DNA of 64,000 nt from Solimonas terrae (GTDB lineage: Bacteria > Pseudomonadota > Gammaproteobacteria > Nevskiales > Nevskiaceae): the NCBI RefSeq assembly GCF_011067135.1, contig NZ_JAAMOW010000006.1, forward strand, positions 62,001 through 126,000, in the 5' to 3' direction. The notes under the pieces were generated by a model. The model did no database searches. It was given only the letters and a program-made list of their open reading frames with translations, and was not told the DNA's origin. Both the position numbers and the translations under genes were made by a program. This document shows positions 1 to 64,000 of this stretch, in pieces (the first letter of the stretch is position 1; each line of letters opens with the position of its first letter).

Positions 1-768
1 GGCGGCAAGTCGCCGACCATCGTCGACGCGAGCGCCGACATCAAGGGCGCCGCGCGCACGATCATGTGGGGCAAGTTCACCAACAATGGTCAGACCTGCA
101 TCGCCCCCGATCACATCTACGTGCACGAAAGCGTCAAGGACGCGTTCGTCGGCGAATGCATCGCAACGCTGAAGACGAGCTACGGCAGCACCAAGGCCGA
201 ACAGATGAAGAGCGACAGCCTCGCGCGCGTCGTCAACCAGCGACACACGCAGCGCATCGGCGGCCTGTTGCAGGATGCGACCCAGCGCGGCGCGCGTGTG
301 CTGTTCGGCGGCGAGACCTCGGAGAACGACTGCTTCATCCAGCCGACGCTGCTCGACAACATTCCGGACGACGCCAAGATCCAGAGCGAGGAAATCTTCG
401 GACCACTGCTGCCGGTGATCGGCTACCGCGATCTCGATCAGGTGATCGCCGCCATCAACGCCCAGCCAAAGCCGCTGGCCCTGTACATCTGGAGCAAGAA
501 CGAGCACAACATCGAACGCATGCTCAAGCGCACGTCGGCCGGCGGCACCTGCATCAACCACGTCGTCATGCACTTCGCCCAGGGCAATCTGCCGTTCGGC
601 GGCGTCAACAACTCCGGCATCGGCTCGGCACATGGCGAGTACGGTTTCAAGGCTTTTTCGCACGAGCGCGCCGTGGTGCGTACGCGCTTCAACATCGCCA
701 CGCTGCTGTTCCCCCCGTACACCGGCATGACAAAGCGCATCCTGAACATGATGGTCAAGACGCAGTAG
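1..768 (+). CDS. Aldehyde dehydrogenase, ALDH3-like, C-terminal part (5' truncated)
   Basis: The reading frame is open from the first base, so the gene begins before the window; about 255 C-terminal residues remain. It would oxidise an aldehyde to the carboxylic acid with NAD(P)+. The catalytic cysteine lies in the motif NNGQTCIAP at codon 33 of the fragment, followed by the family signatures EEIFGPLLPV and LPFGGVNNSGIG. The tail, with an FPPYTG motif and a basic hydrophobic end, resembles the ALDH3 group (fatty or aromatic aldehydes) rather than the longer ALDH families. The substrate cannot be told from this part. A strong terminator follows directly, so it is the last gene of its transcription unit. 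Confidence 0.93.
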   Translation, partial: GGKSPTIVDASADIKGAARTIMWGKFTNNGQTCIAPDHIYVHESVKDAFVGECIATLKTSYGSTKAEQMKSDSLARVVNQRHTQRIGGLLQDATQRGARVLFGGETSENDCFIQPTLLDNIPDDAKIQSEEIFGPLLPVIGYRDLDQVIAAINAQPKPLALYIWSKNEHNIERMLKRTSAGGTCINHVVMHFAQGNLPFGGVNNSGIGSAHGEYGFKAFSHERAVVRTRFNIATLLFPPYTGMTKRILNMMVKTQ

Positions 769-785
769 CGCAGAGCGGCAAGCCA

Positions 786-812
786 AAAGGCCGGGCGATG
801 CCCGGCCTTTTT
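786..812 (+). terminator. Rho-independent terminator after the aldehyde dehydrogenase
   Basis: A perfect 11-bp stem (AAAGGCCGGGC / GCCCGGCCTTT) closes a three-base loop and runs into a T tract, 17 bases after the stop codon. It separates the aldehyde dehydrogenase from the acylase gene. Confidence 0.9.
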
Positions 813-872
813 CGTTGGTGACGCGGCGCCGTTATAGTGCGGCCATAGCAACACATTAGACAGGGGAGAAAC

Positions 873-3281
873 ATGAACACGATCCGGTTCGGCATCGCCG
901 CAGTCGGCCTTTTCGCGCTCGCCGCCTGCGGACAGAGTCATGTCGTCGGCAGCACGGCCGGCAGTGGCAGCAACGGCGATGGCCACTACGACGTCAGCAT
1001 CACCCGCACCGAGATGGGCGTGCCGCACATCAAGGCCGCCGACTATCCAAGCCTCGGCTACGGTTATGGCTACGCATTTGCCGAAGACAACCTCTGCGTG
1101 CTGATGGACGACCTGGTGACGATACGCGGCGAGCGCTCGCGCTATTTCGGACCGGACGGCAGTTATTCGATACCGGCAGTGCCGGTCACCGCCAACAACG
1201 TCGACAGCGATTTCTTCTGGAAGCTGATGGCGACCGATGCGGTCGTCGCCAGACTGAAGGCGGCGGCGCGTCCGGAAGTACAGGAACTGACGACCGGCTA
1301 CGTCGCCGGCTTCAACCGCTACATGGCCGAACTGAAGGCCGGCGAACATCCGGGCCGCCACGCTGCCTGCGCGAACGCCGACTATCTGCAGCCGATCAGC
1401 GAAGCCGATCTCTATCGCCGTTATTTCCGTCTGTCGGTCATCGCCTCGTCATCGGTGTTCACGACCGAGATCGCCACGGCGACGCCGCCGGCGCTGTCGC
1501 TCGGCAACACCATGCCGGACGCCGCTGCGGCCAAGGCCGCCCTGGTCGCGCAGCCCGGTCCGTTCGCGTTCTTCAGCCGCGAGAAAAAGCTCGGCAGCAA
1601 CATGTACGGCCTCGGCGCCGACGCCACTCAGACCGGCCAGAGCATGCTGTTCGGCAATCCGCACTTTCCCTGGGAAGGCACCGAGCGCCTGTACATCGTC
1701 CATCTCACCGTGCCCGGCAAGATGGACATCATGGGCGCCTCGCTGTACGGCGTGCCGCTGGTGCTGATCGGCTTCAACGACCAGCTGGCCTGGAGTCACA
1801 CGGTTTCGACCGCGTATCGCTTCACGCTGTATCAGAATCCGGTCAATCCGCTGAACCCGATGCAGTACTACTACGACGGCAAGGCCACCGATGTCACGGC
1901 CGTGCCGTTGAGCATCGACGTGCTGCAGAGCGACGGCAGCATCAAGCAGCAGAGCCGCACCTTGTACCGGACACAGTACGGGCCGGTGCTGGAACTCAGC
2001 GTCAGCGGGCTGCCGGTGCTCGGCTGGGATCGCACACGCATCTATTCGATGCGCGATGCCAATGCCGAAAACGATCGCCTGATGAACCAGTTCTTCGCAT
2101 GGAACACGGCGCCGAATCTCGGCGAGTTCAAGGCCGACCACGCCAGGGTACTCGGCGTGCCCTGGGTCAACACGGTCGCCACCGGCCCGAACCAGAGCGT
2201 CTACTACGGCGATCTCAGCGTCGTGCCGAACGTGCCGGACAGTCTGGTCAGCAGCTGCAAGGCACCGCTGCTGTCGCCGATCATCGGCAGCGTCGCGCCC
2301 GGCCTGCCGGTGCTGCAGGGCAATCGCGCCGACTGCCAGTGGCTGAACGACGCCGACGCGCCACCGGGCATCTTCGGCGCCAGCCACTTGCCGAAGCTCG
2401 AACGCAGCGACTGGGTCGCCAACATGAACGACAGCTACTGGCTGACCAATCCGGCACAGCCGCTGACCGGCTACGCGCGCATCATCGGCGACGAAGGCAC
2501 GGCGCGCACGCTGCGCACGCGGCTCGGCATCCTGCAGATCCAGCGCCGCCTCGACGGCAGCGACGGCCGTGCCGGCACGAAGTTCAGCTACGACCAGCTC
2601 AAGGACGTCGTCCTGTCGAGCCATATCTACAGCGGCGAGCTGGCGCAAGGCGCCGTGCTCGGTGATCTCTGCGCCAACGGCGGCAGCAGCAACACATCAC
2701 AGGCCTGCGCGGCGCTGGCCGACTGGAACGGCAGCGCTAATCTCGACGCGACCGGCGCCCATGTCTGGATCGAATTCTGGGAACGCGTCAACGGCGTTTC
2801 GAATATCTGGAAGACGCCGTTCTCGGTCGACGATCCGGTCAACACGCCGAATACCCTGGACACCTCGAAAAGCGGCGTCCAGCAGGCACTGGCCGATGCG
2901 CAGACCGCGATCAGCGACGCCGGCCTGCCGTTCGACGCCGCCTTCGCCGATGTCCAGCACTCCGGCGTGCACGGCGACAATGGCCCGTCGATCTTCGGCA
3001 GCGAAGGCAGCATCGGCGCGTTCACCGTCGCCGACAGCGATGGCCTGACGCCGACCGGCTACCACGTCAATTACGGCAACAGCTATATCCAGGCCGTCAC
3101 CTGGAACGACGGCAAGGTCCACGCCGAAGGCTTCATCACCTACTCGGAATCGACCGATCCGGCCAATCCGCACTTCAAGGATTTCACCGAACGCTACTCG
3201 CAGAAGCAGTGGCTGCACTTCCCGTTCAGCGCCAGCGACATCAGCAGCGACGCGATCAGCACCCTGCATCTGAGCGAGTAG
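873..3281 (+). CDS. Penicillin acylase family protein (acyl-homoserine-lactone acylase-like), lipoprotein
   Basis: An 802-residue Ntn-hydrolase of the penicillin amidase family, which cleaves amide-linked acyl groups (penicillins, aculeacin, N-acyl homoserine lactones). Such precursors self-cleave to alpha and beta chains; here the new beta-chain N-terminus would be Ser242 in LGSNMYGLG, followed by a typical GNPHFPWEG segment. The N-terminus has a basic start, a hydrophobic stretch and the lipobox LAAC, so the enzyme should be lipid-anchored rather than free in the periplasm. A purine-rich ribosome site (GGGGAG) precedes the ATG. The aculeacin/AHL-acylase subgroup is favoured by the GSNxYGLG motif, but the substrate is an inference. 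Confidence 0.88.
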   Translation: MNTIRFGIAAVGLFALAACGQSHVVGSTAGSGSNGDGHYDVSITRTEMGVPHIKAADYPSLGYGYGYAFAEDNLCVLMDDLVTIRGERSRYFGPDGSYSIPAVPVTANNVDSDFFWKLMATDAVVARLKAAARPEVQELTTGYVAGFNRYMAELKAGEHPGRHAACANADYLQPISEADLYRRYFRLSVIASSSVFTTEIATATPPALSLGNTMPDAAAAKAALVAQPGPFAFFSREKKLGSNMYGLGADATQTGQSMLFGNPHFPWEGTERLYIVHLTVPGKMDIMGASLYGVPLVLIGFNDQLAWSHTVSTAYRFTLYQNPVNPLNPMQYYYDGKATDVTAVPLSIDVLQSDGSIKQQSRTLYRTQYGPVLELSVSGLPVLGWDRTRIYSMRDANAENDRLMNQFFAWNTAPNLGEFKADHARVLGVPWVNTVATGPNQSVYYGDLSVVPNVPDSLVSSCKAPLLSPIIGSVAPGLPVLQGNRADCQWLNDADAPPGIFGASHLPKLERSDWVANMNDSYWLTNPAQPLTGYARIIGDEGTARTLRTRLGILQIQRRLDGSDGRAGTKFSYDQLKDVVLSSHIYSGELAQGAVLGDLCANGGSSNTSQACAALADWNGSANLDATGAHVWIEFWERVNGVSNIWKTPFSVDDPVNTPNTLDTSKSGVQQALADAQTAISDAGLPFDAAFADVQHSGVHGDNGPSIFGSEGSIGAFTVADSDGLTPTGYHVNYGNSYIQAVTWNDGKVHAEGFITYSESTDPANPHFKDFTERYSQKQWLHFPFSASDISSDAISTLHLSE

Positions 3282-3346
3282 TCCGGCCGCGTGTGCCGGC
3301 CGCGCGTTCAGGCGCCGGCGCGATCGCGCCGCTCCATAATGGCGGC

Positions 3347-4129
3347 ATGAGCCCGATCAGCCGCGAATCCGTCCCCGTTGCCGACAACGGGCGGCTGCGC
3401 GTGCTGACGCTGAACATCCAGGTCGGCCTGCAGACCGCGCATTATGGCCACTACGTCACCGGCGCCTGGCGTCATGTGCTGCCGTCGCGGCGTGTACGCG
3501 CCAATCTCGACCGCATCGCCGAGCTCGCCTCCGGTTTCGACCTGGTGGCCTTGCAGGAGGCCGACGCCGGCAGCCTGCGCACGGCGCAGCTCAATCAGGT
3601 CGAGTATCTGGCGCGACAGGCCGGCTTCACGCACTGGCAGGTCGCGGTCAATCGCAACCTCGGTCCGTTCGCGCAGCACTGCCTGGGCTTTCTTTCGCGG
3701 CACCCGCTGCACGACGTTCGCCATTACGCGCTGCCCGGCCGCGTGCGCGGGCGCGGCGCCCTGACGGCGACGATCATCCCGCCCGGCAGCGCGGCGCTGC
3801 ACGTGATCGTCACGCACCTCGCGCTGAGCCGGGCTTCGCGCCAGCGCCAGCTCGATCATCTGGCGCGTATCGCCCCGGCCGGTGTCGAACTGCTGATGCT
3901 CGGCGATCTGAACTGCGAAGCCGACGAGCTGCTGCAGCACGCGCTGCTGCGCGAACGGGCGCTGCAACCGCTGCGCGGCGCGCCGACCTTCCCGAGCTGG
4001 AAGCCGCAGCGCCGTCTCGATCACATCCTCGCGACGCCCGGCCTGCACATCGCCCGCAGCCATGTCGTGCCGACGCCGCTGTCCGATCACCTGGCGGTTG
4101 CCGCCGAACTGCAGCTGCCGCGCGCATGA
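3347..4129 (+). CDS. Endonuclease/exonuclease/phosphatase-fold hydrolase
   Basis: A 260-residue protein of the EEP superfamily (DNase I / inositol-polyphosphate phosphatase fold). The conserved metal and catalytic residues are in order: Asn in LTLNIQV, Glu in VALQEAD, His in VIVTHLALS, Asp and Asn in MLGDLNCE, and the terminal SDHLAV. No signal peptide is seen. The stop codon overlaps the start of the cardiolipin synthase by ATGA, so translation is coupled; the same pairing in other proteobacteria suggests phospholipid-related phosphodiester chemistry, which is inference. The frame is open farther upstream, but the ATG at 3347 gives the normal family N-terminus. Confidence 0.85.
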   Translation: MSPISRESVPVADNGRLRVLTLNIQVGLQTAHYGHYVTGAWRHVLPSRRVRANLDRIAELASGFDLVALQEADAGSLRTAQLNQVEYLARQAGFTHWQVAVNRNLGPFAQHCLGFLSRHPLHDVRHYALPGRVRGRGALTATIIPPGSAALHVIVTHLALSRASRQRQLDHLARIAPAGVELLMLGDLNCEADELLQHALLRERALQPLRGAPTFPSWKPQRRLDHILATPGLHIARSHVVPTPLSDHLAVAAELQLPRA

Positions 4130-5595
4130 ACGACGTGATCGGCGCGGCGCGACAGCTGTTCGCCGGAATCCACCTGTGGACGCTGCTGCTGGCGCTGTGG
4201 CCGCTGATCGCGCTCGGCACCGCCGGGCATGCGCTCATGACCAAGCGCGATGCACGCGCCGCCTGGGGCTGGATCGCCGTCTGCTGGCTGTTTCCGTTCG
4301 CCGGGCCGGCGCTGTACTACGTGTTCGGCATCAATCGTCTGCATACGCACGCACAGCGCTTCGCGATCGATCGCAGTGGTCGCCACATCGGCTCGGCACA
4401 TGCCACCGACATCCGCAACCGGCCACCGACATCGCCGGCCGTGCCGGGCTGGCTCGACGAAGTCGCGCGCACCGCCGATGTGCTGACGCGGCGACCGCTG
4501 CTGGGCGGCAACTCGGTCACGCCACTGCACAACGGCGAGCAGGCGTATCCGCGCATGCTCGCGGCAATCGCCGCCGCGCAGGACACGGTCTGGCTGGCCA
4601 CCTACATCTTCGACAACGACGAAATCGGCCAGCAGTTCGTCGCTGCCCTGGCCGCCGCGCAGGCGCGCGGCGTGCAGGTCAAGGTGCTGATCGACGACAC
4701 CGGCGAGCGCTATTCCTGGCCGCGCATCGGCCGCTCGCTGAATGCCGCCGGCATCGCCTTCGCCCGCTTCAATCCCCTGCGCCTGCTGCCGCCGGCACTG
4801 CATCTGAATCTGCGCAATCACCGCAAGTTGCTGCTGGTCGACGGCTGCATCGGCTTCACCGGTGGCATGAACATCGGCGCTCGCCATCTTGCCGAAGATC
4901 CGCAGAATCGCCGGCCGACGATCGACCTGCACTTCGAACTGCAGGGCGTGATCGTGCGACAGATGGCCGACGTGTTCGCCGAGGACTGGGCGTTCGCCGC
5001 GCACGAGAAGATCGGCGTGCCGGAACCGCGCACGATCGGCGGCGGCACGGTGATCTGTCGCGCCATCACCGACGGCCCGAACGAAGACTTCGAGCAGCTG
5101 AATTTCGTCCTGCACGCCGCGATTGCCGCCGCACGCCGCGAGATCCTGATCATGACGCCGTACTTCCTGCCGTCCGCCGAGCTGATCGCCGCCTTGCAAG
5201 GCGCAGCGCTGCGCGGTGTGCGCACGGTGATCCTGCTGCCCAGGCACAACAACCTGCCGTACGTCGGCTGGGCGGCGCAGCATTCGCTGGCGCAACTGCT
5301 CGAGCGCGGCGTGCGCGTGCGCTTCCAGCCCGGCGCGTTCTGCCACAGCAAACTGTTCGTCGTCGACGGCATGTACGCGCTGATCGGCAGCGCCAACTGG
5401 GACCCGCGCAGTCTGCTGCTCAACTTCGAGCTCAACGTCGAAATCTACGACGCGGCCGTCGCGCAGGGCCTGGCCGCGCATTTCGCTGCCAGCTGGCAGG
5501 AGTCGGACGAATTATTATGGCGCGATGCCCAGCACCTGCCGTTCTGGCGGCGCCTGCGCAACGCCCTGTTCTGGCTGTTCTCGCCCTATCTCTGA
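4126..5595 (+). CDS. cls: Cardiolipin synthase (phospholipase D family)
   Basis: A 489-residue membrane enzyme that condenses phosphatidylglycerol to cardiolipin. Two N-terminal transmembrane segments (about residues 15-35 and 45-65) are followed by two phospholipase D domains. Both HKD motifs are intact: HRKLLLVDGCIGFTGGMN starting at His232 and HSKLFVVDGMYALIGSANWD starting at His407. Length and architecture match bacterial Cls. The gene overlaps the EEP-fold hydrolase upstream by four bases and lies four bases before the next gene, so all three are probably one operon. Confidence 0.93.
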   Translation: MNDVIGAARQLFAGIHLWTLLLALWPLIALGTAGHALMTKRDARAAWGWIAVCWLFPFAGPALYYVFGINRLHTHAQRFAIDRSGRHIGSAHATDIRNRPPTSPAVPGWLDEVARTADVLTRRPLLGGNSVTPLHNGEQAYPRMLAAIAAAQDTVWLATYIFDNDEIGQQFVAALAAAQARGVQVKVLIDDTGERYSWPRIGRSLNAAGIAFARFNPLRLLPPALHLNLRNHRKLLLVDGCIGFTGGMNIGARHLAEDPQNRRPTIDLHFELQGVIVRQMADVFAEDWAFAAHEKIGVPEPRTIGGGTVICRAITDGPNEDFEQLNFVLHAAIAAARREILIMTPYFLPSAELIAALQGAALRGVRTVILLPRHNNLPYVGWAAQHSLAQLLERGVRVRFQPGAFCHSKLFVVDGMYALIGSANWDPRSLLLNFELNVEIYDAAVAQGLAAHFAASWQESDELLWRDAQHLPFWRRLRNALFWLFSPYL

Positions 5596-5599
5596 ACCG

Positions 5600-6598
5600 A
5601 TGCGCATCCCCTTCCTCGACGGCTTTCTCGCCTCGATGCTGATCGCGATCGCGATCGCGCTGCTGATGCCGCAACTCGGCGCCAGCGGCGGCGTGCTGCA
5701 TCTGGACACGCTGACGCACATCGGCGTCGCGCTGGTGTTCCTGCTCAGCGGCGCCGGGCTGTCGACCGAGCGGCTCAAGGCAGGTGCTGCCAACTGGCGT
5801 CTGCATCTGTTCGTGCAACTTTCGACCTTCGCGGTGTTCCCGCTGGTCGGCCTGCTGGTCAATCTCAGCGTCGGCCACTGGCTGCCGCGCGAACTGATGC
5901 TCGGCTTCTTCTATTTGTGCGCGCTGCCGTCGACGGTCTCGTCGTCGATCGCGATGACGGCGATGGCGCGCGGCAATATTGCCGGCGCTGTCTTCAACGC
6001 AACGCTGTCGAGCCTGATCGGCATGCTGCTGACACCGCTCTACGTCAGCCTGTTCCTCAGCGCCGCCAGCCATGGCGCGCCGCTGCTGGATCAGTTCATC
6101 AAGATCGGAGAGCAGCTGCTGTTGCCGTTCGTCGTCGGCCAGTGCCTGCGACCGTGGATCGGCGACTGGATCACGCGCAACAAACCACATGTCGGCCTTG
6201 TCGATCGCGCCGTGATCGTGATGATCGTCTTCAATTCATTCTGCGACGCGACCCGCGCCGGCGTCTGGACGCAATACGGCGCCGGCCCCCTGCTGATCAC
6301 CGCGCTGCTGACCGGCGCACTGCTCGCCTTCGTCCTGACGCTGACGCATTTCATCGCAACCCGCTTGCGCTTCGCCGTCGACGACGAAATCGCCGCCGTG
6401 TTCTGTGGTTCGAAGAAGAGCCTCGCAGCCGGTGCGCCGATGGCGGCGCTGATCTTCGGCAGCGGCGGCGCGCTGGGATTGATCATGTTGCCGATCATGA
6501 TTTATCACCAGTTGCAGCTGATCACGTGTTCAGTGATCGCGCGGCGCTATGCGCGGCGGCCTGCCGAGATCGGGGAGCAGGCAGCTCATTCTGCATAG
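5600..6598 (+). CDS. Bile acid:sodium symporter (BASS) family carrier
   Basis: A 332-residue, very hydrophobic protein with about ten predicted membrane spans, of the SBF-like (YfeH/PF13593-type) branch of the bile-acid:sodium symporter family. Family marks are the stretch around ALPSTVSSSIAMTAMARGN and the late segment FCGSKKSLAAGAPMA. Members export or import organic anions with sodium; the substrate is unknown. The open frame extends upstream into cls, but the ATG at 5600, four bases after the cls stop, gives the expected N-terminus. It is the last gene of the EEP-cls-carrier operon. Confidence 0.85.
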   Translation: MRIPFLDGFLASMLIAIAIALLMPQLGASGGVLHLDTLTHIGVALVFLLSGAGLSTERLKAGAANWRLHLFVQLSTFAVFPLVGLLVNLSVGHWLPRELMLGFFYLCALPSTVSSSIAMTAMARGNIAGAVFNATLSSLIGMLLTPLYVSLFLSAASHGAPLLDQFIKIGEQLLLPFVVGQCLRPWIGDWITRNKPHVGLVDRAVIVMIVFNSFCDATRAGVWTQYGAGPLLITALLTGALLAFVLTLTHFIATRLRFAVDDEIAAVFCGSKKSLAAGAPMAALIFGSGGALGLIMLPIMIYHQLQLITCSVIARRYARRPAEIGEQAAHSA

Positions 6599-6619
6599 GG
6601 CTTTACGCCTGATTCGATC

Positions 6620-6647
6620 TTTGTTTCGCCTGACAGGGCGAAACAAA
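6620..6647. terminator. Inverted repeat between convergent genes (likely bidirectional terminator)
   Basis: TTTGTTTCGCC and GGCGAAACAAA form a perfect 11-bp stem around a six-base loop, between the carrier gene and the convergent acuI-like gene. T-rich and A-rich flanks are part of the stem, so it could act in both directions. Confidence 0.6.
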
Positions 6648-6690
6648 AGGTCAGACCAGGCCACCAAGCGCGAGCCAAACAACAACACCG

Positions 6691-7695
6691 CTACTCCGCG
6701 CCCGATATCCGCACCAAGGTTCTCCCCGTCACCGTGCCCGCAATCAGATCCGCACACGCCGCCGGCAACTCCTTCAACGTCACCTCGCGCGTGACGATCC
6801 TGTCCAGCACGCGCGGCTTCCATTCGCCGGAGAGCCTGGCCCAGATATCCTCACGCCAGGCGCGCGGGCATTCCACCGAGTGGATGCCGAGGATCGAGAC
6901 GCCACGCAGGATGAACGGCATCACCGTGGTCTGCAGTTCGTGCGACTGCGCCAGGCCGATGCTGGCGATGTTGCCCCAGGATTTGACGGTGCGCGTCAGC
7001 ATCGCCAGCGTGTCGCCGCCGAGATTGTCGACCGCGCCACCCCAGGTCGCCGATTCGAGCGGCTTGTTGCCGATCGTCAGGGACTGACGCGAAATGATCT
7101 CGTCGGCACCGAGGCTTTTCAGATAGCCGTCGGCCTGTCCGGCCTTGCCGGTGATCGCCTGCACCGTGAAGCCGGCGCGCTTGAACAGATCGATCGCGAT
7201 CGAGCCGACGCCGCCGGTCGGCCCGGTGATCGCGATCGGGCCCATCGCAGGCGCCTGGTGATTTTCCAGCATGCGGCGCAAGGCAAACGCGGCGGTGAAG
7301 CCGGCGGTGCCGATCGCCATCGTCTCGCGCAAGCTCAGGCCATCCGGCTTGCGGATGATCGAATCGGCGGCGACGCGTGCGAACTCGGCGTAGCCGCCGT
7401 CGAACACTTCGCCGATGTTGCAGCCGGTGACCAGTACTGCATCGCCCGGCCTGTAGCGCGCATCGCTGCTCGATTCGACATGCCCGGCGAGATCGATGCC
7501 CGGCACTTTCGGATAGGACTTGAGGATACGACCCTTGCCGGTGACGGCGAGCGCGTCCTTGTAGTTGATGCCACTCCACGCCACGCGCACGACGACGTCG
7601 CCAGGCGACAGCGCCTCGACATCGAGCCGCTCGAAGCGTGCCTCGGTACGGTTCTTCTCGGGCGAATGGACGCGCAGGGCTTCGAAGCTCGACAT
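6691..7695 (-). CDS. acuI: Acrylyl-CoA reductase-type quinone oxidoreductase (YhdH/AcuI family)
   Basis: A 334-residue zinc-independent medium-chain dehydrogenase of the YhdH/YhfP family. The start MSSFEALRV, the segment WSGINYKDALAVTGKG and the NADPH-binding glycine motif ITGPTGGVGS are characteristic. Members reduce acrylyl-CoA to propionyl-CoA with NADPH and detoxify reactive enoyl-CoA and enones. The length is normal. It is transcribed divergently from pdxH, with about 100 bases between the starts. Confidence 0.88.
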   Translation of the reverse strand: MSSFEALRVHSPEKNRTEARFERLDVEALSPGDVVVRVAWSGINYKDALAVTGKGRILKSYPKVPGIDLAGHVESSSDARYRPGDAVLVTGCNIGEVFDGGYAEFARVAADSIIRKPDGLSLRETMAIGTAGFTAAFALRRMLENHQAPAMGPIAITGPTGGVGSIAIDLFKRAGFTVQAITGKAGQADGYLKSLGADEIISRQSLTIGNKPLESATWGGAVDNLGGDTLAMLTRTVKSWGNIASIGLAQSHELQTTVMPFILRGVSILGIHSVECPRAWREDIWARLSGEWKPRVLDRIVTREVTLKELPAACADLIAGTVTGRTLVRISGAE

Positions 7696-7803
7696 GGGGT
7701 TCTCCGGTCTGTGGGATCAGCCGTCGCCGACGGCGGTTTGCGGCGATGGCCGAAAGCGGGACAATGCCGGAATTCTGCCAGAGGGCCGCGCCGGCCACCG
7801 CCC

Positions 7804-8424
7804 ATGCCGCAATTCGATGCCAACCCGCCGCTCGATATCGACGATCTCGATGCCGATCCGCTCGCGCAGCTGCAAGCCTGGCTTGACGATGCGATCGCTG
7901 CCCCGATGCATGAGCCGACCGCGATGACCTTGGCGACCGTCGATGCGCAGGGCCGACCATCGGCGCGCGTGGTGCTGTTCAAGGGCTTCGTCGACGGCGG
8001 CCTGACGTTCTATACCAACTACGACAGCCGCAAGGGTCGCGAGCTGGCCGACAATCCGAATGTTGCGCTGGTGTTCTGGTGGGACAAGCTCGAACGTTCG
8101 GTCCGCATCGAGGGGCGCGCCGCGAAGGTCTCGCGCGAATTGTCGGAACGCTATTTCCATTCACGACTGCACGACTCGCAGGTCGGCGCGGTCACGTCAC
8201 GCCAGAGTGCCGTCGTGCGATCACGCGCGGTGCTCGACCGGCGCTTCGCTGACGCGCAGACCCGTCATGCCGATGCTGAAGTACCGTTGCCTGACTTCTG
8301 GGGCGGCTATGGCGTGATGCCGGAATCGATCGAGTTTTGGCAGGGTCGCCACGGCCGCCTGCATGACCGGCTGCGCTATCGCCGCGAAGGCGATGGCTGG
8401 ATCGTCGAACGACTGGAACCCTAG
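7804..8424 (+). CDS. pdxH: Pyridoxamine 5'-phosphate oxidase
   Basis: A 206-residue FMN enzyme that makes pyridoxal 5'-phosphate from pyridoxine or pyridoxamine 5'-phosphate, in the last step of vitamin B6 synthesis and salvage. Clear signatures are ARVVLFKGF, FYTNYDSRKG, FWWDKLERSVRIEG and the C-terminal IEFWQGRHGRLHDR with the terminal RLEP. A much longer frame is open upstream, antisense to acuI; the ATG at 7804 starts exactly at the family N-terminus. Confidence 0.96.
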   Translation: MPQFDANPPLDIDDLDADPLAQLQAWLDDAIAAPMHEPTAMTLATVDAQGRPSARVVLFKGFVDGGLTFYTNYDSRKGRELADNPNVALVFWWDKLERSVRIEGRAAKVSRELSERYFHSRLHDSQVGAVTSRQSAVVRSRAVLDRRFADAQTRHADAEVPLPDFWGGYGVMPESIEFWQGRHGRLHDRLRYRREGDGWIVERLEP

Positions 8425-8608
8425 AAGTGGCCGAATAAGCTGCTGCGCCCGACATCTCGCACGCGGGCGTTGCTTGCACTGCTCATGTGCTGATGTACGT
8501 TGCGCTTTCCGCGCTCCGTCTTCGCGCGATCTGCCTTCGCTCGCAACGCTTCTTCGGCACTTCTACAACCGGAATGCTGATTTCTTTTTCTTTGCAGGAG
8601 CGCACACC

Positions 8609-9415
8609 ATGTCCGTCACCTTCGACTACCGCGGCAAATTCGTCTTTGTCGCCGGCGGCACCAGCGGCATCAATCTCGGCATCGCCCATGCGTTCGCACG
8701 CTGCGGCGCGCGCGTCGCGGTGCTGTCGCGCTCGCAGGACAAGGTCGATGCGGCGGTCGCCGAACTGAAACGCCATGGCGGCGATGCGGTCGGCTTTTCC
8801 GCCGATGTCCGTGACTACGCGAAGACCGAAGCGGCGCTGAAGTCGGCGCACAGTCGTTTCGGCGACATCGATGTGCTGGTTTCCGGCGCGGCCGGCAATT
8901 TCCCCGCGCCGGCGCTCGGCATTTCGTCGAACGGCTTTCGCGCGGTGATCGAGATCGATCTGCTCGGCACGTTTCATGTGCTGCGCGCCGCCTACCCGCT
9001 GCTGAAGAAGCCGGGCGCGAGCGTCGTCAACATCTCGGCGCCGCAATCGGTGCTGGCGATGGAAACCCAGATGCATGTCTGCGCCGCCAAGGCCGGCGTC
9101 GACATGATCACGCGCGTCGGCGCGCTCGAATGGGGTGCGTCCGGCGTGCGCGTCAATTCGATTCTGCCGGGACCGATCGAGGACACGGAGGGCATGGCGC
9201 GCCTGGCACCGACGCCCGAACTGAAGCAGGCGACGATCGACTCGGTACCGATGCAGCGTTACGGCAGCAAGCAGGACATCGCCAATTGCTGCCTGTGGCT
9301 CGCGAGCGACGCGGCGAGCTACGTCAGCGGTGCCCTGATTCCGGTCGACGGCGGTTGGGCGCTGGGCGGCGCGTCGTCGATGGGCAGCAACATGAAGAAG
9401 CTGCTGGCCGGCTGA
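8609..9415 (+). CDS. Short-chain dehydrogenase, 2,4-dienoyl-CoA reductase-like
   Basis: A 268-residue SDR with the NADP-binding motif GGTSGINLGIA and a normal C-terminus (SGALIPVDGGW). The classical catalytic tyrosine is absent: the YxxxK position reads HVCAAKAG. The same change occurs in peroxisomal-type 2,4-dienoyl-CoA reductases, which also share the GPIxxTEGMxRL segment seen here. This suggests a role in degrading unsaturated fatty acids rather than in alcohol oxidation. A clear CAGGAG ribosome site lies eight bases before the ATG, so the longer upstream frame is not used. Confidence 0.85.
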   Translation: MSVTFDYRGKFVFVAGGTSGINLGIAHAFARCGARVAVLSRSQDKVDAAVAELKRHGGDAVGFSADVRDYAKTEAALKSAHSRFGDIDVLVSGAAGNFPAPALGISSNGFRAVIEIDLLGTFHVLRAAYPLLKKPGASVVNISAPQSVLAMETQMHVCAAKAGVDMITRVGALEWGASGVRVNSILPGPIEDTEGMARLAPTPELKQATIDSVPMQRYGSKQDIANCCLWLASDAASYVSGALIPVDGGWALGGASSMGSNMKKLLAG

Positions 9416-9425
9416 AGGCCGTTGA

Positions 9426-9452
9426 CGCGACGCGTGACCGGCACGCGTCGCG
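9426..9452. terminator. GC-rich inverted repeat between convergent genes
   Basis: CGCGACGCGTG and CACGCGTCGCG form a perfect 11-bp stem with a five-base loop, between the SDR stop and the end of the PepSY gene. There is no T tract, so termination is only suggested by position. Confidence 0.45.
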
Positions 9453-9461
9453 CAGCGATCT

Positions 9462-10892
9462 TCAGCGGGCCAGTCCGAGAAAATTGCGCAGCGGAGCAAT
9501 GCGCCGCAACAGCAGACGCTCGCCGAACAGCACGGCGATCAGGGAAGCGCCAAGCAGCGGCAGCAACAGGCTGAAAAGCAGGACGAGCACGATCAGTCCG
9601 GCGCCTGGGCCGGCATCGCCGACCACCGCCGGCGCGCCCAGCTTGCCGTGTGGCCGACGCTGCCACCACATCGTCAGCGCGCTGAGGCAAAGCGTGATCA
9701 GACCCAGAGCGGTCAAGAGCCCGAGCAGCTGATTGAGCCAGCCGAACAGCTGACCTTCGTGCGCAGCGACGCCGGTGCCGATGATGCGATCGAGCAGCGC
9801 ACGCTGCCCGAACGCGGTGCGCTGCAGCAGCGTGCCGCTGTCACCATCAAGCACCAGCTCGACGCGTCGCGGCCGGTTCTGCGTATCGGAGCGCGCCGTC
9901 CAGTGCGTCGCGGCCGCCGACGGTGGCGCGATCAGCACCGGCGGCGGCAATTGCCGGGCCGCAACGACCGGCACCAGACGATCGAGCGCCGCCGCATCGA
10001 AGCCCGGCCGCATCGTCGCCGACATGCCGATCATGCCCGGTATGTCATGCGCGCCACGCACAGCATGCATGCGCATCTCGTGTCCGGCGTGCCCGGACAG
10101 ATCGACGCCCGGTTCGTCGCGTCGGGTGTTGCGCGCACGGTTTCGCGCCGCCTCGTCGGCCGATCCGGTGGTCCAGTCCTGCTGCGCCGGCGCCGGTGCG
10201 AGCAGGCTGCGCACGGTCTTCAGATTGCCGCCCCAGAACGTCGCCCACGGCAAACCGCTGACCAGCAGGAACAATGCGAATGCCGACACCCAGACACCGA
10301 CCACTGCGTGCAGGTCGCGCCAGAACACACGCCCGCCGCGGCGCAGCCGCGGCCAGGCGACGCCGGCCAGTCCCTGCGCATCGCGCGGCCACCACAGATA
10401 CAGACCGCTGATCAGCATGACGATGGCCCAGGACGCCGCAAGCTCGACCAGCATCGAGCCGCCGCGCCCGAGCAGCAGTTCGCCGTGCAGACGGAAGATC
10501 AACCGCGTGAAACGCCGCTCCTCCTCGACGTGGCCGAGCACCTGCAGGGTTTGCGGATCGACGTAGACCCGCGTCACGGTGCTGCCGTGCCCGACCAGCA
10601 CGCGCACTGCCGCACGCGGGGTGCGCGGCAGCTCGTAGGCATTGAGTACCGAACCCGGTTCGCTCGCCAGTGCCGCGGCGACCTGTGCCGACGGCGCCGC
10701 GCGCGGGCCGTCGAGCCGCAGATGGTCATATGAACGTTCCAGCCACGCGTCGATCTGCGGCTTGAACAGATAGATCGAGCCGGTGCTCGCCAGCCACAGC
10801 ACGAACGGCATGCAGAACAAGCCGGCGTAGAAATGCCAGCGCCAGATCAGGCGACGGCGCGGGTCGAGCGCGGGTGGAGACGGGTTCGTCAT
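9462..10892 (-). CDS. PepSY-domain inner-membrane protein (TonB-receptor partner)
   Basis: A 476-residue PepSY-associated TM-helix protein. It opens with the family signature RRLIWRWHFYAGLFCMPFVLWLA-like helix (quoted in part), has a periplasmic PepSY region, further membrane spans (around residues 150, 200, 395 and 430), and a basic C-terminus. Such proteins commonly sit next to TonB receptors and are thought to help reduce or release metal from siderophore-type ligands at the inner membrane. It lies 11 bases downstream of the receptor gene and must be cotranscribed. The open frame runs 978 bases further upstream inside the receptor, but the ATG at 10892 starts at the first conserved segment. 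Confidence 0.85.
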   Translation of the reverse strand: MTNPSPPALDPRRRLIWRWHFYAGLFCMPFVLWLASTGSIYLFKPQIDAWLERSYDHLRLDGPRAAPSAQVAAALASEPGSVLNAYELPRTPRAAVRVLVGHGSTVTRVYVDPQTLQVLGHVEEERRFTRLIFRLHGELLLGRGGSMLVELAASWAIVMLISGLYLWWPRDAQGLAGVAWPRLRRGGRVFWRDLHAVVGVWVSAFALFLLVSGLPWATFWGGNLKTVRSLLAPAPAQQDWTTGSADEAARNRARNTRRDEPGVDLSGHAGHEMRMHAVRGAHDIPGMIGMSATMRPGFDAAALDRLVPVVAARQLPPPVLIAPPSAAATHWTARSDTQNRPRRVELVLDGDSGTLLQRTAFGQRALLDRIIGTGVAAHEGQLFGWLNQLLGLLTALGLITLCLSALTMWWQRRPHGKLGAPAVVGDAGPGAGLIVLVLLFSLLLPLLGASLIAVLFGERLLLRRIAPLRNFLGLAR

Positions 10893-10903
10893 CGTCGATC
10901 TCC

Positions 10904-13291
10904 TCAGAAGCGCAGGCGCACGCCGCCGTAGTACAGGCGCGGATTGCCGGCGTAGATCGCGCCGCCGCTGCTTGCGAGGCTGGCACGGGTCGAGTCGAGT
11001 CGGTCGCCGAGGTTCGACGCCGAACCGACATACGTGCGATCGAGCAGGTTCTGCACCGCCAGATAGAAACTGACGCGCAGCGGTGCCGGCGGATCGTAGT
11101 GCAGGTTGAAATTGACCAGGCTGTAACCGGGCGCCTGGATCAGATTCGCGTTGTCGAGCCAGAAGCCTTCGCGTGCATTGAGCTCGACGTAGGCGCCGAG
11201 CCCTTGCAGCGCGCCGCTCGGCTGATCGTAGGCCAGGCGCGCATTGACGGTCTGCGGCTGCACGCCCGGAATCTTCTGCCCGCCGCGATCGAAGACCTGG
11301 CTGTCGCTGCTGTTGCTGATGCGTTCGTCGTAGCGCCTGTAGATCTGATCGTCGCAGGTATAGGCGAGCGAAATCCTGGCGCCGGGCAGCGCCTGCGGCA
11401 GCGGCCGCCAGTCGACACCCAACTCGACGCCGCGATGTTCGGAGCGCGGCGCGTTGAACGTGTAGTTCTGCCTGCCGACGCCGGGCGACTGCGACACCAG
11501 CTCGTCGCGGAACCATTCGTAGAAGCCGGTCAGCTCGACACGCAGCGTGTCGTCGAGATGCCAGTCGGCGCCGAGATCGACCCCGTAGTTGCGCTGCGGA
11601 TCGAGGCCGGTGTTGTTGCCGGCGTTGCCGTCGGCATCGACGAACAGATTGCCGATCTGCGGCGTGCCATAGCCGCCGGCGACGCGCAGGTGCAGCAGCC
11701 AGTTGTCGTCCGGTGCATAGCGCAGCGCCGCTTCCGGAGCGACATCGAAGAATTCTCGCCGTGCGGCGACGCGCGCCAGACTCGGCGTGGCCGCCGACGG
11801 ATACGCGTAGGCCGTACTCTGACCGCTCAGCCGGGTGTACTCGCCGCCGAGGCCAAGCACGCCGGTCCACTGCGGCGCCAGCTGCAGCTCCTCGCGCAGA
11901 CGCAGACCGCCGTTCAGATGCCGGCCGGTCATGTGCTGCGTCACGGCGCCGCGCGCCGCGTGTCCTTCCGGCGTGACGTTGAAGACATCCGAGTTCTGCT
12001 CTTCGTCGTTGTAGAACACTCCGGCCGCCGAACGCGCGGCGAGACCGAACAGCGTGCCGTCGTGGAACAGATCGCCGCGCAGGTTGAAGGACGGATAAGT
12101 ACCGTCGTAACTCGCCGAACCGGTCGGCTGCTTGATGTCGCGGTTGTCGAACACGAACTGCGTCTGCATGCGCGTCACGGCGTCGAAGACGTGCTCCCAG
12201 CGCGCGCCGAGGATGGTACGGCGATCATGACGGCCCAATCCGGCCTGCGCCGGCGTCAGCGCCGTACGGCCGTCGTCGGCGTTGTAGCCGTTGTCGAGCA
12301 GACTGGTCGTCGCGCAGCCGTTCGCGCCGCTGGCATCGCAGCCGTGCTGATACGGGTTTTCGCGGAACTGGGCGAGCGACAGGCGCAGCGGCAGATCGGC
12401 GTCGAGCTCGTTGTCGATCAGCTTGAACGTCAGACGGTCGCGCGCGCTCGCCTGGATGCCGGCGATGATGTTGGCCGTCGTCGTGATGTAGTTGCTGTGC
12501 GCGGTATGCGAAGCACCGCGGGCATTGCTGATGAAGGCGGTGTAGTCGTAACGGGCACCGGCATCGCCGGCCAGCGCGTACGCGTTCAGATAACCGTAGC
12601 TGCCGGCGTCGAGCCCGCTTTCGATGCCGCGAATATCGGCACCGTCGCGCAGACGAAAGTCGATCGCGCCACCGCTCGCATAGTTGCCGAACCACGCCGA
12701 CGACGGTCCGCGCAGGACATCGATGCTGCCGTAGGCATGCGGGTCCGTCAGATCGGTGCGCGACAGGCCATCCGGCTGGGTGACGTCGAAGCCGTCCTCG
12801 AACACCTTGATGTTGCGCACGCCATAGGTCTGGCGGTTGCTGGAGCCGCGCACCGATACCGCGACATCGCGCGGCCCGTTGCCCTGCACGAAGCTGACGC
12901 CGGGGCTCAGCGACAGCGCTTCGGCGATCGACGTGCCGGGCTGATATGCGAACTGCGCACGATCGACACGGGTCGCGGTCTGCGCGGCGGGCGCCTGCGG
13001 ATGGGCCGTGACGACGATGGTTTCGAGCCCGTCGCGCGGCGCGGCGCTGGCGCCTGCCGGGTCGGTTTCGGTAGCCGTTTCCGGCGGCAGCGCGTCGAGC
13101 CGACGCAGTTCGGCATCGATGCGTGCGCGCTCCTGCAGCAGCGCGGCGCGACGCGCGGCCGCGGCGCCTGAATCGCCCTCGGCGGCGAATGCAAACGAAG
13201 GGGACAGCGACAGCAGACTGGCGCCAAGCAGCAGCCATGACGAAGCTTGCGGCGCAGCGAAGCACCGCGAACGCGGCGAGATGCGAGACAT
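10904..13291 (-). CDS. TonB-dependent outer-membrane receptor (metal/siderophore type)
   Basis: A 795-residue receptor with a signal peptide ending near AFAAEG, an alanine/arginine-rich stretch that may be a short coiled coil (about residues 45-70), a TonB-box-like ETIVVTA, a plug domain (VSVRGSSNRQTYGVRN, VLRGPSSAWFGNYASGGAIDF) and a 22-strand barrel ending in an aromatic residue (GVRLRF). It forms a unit with the PepSY gene downstream and the DUF2946 gene upstream, which together suggest import of a metal chelate (iron or copper). No Fur-box match was seen in the 90 bases upstream, so metal identity is open. Confidence 0.92.
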   Translation of the reverse strand: MSRISPRSRCFAAPQASSWLLLGASLLSLSPSFAFAAEGDSGAAAARRAALLQERARIDAELRRLDALPPETATETDPAGASAAPRDGLETIVVTAHPQAPAAQTATRVDRAQFAYQPGTSIAEALSLSPGVSFVQGNGPRDVAVSVRGSSNRQTYGVRNIKVFEDGFDVTQPDGLSRTDLTDPHAYGSIDVLRGPSSAWFGNYASGGAIDFRLRDGADIRGIESGLDAGSYGYLNAYALAGDAGARYDYTAFISNARGASHTAHSNYITTTANIIAGIQASARDRLTFKLIDNELDADLPLRLSLAQFRENPYQHGCDASGANGCATTSLLDNGYNADDGRTALTPAQAGLGRHDRRTILGARWEHVFDAVTRMQTQFVFDNRDIKQPTGSASYDGTYPSFNLRGDLFHDGTLFGLAARSAAGVFYNDEEQNSDVFNVTPEGHAARGAVTQHMTGRHLNGGLRLREELQLAPQWTGVLGLGGEYTRLSGQSTAYAYPSAATPSLARVAARREFFDVAPEAALRYAPDDNWLLHLRVAGGYGTPQIGNLFVDADGNAGNNTGLDPQRNYGVDLGADWHLDDTLRVELTGFYEWFRDELVSQSPGVGRQNYTFNAPRSEHRGVELGVDWRPLPQALPGARISLAYTCDDQIYRRYDERISNSSDSQVFDRGGQKIPGVQPQTVNARLAYDQPSGALQGLGAYVELNAREGFWLDNANLIQAPGYSLVNFNLHYDPPAPLRVSFYLAVQNLLDRTYVGSASNLGDRLDSTRASLASSGGAIYAGNPRLYYGGVRLRF

Positions 13292-13381
13292 TGAAAACTC
13301 CTGGGGGTCGCGTAGCGACCATGCGGGATTCCGCGCAAGGCGGATCGGACCGTCAGCGGCAGGCCGCGACGGCGGGGCGCA

Positions 13382-13807
13382 TCAGGAGGACTGCGGCGGC
13401 CCCTGCGACGGCGGCGGCCGCGTGGCGCGCGGGATCACCGTGGCGACTGCGGCGAGCGGCAGCACCACGATCGAGCTGCGCAGCAGCAGCGGCAGCTCGA
13501 TGACCGGCGATACCGCCAGCTGTGCGGCGTGCAGGCTGGCACAGATCGGACAGCCGGCTTTCAGCGGATGCTGGCTCTGGCTGACGTCCGTATCGGCCTG
13601 CTGCGGGCTGACGGCCAGCTGCTGCCGCAACACAGCGAGTCGCTGCGGCGCGACTTCGCCGCAGAACGCCGCGTACAGCGGATTGCCGCTGCGCTGCGCA
13701 AGATTCTGCGCATGCACCGTCGGCAACATCAGCTGCCCGATCAGCGCGAAGACGCCGAGGTAGACGAGCAGCCAGCGGTGGGCAAGGGAGCGGGGCACGG
13801 CGTGCAT
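13382..13807 (-). CDS. DUF2946-family small membrane protein
   Basis: A 141-residue protein with an N-terminal signal or anchor helix (about residues 9-33), a central GCPICASLH motif typical of DUF2946 (usually CPxC), and a second hydrophobic segment near residues 105-125. Genes of this family usually lie beside TonB receptors and PepSY or copper-handling genes; the cysteine pair could bind a metal, but the role is not established. It is the first gene of the likely three-gene unit with the receptor and the PepSY protein, 90 bases upstream of the receptor. Confidence 0.75.
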   Translation of the reverse strand: MHAVPRSLAHRWLLVYLGVFALIGQLMLPTVHAQNLAQRSGNPLYAAFCGEVAPQRLAVLRQQLAVSPQQADTDVSQSQHPLKAGCPICASLHAAQLAVSPVIELPLLLRSSIVVLPLAAVATVIPRATRPPPSQGPPQSS

Positions 13808-13835
13808 TCTGCCAGTCCAGCGATACGCCGACGAT

Positions 13836-13865
13836 AAAAAAACCCCGCGTATCGCGGGGTTTTTC
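13836..13865 (-). terminator. Rho-independent terminator of the cold-shock gene
   Basis: The stem CCCCGCG / CGCGGGG with a three-base loop is flanked by an A run on one side and a T run on the other, so it works on either strand. On the minus strand it ends the cold-shock gene just before the DUF2946 gene starts. Confidence 0.85.
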
Positions 13866-13889
13866 AGGCTCGCCGGAACCGGCGGCGCT

Positions 13890-14102
13890 TCAGCTCTGGA
13901 CCGTCACCTTCTCGGCCTGCAGCCCCTTCTGCCCCTGTGCCACTTCAAATTCGACCTTCTGTCCCTCGGTCAGCGACTTGTAGCCTTCTCCCTGGATCTG
14001 GCGGAAGTGCACGAACACGTCTTCCTTGCCTGGGCGCTGAATGAAGCCAAAACCTTTGGCGCTGTCGAACCACTTCACGGTGCCGGTCTCGCGGGTAGCC
14101 AT
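13890..14102 (-). CDS. Cold-shock protein, CspA family
   Basis: A 70-residue single cold-shock domain. Both nucleic-acid-binding motifs are intact: KGFGFIQ (RNP1) and VFVHF (RNP2), with the typical start TGTVKWFD. It binds single-stranded RNA and DNA and acts as an RNA chaperone or antiterminator. A terminator follows, and the roughly 235 bases upstream are free of genes, leaving room for the long 5' leader usual for csp genes. Whether it is cold-induced cannot be told. Confidence 0.95.
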
Positions 14103-14336
14103 CTGTCAACCTTCCTTTGTCTCAGCGGCCTGCCAGCCGCAACGATGATCAGCGAAGTCGTGCTTCGCCTGCCACGGACTGGAGGGCCTCGCGGCGCAGC
14201 GGATGCCTTCCCTGGCACGCCATGTCGCGGGTCTGCAGCCCGTTCCTACTGTACCCGAACGGCGGTCGTCGACAAGTCGTTTCGGGTGTCATCTTCTTTT
14301 GACTATGATCGTCGGCCCATGGCCCTGGAATCGCCG

Positions 14337-15116
14337 ATGAATCGCCGCCTGCTGACGAGCTGCGCCGCCTTGCTGCTGAGCGCCTGCGCGGTCTCACCGA
14401 CCGGGCGCCACCAGCTGCGCCTGGTCTCCGATTCCGAGGTTTCGCAGATGGGCGTGACCGCGTTCCAGCAGCTCAAGGACAAGACGCCGGTCACCAAGGA
14501 CCCGCGCGAATCGGCGTTCGTGCAATGTGTGGCGCACGCACTCACCGCGCAGGTGCCGAACTCGGCGCTGACGCCGGCGAGTTGGGAAGTGCAGGTGTTC
14601 GACTCCAAGGAGATCAACGCCTTCGCGCTGCCGGGCGGCAAGATCGGCGTCTACACCGGGCTGCTCAAGGTAGCGACCACGCAGGCGCAGCTCGCGGCGG
14701 TGCTCGGTCACGAAATCAGCCATGTGCTGGCCGGCCACTCCGCCTCGCGCGTTTCCAACCAGATGGCTTCGCAATTCGGCGCCGTGCTGATCAGCGCCGG
14801 CACCGGCCTGCCGGCCGATGCAATCGGCGCCGGCGCCCAATACCTGGTGCTGCTGCCGTTCTCGCGCGGCGACGAATCGGAGGCCGATATCCTCGGCATG
14901 GACCTGATGGCGCGTGCCGGCTTCGACCCGGAGCAGGCCATCACCCTCTGGCAGAACATGTCGAAGCAGGCCGGCCAGACGCCGCCGGAGCTGCTGTCGA
15001 CGCATCCGTCGAACGCCACGCGCATCGCCGATCTGCAGAAGAACCTGCCCAAGGACATCCCGATCTACGAGCAGGCGCGGGCCGCCGGCCGCAAACCGAA
15101 CTGCGGTTCCACCTGA
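14337..15116 (+). CDS. M48-family metalloprotease, lipoprotein
   Basis: A 259-residue zinc protease. The sequence shows a signal peptide with lipobox LLSAC, the zinc motif HEISH in LGHEISHVLAGH, and the downstream third ligand in ESEADILGMDLMARAG. These are the marks of the Oma1/BepA/LoiP-type M48 peptidases that degrade misfolded envelope proteins. No TPR domain follows, so it is nearer LoiP/YcaL than BepA. The ATG at 14337 gives a good signal peptide; an ATG six codons upstream (14319) is also possible. It is divergent from the cold-shock gene. Confidence 0.9.
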   Translation: MNRRLLTSCAALLLSACAVSPTGRHQLRLVSDSEVSQMGVTAFQQLKDKTPVTKDPRESAFVQCVAHALTAQVPNSALTPASWEVQVFDSKEINAFALPGGKIGVYTGLLKVATTQAQLAAVLGHEISHVLAGHSASRVSNQMASQFGAVLISAGTGLPADAIGAGAQYLVLLPFSRGDESEADILGMDLMARAGFDPEQAITLWQNMSKQAGQTPPELLSTHPSNATRIADLQKNLPKDIPIYEQARAAGRKPNCGST

Positions 15117-15261
15117 GGCGCCACACGCTGCCGCGGCGGCGCGCGAGAACGCGGAGTTCAGCCGGCAGACAGTCTGCCGCGACATTTCCTGACGTAGCGG
15201 CAACGTAGTGTGCGTGGCCTGGATCGATGATGGACTCGCCATCACCGACAGGAGTATTCCG

Positions 15262-15756
15262 ATGCGCAGGTTCAGAACGTCTACCAAGCTCGTTGCCGCC
15301 GGCCTGCTGGCCGCCACCGCCACGCTGGCCATGCCGTCGGCTTTTGCCGACGACCACTATCGCGATTCGGACCGCGGCCAGATCCGGCAGCAGCCGTCTC
15401 ATGCCGATGATCACGATCGGGACCGCGGCCGCGGCAACGACGACCATCGCGGCCATGACAACGATCGCCACGACTACCGCGCTCACGACCGCCACGGCTA
15501 CACGCAGACGCAGTCCTGGCATGACAGCCGCGATCATGGTCGCGTCGTCTACACGCGCCAGCCGGTGTTCTACCGCGGCAGTTCGATCCCGGTCGGCTAT
15601 CGCCACGCGATCCAGCCGATGCCGGCCGCCTACCGCTACCGGGCGCAGGTCGTGCCGCGCGGCTATCGTGTCGGCTACTACCAGGGCTACAGCGTGGTCT
15701 ATGACCCGGGCACGTTCCTGATCCTTTCGGTCATCGACCTGCTCGCCAACAACTGA
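15262..15756 (+). CDS. RcnB-like periplasmic protein, His/Asp-rich
   Basis: A 164-residue secreted protein with a signal peptide ending near SAFADD, a strongly charged middle region (about residues 30-80) made of Asp, His and Arg, and a C-terminal globular part with GYRVGYYQGYSVVYDPGTF that resembles RcnB-family proteins of nickel/cobalt homeostasis. The His/Asp-rich segment could bind divalent metals. The AGGAG site at 15250 decides for the ATG at 15262 over the upstream ATG at 15208. Function is inferred from the family only. Confidence 0.65.
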   Translation: MRRFRTSTKLVAAGLLAATATLAMPSAFADDHYRDSDRGQIRQQPSHADDHDRDRGRGNDDHRGHDNDRHDYRAHDRHGYTQTQSWHDSRDHGRVVYTRQPVFYRGSSIPVGYRHAIQPMPAAYRYRAQVVPRGYRVGYYQGYSVVYDPGTFLILSVIDLLANN

Positions 15757-15763
15757 GCTCGGC

Positions 15764-15800
15764 CCGGACCGTCGGCATGCGACACGCGCCGACGGTCCGG
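15764..15800 (+). terminator. Strong hairpin after the RcnB-like gene
   Basis: CCGGACCGTCGG and CCGACGGTCCGG form a perfect 12-bp stem around a 13-base loop, eight bases after the stop codon and just before rmuC. There is no T tract, so it may be a factor-dependent terminator or an RNA-stabilising hairpin. Confidence 0.5.
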
Positions 15801-15817
15801 CTCAGTAGAATGCGGCC

Positions 15818-17191
15818 ATGAATCTGATCATGGTCCTTCTGGTCGCCGTTGTCGGCGCATTCGTTGGCGGCGCCCTCGCCACGCTGCTGCGGCGCCCCGC
15901 GGATGCCGGCAAGGCGTTCAAGGCCGAAGCCGAACGGCTGGAACGCGCGCTGCGCGACGAAGCCGCACAGACGCGCCGCGATGCCGCCGAGCTGACGCGC
16001 GGCCAGCGCGCCGAGCTGACGGCAACGCTGACACAGTTCGGTCAGCAATTGCAGCAGCAACAGGAAAGCCTGCGCGCCACGCTCGCCGACACCCAGCGCC
16101 AACTCGCCGAAGATGCGCAGAAGGCACGCGGCGAACAGGCGCAGACCCTGGCACGCTTCGGCGAACAACAGAGTATCGCGCTCAAGACGCTGGTCGATGC
16201 ACAGATGCAGGCCGCCGAAAAGCTGCGCGCCAGCGTCGACGACAATCTCAAGACTCTGCGCGGCGAGAACGCCGAAAAGCTCGAACAGATGCGCCGCACG
16301 GTCGACGAGAAGCTGCACGAGACGCTGGAGAAGCGACTCGGCGAATCCTTCAAGCTGGTCAGCGATCGCCTCGAACAGGTGCACAAGGGACTTGGCGAAA
16401 TGCAGACGCTCGCCAACGGCGTCGGCGATCTCAAGCGCGTGCTCAGCAACGTCAAGACGCGCGGCGGCTGGGGCGAGGTGCAGCTCGAAAGCATCCTCGA
16501 ACAGATTTTCACGGCCGAGCAGTTCGCCAGGCAGGTGGCGACCAAACCCGGCAGCCGCGAGGTCGTCGATTGCGCGATCCGCCTGCCCGGCCGCGGCGAA
16601 CACGACTCGACCGTGTGGTTGCCGATCGACGCCAAATTTCCGAGCGAGGACTATGAACGCCTCGTCGATGCGGTCGAACGCGCGGACCTCGAGGCGATCA
16701 AGATCAGCGGCGCACAATTGCAACGCACGGTGGAGATCCAGGCCAAATCGATCGGCGACAAATACATCGCGCCACCGGACACCACCGATTTCGCGGTGAT
16801 GTTCCTGCCCACCGAAGGGCTGTACGCGGAAGTCATCCGCCGACCCGGCATCGTCGAAAAACTGCAGCGCGAACATCGTGTCGTGCTTGCCGGCCCGACC
16901 ACGCTGACCGCGCTGCTCAACAGCCTGCAAATGGGCTTCCGCACGCTGGCGATCGAGAAGCGCACCAGCGAAGTCTGGCGCGTGCTCGGCGCGGTCAAGA
17001 CCGAGTTCGGCAAGTTCGGCGAGGTGCTCGACAAGGTCAGCGAAAAGCTCGATCAGGCGCAGAAGCAGATCACGCAGACCGGCGTGCGCTCGCGCGCAAT
17101 CACGCGCCAGCTGCGCGAAGTCGAGGCCTTGCCGGCCAGCGACACCGACAAGCTGCTCGGCAGCGTCGGCGATGACGAAGCGGCGGATTGA
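15818..17191 (+). CDS. rmuC: DNA recombination protein RmuC
   Basis: A 457-residue protein: an N-terminal membrane helix (residues 1-22), a long coiled coil rich in Glu, Gln and Ala (about 35-185), then the conserved RmuC domain with KTRGGWGEVQLESILEQ, DAKFPSEDYERLV and FLPTEGLYAEV. The fold is nuclease-like; in E. coli loss of RmuC alters inversions at short inverted repeats. Length and domain order are normal. Confidence 0.94.
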   Translation: MNLIMVLLVAVVGAFVGGALATLLRRPADAGKAFKAEAERLERALRDEAAQTRRDAAELTRGQRAELTATLTQFGQQLQQQQESLRATLADTQRQLAEDAQKARGEQAQTLARFGEQQSIALKTLVDAQMQAAEKLRASVDDNLKTLRGENAEKLEQMRRTVDEKLHETLEKRLGESFKLVSDRLEQVHKGLGEMQTLANGVGDLKRVLSNVKTRGGWGEVQLESILEQIFTAEQFARQVATKPGSREVVDCAIRLPGRGEHDSTVWLPIDAKFPSEDYERLVDAVERADLEAIKISGAQLQRTVEIQAKSIGDKYIAPPDTTDFAVMFLPTEGLYAEVIRRPGIVEKLQREHRVVLAGPTTLTALLNSLQMGFRTLAIEKRTSEVWRVLGAVKTEFGKFGEVLDKVSEKLDQAQKQITQTGVRSRAITRQLREVEALPASDTDKLLGSVGDDEAAD

Positions 17192-17349
17192 CGCATGGAA
17201 TGGTGTGCCGGCTCGACATGGAAAAATCCCTTCATCGCGAGACCGCGAAGCGCTCGCGGCGATCCGGATGCGCCTTTGGCGTAGCGCAGAACCGGATTGC
17301 GTCGTCACCTTCGGCTCCTCGCACTGACTGAACAGGCGCAAGCACTCGA

Positions 17350-18405
17350 ATGAACGGACGATCCGCTCCGCTGTGGTCGCGACTTGGCGTCGACCATCCG
17401 ATCATCCAGGCACCGATGGCCGGCACCTCGACTCCGGCGCTCGCCGCGGCGGTCTCGAATGCCGGCGGTCTCGGCTCGATCGCGATCGGCGCGGCGAGCG
17501 TCGAACAGGCGCACGACATGCTGCAGGCGACTCGCGCGCTGACGCAGCGGCCGTTCAACGTCAATGTCTTCTGCCATCGTCCCGCGCAAGCCGACGCAGC
17601 GCGCGAGGCGGCCTGGCTGGCCCACCTGCAGCCGCGGTTTGCCGAGTTCGGCGCGCATCCGCCGCCGCGGCTGCACGAGATCTATCGCAGTTTCGTGACC
17701 GATGCGGCGATGCGCGATCTGCTGCTCGCCGAGCGGCCCGCCGTCGTCAGTTTCCATTTCGGTCTGCCGCCGGCCGCCAGCATTGCGGCGCTGCAGCGCG
17801 CCGGCATCGTGCTGCTGGCAACGGCAACCCGCCCCGGCGAAGCACGCGCCGCCGAAGACGCCGGCATCGACGCGATCGTGGCGCAGGGCGCCGAGGCCGG
17901 CGGCCATCGCGGCGTGTTCGATCCGGCGGACGATCCGCGAATCGGCACGCTGGCGCTGACGCGTCTGCTGACCGCACAGACGTCGCTGCCGGTGATTGCC
18001 GCCGGCGGCATCATGGACGGCGCCGGCATTCGCGCGGCGCTGGCACTCGGCGCGGCCGGCGTCCAGCTCGGCACTGCCTTCGTCGCCTGTCCGGAATCGG
18101 CAGCGGATGCGGCTTATCGCCGCGCACTGCTCGCCGCGGATGTCGAAACCGCGATCACGTCGGTGATCTCCGGGCGGCCGGCGCGCGGCATCGTCAACCG
18201 CTTCATGCGCGAAGCCGGCGCGACCGGCCATCCACCGGTTCCCGACTATCCGATCGCCTACGACGCCGGCAAGGCCTTGCACGCCGCTGCGCGGGCGCGG
18301 GGCAATGCGCAGTTCGCCGCGCAATGGGCGGGCCAGGGCGCGGCGCTGGCGCGCGCCATGCCGGCCGCCGCGCTGTTCGCCGCGCTGCTCGCGGAAATGC
18401 AGTGA
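17350..18405 (+). CDS. Nitronate monooxygenase (2-nitropropane dioxygenase family)
   Basis: A 351-residue FMN TIM-barrel enzyme that oxidises nitronates such as propionate 3-nitronate. Family signatures are [14 protein letters not shown] at the N-terminus, VSFHFGLPP, the phosphate-binding [10 protein letters not shown] and [21 protein letters not shown]. The histidine in GGHRG fits the active-site position of class I enzymes. Starts at an ATG 158 bases after rmuC; nothing in the neighbourhood tells the substrate. Confidence 0.9.
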
Positions 18406-18497
18406 CCGCAGGCGGCGGCTTGCGATCGCAGGACGAGACGTTAGACTCGCGCCCCGCTTTTTGACGCAACGGACCCGCGCGGTCCGCGCGACTCGCC

Positions 18498-19748
18498 ATG
18501 ACGCCTTACGCCGCCATCGATTTCGGTACCTCCAATTCCGCGGTCTGTACCGGCTTCGATACGCATTGCTCGCTGGTACCGCTGGAAGCCGGCAGGGACA
18601 CGATGCCGACCGCCGTGTTCTACAACGCCGACGAGCGCACGACCGTGTTCGGCCGCCAGGCGATCGGCGAATATCAGGCCGGTTTCGATGGCCGCCTGCT
18701 GCGCTCGCTGAAAAGCCTGCTCGGCAGCGAACTGCTGTCGGAGACCACGCTCGTCAACGGCCGGCCGCTCGCCTACCGCGAGATCATCGCCGGCTTCCTG
18801 CACCATCTGCGCGAGACCGCGCAGACACATTGCGATCACGCGCTCGACCGCGTCGTGCTCGGGCGGCCGGTGCGCTTTGTCGACGAACACCCGGAGCGCG
18901 ACCGGCTCGCGGCGACGACCCTCGCCGACATCGCGCGCGACGTCGGCTTCGAAGACGTGCATTTCCAGTACGAGCCGATTGCCGCCGCGCTCGATTACGA
19001 AGTGACGCTGGACCGCGAAGCGCTGGTGCTGGTCGCCGACATCGGCGGCGGCACCTCGGACTTCTCGCTGATCCGGCTCGGCCCGCGGCGCACCGGACGC
19101 GTCGATCGCAGTGCCGACGTGCTGGCGAACTGCGGCGTGCACATCGCCGGCACCGACTTCGACCAGCAGCTCAGCCTTGCCGCGGCGATGCCGGCGCTGG
19201 GGCTCGGCACGTTCAGTCCCGGAGGCAAGCCGGTGCCCTCGCATGTCTACTTCGAGCTCGCGACCTGGCATCGCATCAATTTCCTGTACACACCGCGCGC
19301 ACTCGCCGAGGCTGAAACCCTGCGCCCGTTCTTTGCCGAACCGGCGCTGCACGATCGTCTGATGTCGGTGCTGCGCGGCCGCGAGGGTCACCGCATCGCC
19401 GGCCTGATCGAGGACGCGAAAGTCGCCGTCGCCGATGGCGGCACGATGGCGCTGGACCTGTCGTTCATCGACACGGCGCTGCGTGTGGCGGTCGACGACG
19501 CCCTGCTGCATCGTGCGATCGGCGCGCCGGTCGAGCGCATCGTCGCCGCCGCGTTGCAGACCGCAGCCGATGCCGGCCTGTCACCGGGCGCGGTGGACGC
19601 GATCTATTTCACCGGTGGCTCGACCGGCGTCCGCTTCCTGCGCGAGGCGATCGCGACCGCGTTCGCCGGGAGCGTGCCGGTCATGGGCGACAAGTTCGCC
19701 AGCGTCGCGCGCGGCCTCGGCGTCTACGCCGGCGCGCTGTTCGCCTAG
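18498..19748 (+). CDS. yegD: Hsp70-family protein YegD
   Basis: A 416-residue actin/Hsp70-type ATPase of the YegD group, which lacks the substrate-binding C-terminal domain of DnaK. The two phosphate loops are present: AIDFGTSNSAV at residues 6-16 and VADIGGGTSDFSLI near residue 180, and the adenosine motif YFTGGSTGVRF near residue 375. Its cellular client is unknown. About 90 bases separate it from the upstream gene. Confidence 0.92.
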   Translation: MTPYAAIDFGTSNSAVCTGFDTHCSLVPLEAGRDTMPTAVFYNADERTTVFGRQAIGEYQAGFDGRLLRSLKSLLGSELLSETTLVNGRPLAYREIIAGFLHHLRETAQTHCDHALDRVVLGRPVRFVDEHPERDRLAATTLADIARDVGFEDVHFQYEPIAAALDYEVTLDREALVLVADIGGGTSDFSLIRLGPRRTGRVDRSADVLANCGVHIAGTDFDQQLSLAAAMPALGLGTFSPGGKPVPSHVYFELATWHRINFLYTPRALAEAETLRPFFAEPALHDRLMSVLRGREGHRIAGLIEDAKVAVADGGTMALDLSFIDTALRVAVDDALLHRAIGAPVERIVAAALQTAADAGLSPGAVDAIYFTGGSTGVRFLREAIATAFAGSVPVMGDKFASVARGLGVYAGALFA

Positions 19749-19877
19749 GAATGCTCTGCACGGCGTAGCGAGCGGCTGTCTGGCACTCGCCCCGAAAAGT
19801 GCCGCAAACGCCGTCCGGACGCGGTTTCGGCAAACCGCTAGAATGCGCACCCTTCGCTGTCACCGCCTCTGCCGTCC

Positions 19878-21245
19878 ATGGCCCGTACGCCCGCCGCCCG
19901 CCGTTCCGCCGGCGCCGCCAAGAAACCCGCCGCCCCGAAAGTCGGCTTCGTCTCGCTCGGCTGCCCGAAGGCGCTGGTCGATTCCGAGCGCATCCTGACG
20001 CAGCTGCGCGCCGAGGGGTACCAGACCACGCCGACTTATGACGCCGCCGATGTCGTCGTCATCAACACCTGCGGCTTCATCGATGCAGCAGTCGAGGAAT
20101 CGCTGGACGCGATCGGCGAGGCGATGGCGGAGAACGGCAAGGTCGTCGTCACCGGCTGCCTCGGCGCCGGCCCGAAGAGCAACATCATCCGCGACAAGTT
20201 TCCGGACGTGCTGTCGGTCAGCGGCCCGCAGGACTACACGTCGGTGATGAATGCGGTGCACGCCGTGGTGCCACCGGCGCATGATCCGTTCCTCGATCTG
20301 CTGCCGCCGCAGGGCATCAAGCTGACGCCCAAGCACTACGCGTACCTGAAAATTTCCGAAGGCTGCAATCACAAGTGCAGCTTCTGCATCATCCCGTCGA
20401 TGCGCGGCAAGCTCGCGTCACGGCCGGTCGGCGAGGTTCTGCGCGAAGCCGAAAAACTGGTGAAGTCCGGCGTGCAGGAACTGCTGGTGATCTCGCAGGA
20501 CACCTCGGCCTACGGCGCCGATCTGAAATACGCGAAAGGCCAGTGGCGCGACCGCGATTACGAAACCCGCATGCTCGGCCTTTGCGAAGGCCTGTCGGAC
20601 CTCGGCGCGTGGGTGCGTCTGCACTACGTCTACCCGTACCCGCACGTCGACCACATCATGCCGCTGATGGCCGAAGGCAAGGTTCTGCCCTACCTCGACG
20701 TGCCGTTCCAGCACGCCTCGACGCGCGTGCTCAAGGCAATGAAGCGGCCGGCGGCCAGCGAAGACACTCTCAAGCGCATTCGCGCCTGGCGCAACATCTG
20801 CCCGGACCTGACGATTCGCAGCACCTTCATCGTCGGCTTCCCCGGCGAGACCGAGCAGGATTTCCAGTTGCTGCTCGACTGGCTCGACGAGGCACAACTC
20901 GATCGCGTCGGCTGCTTTCAGTACTCACCGGTCGAAGGCGCGACCGCCAACGCACTCGCCGATCACGTGCCGGCCGAGGTGATGGAAGATCGTTATCACC
21001 GATTCATGGAAAAGCAGCAGGCGATCAGCGCCGCGAAACTGCAGCGCAAGATCGGCCAGACCATCGAAGTGCTGGTTGACGAGATCAACGAAGACGCGGC
21101 CAGCGTCGGCCGTTCATGGGCCGATGCGCCGGAGATCGACGGCAAGGTCTACATCCAGGGCAAGCTCAAGCCCCTGCCCGGTCAGCGCCTCAAGGTGAAG
21201 GTGGTCGACGCCGACGAATACGATCTGTTCGCAAAGCTGGTGTAG
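19878..21245 (+). CDS. rimO: Ribosomal protein S12 methylthiotransferase RimO
   Basis: A 455-residue radical-SAM enzyme that adds a methylthio group to an aspartate of ribosomal protein S12. The N-terminal domain carries the three iron-sulfur cysteines in [19 protein letters not shown] and TGCLGAG. The radical-SAM cluster motif is [13 protein letters not shown] domain ends the protein (IDGKVYIQG... [14 protein letters not shown] in part). Pro/Ala/Arg-rich residues 1-22 precede the conserved core. Confidence 0.97.
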
Positions 21246-21293
21246 CAAGTCGCCGCTTGCGCGGCTCCTGCAGAATCCGAGCCGCGATCCTCG

Positions 21294-22193
21294 TCACGGC
21301 AAAACAAAATTCCACAGCGGCACGGTGATGAAAGCCAGCAAGGTGCCGGCACCGAGCAGGGTGTTGGCGACCGGCGGATCGAGCTTGTACTGATCGGCGA
21401 GGATCGTCGCCGACACCATCGGCGCCATCGCCGCCTGCAGCACCGCGATCGTCAGCGGCAGGCCGTGCATGCGCAGCAGCGCGCCGATGCCCAGCACCAC
21501 GGCCGGAATCAGGACAAGCTTGTAGAGCAGGCCACCGCCCACCGCGCTGATCTGGTCGCGACCCAGATGCAAGCGAAAGCGCAGGCCGACGACGAACAGG
21601 GCGATCGGCGTCAGCGTGCCGGCGATGCGGCCGAGCAGCGCATCGGCGAGCGGCGGCCAGCCACCCAGCGCGCCGATGATGATGCCGCTGACCAGGGCAA
21701 CGAAGGCCGGAAACATCAGCACGCGACGCACGATCTGCGCCGGATGCGGTTTCTGGCCGGAATAGACCGACGCGACGATGATGCCGCCGACCGCCAGGGC
21801 GATGAAGCAGCCGCCCTGATCGGCGATCACCGCGTAGGCAAGACCCTCCTGTCCGCGCAGCGCCTCGATCAGCGGATAGCCGATGAACGAGGTGTTGCCG
21901 AGTCCTGCCACCAGCGTCAGCGCACCGATGCGCGCGCGCGACCACTGCAGGCGCCGGCCGAGGCCGGCGAACAGCAGCCATGCAGCGACGAACACCAGCC
22001 ACTGCGACATCGCCAGATACAGAAGGTGCAGATCGAAATGCAGGCGCGGCACCAGCTGCACGACCATCGCCGGCAGGGCGATATTGATCAGCCACCAGTT
22101 CAGGCCGGGCGCCAGGCCGATCGGCGGATGCGCGTAACGCGCGATCAGCATGCCGAGCGCAAGACAGACCAGCAGCAACAGGAACGATTCCAC
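21294..22193 (-). CDS. AEC-family (auxin efflux carrier type) transporter
   Basis: A roughly 299-residue membrane protein with ten predicted helices in two halves, of the AEC family: the first helix is followed by LNWWLINIALPAM, then ALTLVAGLGNTSFIGYPL, and in the second half QAAMAPMVSATILADQY. Members carry small organic anions such as malate. The open frame begins at 22283, but its first 30 residues look non-native; a GTG at 22193 starts right at the first helix and is my preferred start. Convergent with rimO. Confidence 0.85.
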   Translation of the reverse strand: MESFLLLLVCLALGMLIARYAHPPIGLAPGLNWWLINIALPAMVVQLVPRLHFDLHLLYLAMSQWLVFVAAWLLFAGLGRRLQWSRARIGALTLVAGLGNTSFIGYPLIEALRGQEGLAYAVIADQGGCFIALAVGGIIVASVYSGQKPHPAQIVRRVLMFPAFVALVSGIIIGALGGWPPLADALLGRIAGTLTPIALFVVGLRFRLHLGRDQISAVGGGLLYKLVLIPAVVLGIGALLRMHGLPLTIAVLQAAMAPMVSATILADQYKLDPPVANTLLGAGTLLAFITVPLWNFVLP

Positions 22194-22463
22194 GCAAAAA
22201 CCCGATCGCGCGTCCAGACTTGGAGCGGCGGCGATTGTACGGGGTCCGGCCGGCGCCATCACCGCCGGCGCTCGGACAGCCATCGTTCAGCACACGGCGC
22301 CGGTGACGCTGAACTTTATGCGGTACCGCCGGCCTAAAGTTTCAGACGGCGGATCGACGGCCCCGCAGCGTGACGAGGGGTCCCTTGAGGTCATCGCGGA
22401 TCGGCCGTTCTCCGGGAGGTGCGACCGGGTCGCGCCTCCTCTCTCGCACCCAAGGAGATGGAC

Positions 22464-23201
22464 ATGGCCAGGAAGCCGTCGCAGACCGAACAGAAAGTGG
22501 ACACGATGCTGGAAGGGACCTTCCCGGCCAGCGATGCGCTGTCATGGGGCGGCAGCGGGGCGGAACGCGAGCGCCGCGCGCGCAACAGCTCGTCTGCCGG
22601 CCGCGCGCTGCGCAAGACCGGCGGCCTGCACGGCAAGACCTTTGCCATCCTCGCCACCCACGGCTTCGAACAATCCGAGTTGATGAAACCAAGACAGGCC
22701 TTGCTCAAGGCCGGCGCCGAGGTCGAGATCGTCTCGCTCGGCAAGAAGCCGATCAAGGGCTGGAAAAAGCAGGACTGGACCGAGGCCATCGAGGTCGATC
22801 TCGATCTCAATGCGGCCAGCCCCTCACGCTACGACGGTCTGGTTCTGCCGGGCGGCACGCTCAACGCCGACACACTGCGCAGCGAGCCGCGCGCAATCAC
22901 CTTCATCAAGGATTTCTTCGACAACGGCAAACCGGTCGCGGCGATCTGCCACGCGCCCTGGCTGCTGGTCGAAGCGCGCGTCGTCGACGGTCACCGGCTG
23001 ACCTCGTGGCCGTCGCTGAAGACGGATGTGCGCAATGCCGGCGGCGAATGGCTGGACGAGGAAGTCGTGGTCGACGATCAACTGCTGACCAGCCGCAAGC
23101 CGGACGACATTCCGGCGTTCACCGACGCAATGATCGGCCTGTTCGCACAGCACAAGCGCCGCGACAACGCGCGCACGACGATCGGTCCGACCGACGTCTG
23201 A
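22464..23201 (+). CDS. PfpI/DJ-1-family protein with an N-terminal FPASD segment
   Basis: A 245-residue class I glutamine-amidotransferase-like protein of the PfpI/YhbO type (proposed protease or deglycase against glycated proteins). The core runs from about residue 53: FAILATHGFEQSEL, GLVLPGGTLN, and the nucleophile elbow AAICHAPWLL with the catalytic Cys. The first 50 residues are extra and contain TMLEGTFPASDALSW, which resembles the FPASDPPSW motif of small stand-alone stress proteins. AAGGAG at 22452 is immediately followed by one ATG and lies six bases before the ATG at 22464, which I chose. Confidence 0.87.
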   Translation: MARKPSQTEQKVDTMLEGTFPASDALSWGGSGAERERRARNSSSAGRALRKTGGLHGKTFAILATHGFEQSELMKPRQALLKAGAEVEIVSLGKKPIKGWKKQDWTEAIEVDLDLNAASPSRYDGLVLPGGTLNADTLRSEPRAITFIKDFFDNGKPVAAICHAPWLLVEARVVDGHRLTSWPSLKTDVRNAGGEWLDEEVVVDDQLLTSRKPDDIPAFTDAMIGLFAQHKRRDNARTTIGPTDV

Positions 23202-23265
23202 GTCGCGCGCATGACGTGTCCCGCGTCGCGGCCCGGCCAGCGCGAGAGACCGCGCGGAACCGGTC

Positions 23266-24099
23266 CTACTGCGCAGCGTGCTCGCGGGCGATCAGCTGAT
23301 CGGCATTCTTCAGCAGGTCCTCGCGCGTCTTGCCCTTGACCAGATACTTGCCGTCGATGACCAGCGACGGCGTCTGGCGCACCTGGCTCTGCATCATGAA
23401 CTGATGCGCCTTGTTGACCTGCGCGTCCACCGTGAAGCTGCTCATCAGATCCTGAAACTGCGCCGGGTCGGCGCCGTACTTGGCATAGAACGCCGCGATC
23501 TTCGCCGGGTCCAGCGTCATGCCCTCGCCCGGCAGCGTGTGTTCCTCATGAATCGCCGCGTAGACCGCCTCGTGCGTCTTGTCGACCAGACCGAGCGCAT
23601 CGGCCGCGTAGTACGCACGCGCGTAAGCCTTGAAGTCGGGTCGGAAATCCGCCGGCACGTAGACGACGTGCACGTAGGCCGGCAACTTCTTCTTCCATTC
23701 CTGGAACATCGGGTTGAAGCCGGCACAGGCCGGGCAGACGTAGTTGAACACCTCGGCGACCTCGACCTTGCCGGCGCCGGTATCGAAGGGCTCGCCGCCG
23801 CTGATGCTGACGTAATCATCGCCGGCAACCAGACTGCCGGCCGGTGCCGAGCCGTCCTTTTTCGCCGCAGCCGACGTCTCTGCCGGTGCGGGTGCGGGTG
23901 CAGGCGCCGCCGCTTCGGCCGGCGCCGGCGCGGTTTCGGCATCGTCGGCGGCTGGTGCATTCGCACTGGTGTCGGGCACCGGCGCTGCCGTGGCCTCGGC
24001 CGGCGCGGGGGTCGACGCGGGAGGTGTCGCTTCGTGGGACTTCGAACAGGCGCCCAGCATCGACAGCAGACCCACGGCCAACAGATAACGCAGCTTCAT
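23266..24099 (-). CDS. dsbA: DsbA-family thiol:disulfide oxidoreductase, lipoprotein
   Basis: A 277-residue thioredoxin-fold protein that would introduce disulfides into envelope proteins. It starts with a lipoprotein signal (LLSMLGAC), followed by a roughly 65-residue Ala/Pro/Thr-rich linker, then the DsbA domain with active site CPAC in VFNYVCPACAGF and the cis-proline segment VRQTPSLVIDGKY. E. coli DsbA has CPHC; CPAC should be less oxidising. The GGAG ribosome site supports the start at 24099; the longer frame upstream is not real. The lipid anchor and linker make it a tethered DsbA. Confidence 0.9.
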   Translation of the reverse strand: MKLRYLLAVGLLSMLGACSKSHEATPPASTPAPAEATAAPVPDTSANAPAADDAETAPAPAEAAAPAPAPAPAETSAAAKKDGSAPAGSLVAGDDYVSISGGEPFDTGAGKVEVAEVFNYVCPACAGFNPMFQEWKKKLPAYVHVVYVPADFRPDFKAYARAYYAADALGLVDKTHEAVYAAIHEEHTLPGEGMTLDPAKIAAFYAKYGADPAQFQDLMSSFTVDAQVNKAHQFMMQSQVRQTPSLVIDGKYLVKGKTREDLLKNADQLIAREHAAQ

Positions 24100-24373
24100 T
24101 TCAGGCTCCGGAAACGGGCGATCCGGCCACTGCCGTGGCGGAACCGGCGACGCGCGCCGAGCGCGCTCAGTACGGGAAAAGTGGACCCGGCCGCGGCCCG
24201 ACCACCGCCGCGCAACCGGGGCCAAAGTCTGGGACAAGGCGGCGGCGGACGCAATTGCAAACGGCAGGCGGCGGCGCAGCGGCGCCGCGATGAGCGCATC
24301 TGCGGCCAATGCACATCCGTGCGGAACCGCTAGCATGCCGACGTACTCGAAAGAAGCCCGACGAGAATCCGCC

Positions 24374-25066
24374 ATGGCCATCGTGAATCGCCGTGCAAAA
24401 GCCAAGGTCGCGGCACCGCTGCCCGCCGAGACCGAGAACTTCGCGTTCGCTGCCGAAATCCCGGTCGGCGAACGCGAGCCGCTCTGGAAACTGCAGCTGC
24501 AGGTGCACAGCACGCCGCAGGCCGATGGCGAACACACGCGCCTGCGCGCGCATCTGCAGACCAACCTCGGCAGCGCGCTGCGCCCGGCGCTGGCTCGGTC
24601 GGCGCCAGATGTCGCCGCACTGCCGCGCCCCGATCCCTCGTCTGCCACGTCAGCACGCGCACTGCGCCTCGCCGAGCGTGCCGGTCATGCCGCGCAGAAT
24701 CTGGCGCAGCGCGCGCTGCGCGTACCCGTGCTGCGGCGTCTCGCCGAACCGCTGCTGCAACTCGACTTCAACACCTGGATCGAAATTCAGGCCTCGACCG
24801 CCTCGCTGGACCGCGGCAGCCACAGCCTGCTGCCGCAGGCAGAGCGTCTTCACACGCTCGGCATCCGTCCCAGGCGCGCGGGCGACGAGCCGCTGGCCGA
24901 AACCTGGGCCGGCGAAGCGCCGGACGGTTACGCTCAGGTGTCCGTGCTGCAGATCGACAAGCGCCATTTGCCGGAGCGGTTGCTGCGCCTGCTAGGCAAT
25001 CGCCCGTTCGGACTGGCTGCGACCATCGTCAACACGGTGCAGCAGAAGAAGGCCCAGGGCCATTAA
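24374..25066 (+). CDS. Hypothetical protein, 230 residues
   Basis: I do not recognise this protein. It is predicted soluble, with no signal peptide or membrane helix; composition is rich in Arg, Ala and Leu. The first part (residues 20-60) looks like beta strands with polar alternation, the middle (90-130) is an amphipathic helix rich in Arg and Ala, and the end has hydrophobic patches (RPFGLAATIVNTV). Codon use is like the neighbours and the frame is clean, supporting a real gene. An alternative ATG lies at 24332. It is divergent from dsbA and has no close partner downstream. Confidence 0.65.
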   Translation: MAIVNRRAKAKVAAPLPAETENFAFAAEIPVGEREPLWKLQLQVHSTPQADGEHTRLRAHLQTNLGSALRPALARSAPDVAALPRPDPSSATSARALRLAERAGHAAQNLAQRALRVPVLRRLAEPLLQLDFNTWIEIQASTASLDRGSHSLLPQAERLHTLGIRPRRAGDEPLAETWAGEAPDGYAQVSVLQIDKRHLPERLLRLLGNRPFGLAATIVNTVQQKKAQGH

Positions 25067-25208
25067 CGCCATGGACGATCGCTGCGTTGCTGCCAGCAAT
25101 CACGCCAGGCAAGGCAGGAGCCGCAGGGCTTGGTGGCGCCAAGCGCAAGGCTCGTAACGTCGCATGGCGCGATTTCTGGCGCCACCCGAATGGGGCGGGG
25201 CTTCCCCG

Positions 25209-25754
25209 TCAGACCGCGAGCGCCGCGCGAATCCCGGTCACGAGGCTGTCGCTGTCATGTGCGACGAGCAGGCCCGCCCGATGTTCGGCCCGGATGAAGC
25301 CCTCGCCGACGGCGTGGTCGAGGAAGCCGAGCAGACCGTCGTAGTAGCCGTCGACGTTGAGCATCGCGCAGGGCTTGCGGTGCTGCCCCAGCCGCGCCCA
25401 GGTCCAGATCTCGAACAGCTCTTCGAGCGTGCCGAGTCCGCCGGGCAAGGCGACGAAGGCATCCGCCAGTTGCGCCATCAGCGCCTTGCGCTCATGCATG
25501 GAGTCGACCAGATGCAGCTGACTCAGGCCGTCGTGTGCGAGTTCGCGATCGGCCAGCGCGCGCGGCATCACGCCGATGACCTCGCCGCCGCGCGCCAGCG
25601 CCGCGTCGGCCAGCGCGCCCATCAGTCCGACCGAAGCGCCGCCGTAGACGATCGCGATATCGGCGTCGGCAAGCTCCGCACCGAGTCGCGCCGCCGCAGC
25701 CGCATGCAGCGGCCGTGCGCCTGCGCTCGAACCGCAGTAGACGCAGATGCGCAT
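25209..25754 (-). CDS. LOG family protein (cytokinin riboside 5'-monophosphate phosphoribohydrolase-like)
   Basis: A 181-residue Rossmann-fold protein of the LOG/TIGR00730 family, which cleaves nucleoside 5'-monophosphates to the free base and ribose 5-phosphate. The signature PGGLGTLEELFEIWTW is intact, as is IVYGGASVGLMG. In bacteria the physiological substrate is usually AMP-like. Its ATG overlaps the stop of the upstream MFS gene (TGATG), so translation is coupled. Confidence 0.92.
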   Translation of the reverse strand: MRICVYCGSSAGARPLHAAAAARLGAELADADIAIVYGGASVGLMGALADAALARGGEVIGVMPRALADRELAHDGLSQLHLVDSMHERKALMAQLADAFVALPGGLGTLEELFEIWTWARLGQHRKPCAMLNVDGYYDGLLGFLDHAVGEGFIRAEHRAGLLVAHDSDSLVTGIRAALAV

Positions 25755-27019
25755 CACAGCCTCACGGTCAGCAGCTCGCGCGAGCGGCGCCACATCCAGA
25801 CTACGACGCCGCAGGTCACCGCCGCGCCGGCGATCACCGACGGCACCGTGCCGAGCAGCCTGGCGGCGAGTCCGGACTCGAACGCGCCGAGTTCGTTCGA
25901 GGAACTGATGAAGATGCTGTTGACCGCCTGGACGCGGCCGCGCAGGTGATCGGGCGGCACCGACTGCATGATCGTGTTGCGGATGATGACGCTGACGCTG
26001 TCGAACGCACCGGTTGCGAACAGGGCGACGATCGACAGCCAGAACAGCTTCGACAACGCGAACACGAAGGTCGCGAGACCGAAGCCGGCGACCGCCAGCA
26101 GCAGGTTGCGCCACGGCTTGTCCAGCGGCGGACGGTAGGCGCAGATCATCACCGTCAGCAGCGCCCCGATCGCCGGCGCGGCGCGCAGCACGCCGAGACC
26201 TTGCGGTCCGACCGCGAGGATGTCGTCGGCGAACACGGGCAACAGTGCGACCACGCCGCCGAACAGCACCGAAAACATGTCCAGCGAGATCGCATAGAGA
26301 ATGATCCTTGCCTTGAACACGTAGTCGATGCCTTCGCGCAGGCTCGCCCACAGATTGCCGGCGTTCGGATTCGGCAGCACCGGTCGCGGCTTGACGAAGG
26401 AAATCAGCACCAGACTGCCGCTGAACATCACGACCACCACCAGCAAGGTGCCGGACAGGCCGCCGATTCCAAACAGCAGGCCGGCCGACACCGGACCGAG
26501 GATCGCGCCGGTCTGGAAAAACGTGCTCGACCAGGTCGCGCTGTTGCCGTAAATCTCGCGCGGCACGAGAAACGCCCGCAGCGAAGAGGCCGCCGGCGCA
26601 TAGAACCCCCGCGCGAAACCGACCAGGCTGATCAGGCCGTAGGCGCTGAGCAGCCAGACCTGCGGAGCCAGCCGTGCGCGCAGCGACGGCCATGACAGTG
26701 CTGCCAGCACCACGGAACCGAGCAGCACGACGGCGATGGCCTTGCGGATGATGCCGCGCTTTTCGCGGCGATCCGCGAGATGTCCCCCGAACAGTGCCAG
26801 CGTGATGAACGGCAGCGCTTCGGCGAGACCGATCAGGCCGAGCGACAGCGGATCGTGCGTGACCTGATAGATCTCGTACGACAGCGCAACTTCCTGGATC
26901 AGCAGCCCGCAGCTGAGCAGGAAGGCAGCGAACGCCAGCGCCCGGAATTCCGGGTAGCGCAGCGCCGCATAGGGGTCATGCCGCGCCGGCAGCGGTGCTG
27001 CCGGCTCCGCCTCAGGCAT
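25754..27019 (-). CDS. MFS transporter, EntS-like (MFS_3)
   Basis: A 421-residue major facilitator protein with about 12 predicted helices. It has the loop 2-3 motif GGHLADRREKR and later PDHLRGRVQAVNSIF, both typical of the MFS_3/EntS drug or siderophore exporter group. The ATG at 27019 overlaps the end of the desaturase gene by eight bases; an ATG at 27052 would add eleven residues. The order desaturase-MFS-LOG with overlaps shows one operon. The exported compound is not indicated. Confidence 0.87.
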   Translation of the reverse strand: MPEAEPAAPLPARHDPYAALRYPEFRALAFAAFLLSCGLLIQEVALSYEIYQVTHDPLSLGLIGLAEALPFITLALFGGHLADRREKRGIIRKAIAVVLLGSVVLAALSWPSLRARLAPQVWLLSAYGLISLVGFARGFYAPAASSLRAFLVPREIYGNSATWSSTFFQTGAILGPVSAGLLFGIGGLSGTLLVVVVMFSGSLVLISFVKPRPVLPNPNAGNLWASLREGIDYVFKARIILYAISLDMFSVLFGGVVALLPVFADDILAVGPQGLGVLRAAPAIGALLTVMICAYRPPLDKPWRNLLLAVAGFGLATFVFALSKLFWLSIVALFATGAFDSVSVIIRNTIMQSVPPDHLRGRVQAVNSIFISSSNELGAFESGLAARLLGTVPSVIAGAAVTCGVVVWMWRRSRELLTVRL

Positions 27020-28181
27020 AGGCCGGAACCGCTTCCAGGCGGGCGATGACATTGCTGGCGATCAGCTCGCGCGCGCGCGCGACGATCTCTTCCAGGGCCG
27101 GGCTGCGCGCGAAACGGCGGCGCGCGTGGCGATAGAGCTGATCGAGGCTCGGCAGTTCGGCGTGCACGTTCTGCAGCAGCTGCTCGCGGCGGACCACGAG
27201 CTGCTCGGCCCAGTGCCGGCGCCAGTCGGCGATCGCATGGCCACGATTCAGTTCCACCCAGCGCTGCTGCATGCGGCGCACGATGCGATCCGGACAGAAA
27301 CGGTGCGCCACCGCCTGTGCGATACGCTCCTTGATCTCGGCCGAGGTCGGGCGGCTGCCGTCGAGCACGTGTGCCGGCGGCGCGCGCAGTTCGGAAACCA
27401 CGCCGATGCGGTCCAGCCCGCACAGCGCGTAATAGGTGATGTCCACTTCCCACCACTTGAAGCCCTGGCGCGCCGAGGCCATGTAGTAGTGGTGGTTGTT
27501 GTGCCAGCCCTCGCCCAGCGACAGCAGCGCGAACAGCCAGTTGTTGCGCGAATCGTCGCCGGTCAGATAACGCTGACGGCCGAGCACATGCACCAGCGAA
27601 TTGATGCAGAACGTGGCGTGCCATAGCAGCACGGTGGACCAGACGAAGCCGATCACGAGCGCCTGCCAGCCACCGATCGCCCAGACCGCAACGCCGAGCA
27701 CCGCACCGGGAATCCAGTGGTGCTTGTCGAGCCAGCGCAACTCCGGGTACTTCGAGAAATCGGCGATGCGCGTGTAGTCGGCGGCTTGCGCCTGCTTGTT
27801 GAAGATCCAGCCCAGGTGCGCGAACCAGAAGCCGTACTGGCGCGGCGAATGCGAGTCCAGCGGCGTATCCGAATGGCGGTGATGGGCGCGGTGCTTGGCC
27901 GCCCACCACAAGGCACCCGACTGGAACGAGGCCTGCGCGATCCACGCCAGCACGAACTGGAAGACGCGGCCGGTCTTGTAGGCCTTGTGCGAGAAGTAGC
28001 GGTGATAGCCGGCGGTGATGCCGAACATGCGCACGCCGTACAGCGCCAGGCACAACGCGAACGTGCTCCAGCTGATGCCGGTCCAGATCGCAGCGAAGCA
28101 GGCGATGTGGAAGGCCGCGAACAAGGCCAGCATCGGCCAGTTGGCGGGATCGAGACGGCGGCTTTGCAGCGGCTTTTCCAT
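27012..28181 (-). CDS. Acyl-CoA delta-9-type fatty acid desaturase
   Basis: A 389-residue membrane di-iron desaturase. The three histidine boxes are complete: HRYFSH, HRAHHRH and HNNHH, spaced around four predicted membrane helices (near residues 17-60 and 155-200). It introduces a double bond into saturated acyl chains, adjusting membrane fluidity. The C-terminal 120 residues form an extra hydrophilic, Arg-rich extension. A GGAAG site before the ATG at 28181 fixes the start over a longer frame. First gene of the operon with the MFS and LOG genes. Confidence 0.92.
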   Translation of the reverse strand: MEKPLQSRRLDPANWPMLALFAAFHIACFAAIWTGISWSTFALCLALYGVRMFGITAGYHRYFSHKAYKTGRVFQFVLAWIAQASFQSGALWWAAKHRAHHRHSDTPLDSHSPRQYGFWFAHLGWIFNKQAQAADYTRIADFSKYPELRWLDKHHWIPGAVLGVAVWAIGGWQALVIGFVWSTVLLWHATFCINSLVHVLGRQRYLTGDDSRNNWLFALLSLGEGWHNNHHYYMASARQGFKWWEVDITYYALCGLDRIGVVSELRAPPAHVLDGSRPTSAEIKERIAQAVAHRFCPDRIVRRMQQRWVELNRGHAIADWRRHWAEQLVVRREQLLQNVHAELPSLDQLYRHARRRFARSPALEEIVARARELIASNVIARLEAVPAYA

Positions 28182-28239
28182 GTTGCGGTTCTTCCGGTCC
28201 GGCGCGATTGCGCCCGTTGTCGATTGCGTGCGGCGCTTC

Positions 28240-29838
<1,599 letters not shown>

Positions 29839-30049
29839 GTGGTCCTCCGGGGTGGCGCGCATTGTACCCGCTGGCCCTGCCGCTGCGGAGGCCCCGGCCG
29901 GGCCGGGCGCCCCGTCGGCACGCTTTTGTCACCGCGCGGAGAAGCGGGACCGGAGGCAGAATCCCGCGGCGCGGACCGGCACGGTCGCGTCGCAGGCCCA
30001 GCTTCGGGAACGATACGGCGAGGCGAAGCAGGAGGCTGCTGCGGACGCT

Positions 30050-32119
30050 TCAGGCAGCCAGCACACCAGCCTCGTAGGCGCGCAGCCATTCGAGAAACTG
30101 CTCCTCGGGCATCGCGCGGCTGAAGTGGAAGCCCTGCATCAGGCGGCAGCCCAGTCGCTGCATCAGCAGCACATCGTCCGAGGTTTCGACCCCCTCGACG
30201 ATCAAGGTCATGTCCAGCCTCGCCGACAGCGCCACCATGCTGCGGACGATCTCCTGCGCACGTTCGCTCTCGCAGGCGGCGCGGGTCAGTACCGGGTCGA
30301 TTTTCAGACCGTTGACGTCGAAACGGTACAGGTGCGCCAGCGAGGAATAGCCGGTGCCGAAATCGTCGAGCGCGAGGCGCACACCGAGCGCGCGCAGGTC
30401 GGCGAGCACGACGCCGACGTCGTCGATATTGCCCATCAGCGCCGTCTCGGTGACTTCGGCACACAACAGTTTCGGATCGATGCTGCTTTGCTCCAGGGCT
30501 TCGCGCACGATTTCCAGCACGTTGCTGGACAGCAGCTTGGTCGACAGGTTGAACGACAGGCTCAGCGCATGACCGCGGTCGTTCCAGCCGGTGAAGGTCT
30601 TGCAGGCACGCGCCAGCACGGCGCGCGTCATGTCGGCGATCAGGTCCGAGCCTTCGGCCACGAAGATGAATTCGCCCGGCAAGGTCACCCGGCCGTCCGG
30701 CTGGCGCCAGCGGGTCAGGGTCTCGGCACCGTAGACCTTGCGCCGCGCGACATCGACGATCGGCTGGAAGTACGGCACGAACTGCCCTTGGCGCAGACCG
30801 TTGCGGATCTGCTCGGTCAGCGCCAGATGCCGGCGCAGGCGATGCGTATGGCCGCGCTCGCCGAAGCGCAGATGGCCCGGCCCCTCGCTGCGCGCCAGAC
30901 GTTGCGCTTCCATGCAGACATTGACGTATTCGTCCGGATCGCGGGCGTCATCCGGATAGATCGCGCCACCGACGCTGGCGGCGAGCAGGAAGCGCTGCTC
31001 GTCGACCTCCACCGGGCGCGTCAGGCGCTGCAGGATCTCGGCGGCGATGCGCTTGAGGTCGACACGCGTCACCGCTTCGCTGTTGCCGCGATCGATCAGC
31101 ACCGCGATCGTTTCGGCATCGATGCGGAACACCATCGTCGGCAGCACATCCAGTTCGGCGAGCCGTTCACCGGCGGCGCGCATGGCCGCTTCGGCGAGGC
31201 GGCCACCGAAGCCGCTGCGGATCGCGACATAGGTCTCGATGCCGAGCAGCAGCAAACCGTGGGTACCGTCGATCGGCCGCAGGCGCCGGACTTCGCGCAA
31301 CTCCGCTTCGAGACTGTTGCGATTCGGCAGATTGCTGCCCGGATCGAGATAGGCGATGCGGCGAATATGCTCGGCCTGCGCCTGGATGCGCCGCATCGCT
31401 CGGACGATGTCGCCGAACTCGTCTTCGGTCTCGACCACGTTGGCGACCGGCTGGCGACCGGTCAGCACCGCATTCAGGCTGCCGGTAACGGCGCCGAGCG
31501 GCCGCAGCAGGCGCCGGTATGCGAACACCGACAGAGTCAGCGACAACAGCAATGCCCCGAGTACGGCGCCGATCGCGACCCCGAGCCGGCTGTGCAGACG
31601 GGCGAATTCGGTCGTCGTGTCGCGCAGGCCCTGGGTGTTGTCGCGTTCCAGCTGCGCGGACAGCTGCTGCATCGCACGGGCTTCAAGGCCGCGGGCAGTC
31701 GCGACGATCGCCGTCGCGCTTTCGCTGTTGATCGGCGGCGTGAGCAGCGTGTCGAAGCGGCCGTCCTCGGTCGCGACGAATGTGCGCAGGGCTGCAACCG
31801 TTGCGTCGTCGCGTACCGGCAGGAAAGCGAGCTGGTTGCGGACGATCGCCCGCGCCGACTGCAGCGCCGCAACCGCCGTGGCCGGGTCACGACCGGATTC
31901 GACCGCCTGCTCGATGGCCACGGCCGCGCGTGGCATGTCGACCAGTCCGCGCTGCAGGACCACGGACATCGAAATGCGGTTCGTGCGACCAAGCAGATCC
32001 GACTCGAGTCCGCGATCGACATCGAGCGAAGGCGCGATCACCAGCCCCGCCAGCACGATGGCGAGGTTGACCAGGATCATGACCGCCAGCAGTTTTGTGC
32101 GAACGCTCATCCGGCCCAT
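30050..32119 (-). CDS. Membrane sensor with HAMP, degenerate GGDEF and EAL domains
   Basis: A 689-residue likely cyclic-di-GMP phosphodiesterase. Two membrane helices (about 10-30 and 185-205) bracket a periplasmic helical region; a HAMP segment follows. The GGDEF domain is degenerate: the active-site position reads RIDAETIAVL, so it should not make c-di-GMP. The EAL domain has ETLTRW in place of EALLRW but keeps NLS, EVTE, DDFGTGYSSL, KIDP and EGVE, so phosphodiesterase activity is likely retained. Start 32119 gives MGRMSVRTK; 32110 is equally possible. Its promoter region is shared with spy and holds a CpxR-box match. Confidence 0.9.
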   Translation of the reverse strand: MGRMSVRTKLLAVMILVNLAIVLAGLVIAPSLDVDRGLESDLLGRTNRISMSVVLQRGLVDMPRAAVAIEQAVESGRDPATAVAALQSARAIVRNQLAFLPVRDDATVAALRTFVATEDGRFDTLLTPPINSESATAIVATARGLEARAMQQLSAQLERDNTQGLRDTTTEFARLHSRLGVAIGAVLGALLLSLTLSVFAYRRLLRPLGAVTGSLNAVLTGRQPVANVVETEDEFGDIVRAMRRIQAQAEHIRRIAYLDPGSNLPNRNSLEAELREVRRLRPIDGTHGLLLLGIETYVAIRSGFGGRLAEAAMRAAGERLAELDVLPTMVFRIDAETIAVLIDRGNSEAVTRVDLKRIAAEILQRLTRPVEVDEQRFLLAASVGGAIYPDDARDPDEYVNVCMEAQRLARSEGPGHLRFGERGHTHRLRRHLALTEQIRNGLRQGQFVPYFQPIVDVARRKVYGAETLTRWRQPDGRVTLPGEFIFVAEGSDLIADMTRAVLARACKTFTGWNDRGHALSLSFNLSTKLLSSNVLEIVREALEQSSIDPKLLCAEVTETALMGNIDDVGVVLADLRALGVRLALDDFGTGYSSLAHLYRFDVNGLKIDPVLTRAACESERAQEIVRSMVALSARLDMTLIVEGVETSDDVLLMQRLGCRLMQGFHFSRAMPEEQFLEWLRAYEAGVLAA

Positions 32120-32195
32120 ACCGCTCGTTCCATAAGCCTTGTTCAGACACCTTGCCTGATTCTACGCCGCATAAAAAGGTCCGCCACGATCAATG

Positions 32196-32210
32196 GTTAC
32201 TATTCTTTAC
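32196..32210 (-). promoter_or_regulatory. Candidate CpxR box
   Basis: On the minus strand this reads GTAAAGAATAGTAAC, matching the E. coli CpxR consensus GTAAA-N5-GTAAA at nine of ten defined positions. It lies 81 bases before the spy-like gene and 77 before the EAL gene, with the cpxR/cpxA-like pair just downstream of spy. Direct read of the sequence; binding is inferred. Confidence 0.55.
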
Positions 32211-32290
32211 AAAGCGCATCGCATCATTGCAGAGCCCGGCCGTATAACGTGTTCGTCACATCCTGTGGCTTTGCAATCGGAGTCCGCATC

Positions 32291-32866
32291 ATGAAACTCA
32301 CCGTGAAAATCGCCGCGCTGGCCGCCATCCTGGCCGCCGCCGGCGTGCAGGCCGCCACGCCGCAAGGCGCAGCCGCCGCACCGCAGCAACTCGCCTGGAA
32401 CGGCCCTGCCGACAACGACCGCGGCCCGCCGCCGGGCGACGACGAAGGTCCGGGCAACCATCATTTCCGCGGCCCCGGCATGCACCGCGGCGGCATGCAC
32501 GGCTCGCCGCTGATGCACGAGCTGCATCGCCTGAATCTGAGCGACGCGCAGAGCGATGCGGTCGACGCGATCATGGTCAAGCATCACGCCGAGCAGCGCG
32601 ATCTGTTCAAGCGTCGCCGCGATCTGCACCGCGGCTTCGCCGCGCTCGACCCGACCGCCACGGACTACGCCAGCCAGAGCAGCAAACTGGCCGATCAGAC
32701 CGGCAAGCTCGCGCACGACGAAGTGCTGCTGCGCAGCCGGATCGCCGGCGAGGTGATCGCGACACTGACGCCCGAACAGGTCCAGCAGCTGAAGGCGGAT
32801 CGCGCCGAGCACGAAGCACGCCGCGAGCAGCATCGCCGCGGCCCGGCGGCCGATGACGCCGGCTAG
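32291..32866 (+). CDS. Spy/CpxP-family periplasmic protein
   Basis: A 191-residue secreted protein: signal peptide ending near GVQAAT, a Pro/Gly/His/Met-rich N-terminal part (about residues 30-75) that could bind metal, then the helical Spy core with the LTxxQ-type repeats (LNLSDAQSDAVD and LTPEQVQQLKAD). Family members act as periplasmic chaperones or as inhibitors of CpxA. A strong terminator follows and a CpxR-type two-component system begins 90 bases on. This order fits a CpxP-like feedback regulator. Confidence 0.85.
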   Translation: MKLTVKIAALAAILAAAGVQAATPQGAAAAPQQLAWNGPADNDRGPPPGDDEGPGNHHFRGPGMHRGGMHGSPLMHELHRLNLSDAQSDAVDAIMVKHHAEQRDLFKRRRDLHRGFAALDPTATDYASQSSKLADQTGKLAHDEVLLRSRIAGEVIATLTPEQVQQLKADRAEHEARREQHRRGPAADDAG

Positions 32867-32880
32867 GCCCGTCGCGCAAA

Positions 32881-32909
32881 CGGAGCGCCCTCGCGGCGCT
32901 CCGCTTTTT
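32881..32909 (+). terminator. Rho-independent terminator after spy
   Basis: CGGAGCGCC and GGCGCTCCG form a perfect 9-bp stem with a five-base loop followed by CTTTTTG. The two-component system downstream therefore likely has its own promoter between 32910 and 32954. Confidence 0.88.
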
Positions 32910-32954
32910 GTTGCGGCCACCACACGAATGCGGCGGCCTGCGTAAAGTGACGGC

Positions 32955-33656
32955 ATGAATCCCGAATCCGAGCAGATCCAGGTGTTGCTGGCGGACGACG
33001 ACGTCGGCTTCTGCGAGCTGCTCAGCGAATACCTGCGCAATCAGGGCTTTGAAGTGAGCGCCGTACACGACGGCCTGGCGGCGATCGAGCAAGCCGAGCG
33101 CGGCATCTACGACGTGATGGTGCTCGACGTGATGATGCCCAAGGCGGACGGCTTCCGCGTGCTGGAACGCCTGCGCGCCAACCAGCGCATCCCGGTCGTC
33201 ATGCTGACCGCGCGCGGTGAAGACATCGACCGCATCGTCGGCCTCGAACTCGGCGCCGACGACTACGTGTCCAAGCCCTGCAATCCACGCGAACTGGCGG
33301 CGCGGCTGCGCGCCGTGCTGCGCCGCTCGCAGCCCAACAGTGCCGAACAGACCAGCCTGCGCTGCGGCGACCTCGAACTGCTGCCGGCGTCGCGCAGCGT
33401 GCGACTCAACGGTCAGGCGATCGAGCTGACCGGGGCCGAATTCGACGTGCTGCGCACCCTGATCGAAGACGCCGGCCAGGTCATCGCCAAGGAAGACCTC
33501 TCGCGCCGAGCGCTCAACCGCCGTCTCGGCGCGTTCGACCGCTCGATCGACATGCACATCAGCCGCCTGCGCCAGAAGCTCGGCGCGCATGCGGACGGCA
33601 CGCCGCGGGTGCGCTCAGTGCGCAACCGCGGCTATCTGTACGTCGCGATCGAATAG
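32955..33656 (+). CDS. cpxR: OmpR-family response regulator, CpxR-like
   Basis: A 233-residue regulator: receiver domain with acidic pocket ADDD, phosphoacceptor Asp58 in MVLDVMMP, and Lys in YVSKPCNP, then a winged-helix DNA-binding domain (ELTGAEFDVLRTL ... VRSVRNRGYLY in part). It ends two bases before the sensor kinase gene. The CpxR name rests on the neighbouring spy-type gene, the kinase architecture and the GTAAA-type box upstream of spy; OmpR-family paralogues are hard to separate from sequence alone. Confidence 0.87.
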   Translation: MNPESEQIQVLLADDDVGFCELLSEYLRNQGFEVSAVHDGLAAIEQAERGIYDVMVLDVMMPKADGFRVLERLRANQRIPVVMLTARGEDIDRIVGLELGADDYVSKPCNPRELAARLRAVLRRSQPNSAEQTSLRCGDLELLPASRSVRLNGQAIELTGAEFDVLRTLIEDAGQVIAKEDLSRRALNRRLGAFDRSIDMHISRLRQKLGAHADGTPRVRSVRNRGYLYVAIE

Positions 33657-33658
33657 CC

Positions 33659-35002
33659 ATGCGTCTGCGCACGCGTCTGGTGTTGTGGTTCGTCGCGGCG
33701 ATCGTCGTCACCGTGCTGATGAGCTTCACGCTCGGCTCCCAGGTCTGGCGGCTGTTCTACCGCGACTACGACGCCGCACAGGACGCGCACGCCGCGGTGG
33801 TGGCGTGGCAACAGGGTGGCAGCGAGCAGCTGCGCCACTGGTTGCACGAACGCCGCCGCGAAGACGGCCTGTTCGGCATGCTGCTCGACGAACAGGGCGA
33901 GTCGCTCGCGGGTCGTGGCCGCGAGGGCGGCCCACCACCACCGCCGCGTCTGCGTGAAGCAATCGCCGCCGCGGAAGCCGGCAATCACCTGGTCCTGCTG
34001 CCGGGCGGCGGGACCCTGCGCACAACCGTTGTCGTCAGCAATGACGGCCGACGCCTGCGATGGGTGGCTGTGCTGCCGCCACCGGGCGGACCGGACGTGC
34101 GCCGCATCGATACGCTGATGCTGCTGGCGATCGGCGTGATCGTCGTCAGCCTCGCTGCGTGGCTGATCGCCCGCCGCATCACGCGGCCGATCGCCGCGCT
34201 GCAGCAGGCCAGCCGCGCCGTTGCCGAGGGCCGCCTCGACGTGCGCGTACCGGAGGAGACCAGCGTGCGCAGCGACGAGATCGGCGCGCTCGCCCGCGAC
34301 TTCAATCACATGGCCGAACGCCTGCAGCGCCTGCTCGAAGCGCAGCAGCAGCTGCTGCGCGACATCTCGCACGAGTTGCGTTCACCGCTCGCGCGCCTGC
34401 GCATCGCCACGGAACTGGCGCGCGACACACAAGCCGTCTCGCAATTCGACCGCATCGAGCTGGAAGCCGACAAGCTCGAAGACCTGATCGCGCAGCTGCT
34501 GCTGATCGCCCGTCTCGAACACCGCGAGACGCCGCTGACCAGCGAAGTGTTCGCACTCGACGAAATCGTCGAATCGGTGTGCGAGGACGCGGGCTTCGAA
34601 GCGCAGGCGCGCGGTATCGCCGTGCACAGCGAACTGACACCGGGCTTGCAGATCCGCGGCCAGCCGACGCTGCTGCACAGCGCGATCGAGAATGTCGTGC
34701 GCAACGCCGTGCGGTACACCGGCGACAACAGCACCGTAACGGTCCGGCTCGTCGCACGCGGCACGCACTGCGCGGTCGCGGTCGAAGACCGCGGCCCCGG
34801 CATTCCGCAGGATCGACTCGAAGCGGTGTTCCAGCCGTTCGTGCGCATCTCCGAGGCCCGCGACCGCGCAAGCGGTGGCTACGGTCTCGGCCTGGCCATC
34901 GCCCGTCGCGTCGTCAATGCCAGCGGCGGAACGATCCGCGCCCGCAATCGCGAGGGCGGTGGCCTGCAGGTGAGCATCGAACTGCCGCTGGCAAACGCCT
35001 GA
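33659..35002 (+). CDS. cpxA: Sensor histidine kinase, CpxA-like
   Basis: A 447-residue kinase: membrane helix 1 (about 7-27), a periplasmic domain of about 120 residues, helix 2 (about 152-172), HAMP linker (RRITRPIAALQQ), H-box LLRDISHELRSPLARLR, N-box ENVVRNAVRYT and ATP-lid motifs EDRGPGIP and GYGLGLAIARR. All catalytic motifs are intact. It is translated with the regulator upstream. The RSPLARLR H-box is the form seen in CpxA. Confidence 0.88.
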   Translation: MRLRTRLVLWFVAAIVVTVLMSFTLGSQVWRLFYRDYDAAQDAHAAVVAWQQGGSEQLRHWLHERRREDGLFGMLLDEQGESLAGRGREGGPPPPPRLREAIAAAEAGNHLVLLPGGGTLRTTVVVSNDGRRLRWVAVLPPPGGPDVRRIDTLMLLAIGVIVVSLAAWLIARRITRPIAALQQASRAVAEGRLDVRVPEETSVRSDEIGALARDFNHMAERLQRLLEAQQQLLRDISHELRSPLARLRIATELARDTQAVSQFDRIELEADKLEDLIAQLLLIARLEHRETPLTSEVFALDEIVESVCEDAGFEAQARGIAVHSELTPGLQIRGQPTLLHSAIENVVRNAVRYTGDNSTVTVRLVARGTHCAVAVEDRGPGIPQDRLEAVFQPFVRISEARDRASGGYGLGLAIARRVVNASGGTIRARNREGGGLQVSIELPLANA

Positions 35003-35052
35003 ATCGGCTGCGGCAGAAGGCACGCTTGGATTAAGATGGCGGCCCGCCGCGC

Positions 35053-35129
35053 GGGCCTATAGCTCAATTGGTTAGAGCAGAAGACTCATAATCTTTTGGT
35101 TCCAGGTTCAAGTCCTGGTGGGCCCACCA
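35053..35129 (+). tRNA. tRNA with CAT anticodon, probably tRNA-Ile2
   Basis: A complete 77-base cloverleaf with encoded CCA: acceptor stem GGGCCTA/TGGGCCC, D arm GCTC/GAGC, anticodon loop CTCATAA, T arm CCAGG/CCTGG. The anticodon CAT could be methionine or the isoleucine tRNA modified to lysidine. C4-G69, U12-A23, discriminator A and the TTGGTT variable region are closer to Ile2 than to elongator Met; initiator tRNA is excluded by the paired first acceptor position. Its 3' end borders the repeat-rich stretch described next, as expected of an integration site. Confidence 0.9.
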
Positions 35130-35561
35130 AAATGTCGCAACTCATTGTTTTTAATGAGTCGTTACCCATAAGTTAGGCGGAAAACTCAGCTTATGGGTGA
35201 ATAGACGATCGGGCGGTTTATGGGTGAACGGACAAAGTAAGTCTTGGCGCACATGGCACCGTTCTATGCTTCCAGCACAGCATGATGTGTGGCCGACGAC
35301 CGAGTATCGTCTGGCCACCATCCCGATCAGCGTGTGGCAGATGCCTTCCGCCGCCTCGTCAAAGCTGCCGGTGCTGTCGGTTTGCCCCGCCCCGACTAAG
35401 CCGGGGCGACGAAAGCTCACAAAGCGCTGGTCTGTCACGAAGGGAGCCCCGGATTCCAAATCCGCCTGCTACTGAACACGGGGGGACGTCGGGTAGGCCG
35501 TAATGACGAGGGCACAGTGCATGACGCGTACTGAGGGGCTGAGGAATAGCCTTCCCGTAAA
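35130..35561. other. Gene-free stretch after the tRNA with short repeats (possible integration scar)
   Basis: I see no convincing gene here; the short open frames on both strands have no recognisable features. It holds a hairpin ACTCATT/AATGAGT (35140-35159), two direct copies of TTATGGGTGAA (35191 and 35218, 27 bases apart) and an inverted relative TTACCCATAAG (35162). Small direct and inverted repeats beside a tRNA 3' end resemble arm sites of tyrosine integrases, but no integrase gene or second copy of the tRNA end is visible. Confidence 0.45.
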
Positions 35562-35577
35562 GTAACTTATTTGTTAC
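35562..35577 (+). promoter_or_regulatory. Palindrome before the toxin-antitoxin genes (candidate operator)
   Basis: GTAAC-N6-GTTAC lies eight bases before the toxin ATG. Toxin-antitoxin operons are usually autorepressed at such palindromes overlapping the promoter. The surrounding bases are A/T-rich compared with the genome. Confidence 0.5.
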
Positions 35578-35585
35578 CATAGACA

Positions 35586-35945
35586 ATGAAGATCAAGGTT
35601 GAGGAGTACATCCGGCCCGACGGCCGCTCGCCGTATGCCGAATGGTTCGACGACCTTGATGTGCAGGCCGCCGCCAAGGTGTCTGTGGCCAAGCTGCGCA
35701 TGGAGATGGGCAACACCTCCAACGTGAAGTGGTTTGAGGGAATCGGCGAATGCCGGATCGACTGGGGTCCGGGTTACCGCATCTATCTCGCCCACTATGG
35801 AGAAACGCTCATCGTGCTGTATGGCGGGGGCACCAAGCGAACGCAGACCAAGGACATCGCTACAGCGAAGACGCTGCATGCGGAGTACAAGGCCCGGAAA
35901 CAGGCAGCGGCAAAGCCTAAGGCCAAGCCCGGCAGGACGAGGTAA
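35586..35945 (+). CDS. Type II toxin, RelE/ParE superfamily (HigB-like killer protein)
   Basis: A 119-residue protein of the short addiction-module killer family related to RelE/HigB (TIGR02683 type). Core signatures are SPYAEWFDDL, the strand pair ECRIDWGPGYRIYLAHYG and LIVLYGGGTKRTQTKDI. Such toxins cleave mRNA at the ribosome. A Lys/Ala-rich tail (from about residue 100) extends the usual length of about 100. The toxin gene comes first, as in higBA, and the antitoxin starts five bases after its stop. Confidence 0.87.
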   Translation: MKIKVEEYIRPDGRSPYAEWFDDLDVQAAAKVSVAKLRMEMGNTSNVKWFEGIGECRIDWGPGYRIYLAHYGETLIVLYGGGTKRTQTKDIATAKTLHAEYKARKQAAAKPKAKPGRTR

Positions 35946-35950
35946 AAGCG

Positions 35951-36265
35951 ATGGCACTCACACGAGACTTCAAGCAAACCGTGGTCAGCCGCGTGCAGCG
36001 CGATCCGAAGTTCGCCAAGGCACTGCTCGATGAAGCGGCAGGGCTCATGCTGAGTGGCGAGCCTGAAACCGCGCGACTCGTCCTGCGCGATCTGGTCAAT
36101 GCCACCATCGGCTTTGAAGCACTGGCGAGCGAAACCCACAAGCCGGCCAAGAGCCTGCACCGCATGCTGTCAGCACATGGCAACCCCAGCATGGACAGCC
36201 TCTCCGCGATCTTCTCCGCGGTTCAGCAGAAGATCGGGACGAAGGTACGCGTCGTCCACGTGTAA
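35951..36265 (+). CDS. Antitoxin of the RelE/HigB-like pair, helix-turn-helix type
   Basis: A 104-residue protein of the probable addiction-module antidote family (TIGR02684 type): N-terminal LTRDFKQTVVSRVQRDPKF, the segment ALLDEAAGLMLSGE, and a C-terminal XRE-like helix-turn-helix with KSLHRMLSAHGNPSMDSLSAI. It would neutralise the toxin and, with it, repress the promoter at the palindrome upstream. Cotranscribed with the toxin. Confidence 0.87.
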   Translation: MALTRDFKQTVVSRVQRDPKFAKALLDEAAGLMLSGEPETARLVLRDLVNATIGFEALASETHKPAKSLHRMLSAHGNPSMDSLSAIFSAVQQKIGTKVRVVHV

Positions 36266-36657
36266 GCAGCAAGCAGGGAATCCCGTCCGCGATCCGGCGC
36301 TGCCCTGTTCTTCTCGCAAAAATTCCCTATTAGGCCGAATAGGGAATTTCTTCGCAACCCACGGTATTTATTTAATTTTTTGACGTGGCCGCACGTTGGA
36401 AGAGCCGGAATCGCTGGAATTCCCTGTTTATTTCCCTGTTAGCAGCGAATTCCAGCCGAGCTGGGTTCGCTGAAGACTGACAACACCACCACTCAATCGT
36501 CGCCAAAGGCCGACGCTTGCGGACAACCAGGGCTTGATACGCGAGCATTCGCGGCTGGAAGCAACGATGGCGCCGGCAACACGGTGATCAGCGGTCGCGT
36601 CGGCAGCGCGCCACCCCATTCCGACGGCGGTTTCGTTGCGACCTGCCCGGACAATCT
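36266..36657. repeat. Gene-free stretch with two long inverted repeats
   Basis: No gene is supported. The first repeat is AAATTCCCTATT/AATAGGGAATTT (36320-36331 and 36338-36349, perfect 12 bp, six-base loop). The second is GCTGGAATTC/GAATTCCAGC (36413-36422 and 36447-36456) enclosing two copies of TTCCCTGTT. The repeated TTCCCT-type words and the A/T-rich stretch at 36364-36381 differ from the host sequence and look like the debris of a mobile element. The first hairpin may also terminate the toxin-antitoxin transcript. Confidence 0.55.
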
Positions 36658-36664
36658 ATACATT
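36636..36664 (+). promoter_or_regulatory. Candidate promoter of the SGNH hydrolase gene
   Basis: TTGCGA and TACATT are separated by 17 bases; the -10 element lies inside the palindrome at 36658-36670. Matches are moderate, so this is tentative. Confidence 0.3.
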
Positions 36665-36670
36665 ATGTAT
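36658..36670 (+). promoter_or_regulatory. TetR-type operator candidate, site 1 (ATACA-TTA-TGTAT)
   Basis: A perfect 13-bp palindrome, 104 bases before the SGNH hydrolase start. The same ATACA-N3-TGTAT pattern occurs before both TetR genes and the TonB-receptor operon of this cluster, so it is probably the common operator of the twin TetR regulators. Confidence 0.6.
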
Positions 36671-36774
36671 TCCATTTGCCGCGTGCATGGACGTCGACGC
36701 GTGCACCCCGCAGCGGCGATGCGCATCGCCGCCCCGTGCTTCTCAAACCCGTTTCTGACAAATCGCAAACGACC

Positions 36775-37383
36775 ATGCAAAGACTGATCGCCTTCCTGTT
36801 CGAGCGCCTGTTCCGGAAAGTCCGCCTCGCGTGGTGCAGCAGCATCGAGGCAGCTGCGGTTCCGGGCATCGGCGGGATTGCATTCGTCGGCGACAGCATC
36901 ACCCACAACGGTCGCTGGGATCTGATCTTTCCGCACGCCGCCACGCGCAACTTCGGCATCAACGGCGACCGCACCGACCAGGTGTTGAGCCGGCTGGACC
37001 CGGTGATCCGCATCGATCCGAGCAAGATCTTCGTGCTGATCGGCACCAACGACCTCGGCCAGGGTGTGGACATGGAGACCATCGTTGCCAATCTGGAGCA
37101 GATGCTCGAGAAGCTGGGGACGGCCCTGCCTGATTGCACGATCTACCTGCAGACCGTCATGCCGCGCGCCGCGAAGTTCGCGGCCAGGATCCGGGCCCTC
37201 AATGCCCGTTACGCGCAGATCGCAGAGCGGCGCGGGCTGGTCCTCGTCGATCTGTACCCGGCGTTCGACGACGGCGGCGGCAAGATGCGCAGCGAATTCA
37301 CCTACGACGATCTGCATCTGAATGGCGCCGGCTACACGCACTGGCGCGACGTGCTGGCGCCGCATGTACCGGATCGGCGCTGA
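36775..37383 (+). CDS. SGNH/GDSL-family hydrolase
   Basis: A 202-residue serine esterase. All four SGNH blocks are present: Ser in FVGDSITHNG, Gly in NFGINGDRTDQVL, Asn in LIGTNDLGQG, and Asp/His in DDLHLNGAGY. This family includes acetylxylan and other carbohydrate deacetylases as well as platelet-activating-factor-type esterases. The first 25 residues are hydrophobic and basic and may be a signal-anchor. The gene converges on a beta-mannosidase gene with a six-base gap, and carries operator site 1, so a role in deacylating the locus's glycan is likely (inference). Confidence 0.87.
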   Translation: MQRLIAFLFERLFRKVRLAWCSSIEAAAVPGIGGIAFVGDSITHNGRWDLIFPHAATRNFGINGDRTDQVLSRLDPVIRIDPSKIFVLIGTNDLGQGVDMETIVANLEQMLEKLGTALPDCTIYLQTVMPRAAKFAARIRALNARYAQIAERRGLVLVDLYPAFDDGGGKMRSEFTYDDLHLNGAGYTHWRDVLAPHVPDRR

Positions 37384-37389
37384 GAACGC

Positions 37390-39933
37390 TCAGTCGGCGG
37401 CGCGCGGGAGCTGTGTTTCGTTCCAGCAGGTGACGGCAAGTTCGCACGGCGATATCGGTCCGTGCGGATCGGTCACGATCACGTCCCGCACTTCGCCGGC
37501 TCGCAGATCGAAGTAGTTGTCGCTGTACCGCATCCCGGGGCGCTCGACGACAAGCTGGACAAACAACAGATAGGCGTCGGCGGCAAGCCGGACATGCAGG
37601 CTGCAGGGTCCGGACTGCACGACGTCGAGCCGGGGTTTCGCGCCGGCAGCAAGCTGAAGCGACTTGATCGGCGCCAGCATCAGGCGGTTCGCCGGGAACA
37701 ATCCGTCCGGCGAGTGCACACACAGGGCGCGGTCGCGCGCGCCGGTCGGCGCGTGACCGCGCCAGACCACGGTGCTGCAGTTCGCCGGCACGTCGACCTG
37801 CAGCGACACGGACGCTTCGCAAGCGCCCTGCAGGCGAACCAAATCGATCTGCACCGCCCCCGACACGGCGGACAAGCCGTCGTTGACGATCCACAGCTCC
37901 GCGGTGTCGTCGGCCAGCGGCTTGAACGAGGCGAGCACGGGCGCGTACGCACGCGCGACGGCGTGGAATCCGGCCTTGCCGGTGCCGTCGTAGTCGATCA
38001 GGCTCCAGCTCACGCAGGGCCAGCAGTCGTTGTACTGCCAGATCAGCGTGCCGGAGCAATGCGGTTTGCGCCGACGGAAATGTTCGAGCCCGAACTTCAG
38101 TCCTTCGGCCTGCGTCAGCATCGTGAAGTCGACGTATTGCTGCAGCGTCGCCGGCATACCGACAAGCGGCTCCATCAGCGCATCGATCTTGTTTTTCGGA
38201 TCGTCCTTGATCCGGTTGAGGAAGGCCGCGCTGTCCAGGCGCAGGTCGTCTGCATCCAGCCAGCGTCGCAACGTGGTCATTGCCGGTCCGGCGTGGATGC
38301 CGAATTCGCTGATGAAGCGCCCGCTGTTCTCCGCGTAGCGTCGGTAGTCGACACCGGAGGGGCTGCGATCGATGCGCCCGGCAAAGTCCCGGTCCGGCAC
38401 CGGCGGCAGACCGTGCCAGACGGTCCAGTCGTGCACATCGCCGGCACGCATGCTGTTGGCACTCGGCCCGCCACTCGGGCTGCCCGGCCAGTACGCCGTA
38501 TGCGGATCAAGCTCGGCGAGCGCTTCGGGGAGCAGTCGGTCGTAGTACAGCGCGCCGGGCAGCGGCGCAACACGGCCGCTGATGTGATCCGCCATGAACT
38601 GGAACAGCTGACACTCATTGTTGCCGCACCACAGCGCCAGCGACGGGTGGTGGCGCAGACGTCGTACCTGGTCACGCACTTCCTGTTGCACGCTTGCAAC
38701 GAAGCGCGGATCGTCTTCGGGATAGGCGGCGCAGGCGAACATGAAATCCTGCCAGACCAGCAGCCCCAGTTCGTCGCAGAGCGAGTAGAACGCATCGTGT
38801 TCGTAGATGCCACCACCCCAGACGCGCAGCATGTTCATGTTGGCGCGCAGCGCGGATTCCAGCAGCTCGCGATAACGGGGCGGCCCGAGCGTACCGACGA
38901 AGGAGTCGGCCGGAATCCAGTTCGCGCCGCGCGCGAAGATCGGCACGCCGTTCAGCACGAAACGGAAGAAATCGGTACCGGCTTCCTGCGCGTCGGCTGA
39001 TGTATCGAGCGTCAGGGTGCGGATGCCGACCGCGCGCTGCTGAACGTCGAGCCGCGTGTCGCCGTCGAAGAGTTCGGCCTTCAGCGTGTAGAGCGGCTGC
39101 GCACCGAGATCGCTCGTCCACCATCGCTGTGGCGCGGTCACGATCAGAACCGCCTCTGTTGCCTGAACAGGGTCCAGCGTCCGGCGTGCCGCCAGCGCAC
39201 CGTCGGGCGCCAGCAGCTGGAGTTCGCAGCGCAGCACGGGAGATCCCGGCGCGCATGAAAGCTCGAAGCCGGCGCTGACCTCGGCCAGCGCCTCGCTCGC
39301 GGCCAGCGTGGCAAAGCTCAGCGCCTCGATCCGCGCCTTGCGCCAGCGCTCGATCCGTACCGCCTTCCAGACACCGACCGTCGGCAGGTTCGGCCCCCAA
39401 TCCCATCCCCAGCCGAACTGGGCCTTGCGCATGAGATTGCGCTTCATGTCCGCCATGCCGGTGAACAGCTGGCCCCAGTTGTTGAGCTCGCGCGCCGGAA
39501 CATCGGCCGGCGAGAAGACCACGGTCAACACATTGCGGCCGTCCTTCGACAGATGGCGGCCGACCTCGAAGCGGTAGCGGCGGAACATGTTGTCGCAACA
39601 CCCCAGCCGTTCGCCGTTGAGGTGAATCGTCGCGAAGGTATCGAGACCGTCGAACACGAGTTCGACCTGTTCGCCCGGCTCCGCTCGCGGACAGGTGAAG
39701 GTGCTGCGCCACCACCACTCGCGCGTCGCGACCCACGCCGCGTCGCATTCCTGGTTTCCGCGGAACGGGTCGGCGAGCCGGCCGACGGCCATCAGGGCCG
39801 CGTGCGTGTCGCCCGGCGCGGAGGCGGTGACCCAGCCGGATTCGGTCGTCGGCGCGGATATCGCGCACGAGGCAGCACCGGCGCCCGGATCGAAATCCCT
39901 GATCCGCCACTGCTCGAGGGCTTCGGTCTGCAT
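37390..39933 (-). CDS. Beta-mannosidase, glycoside hydrolase family 2 (first copy)
   Basis: An 847-residue GH2 enzyme that removes terminal beta-D-mannose. Order: N-terminal sugar-binding domain with EWWWRSTF, the hallmark GWGWDWGPNLPTVG (about residue 170), immunoglobulin-like domain, and TIM barrel with RVWGGGIYEHDAFY. The acid/base is Glu440 in WCGNNE and the nucleophile Glu543 in SEFGIHAG; GTLIWQYNDCWP follows. No signal peptide, so it acts in the cytoplasm on imported oligosaccharides. It is 30 bases downstream of a TetR gene and shares its transcript. The region around GDVHDWTVWHGLPP differs from the usual GDxHYYDY type. It is a close paralogue of the gene at 43296. Exo-glucosaminidase activity is less likely. 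Confidence 0.9.
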   Translation of the reverse strand: MQTEALEQWRIRDFDPGAGAASCAISAPTTESGWVTASAPGDTHAALMAVGRLADPFRGNQECDAAWVATREWWWRSTFTCPRAEPGEQVELVFDGLDTFATIHLNGERLGCCDNMFRRYRFEVGRHLSKDGRNVLTVVFSPADVPARELNNWGQLFTGMADMKRNLMRKAQFGWGWDWGPNLPTVGVWKAVRIERWRKARIEALSFATLAASEALAEVSAGFELSCAPGSPVLRCELQLLAPDGALAARRTLDPVQATEAVLIVTAPQRWWTSDLGAQPLYTLKAELFDGDTRLDVQQRAVGIRTLTLDTSADAQEAGTDFFRFVLNGVPIFARGANWIPADSFVGTLGPPRYRELLESALRANMNMLRVWGGGIYEHDAFYSLCDELGLLVWQDFMFACAAYPEDDPRFVASVQQEVRDQVRRLRHHPSLALWCGNNECQLFQFMADHISGRVAPLPGALYYDRLLPEALAELDPHTAYWPGSPSGGPSANSMRAGDVHDWTVWHGLPPVPDRDFAGRIDRSPSGVDYRRYAENSGRFISEFGIHAGPAMTTLRRWLDADDLRLDSAAFLNRIKDDPKNKIDALMEPLVGMPATLQQYVDFTMLTQAEGLKFGLEHFRRRKPHCSGTLIWQYNDCWPCVSWSLIDYDGTGKAGFHAVARAYAPVLASFKPLADDTAELWIVNDGLSAVSGAVQIDLVRLQGACEASVSLQVDVPANCSTVVWRGHAPTGARDRALCVHSPDGLFPANRLMLAPIKSLQLAAGAKPRLDVVQSGPCSLHVRLAADAYLLFVQLVVERPGMRYSDNYFDLRAGEVRDVIVTDPHGPISPCELAVTCWNETQLPRAAD

Positions 39934-39963
39934 GCGATGGCGGCGTCGTCGGCGCAGGCCGCC

Positions 39964-40596
39964 TCAGGCCTTGCGGGGCCTGAAGGCGATGCCGTTGAAC
40001 AAGGCGACGAGATCGCCGGCCTTGACGATGTGTCGCCGGGTCTGGAATTCCACCGTCGACAGACCGTTGAGATGTGCGACGACATGCGAAGCGATGATCT
40101 CGGGCGTGGCGCGCAGACGATCGCCGGGATCGAGCCTGGACGCGCGGATCGCGTCGGCGAAATCCTTGATGATCTCGTCGGCCCCCCTGCGCAGCTTTTC
40201 GGCAATGTCGGGACGACTCAGGGCGATCACCTGCACGACGTAGAAGAGACTTTCTGCTCCGTGGCCTGCGTCGCTGTGGGTCGACACCAGCCTGGCGAGC
40301 TGCTCGAGATTGCGGCGCAAGGAAACGTTCGGCCGGATCACGCCGAGCATCGTCTGCTTCAGCTCCGTGACGAACGTGCGGCTCAGTTCGTAATAGAGAT
40401 TCTGCTTGTCGCCGAACAACGAATTGATCGGCATGCGCGAAATGCCGGCCTGCTCGGCCACGCCTTCCATGGTGGCCGACTCGTAGCCCTTTTCGCAGAA
40501 GACGATCCAGGCCGCCTCCAGAATCTGCGCAGTGCGGACCTCCCGCTGCTGTGCGCGATTGAGACGGGTCCGCTTCTTGATGGCGCTCTTGAACAT
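39964..40596 (-). CDS. TetR-family regulator 1 of the mannoside locus
   Basis: A 210-residue repressor with an N-terminal helix-turn-helix (about residues 20-65): the recognition region reads GISRMPINSLFGDKQNLYY. The C-terminal ligand domain ends near FNGIAFRPRKA. It is a close paralogue of the regulator at 52319, with nearly the same recognition helix. It starts the operon with the first beta-mannosidase and is divergent from the receptor operon. A near-copy of the shared palindrome lies 53 bases before its start. I chose the ATG at 40596, since the eleven upstream codons lack similarity to the paralogue. Sugar loci usually use LacI, so a TetR pair is unusual. Confidence 0.9.
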   Translation of the reverse strand: MFKSAIKKRTRLNRAQQREVRTAQILEAAWIVFCEKGYESATMEGVAEQAGISRMPINSLFGDKQNLYYELSRTFVTELKQTMLGVIRPNVSLRRNLEQLARLVSTHSDAGHGAESLFYVVQVIALSRPDIAEKLRRGADEIIKDFADAIRASRLDPGDRLRATPEIIASHVVAHLNGLSTVEFQTRRHIVKAGDLVALFNGIAFRPRKA

Positions 40597-40647
40597 GCTG
40601 CTCGAAACCGGTCGCGATGGTCGGCGCACTATAGGTCACGAAAAAAC

Positions 40648-40682
40648 AATACACAATGAATAAATATCGGATTCGTTTGTAT
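40648..40682. repeat. Operator-containing direct repeat, copy A, with imperfect palindrome ATACA-CAA-TGAAT
   Basis: These 35 bases match 40732-40766 at about 28 of 35 positions, in the same orientation, 84 bases apart. The first 14 bases hold a version of the shared palindrome (40649-40661) with one mismatch. It is nearest the TetR 1 gene and probably its operator. Confidence 0.6.
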
Positions 40683-40697
40683 TTCGCCTTGCCGGTA

Positions 40698-40727
40698 TTG
40701 CGTGCCGAGACAAACATGCGCTATAGA
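40698..40727 (+). promoter_or_regulatory. Candidate promoter of the receptor/beta-mannosidase operon
   Basis: TTGCGT and TATAGA are separated by 18 bases. Transcription would begin near 40734, inside the perfect palindrome, so a bound TetR would block initiation. Confidence 0.4.
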
Positions 40728-40731
40728 TATA

Positions 40732-40766
40732 AATACAAAATGTATAAATACCGATTTCGTTTTTTT
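40732..40766. repeat. Operator-containing direct repeat, copy B, with perfect palindrome ATACA-AAA-TGTAT
   Basis: Second copy of the 35-base repeat. Its palindrome at 40733-40745 is a perfect match to the shared pattern and sits 59 bases before the receptor start, just downstream of the predicted -10 box. Confidence 0.6.
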
Positions 40767-40803
40767 GCGACGGATCGGCATGAGCGGCAGGCGAGGAGAA
40801 GCC

Positions 40804-43296
40804 ATGAAGTCGATCGTCGGGGTACTGTTGCGTGTGGGCGGTGCGATTGCGCTGCTGTCGTCGAGCGCGGTCGCGTGGGCCGGCCCGGATCCGGCCGGCT
40901 CTGCCGGCGATGCCTCGAGCGCGGAAGCGATGCCGTCGGCCGACCCCGCGGCGCCCGTCGGATCGCCGACGTCCGCAGCCCCGACGGCGGTGATCGCGGT
41001 GCCCGGGCCACAGACCCAGACCGCGGAAGCGCCGCAAGCCGCAGCCGCGTCGGCGGTGACGCCCTCGGGCAGCGAAATTCCGGAAGTCATCGTGACGGCG
41101 AACTTTCGTGCCGAGAATATCCAGGACGTCAGCGGCAGCACCCAGAGCTTCAGCGGTGCCGATCTCGACAAGTCCGGCGCCGCCGGCATGCAGGACTACC
41201 TGTTGCAGGTGCCGAGCGTCTCCCTGCAGCCATCGGGCAACGGCATGATGAAGATCGCGATGCGCGGCGTCTCGAACATCAACGCCACCGATCTCGGCTT
41301 CAATGACGGCTCGCCGACGGTCGGCGTCTACCTCAACGACGTCGCCATCCAGGGGTCGGGCGTTTTTCCAGATTTGCGCATCTTCGATCTCGACCGCATC
41401 GAAGTCCTGAAGGGGCCGCAGGGTACGCTGTACGGCGAAGGGTCGATGGGCGGCGCGATCAAGATGGTCACCGTGGCGCCGGACCCGAACAACTGGGCGT
41501 TTCGCACCGACGGCATGTATTCGTGGACTGCGGGCGGCGCACCGAACCACGAGCTTCGCGCCGCGGTCAACGTCCCGCTGATCAACGATACCCTCGGCGC
41601 CCGTATCGTCGGCACGACCCGCCACGAAGGCGGCTTCGTCGACTACACCGACCTCGATCGTCCGGACGCGAACGTCGACCGCTCGGACTCGCTGCGCAGC
41701 ATCCTGAGCTGGAGCCCCCTCGACGGCCTCGACCTCGGTTACATGTTTCTCTACAACTACGACGACCGCGACCAGTTCCCGGTGGTGGACGTCGGCAGCC
41801 AGAAGGAGATGACGAATTCCCAGCCCGAGAACCAGTACGCCCTCACCCGCTTCACCATCAATTCGCTGACCGCCAAGGTCGAGCTTCCGTTCGCGAGCCT
41901 GGTCTCGGTGTCGTCGTTCTTCCAGACTTTCCGCGACGACCAGCGCAAAGTGCCGTTCGTGCAGACCCTGATCGACCAGGAGTTCGGCATGCTGAACCTG
42001 ACGCCGCCGACCCTGTTCGGCAATTCGCCGACACGCATCGTCACCGACCTGCATTCGTTTTCGCAGGAGTTGCGCCTGGTATCGAGCGGTGAGCACACGG
42101 TCGACTGGATTGCCGGCGCGTTTTTCCGCACTCGCAAGCAGGATTTCGAGCTGTGGGAATACGAGAACAGCATTCCCGACGTCAGCGCGCTCGACAATCT
42201 GCTCGCGCTGACCGGACTCGAGGGCCTGAACCTGCTGTCGCCGCTGCAGGAGCATGGCGTCGGCTCCGAGAAGTTCCGGCAGATCGCGCTGTACGGCGAG
42301 GCGACCTGGAACCTGATCCCGTCGGTCCTGACCATCACCGGCGGCCTGCGCTTCTATCGCGAAGTGTTCGACTTTGCCGACGACACGCAGTACTACGGCA
42401 TCCAGGCCCTGCTGATCGGCCTCAGTCCGCAGAACATCGACCTGAGCGACGGCAGCATCAGGACCGGTCTCGACACCACGCTGATCGCCAGCGGCGTGCT
42501 GCCCAAGCTGTCCATCGGCTGGCACGTCACCGACGATCAGCTGCTCTATTTCACCGTCAGCCGCGGCTTTCGTTCCGGCATGGCGAACACCGGCGCGGGC
42601 TCGGACAACGGGCCGCCCGTGGTACAGCCGGATACGGTCTGGAACCGCGAGCTCGGGTACAAGGGAACGTGGCGCGAGCAGGGCCTGATCACCAACCTGT
42701 CGCTGTTCGACATTGCCTGGGACCAGCTGCAGGGCACGCTGGAAGGCAATGCCAAGTTCGGCCCGGTGTCGGTACCGTTCCCCTACGTGGCCAATGCCGG
42801 CAACGCGAGGATTCTCGGCGCCGAAGCGAACGTCACCTGGGCCGCGACCTCATTCATGATCCTGTCGCTCAACGGCGGTTACAACTACGGCGTACTCACC
42901 GATCCGAAGGACGGCAGCAATGCCGTACCGCACAGCCTCATACCCAACACACCGCGCTATACAGGCAGCGGCACGGTCACCGTGAACTACCCTTTGCCGG
43001 ATGATCTGGCGCTCGATTTCTCGACCACCTACACCTATACCGGCAAGCAGCTCACGACGTTTCGCGTGCGTACCACCTCGACGCTGGGCAAGGTCGAAGA
43101 CAGCGACGGCCTGCCGATCGATGCCTACGGCCTGTTGAAGGTCTCGCTCGGACTGAGCCGCGGCACGTTTCACGCACAGCTGTTCTGCGACAACCTGAGC
43201 AACCGTCACGCGATCATCGGCATCTCGGCGCCCATTCCGCAGTACACCATCGTGACGCCACGCGTCGTCGGGCTTCGCGCGAGCTACGACTTCTGA
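40804..43296 (+). CDS. TonB-dependent receptor of the mannoside locus
   Basis: An 830-residue outer-membrane receptor with a signal peptide (ending near VAWAGP), an Ala/Pro/Ser-rich linker to about residue 90, the TonB box EVIVTAN, a plug (IAMRGVSNINATD, VLKGPQGTLYGEGSMGGAIK) and a barrel ending in phenylalanine (SYDF). The GAGGAG site five bases upstream fixes the ATG. Its stop overlaps the start of the second beta-mannosidase (TGATG), which strongly implies that it imports the oligosaccharide that enzyme cuts. No SusD-like partner is present, as normal for proteobacterial carbohydrate receptors. Confidence 0.92.
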   Translation: MKSIVGVLLRVGGAIALLSSSAVAWAGPDPAGSAGDASSAEAMPSADPAAPVGSPTSAAPTAVIAVPGPQTQTAEAPQAAAASAVTPSGSEIPEVIVTANFRAENIQDVSGSTQSFSGADLDKSGAAGMQDYLLQVPSVSLQPSGNGMMKIAMRGVSNINATDLGFNDGSPTVGVYLNDVAIQGSGVFPDLRIFDLDRIEVLKGPQGTLYGEGSMGGAIKMVTVAPDPNNWAFRTDGMYSWTAGGAPNHELRAAVNVPLINDTLGARIVGTTRHEGGFVDYTDLDRPDANVDRSDSLRSILSWSPLDGLDLGYMFLYNYDDRDQFPVVDVGSQKEMTNSQPENQYALTRFTINSLTAKVELPFASLVSVSSFFQTFRDDQRKVPFVQTLIDQEFGMLNLTPPTLFGNSPTRIVTDLHSFSQELRLVSSGEHTVDWIAGAFFRTRKQDFELWEYENSIPDVSALDNLLALTGLEGLNLLSPLQEHGVGSEKFRQIALYGEATWNLIPSVLTITGGLRFYREVFDFADDTQYYGIQALLIGLSPQNIDLSDGSIRTGLDTTLIASGVLPKLSIGWHVTDDQLLYFTVSRGFRSGMANTGAGSDNGPPVVQPDTVWNRELGYKGTWREQGLITNLSLFDIAWDQLQGTLEGNAKFGPVSVPFPYVANAGNARILGAEANVTWAATSFMILSLNGGYNYGVLTDPKDGSNAVPHSLIPNTPRYTGSGTVTVNYPLPDDLALDFSTTYTYTGKQLTTFRVRTTSTLGKVEDSDGLPIDAYGLLKVSLGLSRGTFHAQLFCDNLSNRHAIIGISAPIPQYTIVTPRVVGLRASYDF

Positions 43297-45818
43297 TGAC
43301 CGCGCTCCCGCTGGGTGAATGGGAAATCCTCGATCTGCCTCCCGGCGCCGGCGTGTGCGCGGAGCTGGCCGGGCGCCCTGACGGCTGGATCCGCTGCCCG
43401 GCGCCGGGCGACACCTACCTCGCGCTGCACGAGGCCGGCCGCCTCGCGCATCCGCTGGCCGATGAGAACGAGGTGGACTGCGCCTGGGTCAAGGACCGGG
43501 AGTGGTGGTGGCGCACGACGTTCGCCGCAGCGCCGGCCGCCGCGAACGAACGCGTGCTGCTCGATTTCGCGGGTCTCGATACCTATGCCGACATCTGGCT
43601 CGACGGCGAGCGGCTCGGCAGCAGCGACAACATGTTCGTTGCGGCACGCTTCGACGTCGGCCGGCATCTTCGCGACGGCGCGCAACATGTGCTGCTCGTG
43701 CGTTTCACGCCGCCGGCCGTGGCGGCAGCCGACAAGTCGATGCCGTCCTGGCCGATTGCCGATCCGATCCGGGAATCGAAGCGGAACTTTCATCGCAAGG
43801 CACAGTTCGGCTGGGGCTGGGACTGGGGCCCGCAGCTGCCCACCGTCGGCATCTGGCAAGCGGCAAGGCTGATCCGCCAGCGCATCGCCGCCATCGACGA
43901 CGTCGGCTTTTCCACCATCGCCGCGGATGCCGATGCCGCGGAAGTCGCTGTCACGGTGTCGCTCGATGTCTTCGCCGCGGGCGCCGCAGCGGTGACCGTG
44001 CACGCCAGGCTCGTCGCGCCCGATGGCAACTGCGTCGCCGAGGCCAGGCTCGACGACGGCGATCGACATGCGACGCTTCACGTCGATCGGCCGCAGCTGT
44101 GGTGGACCCCGGAGCTTGGCGCGTCGGTGCTGCATCGCCTGGAAGTGACGGCGTGGTGCGGCGACGCCCTTGTCGATTCGAGCGTTCTGCAGGTCGGCAT
44201 CCGCCGCATCGAACTCGACACCTCGCCGGACCCGGGCGAGCCGGGATGCGACTTCTTCCGCTTCGTGCTGAACGGCGTCCCGCTGTTCGCGCGCGGCACC
44301 AACTGGATTCCGGCGAGTTCGTTCGTCGGCGCGGTCGGTGCCGCGGATTACACGGCACGGTTGCAGTCCGTCGTCGACGCCAACATGAACATGGTGCGCG
44401 TCTGGGGCGGCGGCGTCTACGAGGGCGACGCGTTCTACGAGACCTGCGACCGGCTCGGCCTGCTGGTCTGGCAGGACTTCATGTTTGCCAGCGCGCCCTA
44501 CCCCGATCACGACGAGGATTTCGTTCGCAAGGTTCGCGAGGAGGTGGCGCACCAGGTCCGCCGCCTGCGCCATCACGCCAGCCTTGCCCTGTGGTGCGGT
44601 AACAACGAATGCCAGTGCGCGCACGAGCTGCTGGACTACATGGCCGGAACCACGACGCCCTACGCTGGCGAGTCGCTGTTCGCCGAGATCATTCCCTCGA
44701 TCCTGCAGCGGCTCGACCCGGCGACGCCGTACTGGCCGAGCAGTCCCTATGGCGGCCCGATGCTCAACAGCATGCGCAGCGGCGACGTCCACAACTGGAC
44801 GGTCTGGCACGGCCTGCCGCCGATCCCGGACGACACGCCGGTGGGCGAGTTCAAGCGATCGCCCGCCACGGTGCAGTACTCGCGCTACGCCGAAGACCGC
44901 GCGCGCTTCGTCAGCGAGTTCGGCATCCAGGCGAGCCCGGCGCGCAGCACGCTGGCGCGATGGGTTGCACCCGAACGCCTGTCACTCGACAGCCCCGCGT
45001 TCCTCAATCGCATCAAGGATCACCCCAAGGACAAGATCAACGCGATGCTGCTGCCGATGACCGGCCTGCCGGCCGATCTCGACCAGTACGTCGAATTCAC
45101 CCAGCTCGTGCAGGCGGAGGGGCTGAAGTTCGGCATCGAGCACTATCGCCGGCGCAAGCCGCATTGCTCGGGCACCCTGATCTGGCAGCACAACGACTGC
45201 TGGCCCGGTGTCAGCTGGAGCCTGATCGACCACGACGGCGTGCGAAAGGCGAGTTGGTATTACGTTGCCCGCGCCTATGCGCCGCTGATGGCGGCGTTCA
45301 GGCCGCTTGACGGCGGCGAGGTCGAGCTGTGGGTGACCAACGACACGCTTGGCGCGGTGCAGGTCGAAGCGACCGTATCGCTGCTGCGGCTCGACGGCAT
45401 ACCGCTGTGGCGGCGCGAGATCGCCGCCACGGTAGCCGGCAACGCCGCGGGCATGGTCTGGCGCATCGACCGTGCGACGCTCGCCGCGTCGGCCGAGCAT
45501 GTTCTGGTCGTGCGCAGTCCGCAGTTCCCCGCGAACCGCCTGCTGTTCGCACCGTTCAAGAACCTTGCGTTGTCGCCGGCCGATCCGACGCTCCGGCTGC
45601 GACCGCTCGCCGGCGGCGGCATCGAAGCCGTGCTCGAGGGCCGCGGCTACCATCATTTCGTGCACCTGCTCGTGCAGGACGCAAGCGCCCGCTTCAGCGA
45701 CAACTATTTCGATCTGTGCGCCGGCGAGACGCGAACCATCGAGATCACCGCGCAGCACCCCTTGCACCTCGACGACGTCTGCCTGCGCGCATTCCACCCC
45801 AAGGCAGGGGGACCATGA
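43296..45818 (+). CDS. Beta-mannosidase, glycoside hydrolase family 2 (second copy)
   Basis: An 840-residue paralogue of the enzyme encoded at 37390, with the same order of domains: EWWWRTTF, GWGWDWGPQLPTVG, RVWGGGVYEGDAFY, acid/base Glu438 in WCGNNE, nucleophile Glu541 in SEFGIQAS, and GTLIWQHNDCWP. It has no signal peptide, so it is cytoplasmic. It starts inside the receptor stop (TGATG) and ends overlapping the symporter start (ATGA). The two copies probably differ in linkage or chain length preference, but this cannot be read from the sequence. Confidence 0.9.
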   Translation: MTALPLGEWEILDLPPGAGVCAELAGRPDGWIRCPAPGDTYLALHEAGRLAHPLADENEVDCAWVKDREWWWRTTFAAAPAAANERVLLDFAGLDTYADIWLDGERLGSSDNMFVAARFDVGRHLRDGAQHVLLVRFTPPAVAAADKSMPSWPIADPIRESKRNFHRKAQFGWGWDWGPQLPTVGIWQAARLIRQRIAAIDDVGFSTIAADADAAEVAVTVSLDVFAAGAAAVTVHARLVAPDGNCVAEARLDDGDRHATLHVDRPQLWWTPELGASVLHRLEVTAWCGDALVDSSVLQVGIRRIELDTSPDPGEPGCDFFRFVLNGVPLFARGTNWIPASSFVGAVGAADYTARLQSVVDANMNMVRVWGGGVYEGDAFYETCDRLGLLVWQDFMFASAPYPDHDEDFVRKVREEVAHQVRRLRHHASLALWCGNNECQCAHELLDYMAGTTTPYAGESLFAEIIPSILQRLDPATPYWPSSPYGGPMLNSMRSGDVHNWTVWHGLPPIPDDTPVGEFKRSPATVQYSRYAEDRARFVSEFGIQASPARSTLARWVAPERLSLDSPAFLNRIKDHPKDKINAMLLPMTGLPADLDQYVEFTQLVQAEGLKFGIEHYRRRKPHCSGTLIWQHNDCWPGVSWSLIDHDGVRKASWYYVARAYAPLMAAFRPLDGGEVELWVTNDTLGAVQVEATVSLLRLDGIPLWRREIAATVAGNAAGMVWRIDRATLAASAEHVLVVRSPQFPANRLLFAPFKNLALSPADPTLRLRPLAGGGIEAVLEGRGYHHFVHLLVQDASARFSDNYFDLCAGETRTIEITAQHPLHLDDVCLRAFHPKAGGP

Positions 45819-47242
45819 GCGACGAGATCGCTGCGAGCCGCACCCGGATTTCCGTGCCCGTCAAGCTCGCCTACGGGCTGGGCTCGGTCGCGTTCGGCAT
45901 CAAGGATCATGGCTTCAGTGCACTGCTGATGCTGTACTACAACCAGGTCATCGGCCTGCCCGCGTCGTGGGTCGGCGCGGCGATCATGGTGGCAATGATC
46001 GTCGATGCCGTCGTCGACCCCCTGATCGGACACTGGTCGGACTCGTTTCGCTCGCGCTGGGGACGGCGCCATCCGTTCATGTACGCCTCCGCGCTTCCGC
46101 TTTCACTGGCCTATCTGCTGCTCTGGTCGCCGCCGTCCGTGGACCAGGGCATGCAGTTCGCCTACCTCGTGGTCATGTCCATCCTCGTGCGCATCTCGAT
46201 CAGCTTCTTCGAGATCCCCAACACGGCGTTGATGAACGAATTCACCAAGGACTACGACGAGCGCACGAGTCTGGCGACCTATCGCACAATGCTCTATGCG
46301 ATCGGCATGGTCGGCATGGGCGTCGTGACGTTCAAGCTGCTGCTGCGCCCGGATGTCGCCGGCACCGTCGGCCAGCTCAATGCCGCCGGCTACATCGGCT
46401 ACAGCCATGTTGCCGCGGCCCTCATGCTTGCCTGCGTGATGCTGTCGAGCTGGGGCAGCCACCGGCACGTCGCACGCGTGGCATCGGACATCCCGGCGCA
46501 GGAACGCGTCGGCCTCATCGGCTTGTGGCGGGGCCTCGGCGCGATCCTGCTCGATCGCGTCTATTCCAGCGTGCTGCTCTGCTGCTTCTTCTTTGCCGTC
46601 GCCACCGGCATGAACACCGCGCTCGGCACTTACTTCAACACCTACTTCTGGCGCATGAGTGCCGACCAGATGGGCACGCTGGCCGCTGCCGCATTCGTCG
46701 GCATGCTGCTGGCGCCGCCGACGGCGATGCTGGCACGGCGCTTCGGCAAGAAGAAGGTCGCGATCGGCCTGCTGCTGGTGGCCCTCGCGGCCTGCACCGG
46801 CCCGATCGCCATCGTGCTGGTGCTGGGACTGCAGCCGAGCGGAAGCCGCCTGATGGGCTGGCTGATCGTGCAGAGCGTCTTCAGCGTGCAGTGCATCCTC
46901 GCGGGCATGATCCTGCTGACCTCGATGGTGGCGGACGTCGGCGAGCATCTGCAGCTGAAGACCGGCCGCCGCATGGAGGGCCTGATGTTCGCGGCGCTGA
47001 TCATGCTGAACAAGGCGGTTTCCGGGATGGGCGTGTTCACCGCCGGTCTGATGCTTTCCGCCATCCATTTTCCGGAGAAGGCACGACCAGGCGAGGTGGC
47101 GGTTCCTCTCATCCACCAGCTCGGCTGGATCTATATCGTCAGCCTGTCGGTACTCTGGCTGCTCGCGGTCCTGTGCCTGCGCTTCTATCCGATCACGCGC
47201 GAAGCGCACCTGCGCATGGTGGAGCGGCTTGAGAATTCCTGA
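45815..47242 (+). CDS. GPH-family sugar:cation symporter (MFS_2/MelB-like)
   Basis: A 475-residue inner-membrane carrier with about 12 helices. Family marks include KLAYGLGSVAFGIKD at the start, DAVVDPLIGHWSDSFRSRWGR, FFEIPNTALMNEFTKDYDERT and the late DVGEHLQLKTGRRMEGL. Members import glycosides with Na+ or H+. It follows the receptor and beta-mannosidase with overlap, so it is the likely inner-membrane step for the same oligosaccharide. The ATG at 45815 is preferred over the longer open frame because it sits in the coupled ATGA and has a GGGGG purine run before it. Confidence 0.9.
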   Translation: MSDEIAASRTRISVPVKLAYGLGSVAFGIKDHGFSALLMLYYNQVIGLPASWVGAAIMVAMIVDAVVDPLIGHWSDSFRSRWGRRHPFMYASALPLSLAYLLLWSPPSVDQGMQFAYLVVMSILVRISISFFEIPNTALMNEFTKDYDERTSLATYRTMLYAIGMVGMGVVTFKLLLRPDVAGTVGQLNAAGYIGYSHVAAALMLACVMLSSWGSHRHVARVASDIPAQERVGLIGLWRGLGAILLDRVYSSVLLCCFFFAVATGMNTALGTYFNTYFWRMSADQMGTLAAAAFVGMLLAPPTAMLARRFGKKKVAIGLLLVALAACTGPIAIVLVLGLQPSGSRLMGWLIVQSVFSVQCILAGMILLTSMVADVGEHLQLKTGRRMEGLMFAALIMLNKAVSGMGVFTAGLMLSAIHFPEKARPGEVAVPLIHQLGWIYIVSLSVLWLLAVLCLRFYPITREAHLRMVERLENS

Positions 47243-48836
47243 GCCGACATCGCTGCACAGCGCCGCGCCGTTCACCCTCGCACTCGACGCGGCGGCCTCG
47301 CGACTCGACGGCATCGAACGATTTCCGGCCGCCGAGCTTGGCAGCGCCGGCATCGTGCGGCTGAGCGTGGCGACGCCGACGCGTCGCACCCGCGGGCGTC
47401 GCCGCCGTTACCCGCTGCTGATCCTGCTGGACGGCGAAGCGATCTTCGGCTCGGCCGTCGAGATGTCGCGCCTGATGGCGCAAACCCGGGAGCTGCACGA
47501 ATGCATCGTCCTTGCGATCGACTGCGCCGCTGACGAACGCGAAACCGCTCGGCGCGTGCACGAGCTCCTGCGCTGGAGCGGTGAACGCTATCGCATCGCG
47601 GGAAACGACGTCGCGCTGTTCGGCGCCGGGCGTGCCGGCGGGCATGCGATCCACGCGCTGCACCACGTCGCCGGACTGGCGGCGGCGATCGCATCGGCGC
47701 CGGCGCATTGCGAATCCGCCGAGCAACAACCGGCGGCCGACGCGCAGACGCGGCGCCTGTTGTTGTACGCGCCCATCGGCTCGTCATGCCGTGCCTTGAT
47801 CGACGGCATGAACGCCGAGGTGGCAATCAGCCATGCGGCGCCCGGCTGGCCGGTGGCGGACCTGGTGCGCGGCCTGCGCACGCTGTGGAGCACCGGCGTG
47901 CAGGGCGGCAAAGGCTACGAGGTCTTCGGCCGGGCCTGGTTGCGCCCGGTGCTGCTCGCCGCGTCCGCGCCCCTGAGCCTCGCGCGGAAATGGCAGGGTC
48001 GGCCGCCGAGCGCCGGCAACCCGCACCGTATCCGCTCACGATCACTGGAGCGCGACTTCGAACTGCTCGCCGTACTGCCGGAGCCGCGCGCCGTCGGCCA
48101 CAGGCATGCGCTTCCGGCGGTGCTCGTGCTCGACGCCAATCTCGAATTCTCCACCGCCGCGGAAGCGGCGCACGCGCTGGCGGCCGCCGGCGTCAGCGAC
48201 GATGCCGTGGTCGTCGGCATCGGGGTGCCGCGCAGCGAAAGCACCGCCGAGTTCGCGTTTCGCCGCTTCGAGGAATTTTCGCCGCCGTTGGACGGCTATG
48301 ACTTCAGCGACGGCATGGGCCGCATCATGCGCGGGCTGTTCGCGCTGCGCGGGCAGGACGCACGCGAACGCCTGGGCAAGGCACCGCTGCTCTATCGCTT
48401 CCTCTGCGACGAGGTGCTGCCGCTGCTGCATCGGCACTATTGCATCGACCCGCAACGCATCAGCCTGCTCGGCCATTCCGCCGGCGGCGCGTTCAGCTGC
48501 TATGCGCTGCTGCAGCAGGACTCGCCATTCTCGGGGTATGCCGGCATCAGTCCGGGCATCGGCATGAGCGGTTTCTGGCTGCGCCGGCAGCTCGCCGCCG
48601 GCGCCGCGCCGGCGCCGAGCGCGCGCACGATTGTCCTGTCCATCGGCGAGGAAGAGGACGAGGGCGAGTCGCAGGGCTCGGGCATTTCGCAAACCGCGGA
48701 GTTCGCGCGGCAGCTGCGCGCGCGGGCGCGCGCCGAGATCAGCTATCACTGCTACGACGGCGAATCCCATGCCAGCACCTACCCTCGCGCCGTGACGCAG
48801 GCACTGCGCAAGCTGCTGGGAAGAGCGGGCGACTGA
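47229..48836 (+). CDS. Two-domain alpha/beta-hydrolase esterase (Fes/esterase D type), first domain inactive
   Basis: A 535-residue protein made of two esterase D-like (enterochelin-esterase-type) domains in tandem. The second domain has the nucleophile elbow LGHSAGGAF (Ser417) and a catalytic His near SHASTYP. The first domain has FGAGRAGGHA at the same place, with Arg135 replacing Ser, so it is probably inactive and may bind ligand. The start is TTG, overlapping the symporter gene by 14 bases. No signal peptide, so it acts in the cytoplasm. It is the last gene of the receptor operon and could remove acyl groups (acetyl or phenolic) from imported sugar; the true substrate is unknown. Confidence 0.8.
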   Translation: MRIPEPTSLHSAAPFTLALDAAASRLDGIERFPAAELGSAGIVRLSVATPTRRTRGRRRRYPLLILLDGEAIFGSAVEMSRLMAQTRELHECIVLAIDCAADERETARRVHELLRWSGERYRIAGNDVALFGAGRAGGHAIHALHHVAGLAAAIASAPAHCESAEQQPAADAQTRRLLLYAPIGSSCRALIDGMNAEVAISHAAPGWPVADLVRGLRTLWSTGVQGGKGYEVFGRAWLRPVLLAASAPLSLARKWQGRPPSAGNPHRIRSRSLERDFELLAVLPEPRAVGHRHALPAVLVLDANLEFSTAAEAAHALAAAGVSDDAVVVGIGVPRSESTAEFAFRRFEEFSPPLDGYDFSDGMGRIMRGLFALRGQDARERLGKAPLLYRFLCDEVLPLLHRHYCIDPQRISLLGHSAGGAFSCYALLQQDSPFSGYAGISPGIGMSGFWLRRQLAAGAAPAPSARTIVLSIGEEEDEGESQGSGISQTAEFARQLRARARAEISYHCYDGESHASTYPRAVTQALRKLLGRAGD

Positions 48837-48852
48837 AGGCCGGCCGACGCCC

Positions 48853-50409
48853 TCAGGGCTGCGGCGCGATCTTGACGAAGCTGTCGGCGCGATCGAAGAG
48901 ATCCGAACGGATCGAGAACAGGTCGAGCACGGTATCGAAAACATCGGGCTGGTGATATTCGACACGATCGACGATGTCGATCGGAACCGAGGCCTTGACG
49001 ATGAGCGGAATGTGCGCCTGCTCTTCCGGCAGCGACACGCCGGGCGGCATGCCATGGAACATCACGCCGTTCTCCATCAGCGACTCGCCGTGGTCCGACA
49101 GATACAGAAAGACGTATGGCGCGCCGGAGCGGTCGAGCGTGTGGATGATTTCGCCGACGACATGATCGACGTAGAGAATGGTGTTGTCGTAGGAGTTGTA
49201 GATCTGCGCCAGGCTGCACTTGTCCGCGATGTCGGCGTCATTGCAGGTCGGTTCGAAACGCTGGTATTCCGGCGGAATGCGGTCGCGGTAGACCGGTCCG
49301 TGACTGCCGCCGCCCAGATGCAGGACCACGAACGAGTATCCCGAGCGATACGTCTGCAGCCTGTTCGCCAGCATGGGGATGACGTCCTCGTCGTAGCAGT
49401 GCCCGCCATGTCCGCAGTGATCGACGGGCGTTTCGCCCACCGACGCACAGTTGTCGTACAGGGTGTAGTTGACGTAGCAGGCCGTCGGGATTCCGGCCTT
49501 CGAGACGATCTCGGGCAGCGTCACACGGTTCTTGCGCAATATCTCCGGCAAGGCGTAGAGCGTCGAGCCGATGCGCGCCACGCCGTTCAGAACATGCAGT
49601 CCGTTCACCTGCCGCAGCGTCGGCGTCGTGTCGTTCCGCTGATAGCCGTAGATGCCGAAATTCTTCTGTCGCGACGACTCGCCGATGGCGAGAACAACCA
49701 CGAGATTGCCCGGCGACGCGACGGTGGCCGAGAACGTCGGCGGCGCGCGATGAAAGCTCAGGTACGGCGCCAGCGCCTTGCCGGCGGCGCCGATCGCGCC
49801 TGACACCACGTTCACCGGAACCAGCGAATAGACGATGTACTTCCTGGAGACATTGCCGGCACGCTGGATGGGATTGCGGTTCAGGTAGAGGCAGGCGGTC
49901 GCCAGCGGCAGACTGATGCCGACGATCATCAGCGACGCGATCAGGTAGCGGCCGGAAGACGGAAAGCCGATGTCCGCGCGCAGCACGATCAACACCGGCA
50001 CGAACACCAGAAACACCGCATAGGGAATCATCTGCGGCGACAACAGCTGCCCGACCTCGGTGCGGTCCGTGTGCCACACGTTCTGGACCATCGAGCTGTC
50101 GATCGCGACGTTGTACTTGGCGATGAAGTAGGTCGCGACGGCACTGGCGACCGTCAGCACGATCGCCACCGGCTTGATCGTCCAGCGGTGCGCCAGCAGG
50201 GTGAAGAATGCCGTGAACAGGCACAGTCCGGCCAGCAGGTAGGCCGCCAGCGGCAGATAGTCCACACCGCTCCTCGCCGGGAACCACCTGGCGATCTTGT
50301 CGATGTTGATCGCGTTGCAGCCGACGTAAAGCGTCGCCGGATAGACGACGCAGAAGGCGGCATGCGAAATGTTGTACTTGCGGTAGAGGCGCGTGGCCAT
50401 GCTTGTCAT
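48853..50409 (-). CDS. Phosphoethanolamine transferase-like membrane enzyme (EptA family)
   Basis: A 518-residue protein with five N-terminal membrane helices (to about residue 200) and a periplasmic alkaline-phosphatase-fold domain. Family signatures are VLAIGESSRQKNFGIYGYQR, YNSYDNTILYVDHVV, LYLSDHGESL and FHGMP. The nucleophile, threonine in GETAR of EptA/MCR, is here serine (Ser245 in GESSR). Such enzymes decorate lipid A or other glycans with phosphoethanolamine, and the EptA branch gives polymyxin resistance. The AGGAA site favours the ATG at 50409. It lies 15 bases downstream of a PHP-domain gene and is cotranscribed; both are opposite to the esterase. Confidence 0.85.
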   Translation of the reverse strand: MTSMATRLYRKYNISHAAFCVVYPATLYVGCNAINIDKIARWFPARSGVDYLPLAAYLLAGLCLFTAFFTLLAHRWTIKPVAIVLTVASAVATYFIAKYNVAIDSSMVQNVWHTDRTEVGQLLSPQMIPYAVFLVFVPVLIVLRADIGFPSSGRYLIASLMIVGISLPLATACLYLNRNPIQRAGNVSRKYIVYSLVPVNVVSGAIGAAGKALAPYLSFHRAPPTFSATVASPGNLVVVLAIGESSRQKNFGIYGYQRNDTTPTLRQVNGLHVLNGVARIGSTLYALPEILRKNRVTLPEIVSKAGIPTACYVNYTLYDNCASVGETPVDHCGHGGHCYDEDVIPMLANRLQTYRSGYSFVVLHLGGGSHGPVYRDRIPPEYQRFEPTCNDADIADKCSLAQIYNSYDNTILYVDHVVGEIIHTLDRSGAPYVFLYLSDHGESLMENGVMFHGMPPGVSLPEEQAHIPLIVKASVPIDIVDRVEYHQPDVFDTVLDLFSIRSDLFDRADSFVKIAPQP

Positions 50410-50424
50410 CTGCGGTTCCTGCCG

Positions 50425-51843
50425 TCACTGCTGTGGCGCTGGCAATACGTCACCGGCAGACGATGGTTTCGCCGCCGGCCATGCATCCTTTTCCGCACCG
50501 CGGCGCCGGCGCCACCAGAGTCCGCGCAGCAGGGCCAGCCCCCAGACGTAGCTGGCCCAGGAGAATCGCTCCGCCGCGCTCAGCGACGCGTCCAGGTTCC
50601 AGAGCATCACCGGCACGGTGGCAATGGTCTGCCAGCCGCTCAGGCTTCCGGCCGGTGGACGCAAGGCCACCACGCTTGTCGCCTGCCTGCCGTCGCGGTG
50701 CAACTTGTCTTCGATGGCGCGCGCCAGTTCCGGCGGACGCATGCCCTGCCAGCCCGGCAAGCTCATCAGCGTCCACGCCGCTGCGGTCCGACCCCAGCCG
50801 TGATTGTCGGACGCCGCCACCAGCGCAATGTTCATCGTGTCCGCCCATGCCATCAGCGCGTCATGGTACTGCCGTGACTGGCCGAGACCCCGGGGACTGG
50901 CATCGCTGATTTCGATGGCCGTCAATCCGGGGATGTCCGGCGGCAGCCGGCTCCGAAGCTCCCGGACGGACTCCGGAACGGTGTAGATCAGGGTCGCGGC
51001 ACGATGATCGGCGGCGGCGATCGCGGCAAGCGCCGTGCGGTCCAGCTGGCCGCCGCGGAGCGCCGACGCGTAAGTCGACTGCGGCCCCAGCGCGATCACA
51101 CGCGTGTGTCCGATGCCTGCTTCCATCGCGCTGAGCAGGACCGTGCCGCCGGCGCCCGCAGGCGTTTGCCGATCGGCATCCTTGATGGCGTTCCAGCTTG
51201 CGTGGTCGGAGACATAGGCCGCATTGAACCCCGCTGCGGCATGCCATGCCCGGTTGTGTCCGAGGTCGAAGCCCGGCCGGCCGTCGTGCGAGGCGCTGGT
51301 ATGGCTATGGAAGTCGATCTTCAGAACGTCGGGCGCGTCGACCGCGAGCGCCAGCATCGGCCGTGGTGCCAGAGCGCCGGCGAAGTAGGCGAGCGCAACG
51401 GCCAGCGCGGTGATCGCCGCCGGGCGCCGGGCATGGCGCCAAACGGACATCCGGTGCTGCCGCCGGGCAGCGAACAGTGCCCGGAGCAGGATGCCGGCCA
51501 GAAGGGTCGCGCACAGCGCCAGATGCTGCGGCAGCGTCAGCAGCGACACGGTATCGAGCAGCCGGCAAACCGGGTCGAGAACCAGGTACGCGGTCGGCAG
51601 CACCAGATGAACGCCGGCGCCCACCACAGTCGATGCATCGAGACGTTCGAGCGGGACACGGGTGTGCAGGGCGCCGACGAGAAGCAGAGCGCTGACGGCA
51701 GTCGGGACGAGCAGCCCCTGAAGGAACGTCCCCTGCACCCGCAACCGCTGGTCCGGGACCTCATCGTCGGCACTGCGCGCCGCATTCGGCAGGACGATGT
51801 CAGGGCGTGCGGCGGACGAATCCGCCGAGCCGGGGCCGACCAT
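50425..51843 (-). CDS. Membrane-anchored PHP-domain phosphohydrolase
   Basis: About 472 residues: three or four predicted helices in the first 200, then a PHP domain with DFHSHTSASHDG, the metal-binding YVSDHASWN and SDNHGWGRT, and a C-terminal hydrophobic stretch near WASYVWGLALLRGLWWRRR. PHP enzymes hydrolyse phosphoesters with two or three metals. The catalytic domain follows the helices and probably faces the periplasm. The pairing with an EptA-like gene suggests a role in phosphate-decorated glycan or lipid turnover (inference). The start is uncertain: ATG at 51843 has no good ribosome site and the frame is open to 52014. Confidence 0.7.
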   Translation of the reverse strand: MVGPGSADSSAARPDIVLPNAARSADDEVPDQRLRVQGTFLQGLLVPTAVSALLLVGALHTRVPLERLDASTVVGAGVHLVLPTAYLVLDPVCRLLDTVSLLTLPQHLALCATLLAGILLRALFAARRQHRMSVWRHARRPAAITALAVALAYFAGALAPRPMLALAVDAPDVLKIDFHSHTSASHDGRPGFDLGHNRAWHAAAGFNAAYVSDHASWNAIKDADRQTPAGAGGTVLLSAMEAGIGHTRVIALGPQSTYASALRGGQLDRTALAAIAAADHRAATLIYTVPESVRELRSRLPPDIPGLTAIEISDASPRGLGQSRQYHDALMAWADTMNIALVAASDNHGWGRTAAAWTLMSLPGWQGMRPPELARAIEDKLHRDGRQATSVVALRPPAGSLSGWQTIATVPVMLWNLDASLSAAERFSWASYVWGLALLRGLWWRRRRGAEKDAWPAAKPSSAGDVLPAPQQ

Positions 51844-52318
51844 GAGCAGCGGCCGGTGCGCACCCCGTGCGAATCTTCGTATGGCCACGATCGGGGGAAT
51901 GAACAGTAGACGACGGCAGTCGATGGAAGGGCGCGTTCCGCCGTCGCCGGCGTGACACCCCTGCGCCGCGGCAGCAGCCGCGAGAACCGCAGGTCGACGC
52001 ACGGTAGCGGGCAATACTTAGGGAATACTTATGGCGGCGCCGAAACGCCGCAGTCGACTCCGCACGAGGATCACCGCCTGGGTGCGCCGGGCATTGCCGT
52101 CGACCGACGCGCTGCCCCACGGGCTGGCGGCGAAGGGGTTCGCCGGCGCGCAAGATGTTCTCGGCGCACGCGCGGTTGGCACGCGCGCCGGGAGCCACGC
52201 CGGTCCTCGACGGCCCGAGGCGGCCGACGACGTCGATCTTGCGGAACGGCAGCGATGGACGGTCGTTCGGCCATCGGCCGCCGTCGCGGCACTCGCGGGT
52301 CGACCGACAAGGCGTCGG
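51844..52318. other. Gene-free stretch between the PHP gene and TetR 2
   Basis: I see no supported gene. The part to 52014 could encode an N-terminal extension of the PHP protein in the same frame. The remainder (52015-52318) is GC-rich and has short open frames on both strands without recognisable features. The PHP/EptA promoter probably lies here. Confidence 0.4.
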
Positions 52319-52996
52319 CTAGGGATCGGCTCGTGAAGACCGCTGCGGCTTGAATGCGGCCGCCAGGAAGATGTCGGCGACATCGCGCTGCTTGGCGAAC
52401 GACTTGCCGGTCTGAAAACCGACGGTGGACATGCCATTGAGGTGCGCAATGATGTGCGAGGCGATCACTTCCGGCGTCGCGCGCAGGCGGTCACCCTTGT
52501 CGAGTGCCGAGCTGCGCACGATGTCGGCGAAATCCGCGAGCACCTCGTTCGCCCGCTGTTTCAGACGCTCGAAGATGTCCGGCCGGCTCAGGGCGATGGT
52601 CTGCACGACGAAGAACAGGCCTTCCGGCGCCAGCGTGCTGGCCCTGGGCGGCGTCGGCGCCGAAACCGCGGTCGCGGCCAGCTGCTCCAGCTTTTCGCGC
52701 AGCGTCGCCTGCGGACGCAGCGGACTGCGCAAGGCCATGCTCAGATCATCGATGAACTTGCACCAGAGCGCGAAGTAGAGATTCTGCTTGTCGCCGAACA
52801 GCGAGTAGACCGGCATGCGCGAAACCCCGGCATACGCGGCGACGTCGTCGATCGTCGTCGCCTCGTAACCCTTCTCGCAGTAAACCGCCCAGGCGGCTTC
52901 GAGCAGCTGCCGCGTTCGCGCCTCCCGCTGTTCCGCACGGTTCAGACGCGGCCGTTCCCGCTTCCTCGCATTTGCCTTGAATGTAGGCTGATTCAT
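52319..52996 (-). CDS. TetR-family regulator 2
   Basis: A 225-residue TetR repressor, paralogue of the regulator at 39964. The DNA-binding segments align almost residue for residue: LNRAEQREARTRQLLEAAW and YCEKGYEATTIDDVA, with the recognition helix GVSRMPVYSLFGDKQNLYF against GISRMPINSLFGDKQNLYY. C-terminal segments such as RATPEVIASHIIAHLNGMSTV also match, so both may sense related ligands. Its ATG lies at the edge of a 15-bp palindrome that matches the shared operator, which predicts tight autoregulation. Divergent from nothing; the next gene upstream, GH106, runs in the same direction with a 175-base gap. Confidence 0.9.
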   Translation of the reverse strand: MNQPTFKANARKRERPRLNRAEQREARTRQLLEAAWAVYCEKGYEATTIDDVAAYAGVSRMPVYSLFGDKQNLYFALWCKFIDDLSMALRSPLRPQATLREKLEQLAATAVSAPTPPRASTLAPEGLFFVVQTIALSRPDIFERLKQRANEVLADFADIVRSSALDKGDRLRATPEVIASHIIAHLNGMSTVGFQTGKSFAKQRDVADIFLAAAFKPQRSSRADP

Positions 52997-53008
52997 ACAA
53001 ATTGTATG
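52994..53008. promoter_or_regulatory. TetR-type operator candidate over the TetR 2 start codon (CATACAA-A-TTGTATG)
   Basis: A perfect 15-bp palindrome containing ATACA-AAT-TGTAT. The TetR 2 start codon is its outer three bases on the minus strand. TACAAT within it could be the -10 box of a leaderless transcript. Confidence 0.6.
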
Positions 53009-53171
53009 CGTCCAATGATGCTACATAACCAATTGATCCCGCCAGGCCCGCGAAATCGTAACGTCGCGGAAAATCCTGTCCGCAGGCTGAGCCTCTTGGA
53101 GTCGCTCAGGCCATATGGCGCGCGGCGCACGACTACGGGCTGCCAGGAATCCAGCGCGGTTCCCCGGAGAT

Positions 53172-56100
53172 TCAATCCCGTTGCAACTGCCTAAATTCGA
53201 ACACAGAGACAGGTCCTCCAATGCCGACTGGAATCGTAGAATCGGCACGGCCCTTCCACTGTGCCAGACGCTTGTCCCCGTCGAGCGCACGGCCGATTAA
53301 ATTGTTGCGGGGCATCGCTTGATACAAAATTTCGATCTGGTTGCTGCCCTCACGCACGAGCGCAGTGATATCGACGTCGCCGGGCGGAATGCTCGCCGAC
53401 CCAGCCGGCTTGCCATTCACGTTTACACTGGCAACACCGGGCACCAGCCCCACATCCAGGTGATACTCGAAACCTGCATCGATGTGGTCCAGGTTGATCG
53501 TCGCCCTGTAGATCGCAACTGATCCGAAATAGCGAAGTGCAGGGTCTGCTCGCCAATCGAAGAGCGGTCCGACCCTCTTGATCTCCCCCGCTTCGAGACT
53601 CCACCGGTCGATGGTCGAGACCTTTACTTGCGCTGCGCCGGCAATCATCGACGACGCTGCAGGTGGGCCGAGCGAGTCAGGCATTGGCTCGCCGACGATC
53701 AGAAAGCGCGATTCATACGGCCGAAGTTCGAGCGTGATTCGCCGTCCTTCCGATGGCGGGACTGGCGATGCAGTTCCCGTCAAGGCATCAAACCACCACA
53801 TGCTTTCGTGACTCGGGACTTCCAAGGCGACCTGATTTGTTGCTTCGCGGAGATTCGAGAAGAATTCAATGCTGCTACCTGAGTCGAGGATCCGCTCGAT
53901 GCGCCGAATGTCGCTTCCATGGGAAAACCGGACTCGGCTGGATTGCGCAGCCACGATGTCGTCCACCAATTCGGCAACGTTTGTCTCTTCTTTACGCCGC
54001 CTCAGCAACCTGGATACCGAATCGCGCACCCGAACATCGCCGATCTTTGCGTCGAGATAACCCGGCTGATGATCCGGAATTTTTCCGAAAAAATGCACTG
54101 GAATTCCTTCAGCGGCGAGGCGCTCGGCCGCCGCGATATCGTCCGGCCTCGCGGCATCAGTCTCTGCAAATAGAATCGATCCGTATTCCGATCCCCCGCG
54201 AGTGCGGCCATTCGGCAAGAGCTGATTCCGAAGTCCGTCCGGATTCACCCATTGCCACGTAACGCCCCGACGATCCAGCTCCGCGATGATGGGTTTCAAT
54301 TTTCCCAACCATTGCTTCAGCGGATCACTATCGGGGGCGACATGAATCAGCGACCTGAATCCGGCACTCGGGTCGGTCAGGGGAAAGTGCCCTTCCTGCA
54401 AAGGCTCTGACGGCACCTCGGAAAACACCGGTGTCGTGACGCCAAACGCAGGGTAATAGATGAGAACATCGGCCTGTAGCTTGCCCTGCCTCAGCAGGTT
54501 CTGCGCGCGGGCCACATACAAATTGATGCCCTTCATGTCCGCCCAGAGCGGAACGCGCGGGGAGTAGTTTTCGGAAAAAGTAAGATCGCCCGCACCAGCA
54601 AACGGTTGCCAACCTTGTGGTCCCAGACGATCCAGGTGACCCGCTGGCCGCCAGTTGTAGGGAAATCCGTGATACACAAGTTGGTTGATGCCATCGAGGA
54701 AGAGCAGGTCCGCCGAAGCCTTCATCTTGGCTGCGTTGGTGGTGTATTCGGCTCCTGGAAAGCCCATGCTCTCGGCGCTGACGATATCCTTGCCGTACAA
54801 CAGCGCGGCCGACGTTGCGGTCTTTAGAAACGTCGAATCTCCACGGCTTTCCAACTGCTCCGTTTCCGGAATGTCCGCGATGCCTTCGGCTTTGATGACA
54901 TCCAGATCGAATCCATAAGGCTGTGCTCTGGATTGCAGACCGTGCGAGTGCGCCCAGTTGGTCGTTGTCTCGAAGAAGCGCTCGATCATCAAATCCGACA
55001 GCGTCTGTTGATAGTCGTGCCGGATTCGACTGTCTGCTGCAGTGAGGTGGAATATTGGGCGATCCGCCAATCGTTTCCCGATATAGGTGTTGTCTGCAGC
55101 ATCCAGAAAGATCGCTGGAAGCAGCGGTCGCAAATCATATCCCCGCCGTTTCTGGAACTCGTCCAGAATGTCCGCAGCGCCCAGCCTGTCGGCCGTGAAT
55201 TCAAGGCTGTCGTTGAAAATGGCGCGAAACGGACCGCCATAGTACTCACTGAACCTGGTCCGATCACCGAAGACGTAGTTGTATTCGGCTCGCACTCGCG
55301 CCGAATCGACTGGATTGACCGCGTACGCAGGCGACGGGAATGCAGCGCCGACCGGACGTTGACCCGAAGGCATCAACCAAAACGTGAGCAGCACCCAATT
55401 ACCGGCAGGGGCATCCCAGGAAAACCTTCCATTGCGAACGCTCGCATCGACAACGCGGATGCTTGCCGTATTCAGCCTGAGCGGACCATCGATAGACAAT
55501 TGCGCACTGCTTCCACCGACGGGCACGGCGACAAGAGCGCTGAGAAACGTCGCGGGGCTCGCGTCAAACTCCGCAAAATTCGACTTGGCAAGCGAGCTCA
55601 ACAAACCGCTGGCGAGCGCATTGATGCGCGGGCAGGGTCGAGGAAGATCAATATCGATATGCCTTCCGCCACTGAATGTTGCCTGGCCCCAAACAACATT
55701 CTGAAGGCCGTCTGCGGCAGATACGGCAGGGCTACCGCCCGGCCACCCGCTGTAGTGGGTCAGGTCGATCTGCAGGCCGAGGTCCTTTGCAGTGGTCAGT
55801 GTGCTGCGAACGGCTGCAAGGTAGGTTGGCGAGTCAACCTTGTACACTCTGGCATGCAGGGCAGCATCATCGCCTATTACATCGCTGGTCCCGGCAGCGA
55901 ATGGCTGAATTTCAGCACCGCCAAATCCGGCATCATGAAGTTGCTGCAATTCCCGATTCAATTCGGCCGATTGCACATCGGCGCCAGGCCACCACCAGCG
56001 AATCCACGGCATTGATGTTCGTGGCGGATTCGCGATCTGATTCCAGGAGAATTGGGAGGCAATGGCAGCCGGTTTGATCACCGGATCAGGTTCGGCGGCA

Positions 56101-56288
56101 TACGACAGCAGAGCACGTTGCGGCTTGTAACCGGTAGGCTCCAGAGTTGTTTGAATCCGGGTCCAGAGGAAGGTCGCTCCGACCGCGATTGCCAGTACAA
56201 GTAACAGCGCGACGACCAGCGCTATCCGTAGCAGCGTGCGCGACAATCTCCTCGCAACCTTTGCGCCTGATCCTGCGCGAGCATTCAT
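53172..56288 (-). CDS. GH106-type glycoside hydrolase (alpha-L-rhamnosidase family), membrane-anchored
   Basis: A 1038-residue protein with an N-terminal membrane helix (about residues 18-45) and a large GH106-like region starting at TSMPWIRWWWPGADV (about residue 90), with HDAGFGGAEIQPF, LTHYSGWPGG and the conserved SAESMGFPGAEYTTN. A C-terminal beta-sandwich domain includes RATINLDHI and VNVNGKPAGS. GH106 enzymes remove alpha-L-rhamnose from plant or bacterial polysaccharides. The GGAG site decides for the ATG at 56288 over the longer frame. Base composition is clearly less GC-rich than the neighbours and codon use is more relaxed, suggesting transfer from another genome. No operator of the TetR pair was seen before it. 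Confidence 0.82.
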   Translation of the reverse strand: MNARAGSGAKVARRLSRTLLRIALVVALLLVLAIAVGATFLWTRIQTTLEPTGYKPQRALLSYAAEPDPVIKPAAIASQFSWNQIANPPRTSMPWIRWWWPGADVQSAELNRELQQLHDAGFGGAEIQPFAAGTSDVIGDDAALHARVYKVDSPTYLAAVRSTLTTAKDLGLQIDLTHYSGWPGGSPAVSAADGLQNVVWGQATFSGGRHIDIDLPRPCPRINALASGLLSSLAKSNFAEFDASPATFLSALVAVPVGGSSAQLSIDGPLRLNTASIRVVDASVRNGRFSWDAPAGNWVLLTFWLMPSGQRPVGAAFPSPAYAVNPVDSARVRAEYNYVFGDRTRFSEYYGGPFRAIFNDSLEFTADRLGAADILDEFQKRRGYDLRPLLPAIFLDAADNTYIGKRLADRPIFHLTAADSRIRHDYQQTLSDLMIERFFETTTNWAHSHGLQSRAQPYGFDLDVIKAEGIADIPETEQLESRGDSTFLKTATSAALLYGKDIVSAESMGFPGAEYTTNAAKMKASADLLFLDGINQLVYHGFPYNWRPAGHLDRLGPQGWQPFAGAGDLTFSENYSPRVPLWADMKGINLYVARAQNLLRQGKLQADVLIYYPAFGVTTPVFSEVPSEPLQEGHFPLTDPSAGFRSLIHVAPDSDPLKQWLGKLKPIIAELDRRGVTWQWVNPDGLRNQLLPNGRTRGGSEYGSILFAETDAARPDDIAAAERLAAEGIPVHFFGKIPDHQPGYLDAKIGDVRVRDSVSRLLRRRKEETNVAELVDDIVAAQSSRVRFSHGSDIRRIERILDSGSSIEFFSNLREATNQVALEVPSHESMWWFDALTGTASPVPPSEGRRITLELRPYESRFLIVGEPMPDSLGPPAASSMIAGAAQVKVSTIDRWSLEAGEIKRVGPLFDWRADPALRYFGSVAIYRATINLDHIDAGFEYHLDVGLVPGVASVNVNGKPAGSASIPPGDVDITALVREGSNQIEILYQAMPRNNLIGRALDGDKRLAQWKGRADSTIPVGIGGPVSVFEFRQLQRD

Positions 56289-56723
56289 GACGTTCTCCGC
56301 CGATCTGACTGGATGCGACCGTTGCCATAGGCCACCTGGCAGTCCGTTTCTGGCTTTCCCGAACGTTAGCATTGGAGCACCGGCTTTCCACCCTCCGAAA
56401 GATGGGGGCGTTCTGTCGCGCGCAGTTTGAACCCCCGGATCGATTTCACGGCGACCAATCTGCTCGACAGGCAAGTCCTTGCTTTGCGCGTCAGGCGGGA
56501 TCTCGCTACGGATGCCACCTGCACTTCATCGCCCGCTTCAATGGCAATTTCGAGGTTCCGAAACCGGAGATTGTGCACGCAGCGCCGGCCAGGCGCTGCG
56601 TGCACCCCTACAAAACGACAGGTTTGCCAGCGCCGGCAATCGTCTATACGTGGGGTATTGACCAGACTTGTGCGGCACGGCTTCGTCGTGTCTCACGAGA
56701 TAATCCAGCGTGGAGGCCGGATA
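56289..56723. other. Divergent intergenic region with a 14-bp perfect inverted repeat
   Basis: No gene is supported between the GH106 and esterase starts. GTGCACGCAGCGCC (56573-56586) and GGCGCTGCGTGCAC (56592-56605) form a perfect 14-bp repeat with a five-base spacer. It has no T tract, so an operator or a stable RNA hairpin is more likely than a terminator. The region must hold promoters for both divergent genes. Confidence 0.5.
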
Positions 56724-57743
56724 GTGCGAACATTCAGACGGATCCTGATGTGGCTGTTCGGCAGCGTCGTCGTCACGCTCGTGGCACTCGTGGGCTATGC
56801 CATGTCCACCGACACGTTTCGGCAGACGGACCCGCAGCTGCTGCTCGGCATTCCGCGCGCAATGTGGTCCATGAGCAAACCGACGCCGACGTTCGCCGAG
56901 CTTCAGGCGCAGGCATCGGACGTTCGTTACACGGAGAAATTCATTCCCGGCATGGCGGGCGATCCGTCGGTGCGCATCATCATCGTCGATCCCGGGCATC
57001 CAGCCGCTGGACGACCCGGAATGCTCGACATGCATGGCGGCGGCTACATGTACGGCTCGCCGGAGCTGAGCATGTCCTACCTTGGCAAGTGGGTCGGCAA
57101 ATACGGGTTTACCGCGGTGTCGGTGGACTATCGTTTGGCGCCGGGCACCCACTATCCGGGCTCGCTGCACGACAACTACGCCGCACTCAAATGGTTCCAC
57201 GACCACGCTGCGGAAATGGGCGTGGACCCGGCGCGCATCGCGATCATGGGCGTCAGCGCGGGTGGCGGTCACGCAGCGGCGCTCAGCATCTTCGATCGCG
57301 ATCACGGCGACATCCCGATCCTGTTCCAGATGCTGATGTGTCCGATGCTGGACGACCGCACCGGCTCGAGCTTCGAGCCAGGCGCCTCTCTTGGGCACCT
57401 GGTGTGGACGCGTGAGGACAATCGAAAGGGCTGGACGGCACTGCTCGGCATGCCGCCCGGCGGGGCGGACATTCCCGACGACGCCGTGCCGATGCGCGTG
57501 AAAGATCTTTCCGGCCTGCCGCCGACTTTCATCTCGGTCGGCTCGATCGATCTGTTTTCAGTCGAGGACGAGCGCTTTGCGCAGAAGCTCAAAGCGGCTG
57601 GCGTCCCGACCGAACTTCACGTCTATCCCGGCGGCTTCCACGCCTTCGAGCTCATCGTTCCCGACGCGAAGATCTCGCAGCAGGCAATGAAGGCGGAAGA
57701 GGACTACCTCGTGCGCGGCTTCGAATTGCCCGCGATGCCGTAG
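56724..57743 (+). CDS. Membrane-anchored alpha/beta hydrolase, acetyl-esterase/HSL-like
   Basis: A 339-residue esterase. An N-terminal membrane helix (about residues 6-28) is followed by the hormone-sensitive-lipase-type oxyanion motif HGGGYMYG, the nucleophile elbow GVSAGGG, the acid in SVGSIDLFSVEDE and the histidine in GGFHAFE. The frame is open farther upstream, but a GTG at 56724 preceded by GGAGG seven bases away starts at the anchor helix. It is divergent from the GH106 gene and followed by a TonB receptor, so removal of acetyl groups from a rhamnose-containing glycan is a reasonable inference. Confidence 0.85.
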   Translation: MRTFRRILMWLFGSVVVTLVALVGYAMSTDTFRQTDPQLLLGIPRAMWSMSKPTPTFAELQAQASDVRYTEKFIPGMAGDPSVRIIIVDPGHPAAGRPGMLDMHGGGYMYGSPELSMSYLGKWVGKYGFTAVSVDYRLAPGTHYPGSLHDNYAALKWFHDHAAEMGVDPARIAIMGVSAGGGHAAALSIFDRDHGDIPILFQMLMCPMLDDRTGSSFEPGASLGHLVWTREDNRKGWTALLGMPPGGADIPDDAVPMRVKDLSGLPPTFISVGSIDLFSVEDERFAQKLKAAGVPTELHVYPGGFHAFELIVPDAKISQQAMKAEEDYLVRGFELPAMP

Positions 57744-57993
57744 CCGATCGCGACAACATCGGCAACCGAAAGCGCGCGGTGACGCAAGCGTCGCCGGCCT
57801 TTCCGCGCGGGCGCTGCTCCCCTTCAATCGGCAATTCCCTTCCCGGACCCGACCCTCACGGTAGGGGACAGTCTCCTTACACATTCCTAGCCTTGCACCG
57901 AGATTGCCGAAAACGGCAGAAGATCGTCGCCCGTCGTCGACCCCATAGCCGACAGTGGCGTCGTCGAATAACTATTACGGTGAGGAGCAGCAG

Positions 57994-60453
57994 GTGAGGA
58001 AACACGATCGGACACGCTCAAGGGGGCTACCCTTTTTCCTGCCTCTGGCAACGGCACTGTACTTTGGGAATTCGGCGCCGTTGCTGGCGCAGGATACGCA
58101 TCCCGAACCCGGAACCGCGCCTTCGCAGGCGCGGGAAAACCCGCCCTCGGATCCGCAGGGTACCGATGCGCCGCCACCCCCAGCGCGCGACGTATCGAGC
58201 GACTCCCTGCCTACGATTCCCGTGACGGGAGATGTCGCGACCGCCCCTCCGGTCGCGGCGTCGAAGCCGCATGAACAGATCGCGGAGATCATCGTGACTG
58301 CCACCAAGCGTGAACAGGCTTTGAGGGATATCCCGGCCAGCATTACGGCGCTCTCGGGGGAAGACCTTGAAAAAAGCAACGCACAGGGCATCGAGGACAT
58401 TGCCAGACTGGTACCCGGCCTCTCGACCACGACACCCGGCGACAGCGGCACCCGCGTCACCATCCGCGGCATCGCCGCACCGGCGGCGACGAATTCGACA
58501 ACCGGCGTGCTGTTCGGCGACGTGTCGTTCAATGATTTCTATCTGCCATTGGTCGTTCTGGATCCCAATCCCTTCGACATCAAGTCGGTTGAAATCCTGA
58601 AGGGACCGCAAGGCACGCTGTTCGGTGCCGGTGCGCTCAACGGAGCGGTGCGTTACGTCCCCGAGCCACCGAAAATGGACGAATGGGAAGCCCGGTACTT
58701 TCTGCAGTACACGCGCGTCGACCACGGAGACACGGCGCCCATCTACGGCGCCGTGGTCAACGCTCCGATCCTCGATGACGACCGCGCTGCAGTGCGCATC
58801 ATGGGATTCAAGCGGCACTCGCCAGGCTACATCGACAATGGTCAACTCGGACGAGACGTCAATCGTGTCGATCAGAAGGGCATTCGCGCGATCGCGGCCT
58901 GGAACCCGGACGAAAATTTGGAGACGACGCTGACGTACGCCTATCAGGCGACCGACAACGCAGACACCAGCGTCGCCGACAACGACGCCGGCGAACTGAA
59001 TACCGACAACCGGCCGCGGCACAGTCCCCAGAAAAACGACTATCGACTCGCCGATCTGGCCATCAAATGGCACCTGAACTGGGCCGATCTGGTGTCGGAT
59101 TCGGCGTATGTCGGCAAGCACAGCGACTCGTTCTTCGACGCATCGTCCCGCCTGCCGGGCAACGGTCAGACCCCGCTGCAACTGGCACAGATCTCCGCCG
59201 GACACTCCGACACGTACAGCCAGGAGTTGCGCCTCGTCTCTCCGCCGAATCCGGACTCGCCGTGGCGATGGCTGGGTGGCGCGTTCGGCTGGCGGCAGAA
59301 GATCGATGTGGAAACCGCCATCCCGCTTTCGGCGGCCCTGCCCGGTGGCCTCAACGACCTGCCGCCTGTGCTGGGCGGCCTCCTTGACTCGATCCTCCCT
59401 GGCGCAAGCGGCATCATCGACGAGCAGGGTCAGATCAATCTGGCTGGTGGAGCGTCTAACGTCCGTATCGAGGAGCTGGCGTTGTTCGGTGAAGTGACGC
59501 GCGAACTCGGTGAGAACTGGGAGCTGACGATGGGCGGACGCCTGTTCCAGACCCGCTCCGGTGGCACGAAACTGAGCGACGGCGCGCTCACCGCGGCAGC
59601 GAGTCAGCAGCTTCAATCGAGCTACACCGCTGACATAAAGCAGCAGGGTTTCAATCCCAAGCTTTCGCTGCTGTGGCATCCGAACAAGATCGTCACCACC
59701 TACGCCGCCGTTTCGAAGGGCTTTCGCGTCGGCGGCCTGCAGCCGGGCGCCAAGGTCCTTCCCGGCGGCCAACAGCCGCCCAAGGCGTTCAAGTCTGACT
59801 CGATCTGGAACTACGAAACCGGTGTCCGAACGAACTGGTTCGGCGGCGCCATGCATTTCGACGTCACGGCCTATTACCTGGACTGGAAGAACCCTCAGGT
59901 CTTCCAGAACGGTGCAGACGGACTGACGATCTACGTCGACAACGCCGGCGGGGTCGCAAGCAAGGGGATCGAGGCGGCGCTGCAGACGCTGCTGCCGTAC
60001 GGATTCCTGTTCAACTTCGCGGGTTCCTGGAGCCGGACCGTCACGACGTCGCCGTTCACCGCGTCCGACGGCAGCGACGTGGCCTCCGGCCGTCGGTGGC
60101 CTTTCGCACCGAACCAGCAATATGCGATGACGCTGGGACACATGGCATCGATCGGGAACTGGTCTCTCGACACGAGTCTGACCTATACCTATCTTGCCAA
60201 GGCGACCACCGATCTCAGCGAAAAGCTGTCGCAGAACATCTTCGACTTCGCACAGGCCGATCTGCAGATCGGCCTCGAGAATCCGGCCCTGCGCTGGCTC
60301 CCGGACATTGGCTTCGTCGTCAACAACCTTGCCGACAAGCGTGGCGTCACGAATCGTTTCGTCGGCAATCTAGAAGGCACCGTCCCTCTCTACGAGGACG
60401 TGACCTACATCCGACCGAGAACCTACACCCTTCGACTGAGCGGCAGCTTCTAG
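57994..60453 (+). CDS. TonB-dependent receptor (rhamnosidase-side locus)
   Basis: An 819-residue receptor. It has a signal peptide ending near APLLAQ, a Pro/Ser/Asp-rich linker to about residue 90, TonB box EIIVTATKREQ, plug motifs VTIRGIAAPAA and ILKGPQGTLFGAGALNGAVRY, and a barrel ending in GSF. A GTG at 57994 with GAGGAG six bases before it is the better start; the open frame has an ATG 13 codons upstream without a ribosome site. The neighbouring GH106 and esterase suggest it imports a rhamnose-containing oligosaccharide, though similar receptors also carry siderophores. Confidence 0.9.
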   Translation: MRKHDRTRSRGLPFFLPLATALYFGNSAPLLAQDTHPEPGTAPSQARENPPSDPQGTDAPPPPARDVSSDSLPTIPVTGDVATAPPVAASKPHEQIAEIIVTATKREQALRDIPASITALSGEDLEKSNAQGIEDIARLVPGLSTTTPGDSGTRVTIRGIAAPAATNSTTGVLFGDVSFNDFYLPLVVLDPNPFDIKSVEILKGPQGTLFGAGALNGAVRYVPEPPKMDEWEARYFLQYTRVDHGDTAPIYGAVVNAPILDDDRAAVRIMGFKRHSPGYIDNGQLGRDVNRVDQKGIRAIAAWNPDENLETTLTYAYQATDNADTSVADNDAGELNTDNRPRHSPQKNDYRLADLAIKWHLNWADLVSDSAYVGKHSDSFFDASSRLPGNGQTPLQLAQISAGHSDTYSQELRLVSPPNPDSPWRWLGGAFGWRQKIDVETAIPLSAALPGGLNDLPPVLGGLLDSILPGASGIIDEQGQINLAGGASNVRIEELALFGEVTRELGENWELTMGGRLFQTRSGGTKLSDGALTAAASQQLQSSYTADIKQQGFNPKLSLLWHPNKIVTTYAAVSKGFRVGGLQPGAKVLPGGQQPPKAFKSDSIWNYETGVRTNWFGGAMHFDVTAYYLDWKNPQVFQNGADGLTIYVDNAGGVASKGIEAALQTLLPYGFLFNFAGSWSRTVTTSPFTASDGSDVASGRRWPFAPNQQYAMTLGHMASIGNWSLDTSLTYTYLAKATTDLSEKLSQNIFDFAQADLQIGLENPALRWLPDIGFVVNNLADKRGVTNRFVGNLEGTVPLYEDVTYIRPRTYTLRLSGSF

Positions 60454-60689
60454 CGGCGCCGTGGCGTGGGCAGACTCGCGGCTGCGGCAGCAACCGTCAC
60501 GACGGCGAATCCATCTGGTGACGTTCGGGTCGTGCAGACCCGCTCGGGTCCTGCATCGTCTTTCCAGGGCACACAGCGACGCCCTCGGCCGACCCCGTCA
60601 GCCGATCATCGTGCGTGTGGCGCGTCCAGGTCGCGGATGCGACAGGCGACCTCATCCGTCATCTGCAGGGTTTGCCGGGAAAGGGGCAG

Positions 60690-61613
60690 CTACTGGATGT
60701 AGACCGGTCCCTGCAATGCGACACCGAGGGGCTTGCCACCCTCGCTGCTCAGCGCCGGATCAATATGTACCGTGTAGCGTCCCGGCGTCACGCCCTGGTA
60801 AACCAGAACATAGGGATTGCGACCGACGGACCAGAGGCCATTCGCGCTCACGCCTTTCTCGTCGAGAACGCGAATGTGCTGCGCAGCGGCGCCTGCGTCG
60901 GCAAGGCTCTTCGAGAAACGAATCACCATGGCATCGGCATGGCTTGCCTGACCGACATACTGGACGCTGAAACCGCGGGCGGCGGGTGACTGCCACCACG
61001 GCTGCAGTGCGTCGATCGCCGCCGGCGGTGGTTCGCGCACCGCAGAGCGCGGCTGTGAGTGCTTCGGCGAGGGGGGTGGTGCCACACGACCAGCATCCGC
61101 ATCCCGCGTCGCGGCATCGGTCGAGAACGGCTCGTCGACGATGGCGCTGGCTGTCGGCTCGGCAGTCGATGCGACCTGCGGCGCGACAGATGCATCGTCA
61201 GTGTTCGCGAAAGCACGCGTCGCGAATCCGTTGTCGGACTGCACCGCAACACTGGTCGCCGATGTCGATGCGTCCACTGCTGTATCGACCGATGATGCCT
61301 CGACGGAGGGCATCACCGCTGTGTCCGTCCGGCTGGCACCTGCCGGCGGCGGCGTGGCCGGCGCGTCTGCATGCGCCACGAGTGCCACTGCTGGTTGCTG
61401 GCTGACAGGCGCCTGGTCCGCCGGTGCGCTCGCCTCGGAAACGAGGGCATCCGTACCGGACTCCGCGGGCAAGGTATGCGCGTCTGCGGACGTCGCCGCC
61501 GTACCCGGCCGCATCATGAAGGTGATCGCCGCGGCGAACACCAGACCGATCACGCCGAGAATGACGAATCTCAGCTTGCCGGGACCGGAGTCCATCATCA
61601 GTTGATTGCTCAT
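60690..61613 (-). CDS. Unrecognised membrane-anchored protein with a C-terminal Ig-like domain
   Basis: A 307-residue protein. Residues 15-35 form one membrane helix; residues 40-200 are low-complexity Ala/Ser/Thr/Asp/Pro, probably a periplasmic spacer. The last 100 residues look globular; the segment from ANGLWSVG to GRYTVHIDPAL recalls the first immunoglobulin-like domain of bacterial alpha-2-macroglobulins (e.g. RYTVxIxPxL with GKxLG), but this is a weak resemblance. AAGGAG five bases before the ATG at 61613 fixes the start. It lies 146 bases downstream of the OmpA gene and may share its transcript. Confidence 0.75.
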   Translation of the reverse strand: MSNQLMMDSGPGKLRFVILGVIGLVFAAAITFMMRPGTAATSADAHTLPAESGTDALVSEASAPADQAPVSQQPAVALVAHADAPATPPPAGASRTDTAVMPSVEASSVDTAVDASTSATSVAVQSDNGFATRAFANTDDASVAPQVASTAEPTASAIVDEPFSTDAATRDADAGRVAPPPSPKHSQPRSAVREPPPAAIDALQPWWQSPAARGFSVQYVGQASHADAMVIRFSKSLADAGAAAQHIRVLDEKGVSANGLWSVGRNPYVLVYQGVTPGRYTVHIDPALSSEGGKPLGVALQGPVYIQ

Positions 61614-61759
61614 TGCCACTCCTTCGAGTTCGTGTCTCGATCGCTACCCGTGTCGCGTTGTCGGCTGATCGAAAAGCCGCTCGGGACGACGAGTTCCGTG
61701 TCTGAATGCGCCTTGCCCGTGAAGCCGACCCCGGCAACGGACGGACGGGATGTCGACGA

Positions 61760-63118
61760 TCACGGCTGGCCCGAGGTGCCCGGAGCCGTTGCCTTGGGAC
61801 CCGGAACGGATTTGCCATCCGACGCCGGCGCAGGCGGAACCGGAAGCGTGGCCATCGCAGCGTCGGGCTCGGACGCCGGCGCATCGTCGGACGCAGGACC
61901 GGTGCCGGCCGTCGCGGAGGCACCGCTGCCGACGATCTTCAACTCCACCCGCCGATTCAGCTCGCGGCCTGCCTCGTCGTGGTTGTCGGCGATCGGTTCG
62001 ATTTCGCCAAACCCGCGGGTCGTCATGCGTTCACCCGCCACGCCGCGTTCAACCAGATACTGCATCACTGCGTCGGCGCGTTGCTCGGACAGAGCCTGGT
62101 TGTAGGCATCGCTGCCACGCGAGTCCGTGTGCCCGTCAATCTCGACCTGCAGATCCGGCGACTTGCCGAGCGCATCGGCGACGCCGTCGAGGATCATTTT
62201 TGCGTTCACCGTCAGTCGTGCGCTGTTGTCCTCGAAGTTCACGCCGCGCAACAGCACGCTGTCGCCGACACCGCAACCCGACAGATCGACACGCTGCCCG
62301 GCCTCGGGCGGCTTGCACGGCGGCGGCAGCGGGCAACCACTCGCATCGACCTGTGCGGTCGCCGGCGTCTTCGGGCACTGGTCCTGCGGATCGGCAACAC
62401 CATCACCATCGCTGTCGACCGGCGAGGCAACGGGCACGACCACTGGCGGCGGCGCCACGGGCGCCGGTTCCGGCGCCGCTGCACCGAGCGGAATCTGTAC
62501 GCCGAGATTTGCAACATAGTCGGTGAATCGAAGCGTGTTGCCGGCACCAAAATCATCGGGACGATGATGCTCGCTATACCGCGCAAGGACTTCGGCGCGA
62601 ATCGCGAAGCGGTGGCCGGCGACATTGAAGCCGAACAACTGACCAAACCCACCTTGCGCATACATCGCATTGAAGACATCGTTCGCGACGCTGGCGCCGG
62701 GCGGTAGCAGTGGTCCGTTGGGATCGGCGACTGCGCGCGCGTAGTCGTCGGCATGCAGCATGCCGACACCGCCGATCGCGTAGAAATTCGGTGCAAAATC
62801 GAACGGCAAGACCAGAAGGTTGGCGCCGATGCCGCCGGCGACTGTACTGCGGTTTCCGGTCGAAGCGCCGAGCACGGCCAGCGAAGCCTGCACTTCGGCG
62901 GCCAGCATGCCGGCGCGATAGCCGGCAAACAGCACAGCACCCGGCCCATTGTTCGCGTGCCAGTGATCATCGGCGACGACGTAAGAAGCCATCGGGCCGG
63001 CATACCAGCCATCCAGCGCATCGGACTGCGAGGCATCAGCAGCAGCTTGCACAGTCACACCACCGCCGGCAAAGCAGACAAGCGCGATCAGCAGAAACCG
63101 CACTGGCAAGAATCTCAT
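61760..63118 (-). CDS. OmpA-family outer-membrane protein with a calcium-type repeat
   Basis: A 452-residue protein. A signal peptide ends near TVQAAA; a beta-barrel domain (about residues 30-225) with an aromatic-Gly alternation follows; then a Pro/Val hinge, one thrombospondin-type repeat with DSDGDGVADPQDQCPKT, and the peptidoglycan-binding OmpA domain with EIDGHTDSRGSDAYNQALSEQRA and NRRVELKI. A Pro/Ala/Ser-rich tail of about 50 residues ends it. It would tie the outer membrane to peptidoglycan. An AGGAGGAG site lies right before the ATG at 63118; the longer upstream frame is not used. Confidence 0.92.
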   Translation of the reverse strand: MRFLPVRFLLIALVCFAGGGVTVQAAADASQSDALDGWYAGPMASYVVADDHWHANNGPGAVLFAGYRAGMLAAEVQASLAVLGASTGNRSTVAGGIGANLLVLPFDFAPNFYAIGGVGMLHADDYARAVADPNGPLLPPGASVANDVFNAMYAQGGFGQLFGFNVAGHRFAIRAEVLARYSEHHRPDDFGAGNTLRFTDYVANLGVQIPLGAAAPEPAPVAPPPVVVPVASPVDSDGDGVADPQDQCPKTPATAQVDASGCPLPPPCKPPEAGQRVDLSGCGVGDSVLLRGVNFEDNSARLTVNAKMILDGVADALGKSPDLQVEIDGHTDSRGSDAYNQALSEQRADAVMQYLVERGVAGERMTTRGFGEIEPIADNHDEAGRELNRRVELKIVGSGASATAGTGPASDDAPASEPDAAMATLPVPPAPASDGKSVPGPKATAPGTSGQP

Positions 63119-63389
63119 CCCTCTCCTCCTGGAAAATTGCAGCCGCAATCTAGTTATGGGCACGCCGAGCGGCGACGCTCGCAATTCAGGACACCGCGTC
63201 GGCCACGCTCGCCGCACGACTTCCCTGCACGTCATCCCGTCGTGCGGAACAGTCCTTGCAAAGCGATCGGTGTAAGGGTGCCCGTCGGACGATGTCGAGT
63301 GACTGACGGCGCGCCGCCGCGCACATCAATGATTGCGACGTCGATTGCAAGCAAGGCAACAGCTGCGCGACGTGCGATCGTGCGGCAAG

Positions 63390-64000
63390 CTAGCGGATGC
63401 CGCCGGCACAGAGCAGCGTCTCGCCGCTGATGTAGTTCGATTCCGGGAAACAGAACAATGCAACCGCGGCCGCAGCTTCCTGCGGCGTGCCGGCGCGACC
63501 CAGTGGAATCTGTGATTCCGCCGCCTTCAGGAAATCGGGATTGACCCCGACCTTGATTTTGCGCCCCTCGATGTCGACCATCGCTCCCGAACCGGCCGGC
63601 GCCTCCGTCAGGCGGGTCTTGATGAGGCCGAAGGCAACCGCGTTGACGTTGACCTTGAAGCGCCCCCATTCCTTGGCCATGGTCTTGGTCATGCCGAGCA
63701 CACCGGCCTTCGCGGTGGAATAATTGATCTGCCCCGCGTTGCCGCTGGTGCCGGCGATCGAGGAGATGTTGACGACTTTGCGGAAATTCTCGATGCCGGC
63801 TTCGGCTTCCTTCTTCGACGCTTCGCGGATGAATCCGGCGGCGGCGCGAAGCACGCGAAACGGTGCCGTCAGATGCACGTCGATCATCGCGTACCACTGC
63901 TCGTCGCTCATCTTCTGCACAACGTTGTCCCAGGTATAGCCCGCGTTGTTGACGATGATGTCGATCCCGCCGAATTGATCGAGGGCGCACTGCGTGAAGC
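63390..64000 (-). CDS. Short-chain dehydrogenase, 3-oxoacyl-reductase-like (5' truncated by window end)
   Basis: The C-terminal 203 residues of an SDR; the N-terminal cofactor-binding part lies beyond the window. The conserved Asn motif is IIVNNAGYTWDN, the Ser/Tyr/Lys triad is in NISSIAGTSGNAGQINYSTAKAG, and the end is SGETLLCAGGI. It has an insertion of about 25 residues after the TRLTEAP segment (a basic stretch with DIEGRKIKVG). Such enzymes reduce 3-oxoacyl thioesters or oxidise 3-hydroxyacyl compounds. Neighbouring genes give no hint of the substrate. Confidence 0.9.
   Translation of the reverse strand, partial: FTQCALDQFGGIDIIVNNAGYTWDNVVQKMSDEQWYAMIDVHLTAPFRVLRAAAGFIREASKKEAEAGIENFRKVVNISSIAGTSGNAGQINYSTAKAGVLGMTKTMAKEWGRFKVNVNAVAFGLIKTRLTEAPAGSGAMVDIEGRKIKVGVNPDFLKAAESQIPLGRAGTPQEAAAAVALFCFPESNYISGETLLCAGGIR

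Follow-up and report, generated by a model that had tools for sequence, protein, structure and literature searches.

Repressors of the TetR/AcrR family (PF00440) are the closest described relatives of two regulators, TetR1 and TetR2, encoded in a 64,000-nucleotide stretch of the genome of Solimonas terrae, hereafter the window. Both proteins score above the curated cut-off for the helix-turn-helix model TetR_N, and they share with the family this N-terminal domain together with predicted operator dyads at the regulator's own promoter and at that of a divergent neighbour; judged by sequence, the dyad in the own promoter, a family trait, appears to be present. For the TetR proteins QacR and CprB the available part of PMC4150764 describes two dimers per operator, an arrangement that the closely spaced dyads of the clade described below would also permit, whereas the clade carries separate 13-bp dyads at 17-bp steps and the window sites look single.

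The gene content of the window resembles that of the Xanthomonas sux locus which, in the accessible portion of PMC1790865, likewise combines a receptor, an inner-membrane sugar carrier, a hydrolase or similar enzyme and a local regulator. Domain matches place a TonB receptor, glycosidase, inner-membrane sugar carrier and regulator in one cluster in the window, but with a TetR-type regulator, in place of the LacI-type SuxR, and with a siderophore-esterase-like partner. The second domain of the latter (PF00756), with its GHSAGG-type serine nucleophile motif, is the part it shares with the siderophore esterases BES, PfeE, TAFC esterase and IroE; the protein differs from these in an additional N-terminal domain without such a motif and in its linkage to genes for sugar and hydroxy-acid enzymes.

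Among the matches listed in a literature search, judged by title and start of abstract, there was no description of the clade or of a TetR/TonB/esterase system. The sections seen of PMC6570905, where TetR P39K is handled as a non-binding mutant, and of PMC13273656, which concerns a regulator of the IclR type, have no bearing on the clade.

Genes and dyads of the window

The features of the window are summarised in Table 1. The original prediction listed three perfect copies and one single-mismatch copy of a palindrome shared by the two regulators, and scanning for ATACANNNTGTAT at up to one mismatch yielded exactly these four, whereas shuffled windows gave a mean of 0.16 matches and none of 100 shuffles contained four. 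At two mismatches the count (8 observed, 2.9 expected) lies near background. The near-identity of the two recognition helices was also borne out: they read ISRMPINSLFGDKQ and VSRMPVYSLFGDKQ, as quoted earlier, and both are of the SRMP type with one class of site. AlphaFold2 models of the two regulators are all helical, with pLDDT below 50 from residue 75 on, and the DNA-binding domain alone is usable.

Table 1. Genes, dyads and repeat in the window (positions from its first nucleotide).
Feature	Position	Strand	Remarks
Dyad ATACATTATGTAT	36658..36670	.	Perfect; 5' of SGNH hydrolase, ending 104 bp before ATG 36775
SGNH/GDSL hydrolase	36775..37383	+	PF13472
GH2 beta-mannosidase-like protein	37390..39933	-	Glyco_hydro_2_N2, Mannosidase_ig and Ig_mannosidase domains
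TetR1	39964..40596	-	PF00440; clade member; recognition helix around SRMPINSLF
Dyad ATACACAATGAAT	40649..40661	.	One mismatch; TetR1 side
Imperfect direct repeat, left copy	40649..40678	.	30 bp; partner 40733-40762
Dyad ATACAAAATGTAT	40733..40745	.	Perfect; receptor side
TonB-dependent receptor	40804..43296	+	PF00593, PF07715; divergent from TetR1
Second GH2 beta-mannosidase-like protein	43296..45818	+	Domain matches
GPH-type MFS sugar symporter	45815..47242	+	PF13347; TIGR00792 below its cut-off
Two-domain esterase, siderophore-esterase related	47229..48836	+	PF00756; co-occurs with TetR clade
TetR2	52319..52996	-	PF00440; clade member; recognition helix around SRMPVYSLF
Dyad ATACAAATTGTAT	52995..53007	.	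Perfect; overlaps TetR2 start codon

The two dyads between TetR1 and the receptor lie 84 bp apart inside the imperfect direct repeat, whose copies agree at 25 of 30 bases, at 52 bp and 136 bp from the probable TetR1 start (40596), and the second ends 58 bp ahead of the receptor ATG. A consensus promoter scan of three intergenic regions of the window, including that of the 36658 dyad, found none.

Distribution of the dyad in genomes

The whole genome (4,420,114 bases) holds four perfect copies of ATACANNNTGTAT, three of them in the window, while a reversed control pattern gave no match in the same genome. Many random copies outside promoters would have counted against the original prediction, and the outcome favours it: all four are intergenic and located at TetR loci of the clade. 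The fourth lies upstream of a third TetR paralogue, and a copy with one mismatch precedes a fourth. Three of the four lie at most 250 bp upstream of the coding or homology starts of clade TetRs, a placement with a probability of about 1e-10 under a uniform model, although this is a post hoc figure. The ten one-mismatch copies in the genome are more mixed: three lie between genes at clade loci (one of these 5' of TetR4 and another 5' of a receptor near TetR3), six fall in predicted open reading frames and one is intergenic elsewhere. Twelve relatives without a clade TetR carry eight perfect copies in total (0.67 per genome), five of which are inside predicted open reading frames, and genome G056 has two perfect ATACA copies distant from its TetR loci, one of them intergenic. 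Counts of single GAACANNNTGTTC sites per genome were rejected as support, with 4-12 in five genomes carrying the TetRs and 6-21 in the twelve lacking them.

These numbers bear on whether each TetR governs merely itself and its direct neighbour, with the 36658 dyad a chance copy and no cross-reading between TetR1 and TetR2. That dyad's putative role at the SGNH hydrolase gene is suggested by sequence and proximity, at a place where no consensus promoter was found, and the background of 0.67 copies per genome allows for occasional chance copies; at this background, however, a 36-kb stretch should contain only about 0.005 perfect copies, and the two regulators have SRMP-type helices and an identical site class. 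On balance we regard such strictly separate control as unlikely.

Extent of the TetR clade

TetR1 and TetR2 fall into a distinct clade, whose 13 proteins come from 5 of the 85 genomes searched in the order. Samples of the class and phylum, searched at E 1e-30 with genomes drawn evenly from the larger groups and the best 7-8 candidates per genome scored, contained no further members. A peptide-pattern search for relatives retrieved two distant Vibrio TetRs only, and a plasmid search seven weak relatives only. No NCBIfam model matches TetR1 or TetR2 at its cut-off, and the solved chains closest in sequence belong to assorted TetR proteins, the best at E 2.5e-14.

Conservation and spacing of the sites

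A full WACA-N3-TGTW core (8/8) precedes 9 of the 11 clade TetRs that remain when L035 is counted with L034 and L038 with L037 as redundant, here and in the spacing counts below; shuffled controls gave a mean of 0.14 and a maximum of 2 in 300. The full core was absent from the upstream regions of 12 non-clade TetRs, seven from the same genome and five from other genomes of the order, where the control 250 bp were taken from the point at which the homology match begins and may include some coding sequence. The weaker cores are those of L034/L035 (7/8) and L039 (6/8), which has no clear dyad 5' of its TetR.

In 7 of the 11 regions a second dyad lies 17 bp away. For this exact lag, which was first spotted by eye, the summed score is 59, compared with null values around 33.6 (sd 3.7; highest of 100, 46) and with 27-46 for other lags from 13 to 39. 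A good partner dyad at 17 bp is absent at the window sites, L019 and L039. Among generic 5-bp dyads, spacer 9 totals 13 and spacer 3 totals 12, in 6 and 10 regions, respectively, and in two of these 10 the spacer-3 dyads stem from other sequences.

A consensus promoter scan of seven intergenic regions gave strong promoters in L029 and L077, a weak one in L075 (9/12) and none in L078 or the three window regions. In L029 and L077 the TTGACA-16-TATTAT promoter of the receptor gene is overlapped or directly followed by dyads, and this predicted position on the -10 or start region is the geometry of a repressor site. The same geometry, found in both strong-promoter regions, weighs against the regulators being activators like FasR, which is the best NCBIfam match of both TetR1 and TetR2, albeit far below cut-off; activation is accordingly rated quite improbable.

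Helix type and site type

Four clade members have SRKP instead of SRMP in the recognition helix, and their site is GAACA-N3-TGTTC or near it. Across 17 genomes the tandem GAACN5GTTC-N4-GAACN5GTTC has just three exact matches, one apiece in G000, G049 and G050 and each at an SRKP TetR. With one mismatch it appears at two further places away from K-type TetRs (G029 and G056 C19), while the K-type TetR of G056 has no such tandem even at one mismatch.

For the comparison of helix and site, labels were assigned manually, TetR by TetR, according to the best dyad; L017 and L036, with unequal half-sites, were labelled by one half-site, and L039, labelled ATACA from a weak site, was excluded from the tally. 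A two-residue, two-base code is a tentative reading, somewhat short of an even chance: residue 55 (Met/Tyr or Lys) might set the outer half-site base to A or G, and residue 59 (Ser/Tyr or Thr) the second base to T or A, such that, among five paralogues of one genome, the four of the ATACA group may cross-read and the one GAACA regulator would be insulated. The SRKP proteins form a single clade (100/99) and, therefore, the Met/Lys change may represent one event; for the second base, L033, which is not part of that clade, supplies the sole second instance with its Thr. Moreover, residue 55 is matched by helix-turn-helix residues 20, 31, 36 and 49 in telling the outer bases apart, and residue 59 by residue 45 for the second base; further columns in the rest of the protein do equally well.

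We take residue 55 to be aligned with P39 of Tn10 TetR. The engineered Tn10 TetR V36F E37A P39K shows switched operator specificity with tetO-4C5G, according to the part of PMC6515661 available, and its lysine change, part of that switch, is at the residue taken to correspond to position 55 of the clade, although the mutant is a laboratory product with three changes and another operator register.

The dyads could instead be sites of a different regulator, or plain AT-rich promoter elements, standing before these genes by chance. They do lie in AT-rich promoter DNA, some over -10-like sequence, and the intergenic G056 copy is away from clade TetRs, but the full core is confined to the clade side of the comparison (9/11 against 0/12), site class tracks helix type, and exact copies of the K-type tandem are restricted to K-type TetRs. 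This makes such an origin highly improbable, and for a random AT-rich element, in particular, genome placement, core counts and tandem restriction led to its rejection.

Proposed mechanism

DNA and protein sequences directly show where the sites lie, that the TetRs form a clade, that its sites are conserved, that relatives have a tandem spacing and that site type goes with helix type, and clade conservation, the tandem and the helix/site pairing together make it very probable that the 13-bp dyads are operators of this TetR clade, situated at the regulator's own promoter and usually at the divergent receptor promoter, with repression until a ligand binds. What we add by inference is the binding itself, a repressing role in place of an activating one, the ligand, the layout of the operons and cross-reading among paralogues. 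A regulator dimer would occupy the dyads of the promoter from which it is itself expressed and, in the majority of clusters, those of the divergent TonB receptor operon, and would block transcription for as long as no product of uptake or breakdown is bound to its C-terminal domain. TetR1 would control, leftward, itself and one GH2 enzyme, whose gene, 30 bp downstream, is a probable member of the TetR1 operon, and, rightward, the receptor, second GH2 enzyme, symporter and esterase. TetR2 would control itself, through the site class shared with TetR1, and the SGNH hydrolase may be an additional target of either.

The original prediction of an operator common to both regulators is thus strongly supported, at the level of sequence, by paralogues and relatives. 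Its restriction to a local regulon did not hold, since the same operator class lies upstream of four TetR paralogues in the genome. The proposed role in glycan use stands in part: glycosidases and sugar enzymes are present but vary between clusters, and the usual partners, adjoining 10 of 13 clade TetRs, are a TonB receptor and the siderophore-esterase-like two-domain hydrolase. As part of the tentative code reading, the family might import ester-linked glycoconjugates by means of these two proteins.

Implications

Predicted operators, with targets predicted per locus, can now be assigned to a TetR clade that falls below every NCBIfam cut-off, and a module of TetR, TonB receptor and esterase is marked out. 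The type of repressor is itself ordinary; the point of interest is the natural pairing of helix and operator. The paralogous repressors constitute a natural set in which helix and operator differ together and, therefore, cross-talk and the rewiring of specificity are testable by a few gel shifts.

Dyads in the window and across the genome

The reported dyad pattern of the window is confirmed and exceeds chance. A pattern scan located ATACANNNTGTAT four times, three times perfect and once with a single mismatch, matching the original prediction exactly, against 0.16 expected from shuffles; at two mismatches the count is near background (8 versus 2.9 expected). Sites 40649 and 40733 form parts of a 30-bp imperfect direct repeat (25/30 identical), and each of the divergent genes, TetR1 and the TonB receptor, has one repeat copy nearby. 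If the -10 element of TetR2 falls within its dyad, the transcript would be leaderless.

Dyads and associated features in the window and elsewhere in the genome of S. terrae
Feature	Position	Context
Perfect dyad	36658	upstream of SGNH hydrolase
Single-mismatch dyad	40649	between TetR1 and divergent TonB receptor
Perfect dyad	40733	between TetR1 and divergent TonB receptor
Perfect dyad	52995 (52994-53007)	spans TetR2 start codon
Perfect dyad	C13:368353	upstream of third TetR paralogue (C13:367680-368276); also precedes sugar-type MFS carrier
Single-mismatch dyad	C11:48273	before fourth TetR paralogue
Single-mismatch dyad	C13:363429	before receptor gene near third TetR paralogue
Two-domain esterase	47229-48836	window cluster

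Throughout the genome (4.42 Mb, 20 contigs) there are four perfect copies, with none for a reversed control pattern, and ten more carry a single mismatch (reversed control, 4 in all). Three of these ten (40649, C11:48273 and C13:363429) lie at loci of the TetR clade, six are within predicted ORFs and one is intergenic elsewhere. Among the other TetR-bearing genomes, G040 carries one perfect copy, at its TetR, G049 and G050 carry none, and G056 carries three, of which one is in a TetR cluster, before a receptor gene. Twelve relatives without a clade TetR hold eight in all. G047, which has no clade TetR, carries a palindrome-rich stretch around ATACACACTGTAT (L062, 1481-1533); a different kind of TetR gene precedes this stretch by about 190 bp.

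The TetR clade and its predicted operators

A search with the clade TetR P0001 yielded five members in the S. terrae genome, including the query, all at E 2.6e-41 or better, with the next match at 4e-6. The clade comprises 13 members, all aligning end to end, in five genomes (58 genomes searched in the family and 85 in the order, own included), and it is set apart in a profile search by a gap in E from 1.6e-89 to 1.4e-19. No further members were detected at E 1e-30 among the best candidates per genome scored in samples of the class (369) and phylum (398), own included.

The 250-bp stretch preceding each TetR was compared for dyads with perfect 5-bp arms at 13 spacers. Spacer 3 occurs in the most regions, 10 of 13 (shuffle mean 3.5, maximum 9), and in two of these (L034, L039) a different sequence makes up the perfect dyad. 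Seven regions have spacer 1 and six have spacer 9, yet the latter gives 13 dyads in total versus 12 for spacer 3. Of the 11 non-redundant clade regions, 9 contain in full the degenerate core WACA-N3-TGTW, which was derived from the clade sites themselves (shuffle mean 0.14, maximum 2 of 300); none of 12 non-clade TetR regions does so. The original assignment of the dyads to the TetR proteins is very likely right.

A second dyad tends to lie exactly 17 bp from the best one (summed score 59 versus a null of 33.6, sd 3.7; other lags, 27-46). Such a partner, scoring at least 6/8, is present in 7/11 regions, and no good one was found at either window TetR. TetR proteins are described as binding as one or two dimers (PMC4150764), and the 17-bp tandem suggests that more than one dimer binds per region in many of the relatives.

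Predicted target genes and proposed circuit

The window cluster encodes the SGNH protein, two GH2 beta-mannosidase-like proteins, a TonB receptor, a GPH carrier and the two-domain esterase. Receptor and esterase are both Pfam-confirmed beside 10 of the 13 clade TetRs, the exceptions being TetR2, which lies 3.5 kb from the window esterase, L019 and L039. The other partners vary and include GDSL and alpha/beta hydrolases, FAD- or FMN-linked hydroxy-acid-type dehydrogenases, 2-oxo-acid dehydrogenase E1 subunits, mannitol dehydrogenase and a pfkB-type sugar kinase. The original proposal of a local regulon for glycan use thus needs widening in both parts, given the dyads of the third and fourth paralogues and these varied partners. 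Since the clusters of L027, L074, L075 and L078 encode FAD/FMN dehydrogenases of the hydroxy-acid kind, E1 subunits of 2-oxoisovalerate type, mannitol dehydrogenase and pfkB kinase, the substrate is suggested to be an ester of a 2-hydroxy acid with a sugar or polyol.

The distribution of the esterase (47229-48836 in the window, and loci L097-L107) matches that of the TetR clade exactly, at 5 of 85 genomes; the probability by chance would be about 3e-8 for independent genomes, but relatives are not independent. Of its 11 copies, ten adjoin a clade TetR paired with a receptor, and the remaining copy lies at a distance of 6.0 kb from its TetR. Among solved structures, the esterase is closest to siderophore esterases, the likeness being in the second domain; the first domain lacks the serine motif.

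Other genes were also noted. GH106-type genes occur near clade TetRs in the window (53172-56381) and in G056 (L075, 3387-6773). Two genes downstream of TetR2 lies an EptA-like phosphoethanolamine transferase (48853-50400; NCBIfam matches below cut-offs), and two small adjacent genes (35586-36265), neither with a Pfam match, look toxin-antitoxin-like by eye.

In L029 (own genome) and L077, receptor genes are preceded by TTGACA-16-TATTAT promoters, and the dyads overlap or directly follow these promoters, a placement like that of a steric repressor. The same scan gave a weak promoter in L075 and none in the three window regions or L078. The likely circuit is one in which TetR would repress its own gene and its neighbour until a product of the imported substrate lifts the repression.

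Recognition helix and site type

Site type varies with the recognition helix (residues 54-61 in the predicted model), in a tally that leaves out L039 and counts the near-duplicates L035 and L038. Half-sites are of ATACA type for SRMP..S proteins (outer base A 12/12, second base T 11/12) and GAACA for SRKP.YT proteins (G 8/8, A 7/8); the single SRMPVYT protein has AAACA, and ATACA recurs at the SRYPVYY protein whose dyad is clear. Within the helix, the outer base is separated by residue 55 only and the second base by residue 59 only; outside it other columns separate the bases too, including residue 45 in helix 2. Residue 55 is presumably the counterpart of TetR P39.

The exact tandem GAACN5GTTC-N4-GAACN5GTTC occurs once each in G000 (S. 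terrae), G049 and G050, always at an SRKP TetR; no further zero-mismatch copy is present among 17 genomes. Allowing one mismatch adds two unrelated places (G029 and G056 C19), and that scan misses the SRKP TetR of G056. The SRKP proteins form one clade in the tree, with the SRMPVYT protein outside, and 6 of 10 inner branches are poorly resolved, so that descent and contact are not fully separable. For engineered TetR, V36F, E37A and P39K are described as changing operator specificity (PMC6515661). The type of system is already known, and the interesting part is that helix and operator change as a pair.
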